Shown piece by piece: positions 1 to 57,952 of a stretch of DNA of 57,952 nt (the first letter of the stretch is position 1; each line of letters opens with the position of its first letter). Source of the stretch: an uncultured Pedosphaera sp. GTDB taxonomy: Bacteria > Verrucomicrobiota > Verrucomicrobiia > Limisphaerales > Pedosphaeraceae. The notes under the pieces are model-generated. The model saw nothing but the letters and a program-made list of their open reading frames with translations, had not been told where the DNA came from and made no database searches. The stretch lies in contig CAIYZC010000484.1 of NCBI GenBank assembly GCA_903930565.1, forward strand, positions 1 to 57,952, given 5' to 3'. A program made the translations under genes and the position numbers.

Positions 1-852
1 CCGGCGCAGGTTTTCGGTGTATTTCTCCAGCGCGTCCGCCGCCGTGCTCTTCATGTCGTTGTGGCCGAATTGCACGATCAAATAATCCCCGGCGTGGAAT
101 TGGCTCCAGATTTTGTTGAACCGCCCTTTCGCCAGCGCGCCTGCGAGGGATTCGCCTGATTCGGCATGGTTCGCCACCGCCACCGTGGGTTGAAAGAACC
201 GGGGCAGCATTTGGCCCCAACTGTTGTAGGGTTCCGCCGGCTGGTCGCACACCGTGGAGTCGCCGATCAAAAACACCGTCGGCACCTCCACCGGGGCGAT
301 CTCCAACGCCGCCACCGCCGGATTCGCCCCGAGGAACTCCAGCGTGAGGCGGTCGTCCCAGGCCCGGCGCTCGGCCGTCTTTTCCCGTTCCGTCAACCGG
401 ACCACGCCCCCCGTGGGCAGGTGCGGTTGCCGCACGTTGACGATGAATTTCCGGGTTTCCGTCCCGCCGGCCGGAGTGCGGACCCGCTCGACCATGAGCC
501 GACGAAGTTCGGCATTGACGGTGGTTTCCGCCGCGGCCGCACCGCCGCCCAAGGTGGCGGTCACCGCGTAGTTGCCCTCCGGCAACCGCACCGAAAACTG
601 AAACCCGTGGGCCGCGGTCATGGCCCCGGGGGTGGCGGCCGGGGCGGCGCCGGGTTCAAAGCCGAAACCGGCGGCGTCCGAATACGCGGAGTTGGTGGCG
701 ACGGCCTGGAAGCCCGCGGGTGGCGCGCCGGCGCCGAAATAGAACCGGCCGTGGTTGGCGGGGGCGTCGGCCGCCGCGACGTGCCCGGCCAGAATTCCGA
801 CCCAGGCGGCGGCGGGCCATAGGCGGGCGGGGGTTGGGTTAACCTTGCGCAT
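1..852 (-). CDS. Rhamnogalacturonan acetylesterase-like SGNH/GDSL hydrolase (CE12), 3' end cut by the window edge
   Basis: Reading the minus strand from the ATG at 852 gives 284 in-frame codons with no stop before the left edge. Residues 1-28 form a signal peptide (MRKV... to HVAAAD), so the enzyme is exported. Residues about 30-190 form a beta-rich domain of the kind that precedes the catalytic domain in bacterial CE12 enzymes. The SGNH signature follows: block I as VFLIGDSTVCDQP with the nucleophile Ser near residue 199, and block III as QFGHND with Asn near residue 265. The block V Asp-X-X-His lies beyond the window. CE12 enzymes remove acetyl groups from rhamnogalacturonan, a pectin component; that substrate is inferred from the family. 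A plus-strand frame over this stretch is an antisense shadow. Confidence 0.85.
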   Translation of the reverse strand, partial: MRKVNPTPARLWPAAAWVGILAGHVAAADAPANHGRFYFGAGAPPAGFQAVATNSAYSDAAGFGFEPGAAPAATPGAMTAAHGFQFSVRLPEGNYAVTATLGGGAAAAETTVNAELRRLMVERVRTPAGGTETRKFIVNVRQPHLPTGGVVRLTEREKTAERRAWDDRLTLEFLGANPAVAALEIAPVEVPTVFLIGDSTVCDQPAEPYNSWGQMLPRFFQPTVAVANHAESGESLAGALAKGRFNKIWSQFHAGDYLIVQFGHNDMKSTAADALEKYTENLRR

Positions 853-1681
853 AAAATCTTGATTGCTTGCCCAGCTCCATATCCGGCCGGGGGTGCGCCG
901 GCAAGCCGATTCCGGCCGATTCCGGCCGGGGCTGGCGCGGGAAATTGCAAGAGCAAGCTTGCTTTTCGGCCGCCCTGTTGCCATGATCGAAACAGATTAA
1001 GCACACATTTGATTGCGTGAGCGGCCTTGTCAGGGCCCCGTTCTTCCAGGGTATGGGAGAGGGATTGACGCGTACCGACATCGCGGGCATGGCGGGTGTT
1101 TTAGTTGAGCCTCCCCCACGATTCCATTCGCTTTTGCGCCGCATCGGTACCATCTGCGGCAACCCGCTTGGGGGTTCTCTTATGCGTGCCTCGCGAAAAA
1201 TTCCATGTCCATCCTGGCTGGCTAGTCCGTCGGGGTGCTCATAAGCAGGGTATTGATTGGGTGCGCCGCAGTGCTGGGTAATTCGGAGCCGAAGGCGGAT
1301 TGGGGGCCATCCCGAGGCAGCCAAAACTGCACGCAATCCGGCTTGGGTCAATTTCACGCACCCATGAAGGCTGGCGGCCAAGGATTCACGCGTTGGCAAA
1401 TATCCGCTTTTTGTCTTGCTTTACTTCGACAGTCCGCGTTAAATGTTGTTCAACTAAGTACATGACTTTTATCGCACGAGGCCGCTTCATCGCGTCGCTT
1501 CCCCACGGGGAAGTGTCTCCGGTGCCTTTTGGCTTCCGCGAAGGGCCATGGCACTTGGCGAATGCTCCCCGATTCCGCATGGCCCTGCCACACAAGCCAA
1601 GCACAAGAATTGGGGAGTGCTCCTTCCGAACCCCTCGGAGGGCTGTGCAATAAAACCACCTGAGTGCAAATAAATAATCCC
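853..1681. other. Intergenic region, no supported gene
   Basis: This 829-bp stretch separates the divergent esterase and Ig/discoidin genes. Short open frames on both strands have no recognisable domain, signal peptide or start context. It contains decayed low-complexity text (for example GGGTATGGGAGAGGGA near 1050) resembling the hairpin-rich non-coding DNA at 5041-6060. It must contain the promoters of both flanking genes, but I cannot assign boxes with confidence. Confidence 0.5.
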
Positions 1682-4600
1682 ATGAAATCCCTAATTCTCC
1701 CCTTGGGCCTCACCCTCGCTTGCGCGGGAACGGCCTTCGGCGGCGTCTTCAGCCCCGTCCCGTTGAACCCGAACAGTTACAACGCCGACGTAGTCGTCGA
1801 GGCCTCCGCCACCCCCAAACTGAAGGTCGTCACCACGGCCACGGTTGACCAAGGACTCCAAAACAACGCCAACACTTGGATGGAACTCGGTTTCGACCCG
1901 GGCAATCCCACGTACGGCTTGCTGCCCGCGGGCACGGTTTTCACCGCGCTTTCCAACGCCAATTATTCCTTCCAGATGCCGCCCACCTATGTTGGCCCCA
2001 ATGGCATTTTGATCGACACCGTGGTCACGAATGGCACTTTCACCCTCGCCACACCCGCCTCCTACGCCCGTCTCTCCTTCCTGGGCTCCGGCGGTAATGG
2101 CGGCGACGTCATCGGCGTGACCGTTCATTTTCAAGACGGCACGTCCGAGGGCATCAACGCCGGTGGCGCTTCAAGCAGCTATACCTTCGGCTGCCCGGAT
2201 TGGTTCAACGGCACGCTGAACCTGGCGTTTATTGCAAATGAACGCTGCGGCAGCTCGGTCAATTTCACCTACAACAACGCTGGCAGCAACAACCCCCGCC
2301 TCTACTTCCGCGACATCGTCCTCGCCAACACCAACAAGGTCATCACGAGCGTTGATCTCACCTACTACAGCGGCGGTTCCGGGTCCCACAACTGCATCTT
2401 CGGGATGAGCGGCGACCCCAACGGCCAGGGCATCGTCAGTCCCATCACCGTCACGGGTTACACCCAGGACTTCGTCGTGGAGGCCGCCGCCGCCCTGCGC
2501 AACCGCGTCGTGGACACCAATAGCGCCAATGCCACCACCTCGTCGATGGACAATGATAGCAATGGGGGCAATTCGTGGTATGAAAAAGGCTACAACCTGA
2601 ATAACGTGGGTAATTGGAGCCCCAACACCGCCATCGCCCTCGCCTCCGGCCTGCCGCATCCCGGGGCGACGGTCAGCAACGCGGCCGGCAATCATGTTTA
2701 TGTGATGGCCCCGACCTACAATGGCAACGACGCCATTTACGTCAGTCCGACGATTCCGAACGCCACGATCACTTTCGCGAACCCCACGCTGGCGACCGGT
2801 TTGTCCTTCCTGGGTTCCTGCGGCAACGGCCCGGTGGCCCCGGTGGTGGTGGTCCACTTCAATGACGGCACCTCCTACACCAACATCCTGACGATTTATG
2901 ATTGGTTCAACACCGGCGTGCCGTATGTCTTTGCCTCCAATGGCCGCGTTGCGGTGGATACCGCCCAGATCAACAACATCACCACCAATCTGGCCTCGGC
3001 CTTGGTGCCCCGTTTATTCAATCTGGATCTCGCCCTGCCGGCCAACGTGCCGCCGGTCACCTCCATTGATCTGACCTACACCAACACCGGCGGCCGGGCG
3101 GCGATTTTCGCGGTGTCTAGCACCACCGCCCCGGTGCCTCCGAGCATTGTTTCCCAGCCCGGTCCCTTTGGTCAGTACCCGGGTTCCACCGCGATTTTCA
3201 CGGCGGCGGCCTCCGGCACCCTCCCCATCAATTACCAATGGCTCAAGGGCACCAACGGGGTCTACGTGACCCTGACAGACGGCGGCACTATTTCCGGGTC
3301 CAAGACCACCACCCTCACCGTCGCCAATTTCGTGGCTGCGGATGGCGCTGATTACGTCATGGTCGCGAGCAATGGCGGCGGCTCCGCCACCAGCCAGGTT
3401 GCCACCCTCACCGTGCTCTCCCCGCTCACCGATGTTTGCACCCCCGGCGACCCGATCACCGCCTACAACCCCAACGGTGGCAGCACGCCCACGGCGGAAT
3501 CGGTGGATCACGCCATTGATCAACTCGTCGGCAGTGACCCCGGCAAGTACCTAAACTTCGGCAAGATCGTCAACGGGCTCTTCGTCGGCCCCGTTGGCTT
3601 TGTCACCTCGCCCTCCATCGGCCGCACCATCGTCACCGGCATCCGCTTCTACACCGCCAATGATACCGTCGGCCGCGACCCCCTGAATTACATCCTCGAA
3701 GGTTCCAACGACGGCGGTCAAACCTATGCCACCATCTCGACCAACCTCCTGCATCTCCCCGACGGCCGTAACAGCGCCGCTTCCGCCCCGATGGATCCCA
3801 CCACGCAATTCATGCAGCAGGTCCTGTTCACCAACGTGAAAGCCTACACCACCTACCGGGTGAGCTTCACGACCATCAAGGACACGACCCAGAACTCCAT
3901 GCAGATTGGGGAAGTGGAAATCCTCGGCGTCATCGATACTTCGCCGCTCCCATACGTAAGCACGCCGAACTACAACAATGCGAATCCCCCCATTGCCGAT
4001 GCGAACGCAATCGATGGCTCCACGGGTGTGTCCTTCAGCGTGAACACCACCCCCGTCAGCCCGGCCCCTTCCGTGCAATGGCAGCGTAAATTTGGCGCCG
4101 GCAACTGGGTGAACTTGACCGATGGTGGCAACATCTCCGGCAGCCAGACCACCACCCTCACCTTGGGTGTCGTGCATTTCGGCGACGTGAGCTCCTTCCG
4201 GGCCATCGCCTTCAATAACTCGGGCAGCGCCACCAGCGGCGTGGCGACCTTGACCATCTTCTCCAGCCTGCCCGACATCACCCAGGCGGGTGACACCGTG
4301 GTGGGCTTCGGCGACAACGCCACCGGTCCGAACGATCCCGCCACGTTGATCAACGACACCTTGGACAACTACCTGACCCGCGGCACCGGCATCAACGCCC
4401 AAGCCGGCTTCCCGCCCTTCGTGGGCCCGGTGGGCATCATCGTCACCCCGGCGTCCGGTCCTTCCCTCGTGCTCGGTCTCCGGGTCTTCACCGGCTCCGG
4501 CGCCCAGATCAACGACCCGATCGATTACGCCTTGGAGGGTTCCGAAGATGGCGGCACGACCTTCACCCCCATCATCTCCGGTCCCCTGAGCCTCCCCGCG

Positions 4601-4975
4601 GCGCGCAACACCGTGGCGGCGGCTCTCGACCCCACCACGGCGGCGGTGCAGGAAATTCTGTTCCCGAACACCCACGCTTACACGACCTACCGCCTGTCCT
4701 TCCTCCACACTGCCGACGACCTGAACAACAGCAGCCTGCAGTTGAGCGAAATCGAACTGCTGGGCGTGAGCACCACTGCGGTCAGCCCGCAATTGACGTT
4801 CACCGCCGCCGCCGGTGGCAAGCTCACCATCAGTTCCACGGTGGCGGGCACCCTGCAATCCGCCAGCGCGTTGGGCCATCCCACGGTCTGGACGACGGTT
4901 GGCCCCATCAACGGCAGCCTGACCATCACCCCGGCCGCGACCGGCAACAAGTTCTACCGCGTCACCGTGCCTTAA
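1682..4975 (+). CDS. Exported multidomain protein with two Ig-like and two discoidin-like domains
   Basis: The protein has 1,097 residues. I start at the ATG at 1682 because it places the signal peptide (MKSLILPLGLTLACAGTAFG) at the very N-terminus; an in-frame start at 1664 adds six residues. Residues about 25-250 and 265-480 are two copies of an unnamed beta domain, both opening VVEA and both containing a SFLGS-CGNG-like turn and a VHF-DGT strand. Next comes an Ig-like domain (about 484-582), a galactose-binding/discoidin-like domain (about 583-752, with LEGSNDGG and ending IGEVEILG), a second Ig-like domain (about 785-860) and a second discoidin-like domain (about 863-1030, LEGSEDGG and SEIELLG). 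The last 65 residues are the tail shared with other exported proteins here, ending KFYRVTVP. A surface or carbohydrate-binding role is inferred; no catalytic motif is visible. Confidence 0.85.
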   Translation: MKSLILPLGLTLACAGTAFGGVFSPVPLNPNSYNADVVVEASATPKLKVVTTATVDQGLQNNANTWMELGFDPGNPTYGLLPAGTVFTALSNANYSFQMPPTYVGPNGILIDTVVTNGTFTLATPASYARLSFLGSGGNGGDVIGVTVHFQDGTSEGINAGGASSSYTFGCPDWFNGTLNLAFIANERCGSSVNFTYNNAGSNNPRLYFRDIVLANTNKVITSVDLTYYSGGSGSHNCIFGMSGDPNGQGIVSPITVTGYTQDFVVEAAAALRNRVVDTNSANATTSSMDNDSNGGNSWYEKGYNLNNVGNWSPNTAIALASGLPHPGATVSNAAGNHVYVMAPTYNGNDAIYVSPTIPNATITFANPTLATGLSFLGSCGNGPVAPVVVVHFNDGTSYTNILTIYDWFNTGVPYVFASNGRVAVDTAQINNITTNLASALVPRLFNLDLALPANVPPVTSIDLTYTNTGGRAAIFAVSSTTAPVPPSIVSQPGPFGQYPGSTAIFTAAASGTLPINYQWLKGTNGVYVTLTDGGTISGSKTTTLTVANFVAADGADYVMVASNGGGSATSQVATLTVLSPLTDVCTPGDPITAYNPNGGSTPTAESVDHAIDQLVGSDPGKYLNFGKIVNGLFVGPVGFVTSPSIGRTIVTGIRFYTANDTVGRDPLNYILEGSNDGGQTYATISTNLLHLPDGRNSAASAPMDPTTQFMQQVLFTNVKAYTTYRVSFTTIKDTTQNSMQIGEVEILGVIDTSPLPYVSTPNYNNANPPIADANAIDGSTGVSFSVNTTPVSPAPSVQWQRKFGAGNWVNLTDGGNISGSQTTTLTLGVVHFGDVSSFRAIAFNNSGSATSGVATLTIFSSLPDITQAGDTVVGFGDNATGPNDPATLINDTLDNYLTRGTGINAQAGFPPFVGPVGIIVTPASGPSLVLGLRVFTGSGAQINDPIDYALEGSEDGGTTFTPIISGPLSLPAARNTVAAALDPTTAAVQEILFPNTHAYTTYRLSFLHTADDLNNSSLQLSEIELLGVSTTAVSPQLTFTAAAGGKLTISSTVAGTLQSASALGHPTVWTTVGPINGSLTITPAATGNKFYRVTVP

Positions 4976-5007
4976 GGCATGCGTTGAGCTGACGGTTCCC
5001 CTCACGA

Positions 5008-5040
5008 GGGCCGGGCGTTTCGCCCGGCCCTTTTTCTTTT
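5008..5040 (+). terminator. Rho-independent terminator after the Ig/discoidin gene
   Basis: A perfect 10-bp stem (GGGCCGGGCG / CGCCCGGCCC) with a TTT loop is followed by TTTTTCTTTT. It lies 33 bp after the stop codon. This is the clearest intrinsic terminator in the window. Confidence 0.9.
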
Positions 5041-5342
5041 CCCCCGCCCCGGGGGCAAAGCCTTTGCCTCCCCCTCGGGTTCCACAACCCTCCATTTGTA
5101 CGAGACGGCGTCAGGAGTCTCTAACTTCCCCCCCTCCACTGTCCCCGTCCACCTGCGGGCCGCGTTGGACCACGCCGTTGCCCTCTCACCAGCACCCCCA
5201 ACCCTCAAGCGGTGGGAGAACACGTTAATTTTAATGCCCATTGAATTTGAGCCTAACGATCCATGGCCAAGAAAACCGGCTCCGGGCCCCTGATCCCCCG
5301 CCTTGAAGCCTTGGGGGCGTGGAGCATGAGTGCGCCCAAAAC

Positions 5343-5360
5343 GTGGCGCCAGGGCGCCAC
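5343..5360. repeat. Perfect inverted repeat in non-coding DNA
   Basis: GTGGCGCC-AG-GGCGCCAC is an 8-bp perfect palindrome with a 2-bp spacer. It is followed about 30 bp later by CCCTGGGCT, the arm sequence of the larger hairpins downstream. Confidence 0.7.
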
Positions 5361-5515
5361 CTTCGGAGCGCTGAAAGCGCGGCCACGCGCCAGCCCTGGG
5401 CTAAGCCCCATAGGCGCTAACTTTTCTTAGAGTTTCCCGGTTTCGCATGCTGTAGGCAGGCAGTTTGCCGAGACCAAGCGACCATCGTTTCCACCCCAAC
5501 GGGGTTGTGTCCCCC

Positions 5516-5552
5516 AGCCCAGGGTTGTGCCGGCATCGGCGCTACCCTGGGT
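5516..5552. repeat. Hairpin with CCCAGGGT arms, copy 1
   Basis: The left arm AGCCCAGGGTTG pairs with the right arm CTACCCTGGGT across a short GC-rich loop. The element is flanked by CCCCAACGGGG upstream (5494-5504) and CCCCAAAGGGG downstream (about 5574-5584). Confidence 0.65.
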
Positions 5553-5660
5553 CAGTTGGCAATGGGTTCCCAACCCCAAAGGGGATGCGCCGCCGTCGTT
5601 CGGACGTGCCAATGGCCAACCGGCTCAACCCTTTCCGGGTGGCGGATATTCGGCACCGGG

Positions 5661-5693
5661 ACCCAGGGTGGCTCCTCCGTCGCAACCCTGGGC
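5661..5693. repeat. Hairpin with CCCAGGGT arms, copy 2
   Basis: ACCCAGGGTGGC pairs with CGCAACCCTGGGCT. It repeats the arm sequence of the copy at 5516-5552, about 140 bp away and in the same arrangement, so the unit has been duplicated or is part of a dispersed family. Confidence 0.65.
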
Positions 5694-6130
5694 TGGAGGG
5701 CTCAATCCCTTTGGGAATGGGAGCACGCTCCGGGTTGCTTTCGGTTATTTTCATGCCGGCATAGGGCTTCGCGGTTTCGCCCGCACTTCCAGCTCCGGAG
5801 GCATCCGAATAATCATGCGCAATGCATACCGAATTCTCGTAAGTTACGGATGCATGCCCTACAATTTAGCGCTTATGGGGCGTTACCCAAGTTTGGAGTT
5901 ATTCCGCCCCGCTGGGGCTACGGAAACAGCCGGTTTCTGGCCGCGCCCCGGCCATTCGGAGGTCGTTTGGCCAGGCTTGCCGAATTTTGCAAAGGGTTCG
6001 CCCAGTTTCCACGGATTCAGGAGTCCTGTGGCTACGCGCTCGTTCAAACTAATTAGCCTCATCAGGCAAACGCATTGGAATACGGAGACTCACGAATCTC
6101 CCCTACACCTTGCCTCCTCCCCCGCCGCGT

Positions 6131-7066
6131 TCAGTTCCGGTGCGCCTGGTGGCACGCCGTGCAGGATTCGGTGAGCCGCTTGAACGCCGTCGCCACCTCC
6201 GCCGGCCGCGCCGGCGCGGATTGCAATTCCCGGTGAAATGCCAGACTCGCCTGTCCCGCCCGGGTGAGTAGTTCCTGAAATCCCGCCCCGCGTTGATCCA
6301 GCGCGGGATCGCGCAGCAATTCCTTGAATAGCTCCGCCAGTTGCAACGCCTCCGGTTGGGCATCCAGATCCGGCCGCCCCGCCGCTTGGATCGCTTTCAA
6401 AGCATCCAGCCTTTGGTCCATCCGTACCATTACCTCCGCGAGCGGGGGGAGCTTGGCCCGCTCCGGGAATTCGGCCGCCGCTTGCCGCAGTTGCGCCGGC
6501 GACGGAGGGTGGAATTGCCGCACACTGGAGTACAGGCCGGCATAGTTCGTCGCGGTGCCCGCCCGCCGCAGCCAGGCCACGGCCTGCTCCGGCGTCCACG
6601 CCTCCAGGCCCATGCAAATCACCGCCGCGCCCGCGGGTCCGCGGTGCAAACCATGGTGGCAGTGGACAAAAACCGGACCGGGCAGGCTCTCCGCCGCCTG
6701 CACCAACCGCACCGCTTGTGCCGGCGAAATCCCATCGTAGCCCACGGGCAAGTGGACGTACCGCAGCCCGTACTTCCGCGCGGTTTCCACCTCCGGTTGG
6801 GCGCCATCCACGGTGATAATCGTCTTGATCCCGCGCGCCTGGAGTTCGGCGAACGCCGCCTCCCCCGCCGGCGCGGAACCCGAGTAAATCCGGCGGCTCA
6901 ATTGGTAAAAATTCTCAATCCCCTGCGCCGGCACCCGCCGGACTTCCGCCACCAACCCCGCCACTTCCTGCGCGTCGGTTGCCGCGCAATGCCACCCCGC
7001 CGTCGCCGCCACCAGCATCCAGGCCAGCCTTGGCAACCTAATCCGCGTCTTGGCTTTCATGGCCAT
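6131..7066 (-). CDS. Exported dual-specificity-phosphatase-like protein fused to a C-terminal c-type haem domain
   Basis: The product has 311 residues. An N-terminal hydrophobic segment (about residues 13-30) looks like a signal peptide, so both domains should act in the periplasm. Residues about 45-190 match the tyrosine/dual-specificity phosphatase fold: the P-loop is VFVHCHHGLHRGPAG with Cys136, five residues, then Arg142. Residues about 205-311 are alpha-helical and end with SCTACHQAHRN, a single CXXCH haem site (Cys302, Cys305, His306) placed near the C-terminus as in cytochrome c'/c556. CXXCH would be haemylated only if the domain is exported, which agrees with the signal. The expected general-acid Asp of the phosphatase is not obvious. 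The 160-bp gap to the divergent glycosyltransferase probably carries its promoter. Confidence 0.8.
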   Translation of the reverse strand: MAMKAKTRIRLPRLAWMLVAATAGWHCAATDAQEVAGLVAEVRRVPAQGIENFYQLSRRIYSGSAPAGEAAFAELQARGIKTIITVDGAQPEVETARKYGLRYVHLPVGYDGISPAQAVRLVQAAESLPGPVFVHCHHGLHRGPAGAAVICMGLEAWTPEQAVAWLRRAGTATNYAGLYSSVRQFHPPSPAQLRQAAAEFPERAKLPPLAEVMVRMDQRLDALKAIQAAGRPDLDAQPEALQLAELFKELLRDPALDQRGAGFQELLTRAGQASLAFHRELQSAPARPAEVATAFKRLTESCTACHQAHRN

Positions 7067-7226
7067 GAATTAGACCTGTTGCCGGCTGCGACGGCAAGCT
7101 TTGGAGCGCCCGGTGGTTTGATGCGCCCTCTCGCCCAGCGCCCAGGCGTCGCCGCGATCGTACTCCTCGCGTTCAGCCGACGCCAAAGGCCTTGGCGACC
7201 CCCGTGGGGAATTGTAATTTGGGTCC

Positions 7227-8474
7227 ATGCATGTCCTCCTGGTTACCGTGGGCACCACCGGCGATATTTTGCCGTACGTGGGTTTGGGCGTGGAGTTGAA
7301 GGCGCGGGGGCATGAGGTCGCTTTGGTCGCGAGCGCCGGCTACGGCCCGCTCGCGCGGCGTCATGGTTTGGGCTTTCACGAGTTGGTTTCCGCGGCGGAA
7401 AACCGGGAGTTGTTCGACGACCCGGATTTTTGGCATCCCTTCAAAACCGCGCCGTTGTCCGCGCGTTGGGGCGTGCGGTTTCTGCGCCGGCAGTATGACT
7501 TGCTGGCGGGTTTGCGGCGGCCGGACACCGTGCTGGTGGCCAGCCCCGGCGTGTTCGCCGCCGGTTTGCTGGCCGAAACCCACCGCGTGCCGTGGATCAG
7601 CATCGTGCTCCAACCGGGGATTCTTCCCAGCGTCCTCCACCCGCCGCGGATGATGGGTTTTGGTTGGCTGACCGGCGCGCCCCGGCCGGTGTGGCGTGTC
7701 TTTTGGCGTCTGCTCGACGGGGTGGGGGACCGCTTGGTGGGGCCGGAATTGAACCGGCTGCGCCGTGAACTCGGCCTGGCCCCCCGGCGACGCCTCTTCA
7801 CCCATTGGCTGTCCCCGCAGCGGGTGCTGGGGATGTTTCCGGACTGGTACGGCCCGGTGCCGGCGGATTGGCCGCCGCAAATGCGCCTGGTCGGGTTCCC
7901 GCAATGGACCGGGGACGCCCCCGGCGCGCTCGCGCCGGAGTTGCGGGAATTTTGCGCCGCCGGGCCGGCCCCGGTGGCGGTCACTTTTGGCACGGGCATG
8001 GTTCATTCGGCGGCCTTGTTTCAAGCCGCCCTGGCCGCCGTGCACCGCCTCGGTGCCCGCGCGATCCTGCTCACTCCCCACCGGGGCCAATTGCCCGCCG
8101 TCTTGCCTGGCGGGGTGCGGCATGCGGAGCACGCGGGGTTTCACCAATTATTCCCCCTTTGCGGGGCGGTCCTGCACCACGGGGGCGTCGGCACGCTCGC
8201 CGCCGCCCTCGCCGCGGGCACGCCGCAGTTGGTGCGGCCCATCTGCTTTGACCAACCTGACAACGGCGTGCGTGTCCGGCGGTTGGGGGTGGGGGATTGC
8301 CTGGGGGCCGCGCGGGCCGGGGGACCTCAAATCGCCGCCGCGCTGCGCCCGTTGCTCACGCCCGCCGCCGGCGATCGCTGTCGGGCTTGGGCGGAGCGGG
8401 CGGCGGAAACGGGCGCCTGCCGCCGGGCCGCGGACCTGGTCGAACAGGCCGCCGGTTCGACCCGCCCTGGCTGA
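7227..8474 (+). CDS. Glycosyltransferase, GT1/UGT (MGT) family
   Basis: The protein has 415 residues, the usual length for bacterial GT-B glycosyltransferases. The N-terminal Rossmann half begins HVLLVTVGTTGDILPYVGL, the typical acceptor-side glycine loop. The nucleotide-sugar half carries VTFGTG (about 252-257), LHHGGVGTLAAAL (about 316-328) and GTPQLVRPICFDQPDN (331-346), where the DQ pair normally binds the donor sugar. Members transfer a sugar to sterols, terpenoids, macrolides or lipids; the acceptor here cannot be told. No membrane segment or signal is seen, so it is cytoplasmic. It is transcribed with, or just ahead of, the gene at 8567. Confidence 0.9.
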   Translation: MHVLLVTVGTTGDILPYVGLGVELKARGHEVALVASAGYGPLARRHGLGFHELVSAAENRELFDDPDFWHPFKTAPLSARWGVRFLRRQYDLLAGLRRPDTVLVASPGVFAAGLLAETHRVPWISIVLQPGILPSVLHPPRMMGFGWLTGAPRPVWRVFWRLLDGVGDRLVGPELNRLRRELGLAPRRRLFTHWLSPQRVLGMFPDWYGPVPADWPPQMRLVGFPQWTGDAPGALAPELREFCAAGPAPVAVTFGTGMVHSAALFQAALAAVHRLGARAILLTPHRGQLPAVLPGGVRHAEHAGFHQLFPLCGAVLHHGGVGTLAAALAAGTPQLVRPICFDQPDNGVRVRRLGVGDCLGAARAGGPQIAAALRPLLTPAAGDRCRAWAERAAETGACRRAADLVEQAAGSTRPG

Positions 8475-8566
8475 ACGACCGGGCTCCGCCCAACGGCACC
8501 CTGCTGGAGCGGTCGGTTTTTGGGGGCGGGGTTGGCAAATTCCGGTTATGCGGCATATTCTCGCGC

Positions 8567-9964
8567 ATGGCTGAGCGCAATGATTCCACGGAGTCCGAAC
8601 CACCCGCCGGCGCCGGTGAGGCCGCGGGCATTTCCCTGCTCACCGCGCTGCGGGAACGGCGTTCGCGGCGCTTTTGCCGGGGGATGACCCTGCCGGGCGG
8701 GCCGCTGGCCCACGCGAGCCGGCACGCCCCCGCGCCTTTGACCGAAGCGGAGGAGGCGCTGCTGGCGTATGCGGCTTGTGGGATCACCGGGCCGGCGCTG
8801 GCCGATCTCCACCACACCGCCGAGGGGGGCGGCAACATTTTGGCGGGCTTGGTGGGGCGGACGGTCGCGAGCGGGGACGCCCTGCAAACGGTGGGACTGG
8901 TGGTCATCAATGACACCGGCACGCACCTGGTTCGGCGGCCGCGGGAATTGCCGGCGGCGGCGCTCCCTGAAATCATCGAGTTGGGCCAACGGGGGGCGTT
9001 CACGGAAGCCTACCGGCGTCAGCGGGTGCGGCTCGCGCCGGGCCGGAGCGCGCCCCCGGTCGCGCCGTTGTTCAATATCAACGCGAACGCCTGGGCGGCG
9101 CACGCCGCGGGCACCTCCTATTTTCTGCCGGTGAACGAGCTCACGTTCATGTATCTCAACGGCCTCTTGGAGATTCTCAACGAGCACACCGGGGTGTTCA
9201 TTCTGGATGAACGCAATTGGTTTCAGCCGGCCGGACTGGCCCGTTTCGCACGCTCGCGGGGCGGGCATCTGGAGGACAACCCCCACCGCGGCCGGGTGGT
9301 GACCATCCGCCAGGTGGAACAGTTTGTCTCCGAATTCGTCACCGTGGAACAGGGCATGATGCTGCAAAACCTGGGCTTGATGGCGGAGGCGCTGGGGCTG
9401 GCGGGCTACCCCAATTTCGCCAACCACGAGTTTGGTTGGTTCCAAGCCCTCGGCTTCCGCATGGGGGAAATGCCCGCGAGCCGTTACGTGGGGGCCGGTT
9501 GGTTGCCGCGGTGGGCCATGCGCCTGTTGCGGCGCGATCCCGTCGTCCCGTATCCCCTTGGTTTGGAGCGGGACGGGGAGGTGCTGCTGAAACCGTTCGC
9601 CCCGCCGTACTATCCGTCCATGACGGCGGCGGTGCGGGCCGTGGCGGCCTTGAAGTTTGGTCCGGAAGGAGTGTTCCGCGGCGGGTCCGCGGGCGGCGCT
9701 TGGTTGCAGCCCGGGGCGGTGACCGGCGCCATTCCGGCCGTGAGCGAACGCACGATTGCGGCGGTGTGCGCTTATGTGGAGTACGTGTGGGGGCGGTACG
9801 GCCGGTTCCCGGTCCACCTGCCGGCCTTTCGCACCGTGCTCGGCTTCCAAGTCGGCCACGTGGATGCCGAGTTCTACGACCGGTTCTACCGGCCGGAGGC
9901 CTTGAGCGAACGGCAGCGGCGGGATTTCGCACGGTCCGCGGGCGCGCCCGGCGTCGCTGTTTGA
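8567..9964 (+). CDS. Conserved protein of unknown function
   Basis: The frame is open from 8297, inside the glycosyltransferase, but the ATG at 8567 starts the conserved-looking part and gives 465 residues. It begins with an acidic tail, then LTALRERRSRRFCRGM; the RRS-RRF pattern resembles the phosphate-binding start of nitroreductases, but I cannot confirm that fold. Strong motifs in the middle are LFNINANAWAAHAAGTSYF, ILDERNWFQPAG and EQGMMLQNLGLMAEALGL. Near the end stands FRTVLGFQVGHVDAEFYDRF. No signal peptide or membrane segment is seen. It lies 92 bp after the glycosyltransferase and ends 7 bp before the convergent anti-sigma gene. Function unknown; a cytoplasmic, possibly flavin- or metal-dependent enzyme is only a guess. 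Confidence 0.75.
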   Translation: MAERNDSTESEPPAGAGEAAGISLLTALRERRSRRFCRGMTLPGGPLAHASRHAPAPLTEAEEALLAYAACGITGPALADLHHTAEGGGNILAGLVGRTVASGDALQTVGLVVINDTGTHLVRRPRELPAAALPEIIELGQRGAFTEAYRRQRVRLAPGRSAPPVAPLFNINANAWAAHAAGTSYFLPVNELTFMYLNGLLEILNEHTGVFILDERNWFQPAGLARFARSRGGHLEDNPHRGRVVTIRQVEQFVSEFVTVEQGMMLQNLGLMAEALGLAGYPNFANHEFGWFQALGFRMGEMPASRYVGAGWLPRWAMRLLRRDPVVPYPLGLERDGEVLLKPFAPPYYPSMTAAVRAVAALKFGPEGVFRGGSAGGAWLQPGAVTGAIPAVSERTIAAVCAYVEYVWGRYGRFPVHLPAFRTVLGFQVGHVDAEFYDRFYRPEALSERQRRDFARSAGAPGVAV

Positions 9965-9971
9965 GCCGGGT

Positions 9972-10583
9972 TCAGGCCCGGGCGAAGGCCACCAAGGGAT
10001 CCTGGGTGGTGAGCACGGCCAACAGGGTGCAGCCGGCCACCGAATAGTTTTCCGGGTGGTGCGAGCCGCCGTCCGCGTGATGAAAATCGCCCGCGTTCAA
10101 CGGCCGGTCGCCGACCACCAGATCGCCGGTGAGAATGTAAAACTCCTCGGGGCCGGCGTTGATGTGGGCGGGGTAACGGGCGCCGGCGTCCAGTTTGCCG
10201 AGGAGCACGGCGTATCCGCGCTCCTCATCCAGCGTGAGGAGTTTCAGGTAGGCGCCGGGAATCGGCAGGGCTTTCCAGCCGGCGTCGCCCGCGGCGGGCA
10301 CGAAGCTGAGGCCGGGCAGCGCGATGCGCGGCGGCAGTGGCAGGGCGGGGGCGGCGGTGAGCGCGTCAATGCGGGCCATGACCTTGCCCTTCAAACCCGG
10401 CGGCAAAGGCCGGGCGGGAGCCAGGGCCGGTGCGGCCGTCGCCACGGCGGATTCGAGACCACGGACGAATTCGCCAAGTTCGGGCCGGGCGGCCATGGCC
10501 GCGGCGAAGGCCGCCGCTTCCGCCGGGGCCAGCGCCCCGGCCGCATACAGGGCCGCCAGTTCTTGTTCCGCTTCCACAATCAT
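9972..10583 (-). CDS. ChrR-like cupin anti-sigma factor
   Basis: The product has 203 residues. The N-terminus (about 1-80) is a helical domain of the anti-sigma type (AALYAAGALAPAEAAAF, then a P-x-L-K-x-K-V-x-x-R-I-D-like helix near 80-95). A cupin domain occupies about residues 105-195, with PAHINAGPEEFYILTGD followed by AGDFHHADGGSHHPENYS. The zinc-binding HXXXCXXC motif of classical ZAS anti-sigma factors is absent from the N-terminus, so any signal sensing probably lies in the His-rich cupin. The start codon overlaps the stop of the ECF gene by four bases (ATGA), the usual coupling of a sigma factor and its cognate anti-sigma. It is predicted to hold that sigma factor inactive in the cytoplasm until a redox or metal signal arrives. 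Confidence 0.85.
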   Translation of the reverse strand: MIVEAEQELAALYAAGALAPAEAAAFAAAMAARPELGEFVRGLESAVATAAPALAPARPLPPGLKGKVMARIDALTAAPALPLPPRIALPGLSFVPAAGDAGWKALPIPGAYLKLLTLDEERGYAVLLGKLDAGARYPAHINAGPEEFYILTGDLVVGDRPLNAGDFHHADGGSHHPENYSVAGCTLLAVLTTQDPLVAFARA

Positions 10584-11152
10584 AGCAATTGCTCCAATCC
10601 CGCCCGCAGTTTCAACATTCCCCGGCGCACCCGTGCCTTGATGGTACCCAGCGGCTCATTGAGGGCCGCGGCAATTTCCTGGTGCGTGAGCCCGTCGAAG
10701 AAGGCCAGTTCAATGGCCCGCCTTTGGTCGCCGGGCAGTTCGCGCACCGCGTTCTGCACCACGACGCCGTCCGGGCCGGACCAGGTCGTGGGCGCCGCGC
10801 TCTCGGGGGCCGCGGCCGCTTCCCATTCCGGCGTTTCCAAATTTTCCACGATCACCCGCGCCCGCCGTTGCCGGGCCCGCAGTCGGTCCAGGCACAGGTT
10901 CCGCGCCAGGGCCAGCGCCCAATGGAAGGCCCGCCCTTTCGCCGGATCAAACTTGTCGGCTTTGGTCCAAATCTGCACAAAAGCATCCTGGATGACCTCC
11001 TCCGCCTCGCCTTCGTTGCCGAGCATGCGGCAGGCGATTGCGAACAACGGCCGCGCCGTCTGGTCGTAAAATTCGCCAAAGGCGTCCCGGTCCCGCGCCG
11101 CAATGCGGCGCAGTAAGTCGGCTTGGATTTCAGCAGGGGCGTCCGGCATCAT
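10580..11152 (-). CDS. ECF RNA polymerase sigma factor
   Basis: The 190-residue protein has sigma region 2 at about 15-90 (FGEFYDQTARPLFAIACRML, then EAEEVIQDAFVQIW) and region 4 at about 130-185 (LPGDQRRAIELAFFDGLTHQEIA, ending GTIKARVRRGMLKLR). A frame-closing stop just upstream leaves ATG-ATG at 11152/11149 as the only start choices. It is coupled to the ChrR-like anti-sigma gene. A candidate ECF promoter lies at 11363-11390 on the same strand, which implies autoregulation through a leader of about 200 nt. The same site, pointing the other way, precedes the DUF4331 operon, so this sigma factor is the best candidate activator of that operon. Confidence 0.92.
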   Translation of the reverse strand: MMPDAPAEIQADLLRRIAARDRDAFGEFYDQTARPLFAIACRMLGNEGEAEEVIQDAFVQIWTKADKFDPAKGRAFHWALALARNLCLDRLRARQRRARVIVENLETPEWEAAAAPESAAPTTWSGPDGVVVQNAVRELPGDQRRAIELAFFDGLTHQEIAAALNEPLGTIKARVRRGMLKLRAGLEQLL

Positions 11153-11362
11153 GCAGTTTCGACGGGGATCCGCTCACGATCGGCGGGGCCCGGCGTCGGG
11201 CGCACCGTGGCACACCCGGCGCCCCGACCGCAACGACTTTTTCGCCGCTCCGGCCGGCGTGCCCGGGCGCGCCGGTCCACCGGTCGGCGGCCGACGCTCA
11301 CCGTCGCCGCCGCACTCCCGGGACCGCTCGCAAACTGGATGGGCACGCTGGTCATCACTCAT

Positions 11363-11390
11363 TGAACGCCGTCGCCGGGGCTTTGGATGC
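11363..11390 (-). promoter_or_regulatory. Candidate ECF-type promoter for the sigma/anti-sigma operon
   Basis: On the minus strand the -35 GCATCC (11390-11385, continuing AAA) is followed by a 16-bp spacer and CGTTCA (11368-11363). The site shares GCATCCAAA and CGTT at identical spacing with the plus-strand site at 11447-11474. A CGT-type -10 element is typical for ECF sigma factors. Confidence 0.7.
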
Positions 11391-11446
11391 CCGAAAAGGA
11401 AAATATCCTTCGGCGGCCTCCGCCCGCCGAAAAAAATCGCGGGGAT

Positions 11447-11474
11447 GCATCCAAACGCCGGGCCCCGGCGTTGA
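11447..11474 (+). promoter_or_regulatory. Candidate ECF-type promoter for the DUF4331-TPR-HupE operon
   Basis: The -35 GCATCC (11447-11452, continuing AAA), a 16-bp spacer and the -10 CGTTGA (11469-11474) end 31 bp before the DUF4331 start codon. The match to the divergent minus-strand site is GCATCCAAA-N13-CGTT, 13 of 13 defined positions with exact spacing. Confidence 0.75.
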
Positions 11475-11505
11475 AGGGGAGTAAGTCGCACATTTCCTAA
11501 ACCAA

Positions 11506-13140
11506 ATGAAAACCATGCAACGCAAACATTTCCTCAAACCCTTCCCCCTGGCCGCCCTGCTCGCGGCCTGCACCCTCACCGGATTCCCCGCCGCGGCCTC
11601 GAGTCATCGCGAGGCGCCCCTCATCACCGGCACGCCGAAACTGGACGGCGCCGACTTTTACGCCTTCAACAGTTACGAACCCGGCCGCCAGGATTTTGTG
11701 ACGTTTGTGGCGGACTACCTCCCACTGCAGGACGCCTACGGGGGTCCCAACTATTTCAAATTGGACACCAACGGGATTTATGAAATCCACATCGACAACA
11801 ACGGGGACGGCCGGGAGGACATCACCTTTCAATTCCAATTCTTCGAGGCGGCGCGCCACATCGCGCTGCCCATCGGCCCCGCGGGGAACCGGGTCACCAA
11901 TGAAATTCCCCTCGTGATCGCGGGGCAGATCACGCCCGGCAACAACGCCGCGCTGAACGTGGTCGAGAATTACACGGTGAAAATGATCACCGGCAACCGG
12001 CGCAGCGGTCCGGCGGTCTACCTGACCAATGCGGCCAATGGCACGACCCTGTTCACCAAGCCGGTGGACAACATCGGCAACAAAACGCTGCCCGACTACA
12101 ATGGCTACGCCAGTAACTATATTTACAGTGTGAACATCCCCGGCTGCGCCACGCCGGGCCGGCTGTTCGTCGGGCAGCGCAAGGATCCATTTGTGGTCAA
12201 TTTGGGCGAGACCTTCGATCTCATCAACTTCAGCAACCCCCTCGGACCGGTGGACGGCGGGAAAAACACGCTCGCGGACAAAAATGTCACCTCCCTGATC
12301 CTGGAAGTCCCCAAGGTCTGCCTGACCAACGGGTCCCCCGTGATCGGCACTTGGACAACCGCCAGCCAATTGCTGGGCGGCAACTACGTCCAAGTGTCGC
12401 GCCTCGGCCAGCCGCTGGTCAACGAGGTGGTGATCGGCTTGAAGGACAAGGACACGTTCAATGCCAGCGAGCCCAAGGACGACGGCCAGTTCGCCGCTTA
12501 CGTCACCAATCCCACCCTGCCCGCCCTCATCGAAATCCTCTTTGGCAGCGCCGGGGTGGTCGCGCCGACGAACTTCCCGCGGCAGGACCTCGTCACCGTC
12601 TTCCTCACCGGCATCCCCGGCTTGAACCAAACCACCGCGGTGGCCGAACTGCTCCGCTTGAACACCAGCACCCCGGCGGTCGCGCCCGGGGCGCAGAACA
12701 ATTTGGGCGTGATCGGCGGCGATGTCGCCGGGTTCCCCAACGGCCGCCGGCCGGGTGACGACGTCGTCGACATCGCGTTGCGCGTGGTCATGGGCAAACT
12801 CCTCTCCGCCAACGACGCGCCCTCCGGCCAATTGCCGTTCACCGATGGGGCCTTGGTGAATGCCGGGATGTTTAAACCGGCGTTTCCGTATCTCAACCCG
12901 CCCATCCCGGGTTCCCCCAACGATTTGAGCGTCACGATCACGCTCCAGAGCAGCCCGGGTGTCCGCGGTCCGTACGCGAACACCGCGGCCAAATACAACG
13001 CCGCCACCGCCACCTTGTCGGCCGCTCCGCCGACGGGCAACACGGCGTTCTACCGCACCGTGGGTGACACCGCCGGGGTAAAGTTGGGGTCGCCCCAAGT
13101 GACCGGTTCCAACGTGCTCATCAGTGTGCAGGTTCCCTGA
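11506..13140 (+). CDS. DUF4331 family exported protein
   Basis: The 544-residue protein has a signal peptide (about 1-31, ending FPAAA) followed directly by SSHREAPLITGTPKLDGAD, the hallmark opening of DUF4331. Further family features are DFYAFNSYEP, a VTFVADYLPLQDAYGGPNYF stretch and IDNNGDGREDITFQFQF. The last 60 residues (LQSSPGVRGPY... to LISVQVP) depart from the family and recall the tail of other exported proteins in this window. The biochemical role of DUF4331 is not established. It is the first gene of a probable operon with the TPR and HupE-like genes and lies 31 bp after a candidate ECF promoter. I used the ATG at 11506; a second in-frame ATG at 11515 is possible. Confidence 0.9.
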   Translation: MKTMQRKHFLKPFPLAALLAACTLTGFPAAASSHREAPLITGTPKLDGADFYAFNSYEPGRQDFVTFVADYLPLQDAYGGPNYFKLDTNGIYEIHIDNNGDGREDITFQFQFFEAARHIALPIGPAGNRVTNEIPLVIAGQITPGNNAALNVVENYTVKMITGNRRSGPAVYLTNAANGTTLFTKPVDNIGNKTLPDYNGYASNYIYSVNIPGCATPGRLFVGQRKDPFVVNLGETFDLINFSNPLGPVDGGKNTLADKNVTSLILEVPKVCLTNGSPVIGTWTTASQLLGGNYVQVSRLGQPLVNEVVIGLKDKDTFNASEPKDDGQFAAYVTNPTLPALIEILFGSAGVVAPTNFPRQDLVTVFLTGIPGLNQTTAVAELLRLNTSTPAVAPGAQNNLGVIGGDVAGFPNGRRPGDDVVDIALRVVMGKLLSANDAPSGQLPFTDGALVNAGMFKPAFPYLNPPIPGSPNDLSVTITLQSSPGVRGPYANTAAKYNAATATLSAAPPTGNTAFYRTVGDTAGVKLGSPQVTGSNVLISVQVP

Positions 13141-13149
13141 GGAACCTGC
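13128..13149 (+). other. Inverted repeat spanning the DUF4331 stop codon
   Basis: GCAGGTTCC pairs perfectly with GGAACCTGC across a CTGA loop that contains most of the stop codon. There is no T-run, so it is not a standard terminator. It may act as a partial terminator or mRNA-end hairpin that lowers expression of the downstream TPR and HupE-like genes relative to DUF4331. Confidence 0.45.
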
Positions 13150-13260
13150 CCAGGCCCTCCTCCCGGGCCGGGGGGCGGGCGTCGCCCATGGTGTCCCCCG
13201 GCGTCGCCCGTTCCCCAACCCCGATTCCAAAACCAACCTCCTCCCACTGCCTTGCCCAAA

Positions 13261-14466
13261 ATGAAAGCCATCCTTGCCCTCGCCGGTCTCGCCGCCTGCT
13301 GCTGGTGGGCCGCGCCGGTCCTCGCCGCGCCGGGGACGGCGGGCGCGGCCTACCTGCCCCGCACGGGGGATCAAGTGCTGGAAACCTTGCGCGCCACCCC
13401 GGGCGATCCGGCGGTGCGTGAACTGCGCGCGTGGCAGGCGAAGCGCGCCGCGGAGCCGACCAATGTGCTCGTGGCCTGCGAAGTCGCCCGGCGTTGCGTG
13501 GAGCGCAGCCGCCACGACGCGGATCCCCGGTATCTGGGGCGGGCGCAGGCGGCGCTGGCCCCCTGGTGGGACGCGCCCGCCGCGCCCGTGGAGGTCCTGA
13601 TCCTGCGGGCGACCTTGCGCCAGAGTCAGCATGATTTTATTCGCGCCCTGGCCGATTTGGACCTGGCGGCGGGGCTGGCCCCGCGGAACCCGCAAGTGTG
13701 GTTGACCCGCGTGACCATTCTCACGTTGCAGGGGGAATACGCCGCGGCGCGCCGGGCCTGCGGTCCGCTGGCGCAATTGGCGCCGGGCTTGATCTCCCTC
13801 ACCGCCGCGTCCGGGATCGCCACGTTGAATGGCGACGCCGAGCGCGCTTGCGCCCGGTTGCGTGGCGCGCTGGCCGGGGCGGGGACGGCCGGCGCCGGGG
13901 AACGGGTTTGGGCGCTCACGGTGCTGGCCGAGGCCGAGACCCGGACCGGGCGGTTTGCGGCGGCGGAGGCGGATTTTCAGCGGGCCCTCAATCTGGCGCC
14001 CCGCGATCCCTACCTGCTCGGGGCCTACGCGGATTTGTTGTTGGATTTGGGCCGCCCCCGCGAGGCGGTCCAGTTGATCGGCGCGGAACCGCGGGCCGAT
14101 GGGCTCCTGTTGCGTCTCGCCATCGCTGAAGCCGCCCTCACGCCGCCCCCGGCGACGTTTGTGGCGCACGCGGCCGCCCTCCGGGCGCGGTTTGAAGCCG
14201 GTCGTTTGCGCGGGGATTTCGTCCACCAACGCGAGGAGGCGCGTTATCTGCTGGAAGTGGCCGGCGACCCCCGGGCGGCGTTACCCGTGGCGCGGGCGAA
14301 TTGGGACGTGCAGCGCGAACCCGCCGACGCGCGCCTGCTGCTCGCCGCCGCCCGCGGGGCGGGAGACCCCGCCGCCGCCGCCCCGGTGCTGGATTTCGTG
14401 CGCACCAACCGGCTGGAAGACACTGTCCTGGCGCGCTGGGCCGGCCAACTCTCCCCGAACCAATGA
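13261..14466 (+). CDS. Exported TPR-like protein
   Basis: The start is the ATG at 13261, opening MKAILALAGLAACCWWAAPVLAA, a signal peptide; a TTG at 13252 in frame is less likely. The 401-residue product is alpha-helical and Ala-rich, with TPR-like pairs such as ALADLDLAAGLAPRNPQVWL (about 125-145) and RFAAAEADFQRALNLAPRDP (about 235-255). It probably serves as a periplasmic scaffold. It follows DUF4331 by 120 bp and its stop overlaps the start of the HupE-like gene (ATGA), so translation of the two is coupled. That DUF4331, TPR and HupE/UreJ-like proteins occur together elsewhere is my recollection, not a search result. Confidence 0.85.
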   Translation: MKAILALAGLAACCWWAAPVLAAPGTAGAAYLPRTGDQVLETLRATPGDPAVRELRAWQAKRAAEPTNVLVACEVARRCVERSRHDADPRYLGRAQAALAPWWDAPAAPVEVLILRATLRQSQHDFIRALADLDLAAGLAPRNPQVWLTRVTILTLQGEYAAARRACGPLAQLAPGLISLTAASGIATLNGDAERACARLRGALAGAGTAGAGERVWALTVLAEAETRTGRFAAAEADFQRALNLAPRDPYLLGAYADLLLDLGRPREAVQLIGAEPRADGLLLRLAIAEAALTPPPATFVAHAAALRARFEAGRLRGDFVHQREEARYLLEVAGDPRAALPVARANWDVQREPADARLLLAAARGAGDPAAAAPVLDFVRTNRLEDTVLARWAGQLSPNQ

Positions 14467-15614
14467 AAGCCTTCTCCCCGCTCTTTCGCCGCCTCGGCGG
14501 CCTGCTCCTCGGCGCGCTCCTGCTGCCGTTTGCGGCCGGCGCCCACACTCAGAGCAGCGCCTTGCTGACGGTGTCCGCCAGCGCCGTCGGCGTCACCGGC
14601 GAGTGGCACCTGGCGTTGCGCGATCTGGAGGATGCCGTCGGTTTGGACGCCGACGATGATGGCCGGATCACTTGGGAGGAACTGCGGGCGCGGCGGGCCG
14701 CCGTGACCGCCTACGCGCAGTCGCGGCTGCACTGGCGTGCGGACGGAAATCCCGTGGCGTGGCGGGTCACGGACTATTTGGTGGCGGACCACCCGGATGG
14801 CGCCTACGCGGTCCTCCGCTTTGCCGTGGACGGCACGGCGGGCGCCGGTCGCCTGGCGATCGATTACACCGCGTTGTTCGACTTGGATCCGAAGCACCGC
14901 GGCATACTCCATTGGGAGCAGGACGGGCGGAGTCAAATCGCCGTCCTGAGCCCCGGCGACGGCGTCCGCGAGTTCACCCTGGGGCGGCCCGCGTCGCCGG
15001 CGTCGGTCGGCGTGTTCCTGGAGGAGGGCATCCACCATATCTGGACCGGCTACGACCACCTCCTGTTCTTGCTGGCGCTGCTGCTGCCGGGCGTGTTGGC
15101 CTGGCAGGCGGGGGAAGGTTGGCGGGCGCTCCCCAGTTCCCGGGCCGCCGGCCTGGGCGTCGTCAAAGTGGTCACCGCGTTCACCCTGGCCCATTCGCTC
15201 ACCCTTGGTTTGGCGGCCATGGGCTGGGTGCGGTTGCCCGTGCGGTGGACCGAAGCCGCCATCGCCGCGTCGGTGATCGTGGCGGCCGCCAACAATTTCC
15301 GGCCGTTCTTCACGGAGAGTGGTTGGCGCGTTGCCTTTGGGTTTGGTTTGCTGCACGGGTTCGGCTTCGCCAGCGGGTTGCATGATCTCGGTTTGCGGCC
15401 CGGCCAACTCGCCGGCGCTTTGCTTGGTTTTAATGTCGGGGTCGAAATCGGCCAATTGGCCATCGTGGCCCTCTTTCTCCCCCTGGCGCTGCTCGTGCGG
15501 CATCGCGCCCTTTACCAACAACTGGGCCTCCATGCCGGTTCCGGGGTCATCATCGCGGTCGCCACGGTTTGGTTTGCCGAGCGCGTGGGCGATTTTAAGT
15601 GGCTGCCCTTCTAA
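14463..15614 (+). CDS. HupE/UreJ-family membrane protein with an EF-hand-like loop
   Basis: The frame is open from 14301 but the ATG at 14463 overlaps the TPR stop and starts a signal-like sequence, giving 383 residues. The N-terminal half is periplasmic and contains DADDDGRITWEEL (about 59-71), a calcium-type EF-hand loop. The C-terminal half has about six or seven membrane helices with the family motifs GIHHIWTGYDHLLFLLAL, AFTLAHSLTLGLA, LLHGFGFASGL and GFNVGVEIGQL. His and Asp residues in such motifs are thought to carry nickel or cobalt in HupE/UreJ permeases; the metal here is not shown. Predicted last gene of the ECF-controlled operon. Confidence 0.88.
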   Translation: MKAFSPLFRRLGGLLLGALLLPFAAGAHTQSSALLTVSASAVGVTGEWHLALRDLEDAVGLDADDDGRITWEELRARRAAVTAYAQSRLHWRADGNPVAWRVTDYLVADHPDGAYAVLRFAVDGTAGAGRLAIDYTALFDLDPKHRGILHWEQDGRSQIAVLSPGDGVREFTLGRPASPASVGVFLEEGIHHIWTGYDHLLFLLALLLPGVLAWQAGEGWRALPSSRAAGLGVVKVVTAFTLAHSLTLGLAAMGWVRLPVRWTEAAIAASVIVAAANNFRPFFTESGWRVAFGFGLLHGFGFASGLHDLGLRPGQLAGALLGFNVGVEIGQLAIVALFLPLALLVRHRALYQQLGLHAGSGVIIAVATVWFAERVGDFKWLPF

Positions 15615-15662
15615 CCCTTTCCGTCCGCTTGGTAAGCTCCAACCCCAAACCCCATTCCCGCC

Positions 15663-16583
15663 ATGCGTTTCCCCTCCGCCTCCCCGCTCCGGCGCGCCGC
15701 CGGCTTCACGCTGGTCGAACTCCTGGTCGTCCTGACCATCATTTCCCTTCTGGCCGCCCTGCTGCTGCCCGCCCTCGCCGGCGCGAAGGCCGCGGGGCGT
15801 CGGACGGCCTGCCTGAGCAATTTGCGCCAAATTGCCGACGCCGCCCGGCTCTACATGGACGACAACGGCGGCGGGCTCTTCCATCATCACGAAGGCTGGG
15901 TGCTGGACGACGGCACGCAGGTGGACATCCTGCCCGCCACCCTGGCCGCGTGCCAGGGAGGTGGCGCGGGCAACAGCCAGGCCGAAAAACCGTGGGTGAT
16001 CTACTTCCAACCCTACCTCCAAAACCGGCTCGTGGCCTTCTGCCCCAATGACCCGACCCCGCGCTCCACGGTCTTGGCGGGCAATTTGACCGGTTACAAC
16101 GGCGCGATCACGAGTGTGGCGCAAACCCCGCCCCCGGGCTCCGAGCAGGCCGTGGCCACGGCCGCCTCCCTGACCATCGAAAGCTATTTGCTCAATTCGA
16201 TCTTCACCCACCGCTGCGCCCAGTACGCCGTCCAGGGGGTGCTGCCGGGTTTTGCCACCGAAACCGTTGTCGAAAACCTTCCCGACCCCAATCTCATCCT
16301 GTTCTCCGAACGCAACTCCGAAGCCCTGAACGCCCCCGGCAACACGACTTACGGGAGCGTCACCCAGGATGACTACGACACCTGGGTTGGCGAAGCGGCC
16401 CTGGTGCGTTGGGGCGCCGGCCCCTATGGGGGTCAAGGCTGGATTCGCCGCAATCGTCACCAGCAGCGGGCCAACTACGTCTACACTGACGGCCACGCCG
16501 CCCTGCTCTCCTGGAGCGCCGCGCGCCGGGACCAGTACCCCGACCACACGGTCCGCCAACCACTCCCCGACCCGCCGCACTAA
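15663..16583 (+). CDS. Type II secretion pseudopilin-like protein (prepilin N-terminal methylation motif)
   Basis: The 306-residue protein starts with a short basic leader and the prepilin peptidase site GFTLVELLVVLTIISLLAAL, with Gly-1/Phe+1 and Glu+5. Family positions that follow are AAGRRTACLSNLRQIADAAR and YMDDNGG, and near the C-terminus NYVYTDGHAALLSW, the DG motif usual in the large planctomycete/verrucomicrobial pseudopilin-like families. The body has few Cys and looks exported and beta-rich. Such proteins are very numerous in these phyla and most are not shown to be true pilins. It lies 48 bp after the HupE-like gene; whether it belongs to that operon is unclear. Confidence 0.9.
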   Translation: MRFPSASPLRRAAGFTLVELLVVLTIISLLAALLLPALAGAKAAGRRTACLSNLRQIADAARLYMDDNGGGLFHHHEGWVLDDGTQVDILPATLAACQGGGAGNSQAEKPWVIYFQPYLQNRLVAFCPNDPTPRSTVLAGNLTGYNGAITSVAQTPPPGSEQAVATAASLTIESYLLNSIFTHRCAQYAVQGVLPGFATETVVENLPDPNLILFSERNSEALNAPGNTTYGSVTQDDYDTWVGEAALVRWGAGPYGGQGWIRRNRHQQRANYVYTDGHAALLSWSAARRDQYPDHTVRQPLPDPPH

Positions 16584-16882
16584 TGGGTCGCTCCAAAGGA
16601 GCCGCGCTCGTTCGGGAAGCGCATCTCTCAACGGCCGGATCGGGTCCGCTCCTTTCCCAATCGTACCTGCTGGACGCCGCCGCCCCGTCCGCTCCGAGCC
16701 AAAAACTGGCCTCGGGGAGGGTCGTTGGCCCCAAATGCGGCCACCGGCGTGGCAAACCCACGCTCCCACCCGTTCCCGGTCATGGGCTGCGCGACAGCGT
16801 TGTGGGGTGCGGAAGGCAGTTTCGCTCTCGGTCGGGCGGGACGGCTTCCCAAGCCAAGGGGCAAGGAGCGGATTGCCGCGCG
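16584..16882. other. Unassigned stretch upstream of a gene remnant
   Basis: A frame is open across it from an ATG at 16583 that overlaps the pseudopilin stop, but its translation is basic and low in hydrophobic strands, unlike the recognisable tail that follows. I see no domain. It is probably decayed coding DNA or spacer. Confidence 0.4.
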
Positions 16883-17134
16883 GTGAGTGCAGGGCCGGAC
16901 ATCGGCGCCTGCGAAGCCCAATCGCCGATCCTGCGCCTGACCGCCGGCGGCGGCAGTCTGGTCCGCTCTTGGGGCACGAATTCACCCGGCTACACCCTGC
17001 AATCCACCGCCACTCCCGGGGACCCCGGTTCCTGGGGCCCCGTCCCGGGACGCGTGTCCGCGGTGGGCGCCGGTTTCCAATCCACCCAACTCTCCGGACC
17101 CGCCCTAATGTTCTATCGCTTGCTTGGCAACTAA
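16883..17134 (+). pseudogene. Remnant: C-terminal end of a beta-helix (choice-of-anchor Q type) exported protein
   Basis: The 83-codon fragment, from a GTG inside a longer open frame, begins SAGPDIGACEAQ. This matches the module-closing DIGAYE motif of the giant protein at 21740-46015 (with C for Y). It continues as the shared C-terminal tail: LRLTAGGGSLVRSW, GYTLQSTATP, SWGPVPG and a final MFYRLLGN. Nothing upstream resembles the beta-helix body, so the 5' part of the gene has been lost. Alternatively the frame could be expressed from 16583 as a small chimaera, which I consider unlikely. Confidence 0.6.
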
Positions 17135-17286
17135 GCGCGGCTCAAGGACGCGGCTGGCCCGATCAAAGTCTTTGGCAAAAGCGTTGTGTCCTTGGGGGGA
17201 TTTGTTATGAATAGCCGCGGTTCCGGCAAGCGGGTTTTGATGCGATTTTGGTTGGCTAATCCGGGCCCGGCCCCGGATGGGTGCCG

Positions 17287-20200
17287 ATGGGTCGTGAACG
17301 GAGTCCGGCGGCAAACGAGGCGCCGAAACCCGCCGCTGGATCAGGCCGGATAATACCGGGATTGGGATCATTGAGAGCTCGTCATATCAACTGTTTTCAA
17401 GCACCCCGTCTACAGGGTGGGACACCGCCGGCCGACCGCCGACCCAAGGGTCATGGCCGGCGGTTTGGCGCGTCCGCATGGGCGTTGATCTGGCTCCTCC
17501 ATTGGCTGGTGCCGGGGAGGGGGGAAGCCGCCACTGGTTTGGCGGTGGAAACGAACTTCCTGGTGAAGGCATGGACGCCGGGGGAGGGTCTGCCGCAAAG
17601 TTCGATCAATGACATCGCCCAAACGCCGGACGGTTACCTGTGGCTGGGTACTTTCAACGGACTCGCCCGTTTCGACGGGGTCCGCTTTGTCGTTTTCAAC
17701 CCGGTCAACACTCCCGCCTTGCGCAGCGCCCGCATCGTGGCCCTCAATGTGGATCGCCGCGGCTGGTTGTGGATCGTGAGCGAGGAAGGGTTCCTTACCC
17801 GAATGGCCAATGACCGGTGGGAAAATGTGAACGTTACTTGGGGGCTCCCGCCGGGCCAGGTCGCCGCTCGGGGAATCGATCCCGGAGGCAACCTGTGGCT
17901 CGGAACCGGCAAGGGCCTGAAGGACGAGTTGGTCCTGCGTGATGAGAAATTCACCCCGGGAGCCATCCGGGAGCTCCGGCCGGAGGAACTGGCCGAAGTG
18001 GCGCCCTCCGACCGTTTGGTTTGGATTCAGCGGGCGGGCGCGGGGCAAGGGGTATGGGAAAAGGTTTCCGGCAGTTCCTTCGCGTCCGCGATCCAGCAAG
18101 CGTTCGCCGTCGAGAGCAGGGTTTTGTGTGTGCCGGCCCGGGACGGCGACGCCTGGATGATCACGCCGCACGCCATCGGCAAACTCCGGAAAGGGGAATT
18201 GAAACGACTGCCGGAAGGCGTTTCGATCAACGAGCCGACGGACGCCGCGGAGGACCGGGCCGGCAATCTGCTGATCGGCACTTGGACCCAGGGACTTTTC
18301 ATTTACCCGCCGAACGGCCGGTTGCAATCGGTTCCGCTCGCTGGAGGTGACTCGGCGCGGGCGGTGCGCGTAGTGCGGGTGGATCGCGAGGGCAATCCGT
18401 GGATCGGCACCGACCTGGCCGGCCTCCAGCGCCTGCAACCCCGGACCTTCCGCACCTACCTCGGCGCCGAAACGGGCCGCAGCGGGGTTGTCAGGTCCAT
18501 CGCGGAAGATGGCGCCGGCCGAATCTGGTGCGCCACCCCGGAGGGCATCGACATTGTGTTGGAGAATGGCAAACTAACCAATTCGCTCACCCAGATTGGC
18601 AAAGCCGAAGAGCTCTGGTGGTCCCTCGCTGCCGATCAAGCGGGGCAGATTTGGGCTGGTTCCATGGGCGAGAGCCTTTGTCGCTTTGCCGACACCAGTC
18701 CCGCAAAATTATTTGCGATCAAATATGTGCGGGTGGTGGCACCCGCCCGTGAAGGAGGCGTCTGGATTGGCACCGATAACGGAATTTTAGGCGTCAATCA
18801 GGATGCGCTGCGCACCGAGCCCACTCCCGCCGGGATGACCAACCAGTCAGTGCGCGCCATCGCGGAGCAGGGGGGAAAACTTTGGGCGGGAGTGCTCGGG
18901 GGTGGAGTTTGGTGCCGGGAGCCAACCGGGTGGCAACAGTTTGGCACGGAACAGGGGCTGGGGGATCTGCGGGTGACCAGCCTGTTCGCGGACCAGGAGG
19001 GAACGCTTTGGGTGGGCACCACGTTCGGCGGACTGCACCGCCTCAAGGACGGGGTCGTCAACAACTTTACCCGGGCCGGGTCGCGCCTGCCCTCCATGGT
19101 GGCCTGCATCACCGAGGACAACCGGGGCTTCCTTTGGGTGGGTTCCTTGGATGGCATCTACCGGGTGGCGAAAAGGGATTTGAACGAGTTTGCCGACGGA
19201 ACCGGGCGCGATTTAATCGTCGAAAAATTCGATCGCAACGACGGGCTGCAATCCACCGAGTTGTCCGAAGGCCGTCAACCGACGGTCCTCAAGGCGCGGG
19301 ACGGCCGCATTTGGTTTGCGACCATCAACGGACTGAGCGTGGTGGATCCGGCCTCCGTGCCGCAAAATCCCGAGCCGCCCCGGGTGATGATCGAGGAGGT
19401 TTCCGTCAACGGCCTCCCGTTTCGACCCGTTGCCGGGGGCGGCGTGGTGATTCCGCCCCGCTCCCAACGGGTCACCTTTCAATACACCGGGATCAGCCTG
19501 AAAGCCGGGCCCCGGGTTCGTTTCAAACGGCGCCTCGTGGGACTCGAAAAAGAATGGGAGGATGCCGGCGGGGAGCGCAGCGCCACGTATTACAATCTGC
19601 CCCCGAACGCGTATCGCTTTGAGGTGATGGCGGCGAATGAAAACGGCGTCTGGAGCACCACGGCGGCGAGTGTGAGTCTGCGCGCCTTGCCCGCAATTTG
19701 GCAGGCGGGTTGGTTTCGCCTGGCCACCGGCCTGCTCCTCCTCGGTTTCGTCGCCGGCGGTGTTCGGCTGCGTCTGCGCGCCCTCACCCAAGCCCAGGCG
19801 GAGCGGGAAGCCTTTTCCCAACAGTTGATTGAATCGCAGGAGCGGGAGCGCCGCCGCATCTCCGCCGAATTGCATGACGGACTGGGCCAGGCCTTGCTGC
19901 TGGTGAAGCACCAGGCGGGCCAGGCGGCGAACACCCCCGGCGCGCCCCCGGAAGCGGCGCAGCGCTGGACCCGGGTGGCGCAATCCACGCAGACGGCCAT
20001 TGATGAAGTGCGGGGGATCGTCAGCGCCTTGCGGCCGGCCATGCTCGAAACCATTGGGCTGAGCGGCGCCCTTTCCGCCATGCTGCAGCAAACTGCGGAA
20101 TCCGGGCAAATCCGGCTGACCTGGCAGGTGGCGGACCTGGCGGGAGCCATCCCGAATGGTCATGAGATCGAACTTTACCGCGTGGTGCAGGAGGCTTTGA

Positions 20201-20457
20201 ACAATGTCCTCAAGCATTCGGATGCCGCGAATGCCCGGGTGGAATTGCGGCGGGAACCCGGCCGCTGGACGCTGGAGATTGAAGACGATGGCCGCGGATT
20301 CGTGGAGGCCGCCACCCTGGCCGGCACCGGGCCGGGCGGTTTTGGCCTGCGGGGTATGCGGGAACGCCTGCGCATCCTGGGCGGAACCTTGGTCATTGAT
20401 TCGCAGCCTGGCGCGGGCTGCCGGCTGCGCGCGGAAGCCCCCATTCATGAACGCTGA
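17287..20457 (+). CDS. Two-component propeller sensor histidine kinase (Reg_prop, Y_Y_Y, HisKA_3, HATPase)
   Basis: From the ATG at 17287 the protein has 1,056 residues; a GTG at 17281 is also in frame, and a hydrophobic segment near 60-75 suggests the true start may be a later non-ATG codon. Periplasmic beta-propeller blades run from about 95 to 690, marked by about twelve GxLWxGT-type motifs (GYLWLGT, GNLWLGT, GNPWIGT, GGVWIGT, GTLWVGT, GFLWVGS, GRIWFAT). A Y_Y_Y domain occupies about 697-802, a membrane helix about 808-828, the HisKA_3 helix with phospho-acceptor His863 in SAELHDGLGQ, and the HATPase domain about 958-1055 (N-box VQEALNNVLKHS, G-box DDGRGF, then GFGLRGMRERL). In the family the propeller senses a ligand, often polysaccharide-derived. 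The next gene overlaps it by 11 bp. Confidence 0.92.
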   Translation: MGRERSPAANEAPKPAAGSGRIIPGLGSLRARHINCFQAPRLQGGTPPADRRPKGHGRRFGASAWALIWLLHWLVPGRGEAATGLAVETNFLVKAWTPGEGLPQSSINDIAQTPDGYLWLGTFNGLARFDGVRFVVFNPVNTPALRSARIVALNVDRRGWLWIVSEEGFLTRMANDRWENVNVTWGLPPGQVAARGIDPGGNLWLGTGKGLKDELVLRDEKFTPGAIRELRPEELAEVAPSDRLVWIQRAGAGQGVWEKVSGSSFASAIQQAFAVESRVLCVPARDGDAWMITPHAIGKLRKGELKRLPEGVSINEPTDAAEDRAGNLLIGTWTQGLFIYPPNGRLQSVPLAGGDSARAVRVVRVDREGNPWIGTDLAGLQRLQPRTFRTYLGAETGRSGVVRSIAEDGAGRIWCATPEGIDIVLENGKLTNSLTQIGKAEELWWSLAADQAGQIWAGSMGESLCRFADTSPAKLFAIKYVRVVAPAREGGVWIGTDNGILGVNQDALRTEPTPAGMTNQSVRAIAEQGGKLWAGVLGGGVWCREPTGWQQFGTEQGLGDLRVTSLFADQEGTLWVGTTFGGLHRLKDGVVNNFTRAGSRLPSMVACITEDNRGFLWVGSLDGIYRVAKRDLNEFADGTGRDLIVEKFDRNDGLQSTELSEGRQPTVLKARDGRIWFATINGLSVVDPASVPQNPEPPRVMIEEVSVNGLPFRPVAGGGVVIPPRSQRVTFQYTGISLKAGPRVRFKRRLVGLEKEWEDAGGERSATYYNLPPNAYRFEVMAANENGVWSTTAASVSLRALPAIWQAGWFRLATGLLLLGFVAGGVRLRLRALTQAQAEREAFSQQLIESQERERRRISAELHDGLGQALLLVKHQAGQAANTPGAPPEAAQRWTRVAQSTQTAIDEVRGIVSALRPAMLETIGLSGALSAMLQQTAESGQIRLTWQVADLAGAIPNGHEIELYRVVQEALNNVLKHSDAANARVELRREPGRWTLEIEDDGRGFVEAATLAGTGPGGFGLRGMRERLRILGGTLVIDSQPGAGCRLRAEAPIHER

Positions 20458-21100
20458 CATTCCCCTCATCATCGCGGACGACCATCCCCTCATGCGCCGG
20501 GGCATGATTGATCTGATCGCGGCCGAGCCGGCCTTCAAAATTGTGGCGCATGTCGCCAACGGGGTGGAGGCGTGGCGGGCCATTCAAGAACACCGCCCGG
20601 CGGTCGCGGTGTTGGATATTGAAATGCCGCTGAAGAATGGCTTGGAGGTGGCCCGGGCGGCGCGCGACGCGCAGTCCCCCACCGCGATCGTGCTGCTGAC
20701 CATGTTCAAGGAGGACCACGTGTTGAACGCCGCGGTGGAAGCCGGCGTGCGCGGCTACGTGCTCAAGGAAAACGCCGAGCTCGAACTGCTCCAATGTCTG
20801 CGCGCGGTGGCCGGCGGCGGTTCGTTCTTCAGCCCCGGGTTGACCGATTTTCTGCTCCGGCGCGCCGCCCTCACCCAGCAATTGCGGCGGGAGAAGCCCG
20901 GATTGGAGGCGCTGACGCCCGCCCAGCGGCGGATTCTCAAAATGATTTCCGAAGACAAAACGAGCAAGGAAATCGCCGACGCGCTCGGCATCAGCCCGCG
21001 CACGGTGGACAACCACCGCGGCAACATGTCGGAAAAGCTCGGCCTGCACGGCAGCCACTCCTTGTTAAAATTCGCCTATGACCACAAGAGCCGGCTGTGA
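20447..21100 (+). CDS. NarL/LuxR-family response regulator
   Basis: The 217-residue protein has a receiver domain at 1-125 (acidic pair Asp11/Asp12, phospho-acceptor Asp57 in VLDIEMP, Thr85, Lys107) and a LuxR-type helix-turn-helix at about 150-212 (LTPAQRRILKMISEDKTSKE to GISPRTVDNHRGNMSEKLGL). The ATG overlaps the last 11 bases of the kinase gene, so the two are translationally coupled and almost certainly partners. After phosphorylation it should bind DNA as a dimer; the repeated motif at 21106 and 21627 is a candidate target. Confidence 0.95.
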   Translation: MNADIPLIIADDHPLMRRGMIDLIAAEPAFKIVAHVANGVEAWRAIQEHRPAVAVLDIEMPLKNGLEVARAARDAQSPTAIVLLTMFKEDHVLNAAVEAGVRGYVLKENAELELLQCLRAVAGGGSFFSPGLTDFLLRRAALTQQLRREKPGLEALTPAQRRILKMISEDKTSKEIADALGISPRTVDNHRGNMSEKLGLHGSHSLLKFAYDHKSRL

Positions 21101-21105
21101 GTGTT

Positions 21106-21139
21106 CCTACTCAGGGCGGTTCGTGAGAGTCTGACCATG
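21106..21139 (+). promoter_or_regulatory. Candidate regulatory motif, copy A (upstream of the receiver-only gene)
   Basis: CCTACTCA, 21 bases, CCATG. The central part contains TTCGTGAGAG. Compared with copy B at 21627 the ends are identical, the total spacing is the same, and 20 of 34 positions agree. It starts 5 bp after the response regulator stop and ends 32 bp before the GTG of the receiver-only gene. Confidence 0.5.
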
Positions 21140-21171
21140 GCGCTCCGCGCTCCGGGGTCCAGAATGGACGG

Positions 21172-21621
21172 GTGACCGAAGGTGCGCCCCCTCTCATTTC
21201 GCTCGTTCTCGCCGATGATCATCCGCGCTTCCTCGCGGCGGTGCGGGAGGTGCTCGCCGCGGACCCCCGGATGCGGGTGCTCCTGGAGGCACGGGACGGC
21301 GTGACCGCGCTGAGCGCCATCCGGCGGCTGCAGCCGCAAGTCGCGGTGCTCGATCTCGAAATGCCCGGCCTCGACGGTTTGGCCGTGGCGCGCGCCGTCG
21401 GTGAAAGCGGCCGGCCCACGGCGATTGTGCTGTTGACCATGCACAAGGCGGAGCATGTGTTTCGTTCCGCGCTTCATCGCGGCATCCGCCATTATGTCCT
21501 CAAGGAAGACTTCGACTCCCATTTGATCCCGGCCATCCACGCCGCGCTGGCAAAACAGCCGTACTTCAGCCCCAAGCTTCGGACGGCGGCGATGGCGGAC
21601 ACCCTCGCAAGTCTGCCATAG
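21172..21621 (+). CDS. Receiver-only response regulator
   Basis: The 149-residue product from a GTG start has one receiver domain: Asp15/Asp16, phospho-acceptor Asp61 in VLDLEMPGLDG, Thr89 and Lys111, so it should be phosphorylatable. It resembles the preceding regulator up to the SPK/SPG segment, but stops where the LuxR DNA-binding domain would begin. It may be a phosphate sink or a regulator acting by protein contact, or a copy of the upstream regulator that lost its output domain. It follows the regulator by 71 bp and directly precedes the giant surface-protein gene. Confidence 0.88.
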   Translation: MTEGAPPLISLVLADDHPRFLAAVREVLAADPRMRVLLEARDGVTALSAIRRLQPQVAVLDLEMPGLDGLAVARAVGESGRPTAIVLLTMHKAEHVFRSALHRGIRHYVLKEDFDSHLIPAIHAALAKQPYFSPKLRTAAMADTLASLP

Positions 21622-21626
21622 GTAAA

Positions 21627-21660
21627 CCTACTCACCCGGAATTGTGTGATCACTGCCATG
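21627..21660 (+). promoter_or_regulatory. Candidate regulatory motif, copy B (upstream of the giant gene)
   Basis: CCTACTCA, 21 bases including ATTGTGTGAT, CCATG, in the same geometry as copy A. It is bracketed by an inverted repeat GGTAAAC (21621-21627) and GTTTACC (21660-21666). It ends 79 bp before the giant gene's ATG and lies just upstream of candidate promoter boxes. Confidence 0.55.
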
Positions 21661-21688
21661 TTTACCCGGTTCTATTTGCGATTAATTT
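21661..21688 (+). promoter_or_regulatory. Candidate housekeeping-type promoter of the giant gene
   Basis: TTTACC (21661-21666), a 16-bp spacer and TAATTT (21683-21688) loosely match -35 and -10 consensus and lie about 50 bp before the start codon. The -35 overlaps the right arm of the GGTAAAC/GTTTACC inverted repeat. Confidence 0.35.
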
Positions 21689-21739
21689 CCTCCCGAGACG
21701 AACCTTTGTAAACCCCGCCAACTTGGAAACCTGAAGCAA

Positions 21740-24700
21740 ATGAACACCCTTCGTGCGGTTTTTATGAAACATTGGCTGGCCAAACTGACCCTGTTGGCCG
21801 TCGGTCTGAAGTTCACGTCGATCCCGAGCGTTTACGGGCTCCCGGTAATCTACGTCAACCAGCAAGGAACCAACGCCACCCAGGATGGGCAGAGTTGGGC
21901 CACCGCCTACCATGAATTACGGGACGCCCTGGCGACCGGGGTGGAGGCGGAATACTGGGTCGCCGCGGGAACGTATAAGCCCACGGCGGGAACTGATCGC
22001 TCCCAATCATTCACCACGCCGGGCTACGCCTACCTCCGGGGGGGATTCCGGGGAACGGAAAGCAGTGATACCCAACGCCAGTTCACCCCCGATCACTTTC
22101 CGGTCTATCAAACCGTCTTGAGCGGCGACATCGGAGTTCCGGCGACCAATGCCGTGACCGCCCAATCCGTGCTGACGAATGCCGCCACCCTGGCCTTTAA
22201 TCCGGCGGACCCGGGGTTCCAGGACAATTCCTACCATGTGATTCAAACTTCCGGCTTCTTGTTTCTGGATGGCCTGATCATCGCCAACGGCAACGCCGAT
22301 CCCGGGACGAACACCGCGGCGGGCGGAATTGATCCCGGGTTGGTCGAACTGATGAATGTGCCGGATGCGACGAGCAAAAATTTCGTAGGGCCGGGCTCGG
22401 CCTCCCAAAACCTGGATGCGCGGGTCGCCGGCGGCGGCATTCTGGTATCGAACACCCACACGGTGTTTCACAATATCTCTAACAACCCGCATTTTCCCAA
22501 TCTTGCAGATGGCGACGGGGGCGGTGACGTCACGGTGCATGACTGCCAATTCATCAATAATGGCGCCCTGGGCATGGGCGGGGCCGCCGCCTGTTATGAG
22601 TCCCAGATGGTGGTCAAAAACACGCGCTTCTGGTTGAACTCCGCCGGCTACTCCGGCGGGGCGTTTTGGGGGTTCAACCAAATCAGCTTCTTCCAAGGCT
22701 GTGACTTCTCCGGTAACGTCGCCATCCGTTCCGGTGGCGCCGTTCAATGCATCAGCATGCCGGGTGGCGATTGCTTCACTTATCCCCAATCTGACACGAA
22801 GGGCATCATCTCGGCGGCGGCTTACGTGGGGCAGACCATCTATGGGGAGGATGTCCAGATTGCCCAGGATCAGAAATCGCTCGGCGGTGACGGACTGGGC
22901 GGCTTTCTGGCGAATGCTGGTCAAATCACGCTCTCCACGGACACGCGCATCGCGCTCAGCGAATTGGCCGCTAAATCTACGCTGCAGTATGGCCTCAAAA
23001 TCGCCACCGGCCTGGCCAACGATACCGCCTCCGTGGTGGGCGGAATCGAGGCCAAGGCCTTGCTGGCCCAGGCCACCGGGTTGAGTGAGAGCACGAGCGG
23101 GAACATTTTCCTGGCTATTGGCGTCGTGGCCTTTCTGGGCCAGACGGCGGACGGGCTGGCGGTGTCGCTCGGCGCGGACCCCAACAACCCCTGGATCAAA
23201 GGCACCGCCATCGCCTTCAAGGTGCTGGCGGATTATAACAACCCGTTCAACATTCTGCTGGATCTCGCGAAACTGCTGACCGGGTTGCTCGCGCCGCCCG
23301 GGCCCAGCTACGAACAGCAGGCGGGGGATTTGTGGCGGCGGAACCAGGAGTTGTTCAACAACAATCACCAACCAACGCTCTTCTATAATTGCCAATTCAA
23401 AACCAACATCTCCACCGGCATGGGTGGGGCGCTGATGGCCTGCTACGACAACGTTTTTATTGCGAACAGCGTGTTTCAAGGGAATGCCGCCCTCACCATG
23501 GGGGGCGCCCTCGCGTTCTCGGGCTACGCCCAGCCCCTGCTCATCAATGACGCCCTGGTGGGCAACCACTGCCAGCTGGGGGCCAGTGCGATCGTTAACT
23601 CGTTCCAAACCGAGGCCCGCATCATCAACTGCACCATCGTGAGCAACCAAATCTCCGGCGCCACCAGCGGCGCCGCGATTGACAATGAAACGGGCGCCAA
23701 CGTGGTGATCGGCAACAGCATTCTGTGGGGCAATACGGTATCCAATGGGGTGGCGGGCATTGATGTTTTCACCTCCAAATACAGCAATCTGAGTCCCTCG
23801 CAGCAGGAGAATTACCAGAAGGCCGGCAATGCCCACTGGCAGTGGGTAGCGGTCTGTGATATCCGGAATTCCAACCTCCAGAGCCTCTCGCGCCTGGAAA
23901 TTGGCGGCGGCGACTTTGCCGACTTTTATGGCAACTCCTCGTCGGTGCCGCTATTTGGCGACGACACGGCGACCTACGCCACCGGTTACGTTCTCGACGC
24001 CTTTGGCTATCCCCAACCCAGCGGCGCCGACCGGGACTTTACTTATCAAAACTGGGATTTTGAGCAGGTGCCCGGCGCTCCCAATCTGGGCGAGGGCAAC
24101 CGGGAGACGCTGCGGAATCCCGCGTATGGCAATATCAGCGTCGATCCCCATCTCGGCCCGACGCTCGGGAGCTTCCCCACTTCCCCCGGGGTGGGCCGCG
24201 GCAACCCCAAACTGGCCTTCAACCGAAACGTCAGCGCCATCGTGAAGACGGATTTGCTGGGATTCCCATTTGCGGGCCGCGACATGGGGGCTGCGGAGAA
24301 CCACGGCTTCTATCCCGCCGGAGTCATCTACTACGTCAACCAGGCGCAAACCGGCGGCAGCCATGACGGCAGCAGTTGGGCCAACGCCGCGAACACCATT
24401 GCGACCAAATACCTCGCTTCCGGCGACGCGATCTGGGTGGCGGCCGGCACCTACGCGGGAAATTACGTTTTGCCCCCCGGGGTGTCGCTGTGTGGTGGCT
24501 TCGCCGGCGGCGAAACCGAGTTGGCGCAAAGCAATCCCACCGCCCATCCCACTGTGCTCACCCCGAATTATCCCACCAACACCCTCACTACTCTGGGTGG
24601 CGGGGCCGTGATCCATGGCCTGACTTTCCAGTCCCAAACGCTCAGCGCCGGCAGCGCCCTGGCCGTAAACGGCCCCGCCACGGTGCAGTATTGCACTTTC

Positions 24701-27700
24701 CTCAACAATCACGCCCCCTCCGGGGTGCTGAACGCCGGCGGCTCCAGTCTCAATCTGGATCAGTGCAATTTCGCGGGCAACGGCGGTAACTATGGCGCGC
24801 TGTTCAGCCAGGCCGCGACCACGCGCATTCGCAACTGTCGCTTTGACCATAACGAGGGATGGTTTGCCGGCGGATGCTACCTGGCGGGGAGCGCCGGCAC
24901 CGCCATTGTCTGGGGCTCCGAGTTTTACGCAAACGACGGCGGGTCCATCGTGAGCGGCCAGTCCTCCCTCCAGGTCCAAAACTGCACTCTTTTTGGGAAC
25001 ACCGGCCTGTCCGGCGGCCCGGCCAAAGCCGCGGGGATTTACTTCACGGGCAGCGGATCCTGTGGTGTGCTCAACACCATCCTTTACAGCAATTCCATTG
25101 CTGGTGCCGCATTGGCCTTGGAGTATCAACAAATCAATCCGGCGCCCCAGTCCCGGATCCAAAACTGCCTGGTTCAGGGATTGACCTTCCTGCCGAGCAC
25201 GAATTCACTGGACATGAGTCCGCAGTTGCAGATTCAGTTCGCCCCCTTTGCTTCGCCCAACGGCCTGGTGGCGATTCCGGCCCTGCAGATCGCTCCGCCC
25301 GCCGACGGCGTCGGCGCTTCGCTGGCCATCAACGGCGGGGCGATGAATTACGATGACGACATCGCCACCCCGACGGATCTCACGGGGCAACCGCGTATTA
25401 CGGGCGGCGCCATTGACATCGGCGCGTATGAATATCAGGGCGCGCCGCCCTCCGTGATCGCCAACGGTGTGCCGGCTTTGAGCACGGAGTGCGATGGCGG
25501 CGGAGCCACGCTCACGCTGACGGCTTCGCCCCCGGTGCCCGCCGATTGCCCGCTGCGCTGGCAGGTGAACACCGGTGATGGCAATGGCTTCACGGATCTC
25601 GCCATGTCCCCCGCCGGCGGCCAGGTCCGATTTGGCAACACCGCCTACACCCAACCCAACAGCGCCGTGGGTGGTAACCGGCTCTTTCCGGCGCCGTCCA
25701 TCTCCGGATTGAACACCTCGCAGCTCATCATCAGCAATCCCCCCGGCGCGATCAACGGATACTCGTTTCGGCTATGGTGCCTCGGCGGACCATCCAGCCG
25801 CACTCCGCCATTCCCCGAGTACCTCACTCCGGCGGTGGGCATTTCCGTGTCGGCCAACCGCTTGCTCTTCGTGAACGCCGCGGCCACCGGTAACAACGAC
25901 GGCAGCAGCTGGCGGGATGCGTTTCAAAACCTGCATGATGCCCTGGAGCGGTCGCCCGGCAGTTGCGGACAGATTTGGGTGGCGCGCGGGACCTACTACG
26001 ACGGCACCTTTGCCCCGGCGCCGGGACAATTTGTTTACGGCGGCTTTGCCGGGACGGAAACCAACCTGACCCAGCGCAACTGGCAGGCCAATCCGACCAT
26101 CCTGCAATCCCTGAGCGGAGCCACGGTGGAGATGGGCAACCCGGGCGGCAGCCCGCCCGGGGCTTTGGACGGATTCGTGCTGCAGCAAACATCACCCGGA
26201 CCAGCCCTGGTGGTTACCGGTGGATCGCCCACCATTCAGAACTGCGGGTTCACTCCCGTGGCGGGCGGCACGTATGCCGTGCTCGTCGCCGACGGTAACC
26301 CCACGTTAAACCACTGCCAATTCCTCAACTGGCCGCAAACCGCTTTGGTGGACAATTCCGGCGCGATTTTGCAGTCGTGTGTTTTTACGGGTAACCGCGA
26401 CTCTGTGAACGCCGGGGCGATCACCACCGGAGCCGGGGCGGGTATTTGGGCGCAAGACTGCGTATTCAATGGCAATGCCGGCGGCCTTGCGGGCGCGGTC
26501 AACCTTGCCCCGGGGACGAATTCTTCCTTCCTGCGTTGCAGTTTTACCGGCAATCATGGCGGCGCCGGCCCCGGTGCGCTGGCGATCGGCGCCAACCCCG
26601 CCGTGCTGGACAATTGTCTCTTCGCCGCCAACGCCAGTCTGCAGGGGGCCGGCGCCGTGGGCTTCGCCGGAACCAATCTGTTGGTAACCCACTGCACCGT
26701 CGCCAACAACACCGCAGCAAAAGACACCGCCGGCCTCGACCTTTACAACGGAGCCGGCATCGCGATCTGGAATTCAGTTTTCTGGGGAAACCATCTCGCG
26801 GGTGTGGCCGCAACGGAAGCGGCCCAATTGGACCAAGTCAACAGTGCCATTCACAACACGATCATCCAGGGCCTCGCGGCCTACGCCGGCAATCACAACC
26901 TCCCCTACGCGCCTCTATTTGTCAATGAAGCGGCCGGCGATTATCGCTTAATCTCCGCCTCCCCGGGGATTAACGCCGGTTCCGCCAGCGCGCCGCAAGC
27001 GGCGAGTCCCGCGCTGGATCTGGCCGGCAATGCGCGGGCTTACGCGGGAACTTTGCCCGATGCCGGGTGTTACGAATTGCCGGGTGCGGGTGCGGGGCCC
27101 TTGAATCTGCTCGGCATCCCGGTGGCCGCGGGTGTTTGCGAAGGTTCGGGCGCGGCCATCCAATTCGGCGCGGTCGCCCCCGCTGGCAGTAACTACTTGT
27201 GCCAGTGGTATGCGCCCACCACCAACACCTCCACCCTGGTTGCCGGCGGGGGTGATTTCCAAGTGGTCCAGGCCGGATCCTCCAACCTCCTGAATATCCT
27301 GAACGCGGAACGTTATGTTGGCCGGCAATTCCAAGTGGTGGTCAACGGGACGGCCCTGGCCCCCGTGACGATCTTCCTCAATCCGCCCGCGGCCATCATT
27401 TATGTGAACGCGGCGGTGGCGGCATCCGGCGACGGGGCGGGCTGGGCAAGCGCCTTCCGAACGGTGCCGGAGGCCCTGGCCGTTGCCGGTGGTTGCACGG
27501 AGATCTGGGTGGCCCGGGGCGCCTATGCCAGCGGCCCGGGCATTCAACTTAAGAATGGCGTCAGCCTCCTGGGTGGCTTCAGCGGCAACGAGACCGCCCG
27601 GAGCCAGCGCAATCTGACGAACAATGTCTCCTACCTGGTGCCGTCGTCCGCCAACGGCCCCATCGTCTCCGCCATTGGTCTGCCGAATAATCCGTTCGTC

Positions 27701-30700
27701 GGAGCCGGCCTGCTGGACGGCTTTTATCTCACCGCCAACGGCACGGTGTCCACCCAACCGGCGCTGACGATTTCGCATTCCGCGCCCATCATCCGGAATT
27801 GCACTTTCGGAACCAATGCCCTGGCGGTCCTGGTCAATCAGGCCGGCGATGTCGTGTTGGATACCTGCCTCTTTACCGCCAACCATGGGTCTTCGCTTGT
27901 CATCCAATCCGCCACGAATTTCCAGGCCCTGAATTGCCGTTTCCGCGACGGGCGCGGGCGGTGCGAAGTGACGCTGACCAATTCCATGGCGCAATTCAAC
28001 GGCTGCCTCTTCAACAGCAATCAAGTCGCCGGCAGCCAGACCATTCTTGCCAGTCAATCGACACTCGGCCTGGCGGACTGCGTCATTTCCGGCAACATCG
28101 GTTCCGGCGTCCTCACCGCGTACGGCAGCACGGTCAATCTCAACGACTCCGAGATCACCCGGAACACGGCCACGAATGATTCGTCCGCGATATACGGCGA
28201 TTTCACGGCCTGGAACCTGGTGAACGACACCATCGCCTACAATCAGGCCGACGGCTTGACGGCCGGTCTGTGCGCGGTTTCCAGCAATGGCTCCGTCAGG
28301 CTCGTCAACACCATCCTTTGGCAGAACACGACCACCCGGAACAATCGCACGGCGGAACAGGCGCAGTTGTACCTCGGGCCCGACAATCCGGTGATTGCCA
28401 ACTGCCTTGTCCAAGGACTCAATTACTATTCGGATGCGGGTCCGGGGCTGTTGGCCTACGACCCGGTGTTCGTCAACCCCGCAGCCGGCAATTTTCAACT
28501 AACTTCCGTATCCCCCGCGGTTGGCGTTGGTGGCACCGCGGAGATTTCCGCGGCTACGGTGGATCCCTTGGGAAACCCGCGGTTGCATGGCGGAGTGGCG
28601 GACCTCGGCGCTTATGCCTTCACGGGCCTGGCCACCTTGCCTTCCTACTTGGACTATTCCCTGATGGATCAATCGGTCTGCCGCTTCGGCGACACCAGCT
28701 TCCACGTGTTCGACTTGTCCGGCCAGGCCCTGGCCATTACCTGGCAGGTCAATGCCGGCACCGGCTTCACCAACGTGGTCAATGATGCCTTCGATACGGT
28801 CACCCCTGCCCCCAATGGTTCCTCCCTGCGGTTGTATCCCGTCCCGTCCAACTTCAATGCCAACCTTTACCGGTTCATCGCGGCCGGCTCGGTTAACTTC
28901 ACTTCGCCGGTGGTGACGCTGACCGTCAATCCCCAGACCATTGTGTACGTGGATTCCCAGGCGCACGGCGCCAACAACGGATCGAGCTGGAGCGACGCTT
29001 TCAACAGCCTGTCGGCCGCCATTAATGCGTCCTCCTTCTGCAACACGATTTGGGTCGCCGCCGGGACCTACGATGTGACGGACGCGGTGTTGCCACCCGG
29101 AGTGGAAATCGACGGCGGATTCACCAATGGCGCCCCGCTGAGCGCCCGCAATCCCGGGACGCACCCGACCGTGCTCACGGTTTCCGCGAACCTGCCTATG
29201 ACCCAATTCGCGGCCGAGGCGGTTGGCCAGCATACCATCCTGGACGGGTTAATTTTCAGCAATTCGATCACCGCGCTCAGGATTAACCGGGATGGGGGCA
29301 GCCCAATCATTCAAAACTGCATTTTTGCAAAGTGCGGCCTCATTGCCTTCCAGTTTTCCTCGCCGATCCTCAGCAATGTCACCTTTTCCGGCAGCAGCGG
29401 TTACTACCCCATCCAAATTACGGGCGGCCGGGTCAGCCTGAGCCAGTGCGTCATCAGCAATTGCCTGAGTGGAATTTATGCGAGCCAGGGGGGCTTCGTG
29501 TCGGCCGTCAATTGTCAGTTTATTAACAACACCAACGCTTCCGATTCGGGCGTGGCTCATTTGTTGGCTGGGGCCAGCTTCCTGAATTGCGCTTTTGTTG
29601 GCAATTCCGGTCTCAACGCGGGGGCGGTGCTCGTGGAGGGAACACCCGTCACCTTTCGGGATTGTCTCGTGGCCCGGAACGTTGGCGGTCATGGCGCTAT
29701 TTGGAATTTGCAACCCTCCACCTTTGTCAATTGCACCATTGTCACCAACACCTCAACTTATGGCGGGGGCATTGAAAATTCCTCCGTCGCTCCGGTTACG
29801 CTCCTGAATTCCATCGTCTGGGGAAATACCGCGACGAGTTCCACCAATCGACTGGTCTCCCAGATTTTGTCCGACTATTCCCAGCCGGGCTATACCCTGG
29901 CCAATGACATCCTCCAGTTCAACACGAACGGACTCATCACCATCGATCCCGCGCTGAATGCCAACTATACGCTGCCGGCAACCTCGGCCGCGATCAATGC
30001 CGGCAATAACGCCTTCACGCTGGCGGGGGAAACCGATCTGGCCGGCAACCCGCGCATCGAGGGTGGCACCGTGGACATCGGCGCTTACGAAATGTCCGCC
30101 TACCTGGGCACCAACGGCGTGACCTACGGTCCGCCGCCACAGTCCGTCACCGTCTGCCAGGGCAGCCCGGCGCTATTTCAAGCCAGCGGCCTGGCCACGT
30201 ACACCTACCAGTGGCAATACAGTTTCGGCCCCGGATGGACGAACTTCACCGCCGGTCCCTGGCTGGGCGCCAGCGTGACTCTCCTGACGAATGGTGGCGT
30301 CTCGACGTTGCAACTGACCGCGGTGGGCACCAATCTCAACAACCTGTCCGTTCGAGCCCTTTTCGGCGGCACCTCCTACATCACGCCTGCTGCCACGCTC
30401 ACGGTCATTCCGACCCCGATTATCTACGTCGATGCCTCGGGGCCCACCAACGGCAATGGCAGCAGTTGGGCGCAGGCCTATCAGAGCCTGTCAGCGGTCC
30501 TGGACGCGATCTGGCTATCCACCGAATGCGCGCCGATCATTGAAATGGCTCAAGGGACCTATACCACGGCGGGGACCTTCAGCCTGCCGCCCGGGGTGGC
30601 CATCTATGGCGGATTCCCGAGCGGCGGTGGCCCGTTACCTTCCCGCGATTCGCAGGCCCATCCAACCATTTTGAATACCACCGCCAGTCCCGGGACGGTG

Positions 30701-33700
30701 GTGACCATCAATTCCGGTGGGGCTGAAAATGTTCTAGATGGTTTGATCATCCAAGGCGGGTTTACCGGAATCCATATCACGAACGCCGGGCCTGCGTTGC
30801 AAAATCTGATCGTCCGGGGTGCTGGCCAAGGAGGCGGGATCCAGGTGGAATTCCCAACCCCTGGCATGGTGATCAGCAATTGCGTTCTGATGAATAATGT
30901 CCAGGGACTGCAGGGTCATGATGGTGCGCTGACGGTCGTAAATAGCGGATTTTATACCAATGGCAGCGCTGACCTAAACTATGGGGGCGCCGTTAACATA
31001 GCCAACACGATCACCAACGGTTCCTGGAATTTTTCGGGTTGCACCTTTGCCGACAACACCGCTTTCCAGGGTGGTTCCGCCGCAGCGGTGAGCTATCCGA
31101 CCACCTTTCGCGATTGCCTGTTCACGAAGAACGTCACCACGCACGATGGCGGGGTGATTCTGGCCAATTCGGCAAATCCCACCGCCTTCATCAATTGCAC
31201 CATCGCCAGCAACACTGTGACCTTTGGCAACGGTGCCGCCATTGAGGCCTTTACCTTTGGCAATTACTTGGCCCTCCAAAACAGCATCGTGTGGGGGAAT
31301 CCCGGCCCGCAAATCTCCTATTCGGGGGGAAGTCCGTCCGGCGCCAAAAACCTGGTGCAAAATGGTGCGGGCGGCCCCTTTGCCAATTATGACCCGCTCT
31401 TGAATGCCGACGGCACGCTGTCGACGGCATCGCCGGCCATCAACGCTGGACTAAATTCCGCGGTCCTGCCAGGGGAAGTTGATCTGGCCGGCAATCCCCG
31501 ACTCCAGCAGTCGGTGGTGGATATCGGGGCTTATGAATCGCCCTATAATGGATCCACCGCGCCCGTGCATGGCGCGCCGCCCGCTTCGCTCAGCGCATGC
31601 CCCGGTTCCGTCGCTTCCTTTCAAGCCACCGGCCTGCCCTTCTACAGTTTCCAATGGCAGTATGGCTTCGGCGCGGGCTGGACCAATGTGACCAACGGCG
31701 TAGCCATTGGCGACGTCCCGGCCACCGTGACCACGCTCAACGGGGTTTCGACCCTGACGCTGGCGGGGGTCACAACGAACCTCAACGGTTTGCAGGTGCA
31801 GGTCATTTACGACGCGCAATCCTACACCACCGCGGTAGCCGTCTTGACGGTACCGGCCGCGCCCACCCTTTACGTGGACCAATCGGCCGCGCCGGGTGGT
31901 GATGGCAGTTCGTGGGACACGGCCTACCAGGACCTTGGCCTCGCCTTGGGCCAAGACGCGCAAATTTCCTGCCGGGCAAATATTCTGGTGGCGCAGGGGA
32001 ACTATTACTCCCTTTCCAATTTCGTGGTGGCGCCGCACCTCGCGATTTATGGCGGCTTCCCCGCGGGTGGCGGGCCCCGGAACTGGGCGGCCTATCCCAC
32101 GATTCTCACGGGGACGAGCAATGTGATACTCGTCACCTCGGGCGCGACCAATGACTGCCTCATCGACGGCTTTACGATCGACGGCGGCGGCCAATACGGG
32201 GTGATTGTCTCCAACGCGGCGCCCACCCTGCGGAACCTCGTTCTTTCCGGCGCCGGTCAGACCGCTCTCCTGGCGCAAGACGTTGCCGCTGGCCTGATCA
32301 TCACCAATTGCGTCTTTTCGGGCAATCTGGCATCAGGCAACGGCGCGGCCATCAACGCCACGAATTCCCTGATTTCGCTCCTGGCCTGCAGCTTCTCGAA
32401 TAATGCGGCGGCCAATGGCGGGGCCATTTACCTGACGAACGGAGTACTGACCGCCCGGAATTGCCTGTTCACCGCCAATCTGTCCACGCTGCAAGGCGGG
32501 GCGATTTTCAATGCCGGCGGCAACGTCACCCTGGTGAATTGCACCGTCGCGAACAATACCGGCGGGACTTATGCCGGCGGCCTGGGCCAATCCGGTGGTT
32601 CAGCCACCATCCTGAACTCGATTTTCTGGGACAACAATGTCACCAGCCTGTCGCTCAGCAATACCTTGCCCGCCAACCTCTACGCGGCCCAGGGGAATTT
32701 GAATGTGACCAACGACATCGTCGAATTCCAATCCTCGCCCGCGGACGGCAGCGTGTTGAATTTCAACCCGTTTTTCGCTGCTGGTTATGCCCTGTCCGCC
32801 AACTCCCCCGCCATCAACGCCGGAGCCAATGCCTTCCTCCTCGGCAACGAGACGGACCGCGCCGGCAACCCGCGCGTGCAAAATTCCGTGGTGGATCTGG
32901 GCGCGTATGAATCCGCCTCCGGCGGGAGCAACACCCTTTACGCCGGCCCTCCGCCCGTGCCCGCGGTGGTTTGTCCCGGCGGGAGCACCGCCATCTTCCA
33001 AGCCAGCGGCTTGGCTTCCTACAGCATCATCTGGCAATACAACCGGGGCGGTGGTTGGACAGATTTCACCGCCGGCCCGTGGCTCTTTGGCGCCGCCGTG
33101 GACCTGCGTTCTTCGGGCGGGGTTTCCACCCTGGGATTGTCCGGCTTCAGCACCAATCTGCTACCGCTGCAAATCCAGGCGGTTTACGCCGGCCTGGCTT
33201 ACACCACGGCAGTCACCACGGTCACGGTTCCCGCCCCGGTGCTGTATGTCAACGCGACCGCGACTCCCGGCGGTGATGGCCGTTCCTGGGACGGCGCCTA
33301 CCGGGATCTGGCGCCCGCGCTGCTGGACGCCGCACAAAGCCCCTGCCAAAGCGTCGATATCTTGGTGGCGGAAGGAACCTATGACGCCGGTGGCGGCTAT
33401 ATTGTTCCTCCGGGCGTCCGCGTGGCGGGCGGCTTTACCGCCGGCGGTGGCTTGGTGAATCGCGATCCCTCCAATCATCCCACCATCATCACGGCCGCCG
33501 GAGGTCATTCCAATGCGCTCCTGACCGTGCGCGCGCTGGTGCCGTCCGGGCCGCTCACAGTGCTGGATGGGTTGCAAATCGCGAACGCCACACAGGGGGT
33601 CGCTCTGTATCAAAGCTCCGTCGCCATTCAGAACTGCGGGTTTCAGAATCTCAGCGGCACCGCCCTTTCCGCCTCGAACGCGAGTCCCGCGGTGTCGAAT

Positions 33701-36700
33701 TGTGTGTTCTCCAGCATCGGCGGAAGGGCGTTGGATCTCGAGAACTCAACCCCGGTGGTCCTCCAATGCAGGTTCACCAACTCACCCGCGCTGCCGTCCG
33801 CGATCGGCATTGCGTTGAGCAACTGCCAACTGGCGATGACCAACTGCTTCGTGGCTGGCTACCAGGGCGGCGGGTTGTTGGTGGGGGGCGGCGGGGCGGC
33901 CATCATGGGATGCGGGTTTTTCGGCAACGCTTCCGGGGCGATCTACAACCTTGGGGGCACGGTGCTGTTGGCGGCGTGCCGTTTGTCGGCGAACACCGGC
34001 GCGGCGGGGGCGGCCGTTTACAATCGCAGCGGCACACTCACACTGCGCGATTGCTTGCTCGACCACAACACCGCCCAACAGGGCGGTGCGATCTACAATA
34101 ATTCCGGCGCCGGTTTGCTGATTTTCAATTCCACCCTGGCCGACAACACGGCGGGGGTCGCGGGCGGGGCCGTTTACGACGCCGGCGGGGTTTGCCAAAT
34201 CAATAACTCCATTTTCTTCCAGAACATCGTGACGGACGGCTACTACGGGGTGGGGACGCCGGAAATCTATATTTCCACCGGCTCGATGGTAAACCTAGCC
34301 CAGGACATTGTGCAGGTCGATAAGTACCCGTTGACCGGCCCGGGCCTGCAGGTCGTCGATCCGTTGTTTAACAATTCCGCGGGCGGTGATTACACCTTGT
34401 CCGCGCGGTCGCCTGCGATTGGCGCGGGATCCGCCGCGGATCCCGACATGGTCGCCCCGGGCGAGACCGACCTCGCCGGTGGCGCCCGCTTGCAAAATGG
34501 CCGGCTGGATCTCGGCGCTTATGAATCCGGGTTGGCGCCGAACCCCGTTTCGCTGTTCGTCTCGCCGCAATCCCTGACGGTTTGCGGGGCGCAAACGGCG
34601 GTATTTGAAATCGCGTCCGCCGCGCCGGATACCTTCCAGTGGCAATACAATGCGGGCGGTGGTTGGGTCAACCTCGCCGCCGGAGCGGTGACGAATGGGG
34701 CCGTGGCCGCCATCAGCCAATTCGGTACCTCCTCCTCCCTGTCCCTTGACGGGGTGTCCACCCAACTCAACGGCTGGCAGTGGCGCGTGACTTTGGTGGG
34801 GCAAGCTTTCACGACCGCGGCGGCAACCTTGACCGTGACGCCACCGCAGGTGATTTACGTGGATGCGGCGGCGCCGGCGGGCGGCGATGGGAACAGTTGG
34901 AGCCACGCGCTCAACCGCTTGGAGGACGGATTGAACCTCGTGACCGGGTGTCGTTCGGAGGTTTGGGTGGCGCAGGGCACCTATTCACCGACAGCCGGCA
35001 ACTTTGGCATTCCGGCCTGGACTGCGGTTTACGGTGGCTTCCCCGCCGGAGGTGGCGATTGGAACACTCGCGATGTCAATGCCCATCCCACGATTCTAAC
35101 CTCCCGGAATAGCTCCCCTAACCTCAGCGTGGTGGCTATCAGTTACGGCACCGGCATGGTGCTGGATGGCTGCACCATCCTGGGCGGCCCGGGCTTGACG
35201 GGTATCGCTGTGAGGGCCGCCAATCCGACCTTGAACAATTTGACGATCTCGAATTGCGGGAACTCGGGATTGAGTTTGTACAACGCGCCCGCCACGGTGT
35301 CCAACTGCCGACTTCTTGGGAATACCTCCCCGGGCGGCGGCGGCGGCGCCTTGGTGATTAATGGTTCGGACGCCTTATTCCGCAACTGTTTATTTCAAAG
35401 TAATTCCTCCGCGGCGGATGGCGGTGGTCTCTATATCTTTGCGAGCAAGCCGCAACTGCAGAACGTTTTGATCACGGGGAACAGTTCCACGACGAACGTG
35501 GCGTCGTATTCGTTCGCCAGCGGGGGCATCTATGTCGCCGACTGCTCACCGGTCCTGCTCAATTGCACGGTCGCGGGAAACACCGGGGGCATCGCCATTT
35601 CCGACGACCTCAACCCGCCGACGAGCTGCTGCTTCATCACGAATTCGATTCTTTGGGGCAACCGCTTCGGCGGGACCGCTTTGGAATCGCAACAAGCCGC
35701 GGGCGCAAACGGGGGCCGGTATGTCTTCGCCAATTCGACGATTGAGGGTCTCGCGACCTTCTCTGGCCCCGGCGTCGTCGGTAATGATCCCATCTTCCTC
35801 GGCGCCTTGCCCGCCGCCCTGGCGCCGGTTGTCGGCGGGGATTACCGGCTCGGCGGTTGCTCCCCGGTGTTGGGTGCCGGGGACGCTTCCGTGGTGGCGA
35901 CGCTGTCCGTGGATCTCGCCGGGCAACCCCGTGTGCTGGGGGGCACGATCGGCCTGGGCGCTTACGAATCGGGCCTGGTTTCCGCGACGCCGCTGGTGAT
36001 CACCACCCAACCGGTGCCGCTGCGCTATCGGAATGGGGCGGCCGGCAATTCCTTTTCGGTGGTCGCGACCGGGGACTCGCTGGCGTATGAGTGGCAGGCG
36101 GGCACCAATTCGTTGCTCGGGGTCGCGGGCTTCAGCGGCGCGGATACGCCGACGCTTGCCGTGACCCAGGCCGTGGCGGATTATGATGGCGCTTTGATCC
36201 GCTGCCGGATCACCGCCGGCGGCGGTTGTGTGGGATATTCCACCGCCGTCCCGCTGTCCGTGGTTCCTTCGCGGTATTACGTCAATGGCGCGACCGGGAG
36301 TGATCAGAATTCCGGGCGGAGCTGGTCGCAGGCCTTTCAAACCATCGGCCGGGCCCTGGCGGCACCCCTGGACACCAACAGTGCGGCGGTATGGGTCGCG
36401 GCGGGTGTTTACGCGGCGGCCACCGACGCCGTTCATGATTGGTCCTCGGGGTATTTGGTGCCCGCCAATGTGGTGATTTATGGCGGGTTTGCCGGGAACG
36501 AAACGAGCCTGGCCCAGCGTGATGGGGCGGCGCATCCCACGTGGGTGCAACCCTTGACCGCGCCCGTCAGTCCCCCCGCCCAGCCTGAATTCTCGGGGAC
36601 GGCGGCCGTCTTCGTGTTTGACCCGACCTCCGCCGCCGGGGGGCTGGACGGGCTGACGATCGCCAATGCTGGCGCCGGGGTCGCCGCCGAGTTCGGCGCC

Positions 36701-39700
36701 TCGGGCATCACGCTGGTGAATTGCACGTTCACCAATTGTCATTACGGCGTGTGGAATGCGGATGGCTCCGCCGTTTCGCTCACGAACTGCGCCTTCCACG
36801 GTGATTTCATCGGCTTGGACTTGATCGCCGGCAGCGCCAATGCCGAAGGTTGTGAGTTTGCCGCCAACACCGGAATTCAGGTGAATCAAGGGGCCGCCGC
36901 GCAGGTCTGGCGCGGGCGGTTTCACGACGGGGGGGCGGGCGTTGTCTGCGGGGGCGGCACGCTTTCCGTTCAAGCCAGTGGCTTCGCGCAGAACAACTTG
37001 GGCGCCGCGCTCCTGGGGGGCAGTCTGACTATTCAAGACTGCGCCTTCACCGGCAATCTTCAGGGAGTCTCCTGGAGCTTCCGGTCCGGCGGGGCGTTGC
37101 TGCTGCAACGCGACGCTTTCCGGGGCAACGGGGCGACCAATTTGACGTTCGGCGGCGCGGTGGCGTTGGGCTCCCTGTTCCCGGCCACGATTGAAGACTG
37201 CCTCTTCAGCGGCAATCTGGCGCAATCGGGGGGAGCCATTCATGACTACTACGGGGGCACCACCCTGCGGAATTGCACCTTGACGGGCAATGGCGCTTAC
37301 GCGATCTACTGCGAGCAGGGGGCGGAGAAACTTTTCAATTGTATCCTCTGGAACAATCTCCCCTCCGGCTTCGACGGGCTCATCGACCCGGGATTCCTGC
37401 AGGCCATCGACCCGGCGGCCGCGCCCACCACCAATGGCGACTTTCATCTCGGCCCCTGCTCGCCGTTGGTCGCCGCCGGCGACGCCACCGCGGCCGTTGG
37501 CTCCGCCACCGATCTGGAGGGCCGGCCGCGCCTGTTCAATGGGACGCTCACGCCGGGCGCTTACGCGCCTCAGTTCGCTCCATTCACGTTCGTAATGCAA
37601 CCCACCAATGCCGCGGGCAGCTTGGGCCAATCCGTCGCCTTCGCCGCGGCGGTGGCCACCCCCGCCGGTGCGACTTATCAGTGGCAGGTCAGTGTTGGTG
37701 GCGGCGCGTTCTCGAATCTCGTGGCCGCCGCGCCGTATTCCGGGGTGACCTCGGCCACGCTCCAAGTGGCGGGGGCGCCGGCGCTCAGTGGCAACGCGTA
37801 CCGCCTGGCCGCCACCACGCCGGCCGGTTGCTCCATTTATTCGCAGGCCGCCGTGTATTCATTCTATCTCGCCACCGCGGGCCTCGGCAATGGGCCCGGC
37901 GGGGTCCTTTCCGCTTCGTCCAATTGGCTCACCCTGTCCCTGCCCGGCGGGGTCGATCCCGCTTCCGCGGGGGATCAAAGCGTCACCCTCTACGGCCTGC
38001 AGTCCGGCCGGTCCACGGTCGCCTTTTCCGTCAGCGACGGAGTCCTCTACGCGCAACCGGAGCGTCCGTTCCACGCGGGTGAACCCATTTTCGTCACGGT
38101 CAATTCGCGCCTGAAATCCGCGGGGGGCGCCTCCGCCCAGCCGTTTGGCTGGCAGTTGGTCAATGATGTGAACCACTGGACGGGCACGTTGACCCCGCCC
38201 CAAACTTTGAATCTTGCGGGCCTGAGCGGCGCGAACACGCTGGCGATCGGGGATCTCAACGGCGATGGTTCGCTGGACCTGTTGGTTTCGACCGCCGCCG
38301 GAGGACTGATCTTGACAAATGATGGCGCCGGAAATTTTGCGAATGCCGGCGGTCTCCTGGGCGCTTCGGCGGCGGGCAAGATCGTTTTGGCGGATACCCG
38401 CGGATGGGGTCGACTGGATGCCCTGGTCCTCCGCAATGGCAGTCTCGAGGTCTGGACCAACACGGGCACCGGGATTTTTAGCCTCGCGACCAATTACCCG
38501 CCAACCGCGGTGACCGATCTCGCCCTGGGGGATTTGAACAACGATGGTTTTCTGGATCTGTTCCTCGTTTTCCCGGACGGCGATCAGGTTTGGCTCAATG
38601 ATGGCGCCGGCCATTTTGTGGATTCCGGGATTCATCCGGCGGATGCCAACGGGACCAGCGTCGCCTTGGGCGATTTTGATGGGAACGGCTATTTGGACGC
38701 GGTGGTCACCCATGCGGCCACCGGGAGGGGCGGGCTTTGGTCCAATCAAGGGGGGACGGCGTTCACCCCGGGTCCGGAAAACCCGTTCTTTGCCGGCTAC
38801 AACCGGGTTTTGGTCGCGGACATCAATAACGATGGCAGACCGGATTTGATCATGGGATCCGACCATTCCGGCAACCAAGGCTATGTGGATACTTACACCG
38901 GCCTCGGCGCCGGCGCCTTTCGTTTTATCGGAGCGGCCGAGAACGCGGCGGATGGCTCGAGCCATGACACGATGGCGGTTGGCGATTTGAATGGCGATCA
39001 CCGGGCCGATGTCATCTATCAAACCCGGAGCCAGCAGTTGACGCCAAACATTAATGCGGCGGGCGGCTTTCAGGGGTTGCCCGGCCAGAGCAGCCTCGGC
39101 TCCGCCAACTTCATTTCGTTGGGTGATTTGGATGGCGATGGCGCGCTGGATCTGGCGATCATTACTCCGGCGGGCCAGGTGGCGATCGCCTTCCAATCCC
39201 CGCAACTGACCGGCCCCCAGGATACGCGCCTGACGAACTTCGGGTCGGCCTTCAGCGCCGAATTCGCCTCCGTGGCCACCGGCGCTTTGACGGCAGTGAC
39301 CATTTCGTCCCTGCCCGGGCACGGAACCCTGTATCTATCCGGCACTCCCGTCGTCGTGAATCAAGTCGTGCCCGCCGACCAGTTGTCCGCGCTCTCCTAC
39401 CAAGGCGCGGCAGGCTACCGGGGACGCGATTTGTTTACCTGGCTGGGGGCCACTGCCGACGGGTTGGTGAACCCGCCGCTCAATTTCCAAATCTCCGTGC
39501 TGCCGGTGATCCATCCGGTGGCGGCGGTGAATGATTACCTGCTCGTGGGGCAGGGCGACCCGGCTTCCTTCCTCACCAACGGGGCGGCTTCGGTGCTGGC
39601 CAATGATCTTAATCCGGACGGCGGCCCGCTGGTCGCAACGCTGGCGGCGGCGCCGTTGCACGGTTTGCTGCAACTCCATGCCGATGGCACCTTCGTCTAT

Positions 39701-42700
39701 CAGCATGACGGCGGCGCCACACGCACGGACGCGTTCAGTTACGTGGCCGACAATCTCGCGACGCACAGTTCCGCCACGGGAACGGTGTTGATCACCATCA
39801 CCAACTTGGATCACACGCCCATGGCGATCACCTTGGACGCCGCCTCGGTTTATGAGGCGCAATCCGCCGGCACCGTGGTCGGACGGTTGTCCGCCATTGA
39901 TCCCGATCCGGCGCATACCCAATTCGTTTTCAGTCTGGTCACCGGCCCGGGCGCGCCGGACAACGCCGCCTTTGCGATTCAGGGGAACGTTCTCGTGACG
40001 GCGGGGCCGTTGGACGCCTCCGCGGGCCTGACCCGCGTCGTGCGGGTGCGTGCCACGGACGCTCCGTCGGCCTATGACGCAGGGGGCGCTTACAGCGAAA
40101 CCAATCTGACAATTGCCGTCCTGCCGGTGCCCGTCGCCCTGGCGCAGAGTGTCAACGTGCTCGAAAACCTCTCCGCGGCCGTCACGCTCGCGGGCACGTC
40201 CGCGGTGAGTTATTCGGTGGTCCAGGGCCCCGCGCATGGCGGGCTGACGGGAACAGCGCCGCATCTGGTGTATCGGCCCAACCCGAATTACTCGGGGCCG
40301 GACGCCTTCACGTTCCAGGTGAGCGACGGCGTGCTGACCTCGGCCGTGGCCACCGTCTCCCTCGCCGTGGCGTTCGTGAACCAGCCGCCCACCGCGCCCG
40401 ATCAGCACCTGACCGGATTGGAAAACGCGCCTTTGGATTTCGTGCTGGCGGCGGCGCCGTTCGCCGCCGATCATTCGCTGACCTACCAAATCATCGACCC
40501 GCCCGCCTACGGCGACCTGGTCGGCAGCGGCCCGCACCTCACGTATCGGCCGCCCACCAACTTCCATGGCGGCGTCGCCTTTGATTATGTGGCCGTGGAC
40601 AACGGGCTGACCAGCCGCGTGGCCGTCGTCATCATTACCGTCCAGCATGTGGTGCAACCTCCGGTGGCCGCTTCGCGCAGTTACTCGACCATGGCCAACA
40701 CCGAGATCCAGATTCCGCTTATTGCCAATGATTGGGATTTCGCCCCACTTTCCTATCGGCTCGTGACGCCCCCGGCCCATGGCGTGGTGATCGCCGATTT
40801 TGCGGCGTTGCCCAGCCTCCGGACGTTTCTCACGACTTACCGCCCGGACCCCGGCTTCTTTGGCACCGACACGTTCACTTTCGTGGCCAACAACGGCACT
40901 TTTGATTCATCGCCCGCCTCCATTACGATCACGGTAAACCCGCCGCCGAACCCGGTGGGGCAGTCGCAGACCGTTTTCACCACGGCGGGCACCCCGGTTG
41001 ATTTCACCCTGGCCGGATACGATAGTGGTGGTCTGACGAACCTGCCTTTGGGTTACTTCCTTGTGGGATTCCCGATTCACGGCACGCTCACGGAAAGAAC
41101 ATCCGCGGACTTCACCTACACCCCAGCGGCGGGATTCCTGGGGAATGACTCGTTGCAATTCGAAGTATGGGAGTCCGGCGTTTTCTCGGCCCCGGCCCGG
41201 GTGCAATTCGTGGTCTCCCCCCAGGGGCCGACCGCCTCCGCGGCGGTTTACACCAACTACGGCAATCCCATTACGATTACGTTGCAGGCCACAAATCCCA
41301 ACGGCCTGCCGCTCACCTATGCGATCGTCAACGGCCCGACCAACGGCGTCATCACCGCGACGAACCTTCCTCTCGTCACCTACACACCATTACCGAACAC
41401 ACCGGGCGATGATCATTTCACGTTTTCGGCGGCCGACGGTCTGGGGGTAACCGGCACGGCGGACATTACCATTATTCCGGGTTCCGATTCCTATCATGCT
41501 CCGCTGTTGACCACGGTCCAGGCGGCGGGCTTCATCGGGGTGCCGGTCACCATCGGGATTGATCAATTTGCCATGGACCCCGCCGGCGACCCGTTGGGCG
41601 TCGCGGGCGTCGTGCCGGCGGGGGCCGGCCAGGCCACTTTCACCCGTGGTTCCATTACGCTGACGCCGGCCGCCGCGGGACTCAGTCAGCAGTTTGACGT
41701 CACGGTGACCAATCGCTTTGCCGGCGCCTTGGTGGCCGTCTTCGTCATCGGCGTGGAGCGGCGCATTGTCGTCGGCGATTATGGCAGTCCGGCTGCCCTC
41801 CCGATCGTTGCGGGGCTGACCAATGTGTTTGCGGATGGCGTGGGCGGCTTGTTTGTTCCGGCCGCCGACATCTCGGCGGCGGTGGCCTTGGCCAACTCCG
41901 CCGGCGTGGCGCTCGATTGGCGGATCAACACCGCGCTCCCGCCCGCCTCCTCCCCCTTGGTGGTCGTCGGTGCCCAAACCAACACGCCGGACGGGGATCC
42001 GTCGGCCTTGTTGATCGCGGCCGATATCAGCCTCTCACCTTTGCCGTCGGCGGCGGCCCAAACGGGGCCTCCGCTGGTGCTGACCGCCGATCCTGCCGCC
42101 CCGCCGATGCGGTTGTTCCAGATCGCCCCGGGGGCGCGGCTGCACCTGGAGAATTGCATTGTTACGGGTGGCGCGGCGCGCACCGGCGGCGGGATCTACA
42201 ACGAAGGCTCGCTGGAGCTTGTGGACGTGGTGCTTACCAACAATTCGGCCCGAAGCCCGCAGGCGGGCGCCGGTTTGGGCGGTGCCATCTATAATCGCAA
42301 TGGATCCGTCACCCTGACCAACGCCACGCTGGCCGGTAATCTGGCGGACCTGGCGGGGGGCATTTACCAGTTGGGCGATGGCGCGGCCGCGACCCTGGTG
42401 GTCTCCAACGCGTTCCTGTCCGGTCATGGCGCGGCGCATGACTTCTATTCCACCAATGCGAATGGCGGAACCGCCACCATCACCGCCATGCTGCTCACCG
42501 CGGAGCATCCCACCGCCCCCTGGTTTGGCCCCTTGCCCGCCGCTTTCGCGGTCCGGGACAATGTGACCATCCCTTTCCCGGTGGACTATGACCCGAACCG
42601 CTTCCAATTCCGCGTTACCCCCGCCCACCCTTGGGGGGACGCCGCCACGGTGCAAATCAATGGCGTCGGCTCCACCCGGCGGCTCGCGCTGACGCTGGCG

Positions 42701-45700
42701 GATGCCGCGCCCCGGGATCCCGCCCCGGTCACGATCACCCTCACGAATGGCGGACGGGCCTACACGGAGGTATTTACGGTGGCGGTGGACCCGGCGGCGG
42801 CCAATGCGCCCCGGGCGGTGACCGATCAGGCGGCGGTGCCGGAGTTTGGCTCCGTGGTCATCCCGGTCTTGGCGAATGATTTTAATCTGGACGGCACGAA
42901 CGCGCCGTTGAGCATTGTAAGCGTGGGCGCTGCGGGGGAAGGTTTGGTTACCATCTCCGGAACCAACGTGGTTTACCAGAACACGGGCAACGATACGCCC
43001 GCCGACAGCTTCACTTACACAATCTCCAACGGGCACGGGATGGCATCCGGAACGGTCAACCTCACGTTGGTTAACGCCAATAATTACTCGTCATACATCA
43101 CCTCGAACGCGGATGACGGCTCGCTGGGCACGTTGCGGGGCGCGCTGAATTTCGCGAACCAATTCTACCGCGACACCGGTTGGGACCTTGCCCTGTTGGA
43201 CAACTACGCCAGCGGGGTCGCCGACAACTCCCGGCTGGCGTTCACCTCCGTGGTGGAGACGCCGGTGGGTCCCGCGGCGTTTGTGATTTCCGAGCGGATC
43301 ACCATTGATGGCAGCGGTTTGCCCGATGCCACCCTGGTCATGAATTCGGCCACCCCTGCCCGTCTCTTTTATATCACCCCCAGCGGCAGTCTGACCTTGC
43401 GCGGGGTCCGGTTGACCGGCGGCGTGGCCGCGCCGGGCGTCTTTGGCGCGGGGCTGGGCGGTGCGATCTACAACGAGGGATCGCTCACGCTGGAAAATGT
43501 CACCCTCGACGGCAACGTGGCCCTCGGCACCAGCCAACTCCCCGGGTTGGGTGGCGCGATCTACAACCTCGGCAACATCTGGATGGACACGGTCACCCTC
43601 GCCAATAACTTGGCGTTTGATGGCGGGGCCATTTACCAAGTGGGCGATGGCAACGCGGTGGGGGTGGCAATGACCAATTCGTATCTGAACAATCCCGATT
43701 CGCTCTACGATCTGACGAGTGCCGCCACCAATGGCGGCACCGCCGCCACCGCCCCCGGCAACAGTTTCGTGTTCCATCCCTCCCCGCCTTTCGTGTCGGG
43801 CTTGGCGGATCAAATGATCGTGGGCACCAACCAGCTCAGTTTCCAAGTCGTGGGGACCGGAGCGGACTTGCGACTGACCGCCACCTCGGCCAACGAATTG
43901 GTGGTGCCCTCCGCCAACCTGGGCTTCGGCGGCACCGGCGCGGTGCGCAGCCTCCAGGTCGAGCCGCAAAACGCCGGCGTGGCGGGCATCCGGGTCACGG
44001 CCTCAATTGGCGGCGTTTCCTGCTCGCAAAATTTCACCCTGACGGTTGCCGGCACATTTGCGAACCCCATCGTGACGACGCTTGAGGCCACGGCGGTGGA
44101 TGTCACGTCGGCGCAATTGAACGCCATGGTCACCCCGGGGGCGCAAAGCGCCAAAGTGTATTTTGAGTACGGGCCGACCGCCGGGTATGGTCATTATTCC
44201 GCCACCAACGTGATCGCGGCCGGGGGGGTGAATGTGGCGGTCGGTTTGCCGGTGGCGGGATTGGCGGCCGGGACGGCCGTTTATTACCAAGCCGTGGTGG
44301 AGAATGCCAACGGCACCGCGCTGGGCGGTCCGGCGGGCTTCGTGACGGCCGTCGCGCCGCCGCTGACCGCCACCACGCTGGCGGCGACCAGCGTGGCGAC
44401 CAACACGGCGACGTTGAACGGCACGGTGGACGCCCCGGTGTTGGCGACGGCCGTCAGCTTTGCGTGGGGAACGAACCCCGGCCTGGGCCATACCGTCCCG
44501 GTTGGAGTTTTGGCGGCGGCCGCCGGCGGGCGGAGCGTGAGCACGCTCCTGACGGGATTGACGCCCGGCACCACCTACTACTACGCCGTGCTGGCGTCCA
44601 ATGCGGGCCGGATCGTCAAGGGTGCCACCTTGAGCTTCACCACCATGCCCAGCTCCGTCATCCTGACCGCAGGCCCGGCCATCGTCCTGACCGGCACCGA
44701 GCAGGCCGACGTCATGATCGTGGGCCAAACCGGAATCAATATGCTGGCGGCCACCAATTGGATCAGCTCCAATCCCGCCGTTCTTACAGTTAGCAGCAGC
44801 GGCTTGATCACCGGGGTCGGCGTCGGTACCGCCACTGTCAGCGCCACCGTCGCCGGCATCACCAGCACCAGCGGCCCCATCACCGTTAGCCCACAATACC
44901 TCCAAAACCGCTACAGTTTCGTCAGCGACGCCACCGACTCCGTCGGCGGCCAGGACGGCACGCTCGTGGACCCCACCACTGGTGACCCCGCCACCATCGC
45001 CAACGGCCTGTATTTGCCCGGCAATCCCACCGGGGGCAGCGGCGTGGCCGGCTATGTCTCCCTCCCCGCCGGCATCCTCACCCCCACGACTTCCCTCACC
45101 GTCGAATGCTGGTTCACGCAGAACTCGCAAAACCCTTGGGCGGAAGTGTGGGACTTCGCCAACGACCCGTCGCAGAACTTCGCGTTGATCCCCTACCCCG
45201 CCAACAACAACAATCTCATGGAAGTGGCCTTCACGCCCGCGGGCGGGGAACTCGACCTGCAAACCACTTACTCCTTCCCCACCAACGTGGAACAATATGT
45301 CACGGTGACCTACAACAACTCCTCCGCCACCGCGAACCTCTACAATAACGGCGTTCTCCTCGCCACCCGCAGCTTCCCTGGCACCGGCTACTGCCCCGGG
45401 ACCATCGGTGGGCTCGACGGCACCACGGTCAACGCGATCGGCAACGATATCTATGGCGATCCCCAGTTCAGCGGCACGGTCTATGAGTTCCGCATTTGGA
45501 ACGGCGCCGTCACCCCCGCCTACATCGCCGCCAGCGCCGCCGCCGGCCCCTCCGTCATCGTGACCAATGTCACGCCCCAATCCCTCGCCGTCACCGCCGC
45601 CTCCGCCATGGTGCTCGGCCAAGTCCAAGCCGCCGCCGTCACCGGCGGCTTCCTCCAAGTCGCCGGCGTCAACCTCACCGGCGCCGTCAACCTCTGGCAG

Positions 45701-46015
45701 AGCAGCGACCCGGCCGTCGTCAAGGTGGACGCCAACGGCAACCTTACCGCCGTCGGCGTCGGCTCCGCCACCATCAGCGCCACGGTCAACGGGGTCACCG
45801 CGACGACCGCAGCCATCATCGTCACCCCGAACACCATCAGCGTGTCCCCGGCCGCCGACGGCCTCATCCTCGACTGGGTGCCCGGCTCCGTCGTCCTCCT
45901 CCAAGCCCCGACCCTCACCGGTTCCTGGACCACCAATCGCGCCGCCGTGCCGCCCTACAGCGTCACCCCGACGCCGGGCGGAAATCAGTTCTTCCGCCTC
46001 GTCGTCAATCCCTGA
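21740..46015 (+). CDS. Giant exported multidomain surface protein (8,091 residues)
   Basis: One 24.3-kb frame without a stop. Residues 1-33 look like a signal peptide. Ten beta-helix modules follow, starting near residues 34, 861, 1373, 1886, 2401, 2893, 3375, 3833, 4370 and 4844. Each opens with a (I/L)YV(N/D)...GSSW...A(F/Y) motif, has IWVA-GTY and YGGF, and closes near a DIGAYE-type motif; Ig-like domains (often CxG...WQY) separate them. After about residue 5279 come a ninth Ig-like domain, a Big-type domain, FG-GAP repeats (5479-5826, DLNGDGSLD-type calcium loops), cadherin/VCBS-like repeats (about 5824-6590), two Pmp-like segments (about 6678-6930 and 7114-7341), two FN3-like domains (7441-7636), a Big_2 domain, a LamG-like domain (7723-7936), another Big_2 domain and the shared tail ending FFRLVVNP. 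No catalytic motif, autotransporter barrel or C-terminal membrane helix is seen. Probable role: adhesion or polysaccharide binding at the cell surface. Confidence 0.93.
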   Translation: MNTLRAVFMKHWLAKLTLLAVGLKFTSIPSVYGLPVIYVNQQGTNATQDGQSWATAYHELRDALATGVEAEYWVAAGTYKPTAGTDRSQSFTTPGYAYLRGGFRGTESSDTQRQFTPDHFPVYQTVLSGDIGVPATNAVTAQSVLTNAATLAFNPADPGFQDNSYHVIQTSGFLFLDGLIIANGNADPGTNTAAGGIDPGLVELMNVPDATSKNFVGPGSASQNLDARVAGGGILVSNTHTVFHNISNNPHFPNLADGDGGGDVTVHDCQFINNGALGMGGAAACYESQMVVKNTRFWLNSAGYSGGAFWGFNQISFFQGCDFSGNVAIRSGGAVQCISMPGGDCFTYPQSDTKGIISAAAYVGQTIYGEDVQIAQDQKSLGGDGLGGFLANAGQITLSTDTRIALSELAAKSTLQYGLKIATGLANDTASVVGGIEAKALLAQATGLSESTSGNIFLAIGVVAFLGQTADGLAVSLGADPNNPWIKGTAIAFKVLADYNNPFNILLDLAKLLTGLLAPPGPSYEQQAGDLWRRNQELFNNNHQPTLFYNCQFKTNISTGMGGALMACYDNVFIANSVFQGNAALTMGGALAFSGYAQPLLINDALVGNHCQLGASAIVNSFQTEARIINCTIVSNQISGATSGAAIDNETGANVVIGNSILWGNTVSNGVAGIDVFTSKYSNLSPSQQENYQKAGNAHWQWVAVCDIRNSNLQSLSRLEIGGGDFADFYGNSSSVPLFGDDTATYATGYVLDAFGYPQPSGADRDFTYQNWDFEQVPGAPNLGEGNRETLRNPAYGNISVDPHLGPTLGSFPTSPGVGRGNPKLAFNRNVSAIVKTDLLGFPFAGRDMGAAENHGFYPAGVIYYVNQAQTGGSHDGSSWANAANTIATKYLASGDAIWVAAGTYAGNYVLPPGVSLCGGFAGGETELAQSNPTAHPTVLTPNYPTNTLTTLGGGAVIHGLTFQSQTLSAGSALAVNGPATVQYCTFLNNHAPSGVLNAGGSSLNLDQCNFAGNGGNYGALFSQAATTRIRNCRFDHNEGWFAGGCYLAGSAGTAIVWGSEFYANDGGSIVSGQSSLQVQNCTLFGNTGLSGGPAKAAGIYFTGSGSCGVLNTILYSNSIAGAALALEYQQINPAPQSRIQNCLVQGLTFLPSTNSLDMSPQLQIQFAPFASPNGLVAIPALQIAPPADGVGASLAINGGAMNYDDDIATPTDLTGQPRITGGAIDIGAYEYQGAPPSVIANGVPALSTECDGGGATLTLTASPPVPADCPLRWQVNTGDGNGFTDLAMSPAGGQVRFGNTAYTQPNSAVGGNRLFPAPSISGLNTSQLIISNPPGAINGYSFRLWCLGGPSSRTPPFPEYLTPAVGISVSANRLLFVNAAATGNNDGSSWRDAFQNLHDALERSPGSCGQIWVARGTYYDGTFAPAPGQFVYGGFAGTETNLTQRNWQANPTILQSLSGATVEMGNPGGSPPGALDGFVLQQTSPGPALVVTGGSPTIQNCGFTPVAGGTYAVLVADGNPTLNHCQFLNWPQTALVDNSGAILQSCVFTGNRDSVNAGAITTGAGAGIWAQDCVFNGNAGGLAGAVNLAPGTNSSFLRCSFTGNHGGAGPGALAIGANPAVLDNCLFAANASLQGAGAVGFAGTNLLVTHCTVANNTAAKDTAGLDLYNGAGIAIWNSVFWGNHLAGVAATEAAQLDQVNSAIHNTIIQGLAAYAGNHNLPYAPLFVNEAAGDYRLISASPGINAGSASAPQAASPALDLAGNARAYAGTLPDAGCYELPGAGAGPLNLLGIPVAAGVCEGSGAAIQFGAVAPAGSNYLCQWYAPTTNTSTLVAGGGDFQVVQAGSSNLLNILNAERYVGRQFQVVVNGTALAPVTIFLNPPAAIIYVNAAVAASGDGAGWASAFRTVPEALAVAGGCTEIWVARGAYASGPGIQLKNGVSLLGGFSGNETARSQRNLTNNVSYLVPSSANGPIVSAIGLPNNPFVGAGLLDGFYLTANGTVSTQPALTISHSAPIIRNCTFGTNALAVLVNQAGDVVLDTCLFTANHGSSLVIQSATNFQALNCRFRDGRGRCEVTLTNSMAQFNGCLFNSNQVAGSQTILASQSTLGLADCVISGNIGSGVLTAYGSTVNLNDSEITRNTATNDSSAIYGDFTAWNLVNDTIAYNQADGLTAGLCAVSSNGSVRLVNTILWQNTTTRNNRTAEQAQLYLGPDNPVIANCLVQGLNYYSDAGPGLLAYDPVFVNPAAGNFQLTSVSPAVGVGGTAEISAATVDPLGNPRLHGGVADLGAYAFTGLATLPSYLDYSLMDQSVCRFGDTSFHVFDLSGQALAITWQVNAGTGFTNVVNDAFDTVTPAPNGSSLRLYPVPSNFNANLYRFIAAGSVNFTSPVVTLTVNPQTIVYVDSQAHGANNGSSWSDAFNSLSAAINASSFCNTIWVAAGTYDVTDAVLPPGVEIDGGFTNGAPLSARNPGTHPTVLTVSANLPMTQFAAEAVGQHTILDGLIFSNSITALRINRDGGSPIIQNCIFAKCGLIAFQFSSPILSNVTFSGSSGYYPIQITGGRVSLSQCVISNCLSGIYASQGGFVSAVNCQFINNTNASDSGVAHLLAGASFLNCAFVGNSGLNAGAVLVEGTPVTFRDCLVARNVGGHGAIWNLQPSTFVNCTIVTNTSTYGGGIENSSVAPVTLLNSIVWGNTATSSTNRLVSQILSDYSQPGYTLANDILQFNTNGLITIDPALNANYTLPATSAAINAGNNAFTLAGETDLAGNPRIEGGTVDIGAYEMSAYLGTNGVTYGPPPQSVTVCQGSPALFQASGLATYTYQWQYSFGPGWTNFTAGPWLGASVTLLTNGGVSTLQLTAVGTNLNNLSVRALFGGTSYITPAATLTVIPTPIIYVDASGPTNGNGSSWAQAYQSLSAVLDAIWLSTECAPIIEMAQGTYTTAGTFSLPPGVAIYGGFPSGGGPLPSRDSQAHPTILNTTASPGTVVTINSGGAENVLDGLIIQGGFTGIHITNAGPALQNLIVRGAGQGGGIQVEFPTPGMVISNCVLMNNVQGLQGHDGALTVVNSGFYTNGSADLNYGGAVNIANTITNGSWNFSGCTFADNTAFQGGSAAAVSYPTTFRDCLFTKNVTTHDGGVILANSANPTAFINCTIASNTVTFGNGAAIEAFTFGNYLALQNSIVWGNPGPQISYSGGSPSGAKNLVQNGAGGPFANYDPLLNADGTLSTASPAINAGLNSAVLPGEVDLAGNPRLQQSVVDIGAYESPYNGSTAPVHGAPPASLSACPGSVASFQATGLPFYSFQWQYGFGAGWTNVTNGVAIGDVPATVTTLNGVSTLTLAGVTTNLNGLQVQVIYDAQSYTTAVAVLTVPAAPTLYVDQSAAPGGDGSSWDTAYQDLGLALGQDAQISCRANILVAQGNYYSLSNFVVAPHLAIYGGFPAGGGPRNWAAYPTILTGTSNVILVTSGATNDCLIDGFTIDGGGQYGVIVSNAAPTLRNLVLSGAGQTALLAQDVAAGLIITNCVFSGNLASGNGAAINATNSLISLLACSFSNNAAANGGAIYLTNGVLTARNCLFTANLSTLQGGAIFNAGGNVTLVNCTVANNTGGTYAGGLGQSGGSATILNSIFWDNNVTSLSLSNTLPANLYAAQGNLNVTNDIVEFQSSPADGSVLNFNPFFAAGYALSANSPAINAGANAFLLGNETDRAGNPRVQNSVVDLGAYESASGGSNTLYAGPPPVPAVVCPGGSTAIFQASGLASYSIIWQYNRGGGWTDFTAGPWLFGAAVDLRSSGGVSTLGLSGFSTNLLPLQIQAVYAGLAYTTAVTTVTVPAPVLYVNATATPGGDGRSWDGAYRDLAPALLDAAQSPCQSVDILVAEGTYDAGGGYIVPPGVRVAGGFTAGGGLVNRDPSNHPTIITAAGGHSNALLTVRALVPSGPLTVLDGLQIANATQGVALYQSSVAIQNCGFQNLSGTALSASNASPAVSNCVFSSIGGRALDLENSTPVVLQCRFTNSPALPSAIGIALSNCQLAMTNCFVAGYQGGGLLVGGGGAAIMGCGFFGNASGAIYNLGGTVLLAACRLSANTGAAGAAVYNRSGTLTLRDCLLDHNTAQQGGAIYNNSGAGLLIFNSTLADNTAGVAGGAVYDAGGVCQINNSIFFQNIVTDGYYGVGTPEIYISTGSMVNLAQDIVQVDKYPLTGPGLQVVDPLFNNSAGGDYTLSARSPAIGAGSAADPDMVAPGETDLAGGARLQNGRLDLGAYESGLAPNPVSLFVSPQSLTVCGAQTAVFEIASAAPDTFQWQYNAGGGWVNLAAGAVTNGAVAAISQFGTSSSLSLDGVSTQLNGWQWRVTLVGQAFTTAAATLTVTPPQVIYVDAAAPAGGDGNSWSHALNRLEDGLNLVTGCRSEVWVAQGTYSPTAGNFGIPAWTAVYGGFPAGGGDWNTRDVNAHPTILTSRNSSPNLSVVAISYGTGMVLDGCTILGGPGLTGIAVRAANPTLNNLTISNCGNSGLSLYNAPATVSNCRLLGNTSPGGGGGALVINGSDALFRNCLFQSNSSAADGGGLYIFASKPQLQNVLITGNSSTTNVASYSFASGGIYVADCSPVLLNCTVAGNTGGIAISDDLNPPTSCCFITNSILWGNRFGGTALESQQAAGANGGRYVFANSTIEGLATFSGPGVVGNDPIFLGALPAALAPVVGGDYRLGGCSPVLGAGDASVVATLSVDLAGQPRVLGGTIGLGAYESGLVSATPLVITTQPVPLRYRNGAAGNSFSVVATGDSLAYEWQAGTNSLLGVAGFSGADTPTLAVTQAVADYDGALIRCRITAGGGCVGYSTAVPLSVVPSRYYVNGATGSDQNSGRSWSQAFQTIGRALAAPLDTNSAAVWVAAGVYAAATDAVHDWSSGYLVPANVVIYGGFAGNETSLAQRDGAAHPTWVQPLTAPVSPPAQPEFSGTAAVFVFDPTSAAGGLDGLTIANAGAGVAAEFGASGITLVNCTFTNCHYGVWNADGSAVSLTNCAFHGDFIGLDLIAGSANAEGCEFAANTGIQVNQGAAAQVWRGRFHDGGAGVVCGGGTLSVQASGFAQNNLGAALLGGSLTIQDCAFTGNLQGVSWSFRSGGALLLQRDAFRGNGATNLTFGGAVALGSLFPATIEDCLFSGNLAQSGGAIHDYYGGTTLRNCTLTGNGAYAIYCEQGAEKLFNCILWNNLPSGFDGLIDPGFLQAIDPAAAPTTNGDFHLGPCSPLVAAGDATAAVGSATDLEGRPRLFNGTLTPGAYAPQFAPFTFVMQPTNAAGSLGQSVAFAAAVATPAGATYQWQVSVGGGAFSNLVAAAPYSGVTSATLQVAGAPALSGNAYRLAATTPAGCSIYSQAAVYSFYLATAGLGNGPGGVLSASSNWLTLSLPGGVDPASAGDQSVTLYGLQSGRSTVAFSVSDGVLYAQPERPFHAGEPIFVTVNSRLKSAGGASAQPFGWQLVNDVNHWTGTLTPPQTLNLAGLSGANTLAIGDLNGDGSLDLLVSTAAGGLILTNDGAGNFANAGGLLGASAAGKIVLADTRGWGRLDALVLRNGSLEVWTNTGTGIFSLATNYPPTAVTDLALGDLNNDGFLDLFLVFPDGDQVWLNDGAGHFVDSGIHPADANGTSVALGDFDGNGYLDAVVTHAATGRGGLWSNQGGTAFTPGPENPFFAGYNRVLVADINNDGRPDLIMGSDHSGNQGYVDTYTGLGAGAFRFIGAAENAADGSSHDTMAVGDLNGDHRADVIYQTRSQQLTPNINAAGGFQGLPGQSSLGSANFISLGDLDGDGALDLAIITPAGQVAIAFQSPQLTGPQDTRLTNFGSAFSAEFASVATGALTAVTISSLPGHGTLYLSGTPVVVNQVVPADQLSALSYQGAAGYRGRDLFTWLGATADGLVNPPLNFQISVLPVIHPVAAVNDYLLVGQGDPASFLTNGAASVLANDLNPDGGPLVATLAAAPLHGLLQLHADGTFVYQHDGGATRTDAFSYVADNLATHSSATGTVLITITNLDHTPMAITLDAASVYEAQSAGTVVGRLSAIDPDPAHTQFVFSLVTGPGAPDNAAFAIQGNVLVTAGPLDASAGLTRVVRVRATDAPSAYDAGGAYSETNLTIAVLPVPVALAQSVNVLENLSAAVTLAGTSAVSYSVVQGPAHGGLTGTAPHLVYRPNPNYSGPDAFTFQVSDGVLTSAVATVSLAVAFVNQPPTAPDQHLTGLENAPLDFVLAAAPFAADHSLTYQIIDPPAYGDLVGSGPHLTYRPPTNFHGGVAFDYVAVDNGLTSRVAVVIITVQHVVQPPVAASRSYSTMANTEIQIPLIANDWDFAPLSYRLVTPPAHGVVIADFAALPSLRTFLTTYRPDPGFFGTDTFTFVANNGTFDSSPASITITVNPPPNPVGQSQTVFTTAGTPVDFTLAGYDSGGLTNLPLGYFLVGFPIHGTLTERTSADFTYTPAAGFLGNDSLQFEVWESGVFSAPARVQFVVSPQGPTASAAVYTNYGNPITITLQATNPNGLPLTYAIVNGPTNGVITATNLPLVTYTPLPNTPGDDHFTFSAADGLGVTGTADITIIPGSDSYHAPLLTTVQAAGFIGVPVTIGIDQFAMDPAGDPLGVAGVVPAGAGQATFTRGSITLTPAAAGLSQQFDVTVTNRFAGALVAVFVIGVERRIVVGDYGSPAALPIVAGLTNVFADGVGGLFVPAADISAAVALANSAGVALDWRINTALPPASSPLVVVGAQTNTPDGDPSALLIAADISLSPLPSAAAQTGPPLVLTADPAAPPMRLFQIAPGARLHLENCIVTGGAARTGGGIYNEGSLELVDVVLTNNSARSPQAGAGLGGAIYNRNGSVTLTNATLAGNLADLAGGIYQLGDGAAATLVVSNAFLSGHGAAHDFYSTNANGGTATITAMLLTAEHPTAPWFGPLPAAFAVRDNVTIPFPVDYDPNRFQFRVTPAHPWGDAATVQINGVGSTRRLALTLADAAPRDPAPVTITLTNGGRAYTEVFTVAVDPAAANAPRAVTDQAAVPEFGSVVIPVLANDFNLDGTNAPLSIVSVGAAGEGLVTISGTNVVYQNTGNDTPADSFTYTISNGHGMASGTVNLTLVNANNYSSYITSNADDGSLGTLRGALNFANQFYRDTGWDLALLDNYASGVADNSRLAFTSVVETPVGPAAFVISERITIDGSGLPDATLVMNSATPARLFYITPSGSLTLRGVRLTGGVAAPGVFGAGLGGAIYNEGSLTLENVTLDGNVALGTSQLPGLGGAIYNLGNIWMDTVTLANNLAFDGGAIYQVGDGNAVGVAMTNSYLNNPDSLYDLTSAATNGGTAATAPGNSFVFHPSPPFVSGLADQMIVGTNQLSFQVVGTGADLRLTATSANELVVPSANLGFGGTGAVRSLQVEPQNAGVAGIRVTASIGGVSCSQNFTLTVAGTFANPIVTTLEATAVDVTSAQLNAMVTPGAQSAKVYFEYGPTAGYGHYSATNVIAAGGVNVAVGLPVAGLAAGTAVYYQAVVENANGTALGGPAGFVTAVAPPLTATTLAATSVATNTATLNGTVDAPVLATAVSFAWGTNPGLGHTVPVGVLAAAAGGRSVSTLLTGLTPGTTYYYAVLASNAGRIVKGATLSFTTMPSSVILTAGPAIVLTGTEQADVMIVGQTGINMLAATNWISSNPAVLTVSSSGLITGVGVGTATVSATVAGITSTSGPITVSPQYLQNRYSFVSDATDSVGGQDGTLVDPTTGDPATIANGLYLPGNPTGGSGVAGYVSLPAGILTPTTSLTVECWFTQNSQNPWAEVWDFANDPSQNFALIPYPANNNNLMEVAFTPAGGELDLQTTYSFPTNVEQYVTVTYNNSSATANLYNNGVLLATRSFPGTGYCPGTIGGLDGTTVNAIGNDIYGDPQFSGTVYEFRIWNGAVTPAYIAASAAAGPSVIVTNVTPQSLAVTAASAMVLGQVQAAAVTGGFLQVAGVNLTGAVNLWQSSDPAVVKVDANGNLTAVGVGSATISATVNGVTATTAAIIVTPNTISVSPAADGLILDWVPGSVVLLQAPTLTGSWTTNRAAVPPYSVTPTPGGNQFFRLVVNP
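21840..37575 (+). repeat. Ten-unit tandem module array inside the giant gene
   Basis: Module starts (YVN/YVD motif) fall near 21840, 24320, 25858, 27394, 28940, 30417, 31863, 33236, 34848 and 36269. Apart from the first unit (about 2.5 kb), the period is 1.3-1.6 kb. The units are diverged at DNA level but alignable as protein, so this is an old internal duplication maintained by selection. Units 6-8 and their Ig spacers are the most alike (QASGL...WQY...GWT and G-DGSSW). Confidence 0.85.
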
Positions 46016-46055
46016 GTCCGGCGGGCCGGGTTAACCGGCGCCGCCTCGGACGAGC

Positions 46056-46103
46056 CAATCACCAACCGGCCGGGGTCAACGCCCCGGCCGGGGAAGGTGA
46101 TTG
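46056..46103. terminator. Long hairpin between convergent genes
   Basis: CAATCACC pairs with GGTGATTG (outer stem) and CCGGCCGGGG with CCCCGGCCGG (inner stem), around a TCAACG loop. It lies 41 bp after the giant gene stop and 44 bp before the end of the convergent gene. There is no T-run on either strand, so it may be a transcript-end stabiliser or a bidirectional terminator of a non-classical type. Confidence 0.55.
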
Positions 46104-46146
46104 CGGACGGGAAAATGGGTTCGCCCGCGCCGTTACCCAATCGAGG

Positions 46147-47262
46147 TCACTGCCCAAAAGCAATTTCGATTTCGTAATCGTCGGTGCCGTTGGGATTATC
46201 GGCGAAGCGGACATGGAGTGAATCGTCCTCCAACCACATGGTGGCGAGGTCGCGGCCTTTGCGGCTCACGATTTTGGCGGTCGAGAAATCCACCGTGGCC
46301 GGCAAAAACGCCGTGGCGCCGTCATTTTTCAACCCGCCCGTTTCCGCCGGATTCCATGCGCGGTCGTTGATTCTGATATTGGTTGGATTCTGCCGCCCCC
46401 CGGCCAGCTTCACCCAGGTGGCCTCGGTGTGCGTGATGATGAAACAATCGCCGCCATCAATCGTCGCGGAAAGTTTCAAGCTCGCTTTCGTCGAAAGCGA
46501 GCTCGGCGCCGCGGGTTTTGGTTTGGCCGGAAAAAAGCGAACCTTGAAATCATACTCACCCGGTCCATTGGGCAGGTCGTCGATATAGACCACCAAGGCA
46601 TTGTCCGCCCGCTCCAGGGCGACGATGCTGCGCGTCTCGATTTTCTCCAAATCCACCGCGGCCAGCGAGAAATTGTCGGGCAGGAATTTCGTGACGCCGA
46701 CGCTGGTCAAATAGTTCTTTTCCCGGGGATTCCAGGCCACCCCGTTCACCGTCACCTTTTCCACCGGCCAATCCCAGTTGACATGCTCCCAAAGGGCCCC
46801 GTCATGGCTAATGGTGATTTTGTCGGAGCCATCAATGGTGCCCTGGAAATGCAGCACCGCCTCGGTCGTGGCGGTGTTGGCCAGTGACGGGATCACCACA
46901 TAATCCGCTTCCCCGCTGGTCAACAGCGGAGTCACGGCCAGGGATTTGGCCCGCAATCGCAAGAACTGCATCGCCCCGGGCTTGGGCAGCGAAAACGTCA
47001 ACGACCCGCCGCCCACTGGGGCGCTCAACACTCCCGCCTCCGTCCAAGGACCTTCCAGCCTGGCGCGGGTATCCAGGGCAACCTGCTCCAGTCCGGGCGG
47101 GAGGTTGGCGGTCACCACCACATTGCTCCCTTGCGCCGCAATGGACGTGATGACCAAGACGTTGGCCGACGGCACTTCGCGCGCGACCGCCCATAGCGCT
47201 AATGTTCCCACGAGCAGCGCGCCGCCCAAGCCCTTCGCTCGCAAACGGTTTGATAGCTTCAT
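46147..47262 (-). CDS. Exported protein of unknown function with two tandem repeats
   Basis: The 371-residue product has a signal peptide (about 1-28) and an AAGGA-type ribosome binding site just before the ATG at 47262. Residues about 30-110 form a beta domain with WTEAG and QFLRLRAKS, resembling the LQ...W...FYRL tail of other exported proteins here, but placed N-terminally. Two homologous domains follow (about 135-245 and 262-371). Each has the order TIDG-D-ITH-ALW, a short loop, I/V-NGVAWNP or INDRAWNP, TKFLP or TAFLP, then a final NGPGEYDFKVRF or NGTDDYEIEIAF. Function is unknown; I recognise no named family. It is convergent with the giant gene. Confidence 0.8.
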   Translation of the reverse strand: MKLSNRLRAKGLGGALLVGTLALWAVAREVPSANVLVITSIAAQGSNVVVTANLPPGLEQVALDTRARLEGPWTEAGVLSAPVGGGSLTFSLPKPGAMQFLRLRAKSLAVTPLLTSGEADYVVIPSLANTATTEAVLHFQGTIDGSDKITISHDGALWEHVNWDWPVEKVTVNGVAWNPREKNYLTSVGVTKFLPDNFSLAAVDLEKIETRSIVALERADNALVVYIDDLPNGPGEYDFKVRFFPAKPKPAAPSSLSTKASLKLSATIDGGDCFIITHTEATWVKLAGGRQNPTNIRINDRAWNPAETGGLKNDGATAFLPATVDFSTAKIVSRKGRDLATMWLEDDSLHVRFADNPNGTDDYEIEIAFGQ

Positions 47263-47823
47263 AATCCTTGGGTTCCGCAGCGGGGATAAAACAAACGTTG
47301 GGCCATGGTCCAGACCTTAGCCCGATTGGAACCGACTGTCCATTGGCAGGTCGGCGCACCGGGCATCGTCCCGCGGTCTGGTCGGCGATGGTTGGGGGGC
47401 CAGGGGGCGCGGTGGGGCAACCGACTCAGACACAGTCAAATAGCCCGATAAAACCAATATCCGAGTGCAGTTGCATGGGGCAGTGAAGCAGCGCGAGACC
47501 GGGGTGGTCGGCGGTGAAATCTGCCCCCAATTCCTGGCAGCCCCCGGTCTGACCACGTCCTGGATAATGCCGCCCGTGAGTTCACACGCAAACTTGGTCA
47601 GTTCGAAGCTGTGCGGTGCCGGTGCATCGGAAGCAGGTCGTCACTGGCCTTGCGCATCGGTCGGCGGTAACGTCCGCCGCAGCGCAGGACAAACTTCGGT
47701 TTCATCTCCGCCCGTTGGCGGTCCGAATCGCTCAAGTCGCCCAGCACCAAAACGCCCGGGTGGTTCATCGGCCGGTGTTTGGGGATTGCCGGCTCCCGCG
47801 CCGGCTATGGGGCGCCACTCACT
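47263..47823. other. Intergenic region with at most one small candidate gene
   Basis: This 561-bp stretch lies upstream of the two-repeat gene and downstream of the 88-residue minus-strand gene. It should hold the promoter of the gene at 46147-47262. A 56-codon minus-strand frame (listed separately) is the only coding candidate. Confidence 0.45.
47598..47768 (-). CDS. Possible small basic protein (56 residues)
   Basis: A frame from ATG (47768) to TGA starts MNHPGVLVLGDLSDSDRQRA and then has the basic stretch GGRYRRPMRK. Third codon positions are GC-rich as in neighbouring genes, but no family is recognised and no clear ribosome site is seen. It could be chance or a gene fragment. Confidence 0.25.
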   Translation of the reverse strand: MNHPGVLVLGDLSDSDRQRAEMKPKFVLRCGGRYRRPMRKASDDLLPMHRHRTASN

Positions 47824-48090
47824 TCAGCCTTTCTTGGTTCGACTGGGTTTCTTCGGCGCGGGCGAGGCTTTGGGCTCGGTTTGCCAGGCCGCCTCGCTTT
47901 TCTTCTCGTAATCGTCGAAGGCTTTCACGAGCCCGATGAGCACCTCCGCTGAAGTCTCGAAGAGCGCTTGGGCCTTCGGCTCCGTGATCTTGGCCACATC
48001 CGTGCGCAAGTGTTCGATGAGTTGGTGCATTCGGACCTTGATTTTCGCGGTATGGAGCAGGGGGTGGTTCTTGGCGGGGGTCTTAGTCAT
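47824..48090 (-). CDS. Small helical protein of unknown function
   Basis: The 88-residue product is alpha-helical in its centre (VRMHQLIEHLRTDVAKITEP, then ALFETSAEVLIGLVKAFDDY) and ends in a Lys/Pro-rich basic tail (KASPAPKKPSRTKKG) that could contact nucleic acid or an acidic partner. It has no signal peptide or membrane segment. The codon use and amphipathic pattern support a real gene. It stands alone, with the CsbD-like gene 250 bp upstream on the same strand. Confidence 0.65.
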   Translation of the reverse strand: MTKTPAKNHPLLHTAKIKVRMHQLIEHLRTDVAKITEPKAQALFETSAEVLIGLVKAFDDYEKKSEAAWQTEPKASPAPKKPSRTKKG

Positions 48091-48341
48091 TGGGTGCTTC
48101 GGGTTCTGCCGGCACTGGGTGCGCCGACAATAATTAAATCACACTCACCGACGGAAAGGGGGTTGGCCATTGGGGCTTCACCCCCGGGATGGGGTCGGCG
48201 GAAGGGATTTCCCGCCGCCATGCCGGCCGGTGGGCACCCGTCCATGCGGGAGCAGACGCGGCTGCGCCTCCGACTTCTCCTTATGGACCATTCAATGGTC
48301 CTTGAAAGTCCGGCGCACGCTTGGGCTGCGACACCGGGCGG

Positions 48342-48548
48342 TTACTTGCAGCAACTTGTGGCCGAGGCTTCCTTGACGGCTTGTTCCACGGCGGCCCGGG
48401 TTTCGCCGGTTACTTTCTGAATGCGGCCGTAGAGTTCCTCCTGTTTGCCGGCCGCAAATTGAAGATCATTATCCGTGAGCTTCGCCCATTTCTGTTTCAA
48501 CTTGCCCTTGGCAATGTTCCAATCACCTTTGACTTCAAGTTCGTTCAT
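48342..48548 (-). CDS. CsbD-like stress protein
   Basis: I start at the ATG at 48548, giving 68 residues beginning MNELEVKGDWNIAKGKLKQK; an upstream in-frame start adds an unrelated basic stretch. The pattern G-W-x-x-x-K-G-K-x-K-x-x-x-x-x-L-T-D-D and the acidic, amphipathic helix are typical of CsbD/YjbJ proteins, which are strongly induced by general stress but lack a defined molecular role. The C-terminal SATSCCK with two Cys is unusual for the family. The protein should be cytoplasmic and soluble. Confidence 0.85.
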   Translation of the reverse strand: MNELEVKGDWNIAKGKLKQKWAKLTDNDLQFAAGKQEELYGRIQKVTGETRAAVEQAVKEASATSCCK

Positions 48549-48982
48549 AATAGTTCTGTTTTGATCTCGCCGGCTCCGCTGCGTTGCTAGTCGGCGTTGT
48601 GATCGTTTTGAAATTAGCACCCGTAACCACCGGATGCTATGGGGGGATTCCCGGGTGCCGGCCGGGTTTGAGTGACAACGGTCCAATTCAGGTCGGCGCT
48701 ATGCCTCCGCCACGCCAGGGCAATCATCGACTGTTTCCCCGGCAACCGCGCGGACCGCCAGGTTCCAGGTCCTTGGCCAAGTGTGAGGGTATCGGGGGGG
48801 CGTACTTGCGTTCCGGACAATCGTTGCCGGGCCGGGCAAAACCGGCGCCTGCCAGCCGCCAGATGTCGGTGGTGGCGGTTTGCCGAATCGATCCTCGCCG
48901 CCGGCGGAAGGGCGGACCGTGCTTCCCGCGCACGGGGGGAAGCCCCAATGGAAACCGTGCGGCGAGGTGGTATCTTGACGTC
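48549..48982. other. Intergenic region between divergent small stress-type genes
   Basis: This 434-bp stretch separates the CsbD-like and DUF3309-like genes. Frames across it are antisense or low-complexity, with no domains. Promoters for both small genes must lie here; I could not identify boxes. Confidence 0.45.
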
Positions 48983-49141
48983 ATGAATGTAATATTACTG
49001 ATCGTGGTTCTGCTGCTCCTATTTGGCGGCGGCGGGTTTTACCTCGGCGGGCCCGTCATCGGCGGCAGCGGTCTTGGTTTGATCTTGCTGATCTGTCTGG
49101 TGGTCTATTTCGCCGGCGGATTTCGCGGCTCGAGTCGTTAG
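48983..49141 (+). CDS. DUF3309-like small membrane protein
   Basis: A 52-residue protein with two hydrophobic stretches (VILLIVVLLLLFGGGGFYLG and GLGLILLICLVVYFAGG) joined by a Gly-rich turn. This layout is that of DUF3309 proteins, small inner-membrane proteins of unknown role. The frame is open further upstream, but only this ATG gives the family length. It faces away from the CsbD-like gene, and such proteins are often found among stress genes. Confidence 0.7.
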   Translation: MNVILLIVVLLLLFGGGGFYLGGPVIGGSGLGLILLICLVVYFAGGFRGSSR

Positions 49142-49279
49142 CGTGGGCGTCGTCCTCATCGCTGAGGTTGTCCGCGGATAATTTCTCCTGGATGCTTTCC
49201 GTCCGGGTGACTTTGCATGGGCATGCCGGGGAGGGGCGCATCTCAAGTTGTGCATATTGGGCCGATACGCGCGCCGGCA

Positions 49280-49987
49280 TTGGGGCAAGGCGGCACGGGT
49301 GCCTTCAGAATAAACCATCGGCACCCCCTGCTGGCAGTGTTTGCCGCCGCGCTCCTCGGCGGTGCCGTGATGGATCACGCCCGCGAGCCCTAGTTCGAAG
49401 GTCGCACGCTCAGCGAGTGGTTGGAAACCGGCGAAAATGGCGGGCGGCTCGGCCCAACCAGCCCGCATGATTATCGGCTCGTGGCAATTTCGAAGACCCC
49501 GCTTCAAACCATCGGCACGAATGGCATTCCGACCCTTTTGCGATTGATCCAGACCCACGATTCAAAGTCCCGGCGCGCATTACTGTCCTGGCTGGATCGG
49601 CAGCGGTGGATCACCTTGCGGGCCCTGCCTGATTGGGAGAAACAAAACCGGGGCGTGCGAGGATTCTGCCTTCTAGGGACCTATGGGCTCGTCGCCGTTC
49701 CCGCGCTCATTCGACTCAGCCATAACGGTCATGACGACGTCGCCTTCACGGCGGCCTACGCATTGTTTAGCGTCTTGGATTCCGTTCGCGCTGACCCGGC
49801 GGTCGCTTTGCCCATCCTGCGCCAGTTGATGTGCGAAGGAGCCCCCGATACGCAACTGAATGCGGCCAATACGCTGGCGGTTTGGTTTCCCCGGGAGGCT
49901 GGGCGGGCGGGGGTTTACACTCAGTTTCCGGAGTTGCGGTTGTCCAATGCAAACTTCCCCCACACCATTCCGAGGGCGGTCCGGTAA
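49280..49987 (+). pseudogene. HEAT-like repeat exported protein interrupted by an in-frame TAG
   Basis: Before the stop the frame reads NHRHPLLAVFAAALLGGAV, an N-terminal hydrophobic segment, then REP, TAG at 49391-49393, and FEGRTLSEWLET. The second part (from a possible TTG start at 49421) continues for 188 residues with HEAT-like helices: PLQTIGTNGIPTLLRLIQTH, LGTYGLVAVPALIRLSH and a final ANTLAVWFPREAGRAG. The F/Y-EG-LS-WL motif just after a hydrophobic leader is how related verrucomicrobial proteins begin, so the TAG splits one ancestral gene. No ATG start is visible at the 5' end. It may be a recent nonsense mutation, a sequencing error or, less likely, a read-through codon. Confidence 0.7.
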
Positions 49988-50006
49988 GTGCAACTGTTTA
50001 AATACG

Positions 50007-50091
50007 TAGGGCAAACCCCCCTATTGAAGGAAACGGGTTCGACGCCATACTTTAGAGTGTGACGACAAACCAATGGCAATCGTGTATTGCC
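50007..50091 (+). promoter_or_regulatory. Possible promoter/operator region of the DUF1579 gene
   Basis: An inverted repeat TAGGG (50007-50011) / CCCTA (50019-50023) is followed by TTGAAG (50024-50029), an 18-bp spacer and TACTTT (50048-50053), a fair sigma-70-like arrangement. A small hairpin GGCAAT-CGTGT-ATTGCC (50075-50091) lies in the leader. Confidence 0.35.
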
Positions 50092-50123
50092 AGGGTTCTG
50101 GCCGGCACGAATTAAAGTAAATT

Positions 50124-50729
50124 ATGAAACATACTGTTGTTGATACGGGTTCCACCGCGGTTCTCGACCGCCCCGAAAAGAAAGCGCCCGCTGTGAAATC
50201 GGACGCTGTGAAATCGGACGCTGAAAAGCAGGAAATGCAGAAGAAGATGGATGCGGCCGGCACGCCGGGGCCGGCCCATAAGGCGCTCGATGCCTTCGCG
50301 GGGAATTGGAAGGCCGAGGTGAAGTGTTGGTGTGAGCCGGGCGGCGCCCCGAGCGTGAGCCAGGGAACGGCGAAAGCCACCTGGATTCTGAATGGCCGTT
50401 TCTTGGAAGAGGAATTCCACGGCGAAATGATGGGCAAGCCGTTCACCGGCCGCAGTCTCATGGGCTACGACAACATCAAACAGACGTATAATACCGTCTG
50501 GGTGACGGACGTGCAGACCTCGATCCTGACGAGTGAGGGCAAAGCGGAGACCGGCAACAAAGTCTTTACGCTGGAAGGCAAAGGGAATTGTCCCGCCACC
50601 GGCCGGCGGGACATTCCGATGAAATCAGTGTTCCGCGTGGTCAGTCCGGACAGGTACGTATTCGAAATGTACGATGCCAGCAAGGGCGCGAATGCGAAGA
50701 CGATGGAAATCACGTACAGCCGGAAGTAA
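50124..50729 (+). CDS. DUF1579 family protein
   Basis: The 201-residue protein has a Lys/Asp-rich N-terminal part (about 1-45, including a repeated KSDAVKSDA) that is probably disordered. The DUF1579 beta-barrel-like domain follows: HKALDAFAGNWKAEVKCW, then GRFLEEEFHGEMMGKPFTG, SLMGYDN, and YNTVWVTDVQT to MKSVFRVVSPDRYVFEMYD. The family is widespread in environmental bacteria, often near stress or esterase genes, and its role is unknown. No signal peptide is seen. Confidence 0.85.
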   Translation: MKHTVVDTGSTAVLDRPEKKAPAVKSDAVKSDAEKQEMQKKMDAAGTPGPAHKALDAFAGNWKAEVKCWCEPGGAPSVSQGTAKATWILNGRFLEEEFHGEMMGKPFTGRSLMGYDNIKQTYNTVWVTDVQTSILTSEGKAETGNKVFTLEGKGNCPATGRRDIPMKSVFRVVSPDRYVFEMYDASKGANAKTMEITYSRK

Positions 50730-50854
50730 GCAATGTTGGGGAGCAACGCACAGCGGCCGGATGGTCGCTGTGCTCTTTGGTGGCCAAATAACCGGCTGAT
50801 GTTTGGTCCGGTCGCTCTCCGTGCTGAATGGGTTGCCGGTCAAACGGCCCGATC

Positions 50855-51754
50855 ATGAAACTGCATCTTCCCGTCGGCGCGCTCCTGCTCAAGGCGGCGT
50901 TCAAGAAGTGGAATGAAAAAGATCCGTTCCGCGAAAGTGCCGTGATCGCCTATTATGCCATCTTTTCGTTGCCCGGCCTGTTGGTGCTGGTCATGACGCT
51001 GGCCGGCGAATTCTTTGGGCGGGAAGTGGTGAGGGGCATGCTCCAGAGCCAATTTGTCGACGCGCTGGGCAAAGATACCGCCGGGCAAATCCTCGGGATG
51101 GCGGCCCTGGCCCATCAGGGCAAAAATTCCGTCTGGGGTGCGCTCATTGGTCTGATCACGATCTTGGTGGGGGCCACGGGTGTTTTTGTCCAATTGCAAA
51201 AGTCGCTCAATATTATCTGGGAAGTGAAGGCCACGCCCTCCAAGTCGGGTATCTGGGCCTTGCTCAGGGTCCGGCTTTTCTCCTTTGGTCTCATCGTGTC
51301 GATTGCCTTTCTGCTCTTGGTGTCGCTGGTGATTGCCTCGATTCTGGCAGCCGTGAGCAAATGGCTGCAGGGGACTTGGCCGGGAACTACGGTGCTTATT
51401 TTCCAGATCGTTAATTTCTTGATTTCCCTTTCCACTATTTCTGTTCTCTTCGCGCTGATGTTCAAAATTCTGCCAGATGCCAAGATTAAATGGCGGTATG
51501 TTTGGGTGGGTGCGTTGGTAACGGGCGGGTTGTTTGAGCTCGGTAAGTTTGGGCTGGGTTTGTACTTTGGGCAGGTGCAACCCGGTTCCAGCTACGGGGC
51601 CGCGGGCTCGATTGTCCTCATCCTGCTTTGGGTGTCGTATTCCGCCATGATCCTGTTTTACGGCGCGGAATTCACCAAGGCTTGGGCCGATCACTATCAC
51701 GGTTTTGTGGCGGCGGGCGCACAGGCGGTGGCACAACCAGGACGTGAACGATGA
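50855..51754 (+). CDS. YihY/BrkB family inner-membrane protein
   Basis: I start at the ATG at 50855 rather than the in-frame ATG at 50828, because the product then begins MKLHLPVGALLLKAAFKKWN as in the family. The 299 residues have about six membrane helices and the typical opening DPFRESAVIAYYAIFSLPGL, a GATGVFVQLQKSLNIIWEV segment and the C-terminal GAAGSIVLILLWVSYSAMIL followed by FYGAEFTKAW. The family was once called ribonuclease BN in error; its actual transport or envelope role is unsettled. The stop overlaps the start of the DUF748 gene (ATGA). Confidence 0.92.
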   Translation: MKLHLPVGALLLKAAFKKWNEKDPFRESAVIAYYAIFSLPGLLVLVMTLAGEFFGREVVRGMLQSQFVDALGKDTAGQILGMAALAHQGKNSVWGALIGLITILVGATGVFVQLQKSLNIIWEVKATPSKSGIWALLRVRLFSFGLIVSIAFLLLVSLVIASILAAVSKWLQGTWPGTTVLIFQIVNFLISLSTISVLFALMFKILPDAKIKWRYVWVGALVTGGLFELGKFGLGLYFGQVQPGSSYGAAGSIVLILLWVSYSAMILFYGAEFTKAWADHYHGFVAAGAQAVAQPGRER

Positions 51755-52995
51755 TGCAACTGCCATCCTTCCGCCGCCCTGTCCAAAATAGTCCGCCTCC
51801 GGACCAGAGCAGTGCCGTGGCGGCTCCAAGGCTCGGAGCCGGCGAACACTCGCGCACCCCGGGCCGCCCCCGTCGCCGAATTTGGCGCCGGTTGGGCTGG
51901 TGCTTGGTCTGTTTTGGCGTTCTGCTGGCGATCGGGCGCGCCATCCTGCCCTGGGCGGTGCGGGGTTATGTCAATCGGACCCTGGCCCTCAATCCCCTGT
52001 ACGAGGGCCGGATCGGCGGGGTGCGGATCAATTTGTTACGCGGCGCCTACTCCATCGAGGATGTGCGCATCAACAAGACGACGGGCAATTTGCCCGTCCC
52101 CTTGTTTGCCGCCAAACGGGTGGCTTTCGCCCTCGAATGGCAGCCCCTCCTTCATGGCCGGGTGGTGGGCCGTGTGCTGATGGAGCAGGCGGAACTTAAC
52201 TTCGTGGATGCGCCGGGCGACGATGAGGCTCAAACCGGCGACGGCGGTCCTTGGCTGGTGCTGCTCGCCGACCTGTTCCCTTTCCAAATCAACAGCGCGG
52301 TCATCAAGGACGGTTCCATCCACTTCCGCACTTATCAAGCGGCCCGGCCGGTGGATGTTTATATTTCGCAAGTGCAGGCCACCGTGGACAACCTGGGCAA
52401 CATCCTGGACGAAACCAAACCCCTGGTCGCCACCGTCCAGGCCAAAGGTCTGGTCATGGACCAAGCCCAGTTTGAATACCGGATGACGCTGGATCCCTTT
52501 TCCTACCGCCCTACGTTCCACATGGGCCTGCGGCTGCTGGGCTTGGACGTCACCAAGGTCAACGATTTGGCGCTGGCGTATGGCAATTTTAATTTCAAAC
52601 GCGGCTGGTTCGACTTGGTTTTGGAAACGGATGTTCAGGAAGGCAAAATCACCGGCTATGCCAAACCGCTCTTCCGCAATCTGCAGGTTTTCAATCTCGG
52701 CCAGGACCTGGAGGAAGACGGAGTGCTCCAGTTCTTTTGGCAAGCCTTGGTCGGCGGCGCGACCATCGTGCTCAAAAACCACGCCCGCGACCAATTCGGC
52801 ACCCTGATCCCCTTCCACGGCGACGCTACGGGAGCCACTTCCAGCGACCTCCTGGCGACCCTCGGCAACATTTTGCGCAATGCTTTTATCCGCGCTTATT
52901 TGCCGCGGCTCGAAGGCGGACAACCGGTCAGCGACGGGATCGTCTTTCAGGCGCCGGACATTAACGATCCCCTTTCCCCGGGTGACGCCCTTTAA
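51751..52995 (+). CDS. DUF748/AsmA-like envelope protein
   Basis: The 414-residue protein has a Pro/Arg-rich cytoplasmic N-terminus (about 1-48), one membrane helix (about 50-70, WCLVCFGVLLAIGRAILPWA) and a large periplasmic beta-rich domain. Motifs such as YEGRIGGVRINLLRGAYSIE, KTTGNLPVPLFAAKRVAFAL and INSAVIKDGSIHFRTY are typical of DUF748, a relative of the AsmA/TamB lipid-transport family. A role in outer-membrane lipid traffic is inferred from that kinship. Its start overlaps the YihY-type gene, so the two membrane proteins are probably co-translated. Confidence 0.8.
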   Translation: MMQLPSFRRPVQNSPPPDQSSAVAAPRLGAGEHSRTPGRPRRRIWRRLGWCLVCFGVLLAIGRAILPWAVRGYVNRTLALNPLYEGRIGGVRINLLRGAYSIEDVRINKTTGNLPVPLFAAKRVAFALEWQPLLHGRVVGRVLMEQAELNFVDAPGDDEAQTGDGGPWLVLLADLFPFQINSAVIKDGSIHFRTYQAARPVDVYISQVQATVDNLGNILDETKPLVATVQAKGLVMDQAQFEYRMTLDPFSYRPTFHMGLRLLGLDVTKVNDLALAYGNFNFKRGWFDLVLETDVQEGKITGYAKPLFRNLQVFNLGQDLEEDGVLQFFWQALVGGATIVLKNHARDQFGTLIPFHGDATGATSSDLLATLGNILRNAFIRAYLPRLEGGQPVSDGIVFQAPDINDPLSPGDAL

Positions 52996-53032
52996 AACGC
53001 GGCCGAACGCACTTTCCACGCACCCAAGCTTT

Positions 53033-53743
53033 ATGCATAGAAATACTTCCTTTCGCTTCTCCTTGCTCATCTTGGTTGGTCTGACCGCCGCCACCGGCTG
53101 CAGCACCCCCCAGTCCGCGGAGAAAAAGTCCGACTTTTTTACTTCGGGCAGCCGTGAAGCCGACCAGCGGGCCGGTCAGCGCATGGCCCGGGACGAGCAA
53201 CTCTCCGGTTCGGGGGAGGGCGCCGGGGAAAAGGGCGTCAAGAAGGCCGTGGCCTTGAAGCCGTCAGCCGACGCCTTGGCGGCCAATGCCACCAACAAGG
53301 CGGCGCAGGTGGTCGGAAAACTCGCGCTGTTCGACCGTTTGGGCGGCGAGCCGGGCATCACCGCCGTGGTGGAGGATTTCACGCCCCGGGTGCTCCAGGA
53401 TCCACGCGTGAACTGGGAGCGCAAGGGGGTCAAGGGCACCGGGTTCTCCGCCTTCCGGAAAACCAGCGAAGCCGGAGTCTGGAGTGCCACGGAGGAGAAC
53501 CAGGCCGCCCTTAAGAAGCACTTGGTTCAGTTTATCACGCTGGCCACCGGCGGCCCGGCGCAATACGATGGCAAGGATATCAAGACTTCCCATGCCGCGA
53601 TGCGCATCGGCAATCCCGAGTTCGACGCCGTCCTCGGCGACTTGAAAGCTTCGCTCGACCGGCTCCAAATTCCAAACAAGGAACAAAAGGAGCTCCTTTC
53701 CATCGTCGAAAGCACCCGCCCCCAGATTGTCACGCAGCGTTAG
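53033..53743 (+). CDS. Exported truncated haemoglobin (group 1-like), probable lipoprotein
   Basis: The ATG at 53033 gives 236 residues with a lipoprotein-type signal (LVGLTAATGC, Cys at about 24); the frame is open further upstream but only this start gives a signal. A Lys/Glu-rich linker covers about 25-95. The globin covers about 97-230: LFDRLGGEPGITAVVEDF, then HLVQFITLATGGPAQYDGKD, and the proximal His187 in TSHAAMRI, ending DRLQIPNKEQKELLSIV. The phenylalanine-rich helix B/CD corner is altered by an insert (NWERKGVKGTGFSAFRKTS). Truncated globins normally bind O2 or NO in the cytoplasm, so the lipobox makes a periplasmic or outer-membrane haem protein likely. It follows DUF748 by 37 bp. 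Confidence 0.85.
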   Translation: MHRNTSFRFSLLILVGLTAATGCSTPQSAEKKSDFFTSGSREADQRAGQRMARDEQLSGSGEGAGEKGVKKAVALKPSADALAANATNKAAQVVGKLALFDRLGGEPGITAVVEDFTPRVLQDPRVNWERKGVKGTGFSAFRKTSEAGVWSATEENQAALKKHLVQFITLATGGPAQYDGKDIKTSHAAMRIGNPEFDAVLGDLKASLDRLQIPNKEQKELLSIVESTRPQIVTQR

Positions 53744-54068
53744 GCCGATACGGCTTTTACTAAACCACCATTGGTTCCCCGCGAATGCTGTGCGGGAGGC
53801 GGTGCTTATCCAAGGAGGGCAATCGTTGTCCGGCTTTTGCGCCGCCCCGCCCCCTTCCCGCTCGCACGGTCCCACGGAGGGTTTGGAATCCGGTCAGCAA
53901 TGGGTTTGGCCCCAACGCCTTCCGCCCCGGCCGCACGCAGTGCGGAATTCGGCGAGGGTTGCGACGAACCGGGCCGACGATGGCCGGTGGCGCATTCGCC
54001 CGGGGAGCCGGGGGCTTGGGCGGGGCAGCCGAAGGGATGTCTTGCTGGGGGATCCTGGTGGCTGGAGC
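53744..54068. other. Intergenic region between convergent genes
   Basis: This 325-bp stretch has no supported gene. Just after the globin stop, GCCG-ATA-CGGC-TTTT (53744-53758) is a weak possible terminator. The rest contains low-complexity GC-rich frames only. Confidence 0.45.
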
Positions 54069-54986
54069 TCACTTCGCGGGGTTGGGCATCAATTTTTGGA
54101 GCGCGGCCTGCTCGGCCGGGGTTTTCAGGAAAGGCTCCAATTGTCCCGGTTCCCGCGGCTCCTGGCCATTGTTGGCGGCCGCGTAGGCCTGCACCGCGTC
54201 CTGCAGGAGGTGCTCCGCGACACCCCCACTGTTGATGGAATTTTTGGTGATTTGGAAGTAATTGTCGTCATGGTCGCCCAGGGGCGAGGGTTTCTCTGTC
54301 ACTTGGCCCGACGGGCTGAGTTCATAGCGCTGGAACACCGACTCCTCGAAGGGTGACGGGAAATAGGGCGTGAGTTGTGACAGCTCCGTAAGCGATTGCC
54401 CCGGAGCGTTTTGCTCAAAAGTGCGCAGGGCGTTTTGCAGGCGGTTCGCGAACCCGTTTTTGGCGGCGGTACGCAACGTGATGAGGGCCTGGTCGGCCCC
54501 GGCCTCCGAATCCAAGGCCCGGAGATCCTTCGCCACGGCCAGCCAGTCCTTGTCCGTGAGGAACTGAAGCTCGGGAATCGTTTGCTCCGGCCGCTGCCGC
54601 AGCGTGGCCTGGAGTTGGTTGACACGACCCACCCAGGACTGAATTTCCGAAGCCAGCGGATCCGTGTCCGCCATTGCGGGCGCCGCTTTCAGGTCGGACA
54701 ATTCACGTGACTCCCGGCGCAATGTCGCCCATTCGGCGCGCAGTTTGAGCAGCTTCGACAGTTCCTCCAGTGACTGCCTGGCCCCTGGCGCCGCCGCCGC
54801 AAGCTGTTGCGTGGCCTGGTCCCGCGCGTGCTCCAATCGCTGGTTTTGCTCCGTCAGCGCGTGTTGCTGGAGCTCAAGCGCGCGCGCTTGTTCCTGCAGG
54901 CGGCTGGCGCGGCGGTTTTCATAGGCCCCCGTTCCGAGGGCGGCCACGAGCAGGCTGGCGAGGATGATTTGCGGAGTTGATTTCAT
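54069..54986 (-). CDS. Membrane-anchored coiled-coil protein, partner of an ECF-fusion gene
   Basis: I start at the ATG at 54986, giving 305 residues that open with an N-terminal membrane anchor (MKSTPQIILASLLVAALGTG). A coiled coil follows at about 22-100 (RLQEQARALELQQHALTEQN and similar heptads), and then a helical domain with FLTDKDWLAVAKDLRALDSE near residue 140. That stretch resembles the C-terminal MSDQDWLSFNNRLMVFGEAS of the upstream sigma-fusion protein. The C-terminal part (about 205-305) is soluble and has no known family. It is 237 bp downstream of the sigma-fusion gene on the same strand. A role in the same signalling route is inferred from position and shared motif. Confidence 0.75.
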   Translation of the reverse strand: MKSTPQIILASLLVAALGTGAYENRRASRLQEQARALELQQHALTEQNQRLEHARDQATQQLAAAAPGARQSLEELSKLLKLRAEWATLRRESRELSDLKAAPAMADTDPLASEIQSWVGRVNQLQATLRQRPEQTIPELQFLTDKDWLAVAKDLRALDSEAGADQALITLRTAAKNGFANRLQNALRTFEQNAPGQSLTELSQLTPYFPSPFEESVFQRYELSPSGQVTEKPSPLGDHDDNYFQITKNSINSGGVAEHLLQDAVQAYAAANNGQEPREPGQLEPFLKTPAEQAALQKLMPNPAK

Positions 54987-55223
54987 GGTGTGAATTTGTT
55001 CACAGGAACATCGATGGTCGTCGCGGCAAAGGGTGGCCGGCCGACGGCTTCCCAACTTGGTCAAAGAGAGTTTGCCCTTGCCATCTGGCGGCAGCGGAAA
55101 AGTTTCGAGCGGACTACTCAGCCCACCCCAACTTGCGCGGGGAGGGGAGTCGGGGTGTTCAAAGATGGCAAGTGGCTCGCGCTGGTCACCCGGGCGCGGC
55201 TCCGCCGCACCCCTCTCCCCGCC

Positions 55224-57080
55224 TTACTTCGTCCCGTATTTGTTGGCGAGCCACTGCAGGGCGGAAGCTTCGCCGAAAACCATCAATCGATTGTTAAAAC
55301 TGAGCCAATCCTGATCGGACATGATTTCCATCATCGGGCCGGTCTGCAACGTGAGTTCGCGCAGCGAGGCTCTTTCCGCCCGCAGTTGATTGAGCCGATC
55401 CTGAACGGTGGCTCCGCCGGCGCCATAGGCGGTTTCGGGACTCATGCCATTGAGGGCCATGGTTTCGATTTGCATGCCCACCAACTGGCTCGCCAGTTGT
55501 TCGCTGGAGCCATTGCTGTACCCTTGGCCCAGAATGGCCGCAATTTGCAGCGTGGCCTGGGCGGAGGAGGCATCACCGGACTGGCGGTAGGAAGCCGCCA
55601 AGTTCACCATTTCCTGACCCAACTGCCGGAGATCCGCGAGCTGCGGCAGGGCCAATCCGGTCGTGGCGAGGGTTTTGGCGTCCGCCGGCGGGTAGCCCGC
55701 CGCGAGATAGGCCTCCTCGGCATTCTGCACAAAATCCCGCGAGTAATCTTGGAAGCGTTGTTTGCCGGAGGCGGCGATGAGTTCCTGCACCGCCTCGTCG
55801 GTGCTGCCCGCGGCGAAATAGTTGAGGGCGGAAAGATGGTTGGCGAGGGCGTTGTCCGGGTCCGCCTTTTTAAATTCGTCCAACCACTTGCGGCGTTCTT
55901 CCGGTGGCAGATCCTGGTTGACCGCCGCGGCGAAATCCACTTGCGGGTCGGTGGGATATTTCCGCAACGCCTCCTGCAGCAATGCCCGATCACCCGTGGT
56001 CCGGAAAGCCGCCAGGAGACTGCCGGCGTTGCGCCCGTTCGCCCGCAGATACGGATCCACTTGCGCCGCCGTCAGGCGGAGGTCACTGCCCGCCTTCAAC
56101 AACCGGGAGAATAGGCTGCCGGTGGGCAACTCCTCCGGCGGTGCGCCCGTGGGGGGCGCCGGCGGCGCCAGATTGCGCGGCGCCGGCAAATGCGGCCGGG
56201 CGCCGGTCAACCCGGTGCGACGGGAGAGACCGGAGTTCTCGGCTCGCAATTCCGCCAGCTCCCCCCGCAGGGAGGCGTTTTCACGGACCAAACGGGTCCG
56301 TCCCGGTTGTTGCGTGAGGAGTGCGACCGACAGCCCGGCAACCACCAGCGCGCCCAGTCCCATTTTGAGTTTGGTCCATGCCATAAATTTAATTCCCCCT
56401 TGGATTGCCGTCCAAGTGGTCGTGCCCGACGCCGCGCCCGCGGTCAGGCCGGCGGCGAGCACGGACTTGGCCAGGAGCGGCGGCGCGGCCTGCACGGCGT
56501 GGGCGGAAATGGTCGCCAGCACCACCGTGGTGGACACCACCACGCCGCGCTTCATAAAGTACTGCCGCAACTTTTCCACGGCGCGCTGAACCCGCTTCTT
56601 GGCGGCCTCCTCGCTCGTCCCGAAGGCCGCTCCGACGTCCTGCAGGTTCTTGCCATCAAAGAACCGCAAGACCACTGCGTGACGATCCTTCACACTCAGG
56701 CGGTCCATGGCCTCATCCAACAGGGGCGCAATTTGCGCCCACGCATCCGGTTCGGTGGTGTCGAGCATGGTTTGCTGGTGGGCTGCGCCTTCCCGCCGGG
56801 CGCGTCGGATTTCACTCTTGAGCAAGGTCAGCGCGCTGCGCCGGGCCGTTTCATAAAACCAGCCCGAGAGGATCACCCCGGGACCCAAGGCCCGCGCTTT
56901 CGTCGCGAAAATCACGAAGACCGTCTGGGTGATTTCCTCCGCGTGATTCGGATTGCGGGCGTGGCGCAACGCCACCGAGTAAACCTTGTGGATGTGCCGC
57001 TGAACGAGCGCGGCAAAGGCTTCCCCGGAACCGCGTTCGACGTATTCGCGCAACAAAGCGAGATCATCCAATTCCTGCAT
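55224..57080 (-). CDS. ECF sigma factor fused to membrane segments and a large C-terminal helical domain
   Basis: The protein has 618 residues, about three times the usual ECF length. Sigma region 2 is at about 12-85 (GEAFAALVQRHIHKVYSVAL, HAEEITQTVFVIFATKA) and region 4 at about 120-175 (RLSVKDRHAVVLRFFDGKNL, TSEEAAKKRVQRAVEKL). Hydrophobic segments follow at about 178-198 and 240-256. A short coiled coil (about 264-285, RENASLRGELAELRAENSGL) and a Pro-rich linker lead to an alpha-helical domain (about 325-618) rich in paired helices. A sigma factor tied to the membrane by its own C-terminus suggests an in-built anti-sigma or sensor. This architecture is common, but little characterised, in verrucomicrobial genomes. 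Confidence 0.88.
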   Translation of the reverse strand: MQELDDLALLREYVERGSGEAFAALVQRHIHKVYSVALRHARNPNHAEEITQTVFVIFATKARALGPGVILSGWFYETARRSALTLLKSEIRRARREGAAHQQTMLDTTEPDAWAQIAPLLDEAMDRLSVKDRHAVVLRFFDGKNLQDVGAAFGTSEEAAKKRVQRAVEKLRQYFMKRGVVVSTTVVLATISAHAVQAAPPLLAKSVLAAGLTAGAASGTTTWTAIQGGIKFMAWTKLKMGLGALVVAGLSVALLTQQPGRTRLVRENASLRGELAELRAENSGLSRRTGLTGARPHLPAPRNLAPPAPPTGAPPEELPTGSLFSRLLKAGSDLRLTAAQVDPYLRANGRNAGSLLAAFRTTGDRALLQEALRKYPTDPQVDFAAAVNQDLPPEERRKWLDEFKKADPDNALANHLSALNYFAAGSTDEAVQELIAASGKQRFQDYSRDFVQNAEEAYLAAGYPPADAKTLATTGLALPQLADLRQLGQEMVNLAASYRQSGDASSAQATLQIAAILGQGYSNGSSEQLASQLVGMQIETMALNGMSPETAYGAGGATVQDRLNQLRAERASLRELTLQTGPMMEIMSDQDWLSFNNRLMVFGEASALQWLANKYGTK

Positions 57081-57952
57081 CTACATAGAAATGCCGAAGA
57101 ACGGGAAAAGGGGACACTTTTTTATTGCCCCCCCGGGTCCGAATACCCGCGCGGCCTGCACGAGGACGAACGGGAAGCGGAGAACCCTGAGAGTTGTGGC
57201 GTGCGGTGGCGAGGTACGCGAAGACGCCGCTCAAGGCGGCTACTACTACGGGATCCGGTCCACGCATCCTCCCGTCGCGCCGGCGGCGGGCGAACCGTGG
57301 ATTTTCGAGCCCGCCACAGAATGCGCCACTTCCGCTCCGGGCGCTTGGGCGACCGGGCCCCACCCGTCCGCGCGACAGCGGAACTTCCTTCCGCACTCCA
57401 AACCGCGGCCGCGCGGCCCGTGCCCGGGAACCGACCACGCGGATTGGCGTGCTTTGTCCAGAGCCGCTTTCGGGGCCAACACCCCAAGCCGATCCTGGCT
57501 ACAGTGCGGGGTGGGGGGTGGACTCGTTGGGGCGGGAAGATTCACGTCGAAGAAGGTCGCCGGTGGGAACGTGAGCCCATGTTTGCGGCCTGATATCAAG
57601 CTGGTGCATCGGCGCCGGCGGTCCACCGACCACTGGCCCCCCAAGCCCTACCCCCAACGGCCATGCTGCATAAGCCAAACCGCCACCGTATGGAACGTAG
57701 GAAACCACTCGCAACGCGCCAGTGGCCTGAGACCGGGGCCTCGGCACCGCAGCGTGCAGTTTCGACCGCACGCTTCGAACATTCGCCCGGGCCGGGCGGT
57801 GTTTGTTATTTCGGGTCTATAGCACAATCTGTGGGTAGAACTGAGGGGAATCCCGGGTCAAGGCAAGCGTCGGTGCCGAATGTTGTAGGGCTTGATAACA
57901 GCAACCCGCTTCCGGTACGTGGCGGGTGGGGCGGCGGGTTCAACGCAGGCGC
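57081..57952. other. Right-edge region without a supported gene
   Basis: This 872-bp stretch should hold the promoter of the minus-strand sigma-fusion gene close to 57081-57250. Overlapping frames on both strands are Arg/Pro/Gly-rich and lack domains or plausible starts. A minus-strand frame runs from the window edge to a stop near 57806 without a recognisable motif; I cannot tell whether it is the end of a gene. Confidence 0.4.

Follow-up and report, generated by a model that had tools for sequence, protein, structure and literature searches.

The window analysed here, 57,952 nt of DNA from an uncultured Pedosphaera sp., carries two matching promoter-like sequences between a gene for an ECF sigma factor and a divergently oriented operon for a DUF4331 protein, a TPR protein and a HupE/UreJ-type membrane protein. 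A sequence-only reading of this DNA had proposed that both are promoters of the adjacent sigma factor, one driving its own gene and the other the DUF4331 operon. We asked whether the two sites are indeed promoters, which sigma factor would read them, and what the switch would control. We consider it very probable that both are promoters of the local sigma factor and form a self-amplifying switch with DUF4331-TPR-HupE as its conserved output, because the promoter code recurs ahead of the corresponding genes both in relatives and in other phyla.

Two outward-facing sites

The pattern GCATCCAAA-N13-CGTT occurs exactly twice in the window, and the copies point away from each other as described in the sequence-only reading, each being an instance of GCATCC-N16-CGTT (Table 1). 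The outer ends given there, 11363 and 11474, are those of the sites plus two flanking bases (CA and GA, respectively), and the 31 bp counted to the DUF4331 ATG at 11506 is correct from 11474; from the end of the site itself (11472) the distance is 33 bp. The leader from the minus-strand site to the sigma ATG at 11152 is about 200 nt. This site fell in a 148-codon reading frame, judged to be spurious, that lies between the sigma and DUF4331 genes and reaches into the former. The sigma leader (window 11153-11364) folds only slightly better than its shuffles (z -1.7), and a search of the intergenic region against Rfam gave no match. At about 200 nt the leader is unusually long, most relatives having about 80-180 nt.

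Table 1. Genes and sequence elements of the sigma-DUF4331 locus (window coordinates).
Feature	Position	Strand	Remarks
Nitroreductase-like gene	8567-9964	+	Weak SagB similarity; converges on the anti-sigma gene
Anti-sigma factor, 203 aa	9972-10583	-	C-terminal ChrR-type cupin (Cupin_7)
ECF sigma factor, 190 aa, SigK-like	10580-11152	-	Sigma70_r2 and Sigma70_r4_2 domains
Putative ECF-type promoter, sigma/anti-sigma operon	11365-11390	-	GCATCC-N16-CGTT = GCATCCAAAGCCCCGGCGACGGCGTT; -35 at 11390-11385, -10 at 11368-11365
Inverted repeat TTCGGCGG-N7-CCGCCGAA	11409-11431		Between both putative promoters; unique in the genome
Putative ECF-type promoter, DUF4331-TPR-HupE operon	11447-11472	+	(T)GCATCC-N16-CGTT = GCATCCAAACGCCGGGCCCCGGCGTT
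DUF4331 protein, 544 aa, predicted secreted	11506-13140	+	Signal peptide ends PAAA before SSHREAP
TPR protein with signal peptide, operon gene 2	13264-14466	+	Synteny in relatives
HupE/UreJ_2 membrane protein, operon gene 3	14463-15614	+	Synteny in relatives

None of 100 dinucleotide shuffles of the window contained two matches (mean 0.01). Across the 6.6-Mb genome (870 contigs) the only exact copies of GCATCCAAA-N13-CGTT are the two in the window, with 0.09 expected from base composition; this was checked against all GCATCC-N15..17-CGTT matches genome-wide, among which only these two start with GCATCCAAA. Chance is therefore a poor explanation, even before relatives are consulted. The looser pattern GCATCCR-N15-CGTW gave 25 matches in the home genome and 7 when reversed as a control. 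The genome-wide scan that the sequence-only reading had named as a check left the two reported sites as the sole intergenic, correctly placed matches, all others lying within ORFs except for one that has no downstream gene. Since nearly all of the looser matches are intragenic, the home regulon probably comprises just the two operons flanking the sites.

Conservation of the putative promoter code within the order

DUF4331 orthologues were gathered from 293 genomes and their neighbourhoods examined in correctly oriented loci. Comparison with these relatives bore out the proposal, in that GCATCC-N16/17-CGT(T/A) lies upstream of 31 of the 36 DUF4331 genes from the same order, against an average of 0.08 matches in shuffled upstream sequences; the remaining 5 regions are without it. 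The spacing is N16 in 28 cases and N17 in 3, and other spacings from 8 to 25 gave 0-3 matches each. Both the T preceding GCATCC (96%) and the purine following it (100%) are conserved, though neither is imposed by the search pattern. The sequence-only reading had counted the AAA after GCATCC among its shared defined positions. What is conserved in relatives is GCATCC, CGT(T/A), the 16-bp spacing and the T, whereas the AAA proved to be a mere preference (A or G, then mostly A); the invariant core, as judged from these alignments, is GCATCC...CGT(T/A), with AAA excluded.

The motif is also found within 300 bp upstream of 14 of 22 sigma genes, in every one at 16 bp. The strict motif is absent from this interval in the other 8, and several of the sigma genes most closely related to that of the window (L238, L239, L241 and L247) lack it within 420 bp. 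Thus, autoregulation is not universal among relatives. Whether the sigma gene is divergent, downstream or on another contig, the motif precedes most copies, and a sigma gene located elsewhere in the genome usually has its own motif about 110-180 bp before its start. Outward-facing pairs of sites were seen in at least 10 further loci; at divergent sigma/DUF4331 loci the pair often recurs, with the starts of the -35 boxes 44 to 227 bp apart. In a genome of the same genus (G143) both sites are kept and the rest of the intergenic DNA is barely alignable. A further DUF4331 copy in that genome (L062, 75% identical) lies close to an end of contig C14, adjoins another sigma/cupin pair and is without the strict motif. 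Searching six related genomes with TGCATCCR-N15-CGTW gave 24 matches, compared with 3 for controls, and the same genes were often the ones marked.

The distribution of the sigma factor follows that of its presumed target: it was found in 32 of the 33 genomes that have a DUF4331 orthologue and in 37 of the 260 that have none (Fisher p = 2e-22, an indicative figure that ignores the kinship of the genomes). In a sample drawn from across the phylum, the other 240 genomes gave no DUF4331 match at E<=1e-60. Another possibility is that the sites are promoters read by a different sigma factor of the genome and that the local one is not their activator. Relatives do have several sigma factors of the family sharing one promoter code, the sigma gene is not adjacent to DUF4331 in some genomes, and the code also serves a second, RskA-type sigma in certain relatives, where cross-recognition may occur. 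The home genome, however, yielded a single close member of the family (at E<=1e-25), the sigma factor both co-occurs with and adjoins DUF4331, and the motif follows the sigma gene to other locations, so we regard this explanation as unlikely.

We give still less weight to the idea that GCATCCAA is a -10 element, that the promoters start further upstream and that CGTT is incidental. ECF29 promoters have GGGAAC as the -35 element and a -10 element that is literally GCATCCAA, as documented for RpoE8 of Sinorhizobium meliloti (PMC6180224). Yet GGRAAC is present in the 30 bp upstream of 0 of 88 sites, conserved columns do not extend upstream beyond the flanking T, the AA is variable, and CGT(T/A) is fixed 16 bp downstream; the ECF29 reading was rejected on these grounds. 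That the sites are an operator repeat for an unrelated DNA-binding regulator, and no promoters at all, is scarcely credible: the plus-strand spacer ACGCCGGGCCCCGGCGT is near-palindromic and an inverted repeat lies between the sites, but relatives conserve the length of the spacer and not its sequence, the inverted repeat is unique to the window locus, and two boxes at fixed spacing and oriented toward a gene are the pattern of an ECF promoter. The inverted repeat itself could be a promoter insulator or an operator.

The same code in other phyla and at further targets

A scan of named genomes yielded 80 DUF4331 loci, 51 of them outside Verrucomicrobiota. The variant TG[C/A]ATC[C/T]-N16-CGT[A/T] is located upstream of 38 of these 51, and none of the 51 has it at spacings of 11-15 or 17-21 (shuffles averaged 0.22). 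Duganella, Massilia and their relatives have GAATCC (or GAATCT) at the aligned position of GCATCC, and Undibacterium, Collimonas and Gammaproteobacteria have GCATCC itself. The gene order DUF4331-TPR-HupE is largely preserved across phyla.

The motif was also observed at other genes. It precedes nitroreductase-like genes in four loci (L077, L219, L248 and L263), an FMN reductase gene in L064, and another TPR-lipoprotein operon, adjacent to DUF4331 paralogues. A search ahead of the nitroreductase-like gene in the window found no promoter motif, although orthologues in relatives have it. The DUF4331 paralogues (ca. 33% identity) had been chosen as a negative control and were dropped from that role, several of their operons having the motif before the TPR lipoprotein gene; judged by this motif, the operons are further targets rather than controls. 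At two loci with RskA-type pairs (L173 and L257), the motif lies upstream of fasciclin and ferritin-like genes, a set reminiscent of the mycobacterial SigK regulon. The fasciclin-domain proteins MPT70 and MPT83 are SigK targets in Mycobacterium tuberculosis. A fasciclin gene is likewise part of the RpoE regulon in Rhodobacter sphaeroides (PMC7074977).

A SigK-like sigma factor with apparently exchangeable sensors

The sigma factor has sigma2 and sigma4 domains only and is co-encoded with its anti-sigma factor, whose ATG overlaps the sigma stop codon; it is thus an ECF sigma factor by architecture. Among solved structures it scores best with SigK (4nqw, 100 bits, compared with 75 bits for R. 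sphaeroides RpoE, 2q1z), and its best NCBIfam match is the SigK model PRK09646 at 146 bits, below the cut-off of 226. The pair had been labelled ECF/ChrR-like from sequence. The ChrR label holds for the C-terminal cupin of the anti-sigma factor (PF12973, E 5e-13, 49.2 bits against a cut-off of 27), but not for its N-terminal domain, in which the HxxxCxxC zinc motif is not present; the sigma factor is nearer SigK than RpoE.

In ChrR, the zinc ligands of the anti-sigma domain (ASD) are His6, His31, Cys35 and Cys38, and the cupin ligands are His141, His143, Glu147 and His177 (PMC6852236). The ASD ligands are absent from the window anti-sigma factor and from all aligned Verrucomicrobiota orthologues, so release presumably cannot depend on an ASD zinc site. 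At the cupin positions most orthologues have H, H, E, H, and the window and three near relatives have H, N, E, H; the cupin site of the window clade may therefore be altered or bind something else. A cysteine pair equivalent to Cys133/Cys183 occurs in 94% of ECF18 members and 56% of ECF19 members (PMC7509140). The window sigma factor lacks this redox pair, Cys41 and Cys87 being its only cysteines.

Not all members of the sigma family are paired with a cupin. RskA_C anti-sigma factors are encoded in L066 and L245 and, outside the phylum, in L173; the L066 protein is assigned by Pfam, and that of L067 has similar features. At loci such as L066 and L067, the sigma family, promoter and operon are those of the window, but the anti-sigma factor is transmembrane. 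In a quick sigma tree, many of whose forks are weak, cupin-type and RskA-type sigma factors are interleaved as neighbouring clades, a pattern suggesting that sensors were swapped and the promoter code was kept. In L066, L067, L245 and L249, which share the sigma family and promoter code, the RskA-type transmembrane anti-sigma factor takes the place of a cupin protein. Gammaproteobacterial partners (L123, L128, L142, L145 and L151) are short cupins of about 155 aa, which leaves little room for an anti-sigma domain.

Relation to known systems

An autoregulated ECF/anti-sigma pair with an adjacent target is a classical arrangement that is already known. RpoE-ChrR (ECF11), from R. sphaeroides and Pseudomonas syringae (PSPTO_1043/1042), likewise co-encodes a sigma factor with a Cupin_7 anti-sigma factor and is autoregulated, as proposed for the window locus. 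The experimentally derived ECF11 consensus is TGATCC-N16-CGTA (PMC5507510), which has the same 16-bp spacer, a CGTA-type -10 element and a -35 element ending in ATCC; GCATCC-N16-CGT(T/A) differs from it in the 5' half of the -35 element. The window system further departs from RpoE-ChrR in its SigK-like sigma factor, in an anti-sigma factor without the ASD zinc ligands and with the H-to-N change in the cupin, and in its target, DUF4331-TPR-HupE.

SigK-RskA of M. tuberculosis (ECF19; ECF18/ECF19 neighbourhood) provides the best structure and NCBIfam matches of the sigma factor, and relatives of the window with the same promoter code have RskA_C anti-sigma factors and motif-preceded fasciclin genes. 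The window differs from it in having a soluble cupin anti-sigma factor, no redox cysteine pair and a score below the NCBIfam SigK cut-off. The window system lacks defining features of both ECF11-ChrR and SigK-RskA and does not qualify as a member of either. A third parallel is the singlet-oxygen-induced SigK/RskA-like pair of Rhodobacter capsulatus, named rpoE-chrR (PMC7074977), in which a SigK-like sigma factor does a job like that of RpoE-ChrR, albeit in a photosynthetic alphaproteobacterium and with different neighbours.

In the open literature searched, no paper came up under the name DUF4331 and no description of this ECF group by its -35 sequence was found, although classifications or promoter predictions beyond that literature may list the group. 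Neither the regulon around DUF4331 nor the swap of sensors appears to have been described there.

A model for the proposed switch

We infer autoregulation and dependence on the local sigma factor from the conserved sites, and recognition of the sites by this sigma factor and its inhibition by the adjacent protein are assumed in what follows. The anti-sigma factor would probably keep the sigma factor bound until it is itself altered by a ligand, a metal or an oxidant. Once freed, the sigma factor and RNA polymerase would transcribe leftward into the sigma/anti-sigma operon, giving positive feedback together with renewed inhibitor, and rightward into DUF4331-TPR-HupE, which would be induced and is probably the entire output in the home genome. 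By analogy with ChrR, the signal is most likely an oxidant, a metal or a small ligand sensed by the cupin. The fasciclin targets and the SigK/RskA-like singlet-oxygen pair of R. capsulatus make an oxidative or metal-linked signal plausible.

A broader proposal, which we put forward as tentative, is that the locus belongs to a multi-phylum regulon in which SigK-type ECF sigma factors read one code, TG[C/A]ATCC-N16-CGT[A/T], under interchangeable sensors (cytoplasmic cupin or transmembrane RskA). Its constant output would be DUF4331, secreted and carrying an ATCUN-type Cu/Ni site (SSH) at its N-terminus, along with a TPR protein and a permease of the HupE/UreJ type, all acting in envelope metal handling.

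DUF4331 is widespread, and through the conserved promoter it is linked with one particular sigma family in several phyla; this shows experimenters how to induce it and what to measure. One promoter code and one output under two unrelated sensor types would amount to a natural exchange of ECF sensors. The cupin anti-sigma factor must, moreover, function without the zinc site thought to be central to ChrR.

The DUF4331 protein as the proposed output

SSHREAP (DUF4331 residues 32-38, window 11599-11619) directly follows the predicted signal-peptidase site and is invariant in about 97 DUF4331 sequences from several phyla, behind a variable hydrophobic leader; the underlying set of 100 rows includes two for other proteins, and some of its loci duplicate one genome. 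By a simple rule, the -3/-1 residues before SSHREAP are compatible with signal peptidase I in nearly every sequence. If cleaved at this point, the mature protein would begin Ser-Ser-His, a possible ATCUN-type Cu(II)/Ni(II) site. This candidate N-terminus and the HupE/UreJ-family membrane protein suggest that the operon may have a role in envelope metal handling; a response to oxidative damage of the envelope may be an alternative role. The HupE/UreJ protein has an EF-hand-like loop, DADDDGRITWEE, near its N-terminus (window 14640-14680).

No solved sequence relative of DUF4331 was found. The mature core is modelled with good confidence (pTM 0.89), apart from a few loops and residues 1-14, which include SSHREAP. 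Foldseek searches with both DUF4331 models returned nothing below E 0.001, and the best VIA-align hit (Z 7.5), a starch adherence protein aligned over 205 residues at an rmsd of 5.0, was uninformative. The C-terminal domain of about 70 residues (474-544, window 12925-13137) also weakly matches large proteins of the order that are otherwise unrelated, and is perhaps a shared sorting or anchoring domain.

Follow-up and report, generated by a model that had tools for sequence, protein, structure and literature searches.

An 8,091-residue secreted modular protein of an uncultured Pedosphaera species and its rare family of capped giants in Verrucomicrobiota

Analysis of the window (the whole stretch of DNA studied, 57,952 nucleotides from an uncultured Pedosphaera species) showed that a single, extremely large secreted protein is encoded by a genuine and intact bacterial gene. 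By sequence comparison, this protein is a member of a rare family of capped giants in Verrucomicrobiota, which share their tail with dozens of other predicted exported proteins. It is best explained, with a probability of about 0.6, as a secreted non-enzymatic adhesive fiber that bears a sorting-type tag at its C-terminus and is probably under the control of the neighboring two-component system. The features are listed in Table 1.

Table 1 Positions in the window of the giant gene, its parts, and its upstream neighbors
Feature	Position	Strand	Evidence or remark
Reg_prop/Y_Y_Y sensor histidine kinase (HisKA_3, HATPase_c), start codon uncertain	17281..20457	+	Pfam; same order at G001 C98 and C1
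NarL/LuxR-type response regulator	20447..21100	+	Pfam Response_reg and GerE; start at MNADIP
Receiver-like second regulator without HTH, start uncertain	21172..21621	+	Translation; equivalent ORF at G001 C98 and C1
Giant secreted modular protein, 8,091 aa	21740..46015	+	Frame; dN/dS 0.26 versus orthologue over 3,919 codons
Signal-peptide-like N-terminus, aa 1-35, ...SIPSVYG/LPV	21740..21844	+	Sequence; orthologue N-terminus similar
Module 1, N-terminal cap beta-helix, 827 aa	21845..24325	+	Profile A4: full length in G001 C98, C1, and C101 and in G012; nearly so in own C718
Helical insert in cap, aa ~340-543, LGxDPNNPxIKxW...YxxPL	22757..23368	+	Alignment; predicted helical, low confidence
Module 2 (beta-helix, Q motif, Ig-like)	24326..25861	+	Pfam/NCBIfam, profile matches
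Module 3	25862..27394	+	Pfam/NCBIfam, profile matches
Module 4	27395..28939	+	Pfam/NCBIfam, profile matches
Module 5	28940..30418	+	Pfam/NCBIfam, profile matches
Module 6 (folded together with module 7)	30419..31864	+	AlphaFold2, pLDDT 78.8; PDB comparison
Module 7	31865..33238	+	AlphaFold2, PDB comparison, profile match
Module 8; nucleotide match with G001 orthologue stops inside, at 33466	33239..34849	+	Nucleotide comparison, profile match
Module 9; tree partner is the G337 module at residue 2521	34850..36271	+	Profile match, tree
Module 10	36272..37855	+	Module boundaries, profile match
Linker and FG-GAP (beta-propeller type)	37856..39436	+	FG-GAP_3, E 1e-36, 6 stretches; colinear in G337
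Big_9/tandem-95/cadherin-like repeats	39437..41539	+	Big_9, E 4e-60; tandem-95, E 9e-47
Two PMP-like beta-helix stretches with a Big_9 domain between	41540..43639	+	Chlam_PMP below cutoff; A2 profile match at aa 6796-6889
FN3-like, Big_2, LamG (45041-45529), Big_2	43640..45835	+	Pfam; own-genome comparison
C-terminal FYR-type tail domain	45836..46012	+	Profile A7, E 1.7e-16, best in own genome

Frame, selection, and genomic setting of the giant gene

The gene runs on the forward strand from an ATG at 21740 to a stop codon at 46015 in one frame with no internal stop; the longest ORF in any other frame of this interval has 739 aa. A preliminary description of the sequence had claimed a single unbroken 24.3-kb gene with a signal-like start, and both claims were borne out by the frame, by purifying selection, and by the signal-peptide-like first 35 residues, which resemble the N-terminus of the orthologue. 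This orthologue, on contig C98 of a second species of the genus (G001), was compared with the giant over residues 1-3919 by Nei-Gojobori counting, which gave a dS of 0.43 and a dN/dS of 0.26. The dN/dS values ranged from 0.16 to 0.31 in all 13 windows of 300 codons covering residues 1-3900. These values indicate that the gene is maintained as a protein by purifying selection. The lysine (0.4%) and glutamate (1.5%) contents of the giant are very low compared to those of most neighboring genes, and the scarcity of lysine is greatest outside the cap.

The window belongs to a 6.6-Mb metagenome-assembled genome in 870 contigs (G000), and an IS-like insertion interrupts a paralogous giant of this genome. 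Both facts would suit an assembly artefact or a decaying gene, a reading whose probability we nevertheless regard as close to negligible in view of the purifying selection described above and of the following comparisons. No exact repeat of at least 20 bp was found inside the giant gene, the pairwise identity among modules is 24 to 41%, and window positions 17519-33466 and 50819-53747 match contig C98 at 83.8% and 79.6% nucleotide identity, respectively. Collapse, expansion, or chimera formation appears unlikely because such repeats are absent, both flanks are syntenic with the second species, and a colinear giant is present in a single-contig genome (G337). The concern about collapse or expansion raised in the preliminary description is thereby largely removed. 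The broken paralogue, approximately 42 to 44% identical to the giant on contig C1 of G001, is split between contigs C539 and C339; C539 in turn shares an overlap of 366 bp at 98% with C718. The inverted repeat GAGCGTGTTTTAAAAA is present at both contig ends (C539 and C339), and on the C339 side the sequence resembles the start of a transposase.

The order kinase, response regulator, receiver, giant also occurs upstream of the paralogous C1 giant in G001. It is absent before the C101 giant of that genome, and no such order was found within 1.7 kb at the G012 locus. Because the linkage recurs at a paralogous locus, this two-component system probably governs expression of the giant. Reg_prop sensors are often tied to polysaccharide sensing. 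Downstream, the interval of approximately 4.8 kb between the giant and a BrkB gene (46015-50819) is not matched at the nucleotide level in G001, in which the BrkB gene comes almost immediately after the giant; a secreted protein is encoded within this interval on the minus strand (46147-47262). Two minus-strand ORFs of 910 aa at 11497-16985 were considered as genes and set aside as probably not genes, as they have no Pfam match, are arginine rich, and show an odd GC content by codon position.

Module array, cap, and predicted fold

The ten beta-helix modules start at residues 36, 863, 1375, 1886, 2401, 2894, 3376, 3834, 4371, and 4845. Module 1 comprises 827 aa (2.48 kb) and modules 2 to 10 comprise 458 to 537 aa (1.37 to 1.61 kb) each, in agreement with the predicted ten modules of about 1.3 to 1.6 kb with a first one of about 2.5 kb. 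Beta_helix (Pfam) and NF041518 choice_anch_Q (NCBIfam) matched the modules above cutoff, the latter motif lying at the module end. Profile A2, which was built from the giant's own modules, gave nine full matches after the cap. The first module is larger, as had been described, but it is more than a longer copy of the others: judged by alignment, it is a distinct N-terminal cap type with a conserved helical insert. Cap and insert can be aligned over their whole length among the window giant, the three giants of G001 (C98, C101, and C1), and that of G012; the cap profile A4 includes the window sequence itself. In a structural model of the cap, the insert (model residues 305-508) is drawn as helices, at a low-confidence overall pLDDT of 44.5.

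A maximum likelihood tree of 41 modules, in which several deeper forks are weakly supported, paired each of window modules 2 to 7 with its positional counterpart in the C98 orthologue (100/100). The second modules of the giants from the window, C98, C1, G012, and G337 grouped together (97/97), and window module 9 grouped with the G337 module (100/96). Modules 5 to 8 form one group, the pattern expected from local tandem duplication.

Modules 6 and 7, folded jointly with AlphaFold2, yielded a beta-helix plus a beta-sandwich, twice. Structure prediction of single modules and their junctions had been proposed as a check in the preliminary description. The nearest solved structure to the module helix is the pectate lyase Pel9A of polysaccharide lyase family 9 (PL9; Protein Data Bank entry 1ru4; Z 31.4, rmsd 2.4 over 314 residues, 17% identity; VIA-align), followed by rhombotarget A (Z approximately 29) and a PL9 rhamnogalacturonan lyase (Z 28). 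After these came further helices that act on polysaccharides, as well as phage tailspikes and the adhesin PfbA. The best PDB sequence match of the module profile is rhombotarget A (E 0.001). Modules and PL9 enzymes (1ru4 and 5olr) share a right-handed parallel beta-helix of about ten turns; the modules differ in having no sequence-family match and no conservable catalytic lysine and in forming a tandem array with Ig-like domains. Rhombotarget A (9cdu/9cdv) is likewise a beta-helix protein but has a single helix in its 465-aa chain, and the tail of the giant has no match to the GlyGly-CTERM model. With choice-of-anchor Q and polymorphic outer membrane protein-like proteins (NF041518 and TIGR01376), the modules share the terminal choice_anch_Q motif, whereas the giant consists of ten tandem units with a special cap. 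It differs from Chlamydia Pmp proteins in that its PMP repeats stay below cutoff and no autotransporter barrel is matched.

In PL9 enzymes, a lysine in coil 7 is the catalytic base (PMC6627557). This base is not conservable in the modules because modules 2 to 10 contain only 0 to 2 lysines each (none in module 7), and no conserved lysine column was found across them. The conserved charged columns are few and lie chiefly in LDG, DLxGNPR, and DxGAYE motifs. In no module did a catalytic Pfam family reach cutoff, a pectate-lyase-like Pfam match staying below threshold. Enzyme activity of the modules is unlikely on these grounds, in line with the earlier statement that no catalytic motif is present; residual activity toward a substrate that can be cleaved without a lysine is conceivable. 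A very long reach from the cell or polysaccharide binding at many sites, both suggested earlier, may apply to a protein whose predicted module fold resembles polysaccharide-acting beta-helices.

Relatives, C-terminal half, and tail domain

The C98 orthologue (4,774 residues) is syntenic and 81% identical over window residues 1-3919, beyond which it contains two stretches of unfamiliar sequence, a helix resembling module 9, and a tail of its own. G001 contains two further giants, on C101 (5,870 residues) and C1 (11,378 residues), and other giants of the family are present in G012 (5,605 residues) and in G337 (6,421 residues), a complete verrucomicrobial genome outside the window's order. The C1 giant (G001:C1:5539-39903) has a cap, about ten modules, NHL, FG-GAP, LamG, and Ig domains, and a different C-terminus. 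A search for the same domain order in Verrucomicrobiota, also proposed earlier, succeeded: window residues 5313-7443 align with G337 residues 3524-5654 (numbered from the frame start) in one match of 2,277 columns at 35% identity, and the Pfam order there is FG-GAP, cadherin/Big_9, PMP-like. Because G337 shares this long colinear region and Pfam order, the long layout is probably ancestral and the short C98 form derived. Strong module matches (E ≤ 1e-60) were found in 4 of 249 genomes of the order. Among 320 genomes of the order, 5 had a full or partial match to the cap profile, and a 387-genome phylum sample added 1 more (roughly 700 genomes in total, with possible overlap between the two samples). 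A scan with modules 5 to 7 of both orthologues yielded, besides G001, distant beta-helix proteins only. The window giant carries the traits of the capped family, namely, a cap with helical insert, tandem beta-helix/Ig modules, and an FYR-type tail.

The domain list given earlier for the C-terminal half held in substance, with the domains in the order described. FG-GAP, Cadherin/Big_9/tandem-95, Big_2, and LamG were found above cutoff (Pfam, NCBIfam); the Pmp-like repeats appeared only below cutoff (Chlam_PMP) and the FN3-like stretch only as a weak Pur_ac_phosph_N match. The absence of an autotransporter barrel was confirmed, as no C-terminal beta-barrel translocator family (Pfam, NCBIfam) matched the giant, which ends instead in LamG, Big_2, and the tail domain. 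Over residues 7637-8090, the giant shares 80% identity with the end of another LamG/Big_2 repeat gene of the same genome, and this LamG/Big_2 cassette is absent from G001. It was probably exchanged recently between genes. That gene encodes a secreted protein and is split over contigs C345 and C791 (L118 9175-11478; L027 1-2532), the shared end being approximately 454 residues long. Recent acquisition of the whole C-terminal half by the window species was considered and dropped because G337 shares the region from FG-GAP to PMP-like in order; by these comparisons, the recently shared part looks confined to the cassette.

The tail domain, of approximately 60 to 64 residues, occupies residues 8034-8091 and shows the pattern W...RFYRV..P at the stop codon (the giant ends in ...FFRLVVNP). 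It is present in the giants of the window, C98, C101, G012, and G337 and absent from the C1 giant. Neither a Pfam nor an NCBIfam model was found for it, and eight tail sequences gave no match to NCBIfam sorting domains (such as the Por-type domain of type IX secretion cargo) even at E 10. Profile A7, made from eight tails including the giant's own, had 77 matches in the window's genome and 105 in G001 at E ≤ 0.1. The match ended within 6 residues of the stop codon in 51 of 53 cases examined, comprising 30 of the 30 best (one of which has its stop codon within the final two residues of the match) and 21 of the 23 weaker cases. A simple hydrophobicity rule recognized a signal-like start in 14 of 15 carriers whose ORFs are complete. 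The carriers include a GH76 glycosidase, a kumamolisin-type protease, a phosphoesterase, a PATR-repeat protein, and Ig-domain proteins. In the window itself, a secreted 1,103-aa Ig I-set protein (1664-4975) ends in such a tail (4805-4972). At E ≤ 1e-6, only 13 of the 96 genomes in a phylum sample had the tail, and none besides the window's genome had more than five matches.

Because the tail stands at the stop codons of signal-bearing proteins of unrelated kinds, its distribution has the pattern expected of a sorting-type tag. The tail might be the signal of an undescribed export or surface-anchoring pathway of this verrucomicrobial order, with many unrelated cargoes per genome, the giant among them; we put this forward tentatively, as somewhat less probable than its converse. 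It could also be an ordinary domain, and the tailless 11,378-aa C1 paralogue argues against the tag reading. PF14349 (SprA, the type IX translocon) matched none of G000, G001, and G012, and control genomes gave no signal either. The preliminary description had found neither a membrane anchor nor a visible export route. A PEP-CTERM/GlyGly-CTERM/LPXTG-type end (short motif, hydrophobic helix, basic end) is indeed absent from the giant, with no NCBIfam match, and no machinery tied to the tail was found; the C-terminus is nevertheless not featureless, since it carries a domain found across the genome and distributed like a sorting tag. A literature search turned up neither the tail domain nor this giant.

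Function and comparison with known giants

In the favored reading, a Sec-type signal would take the giant across the inner membrane, and the helix-bearing cap with nine beta-helix/Ig units would form a long rod, followed by the propeller, the cadherin-like repeats, and the LamG domain. The PL9-like helices would serve as binding or spacer elements rather than as enzymes, possibly for glycans, and the C-terminal domain common to many exported proteins would act as a sorting or surface-attachment tag. The adjacent Reg_prop system would probably set expression.

A passive structural coat or matrix polymer without specific ligand would also fit a low-charge, lysine-poor, repetitive, beta-rich protein whose array persists although module number differs between species; we consider it improbable, as the LamG, propeller, and cadherin-like domains suggest binding and the adjoining sensor kinase is of a type often tied to polysaccharide sensing. 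That the modules are active polysaccharide lyases or hydrolases, making the giant a multi-enzyme that degrades particle or cell-wall glycans, is unlikely, if the least so of these alternatives. The fold nearest to PL9 lyases speaks for it, as do the high scores of PL6, GH87, GH110, and AlgE-type enzymes in the same comparison and a giant with tandem beta-helices from another PVC lineage, for which a catabolic, predatory reading was proposed (PMC12057145); the missing catalytic families, the near absence of lysine, and the few conserved charges described above speak against it. The size class and adhesion-type domains recall the giant ORFs of Omnitrophota, some with LamG, for which a weapon or attachment role was proposed (PMC10066038). 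A device for predation or host contact is nevertheless rather unlikely here: the giant has no toxin domain and no strong transmembrane helix besides the signal, the genomes (6.6 to 7.2 Mb) are not reduced, and the family is patchily distributed with no tie to a known symbiotic lineage.

Giant ORFs of this size class have been described in PVC bacteria (PMC10066038, PMC12057145, PMC11573180), so the kind is not new; what is new is the conserved capped architecture and the undescribed tail. Like the window giant, those of Omnitrophota and other PVC lineages are single ORFs of >20 kb with adhesion-type domains, including LamG (PMC10066038; PMC12057145). They differ in that many transmembrane helices are often predicted in them and their domains are often few and poorly conserved, whereas the domain order of the window giant is conserved between taxonomic orders and its host is a large-genome member of Verrucomicrobiota. 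Giant genes of uncultured PVC bacteria are mostly poorly conserved and difficult to interpret. In this case, the module tree together with synteny, selection, and a complete-genome homologue points to a rare family of giants in which the layout is ancestral, the cap is fixed, and the module arrays grow or shrink. The shared tail offers a testable lead on how this group of Verrucomicrobiota may sort large secreted proteins.
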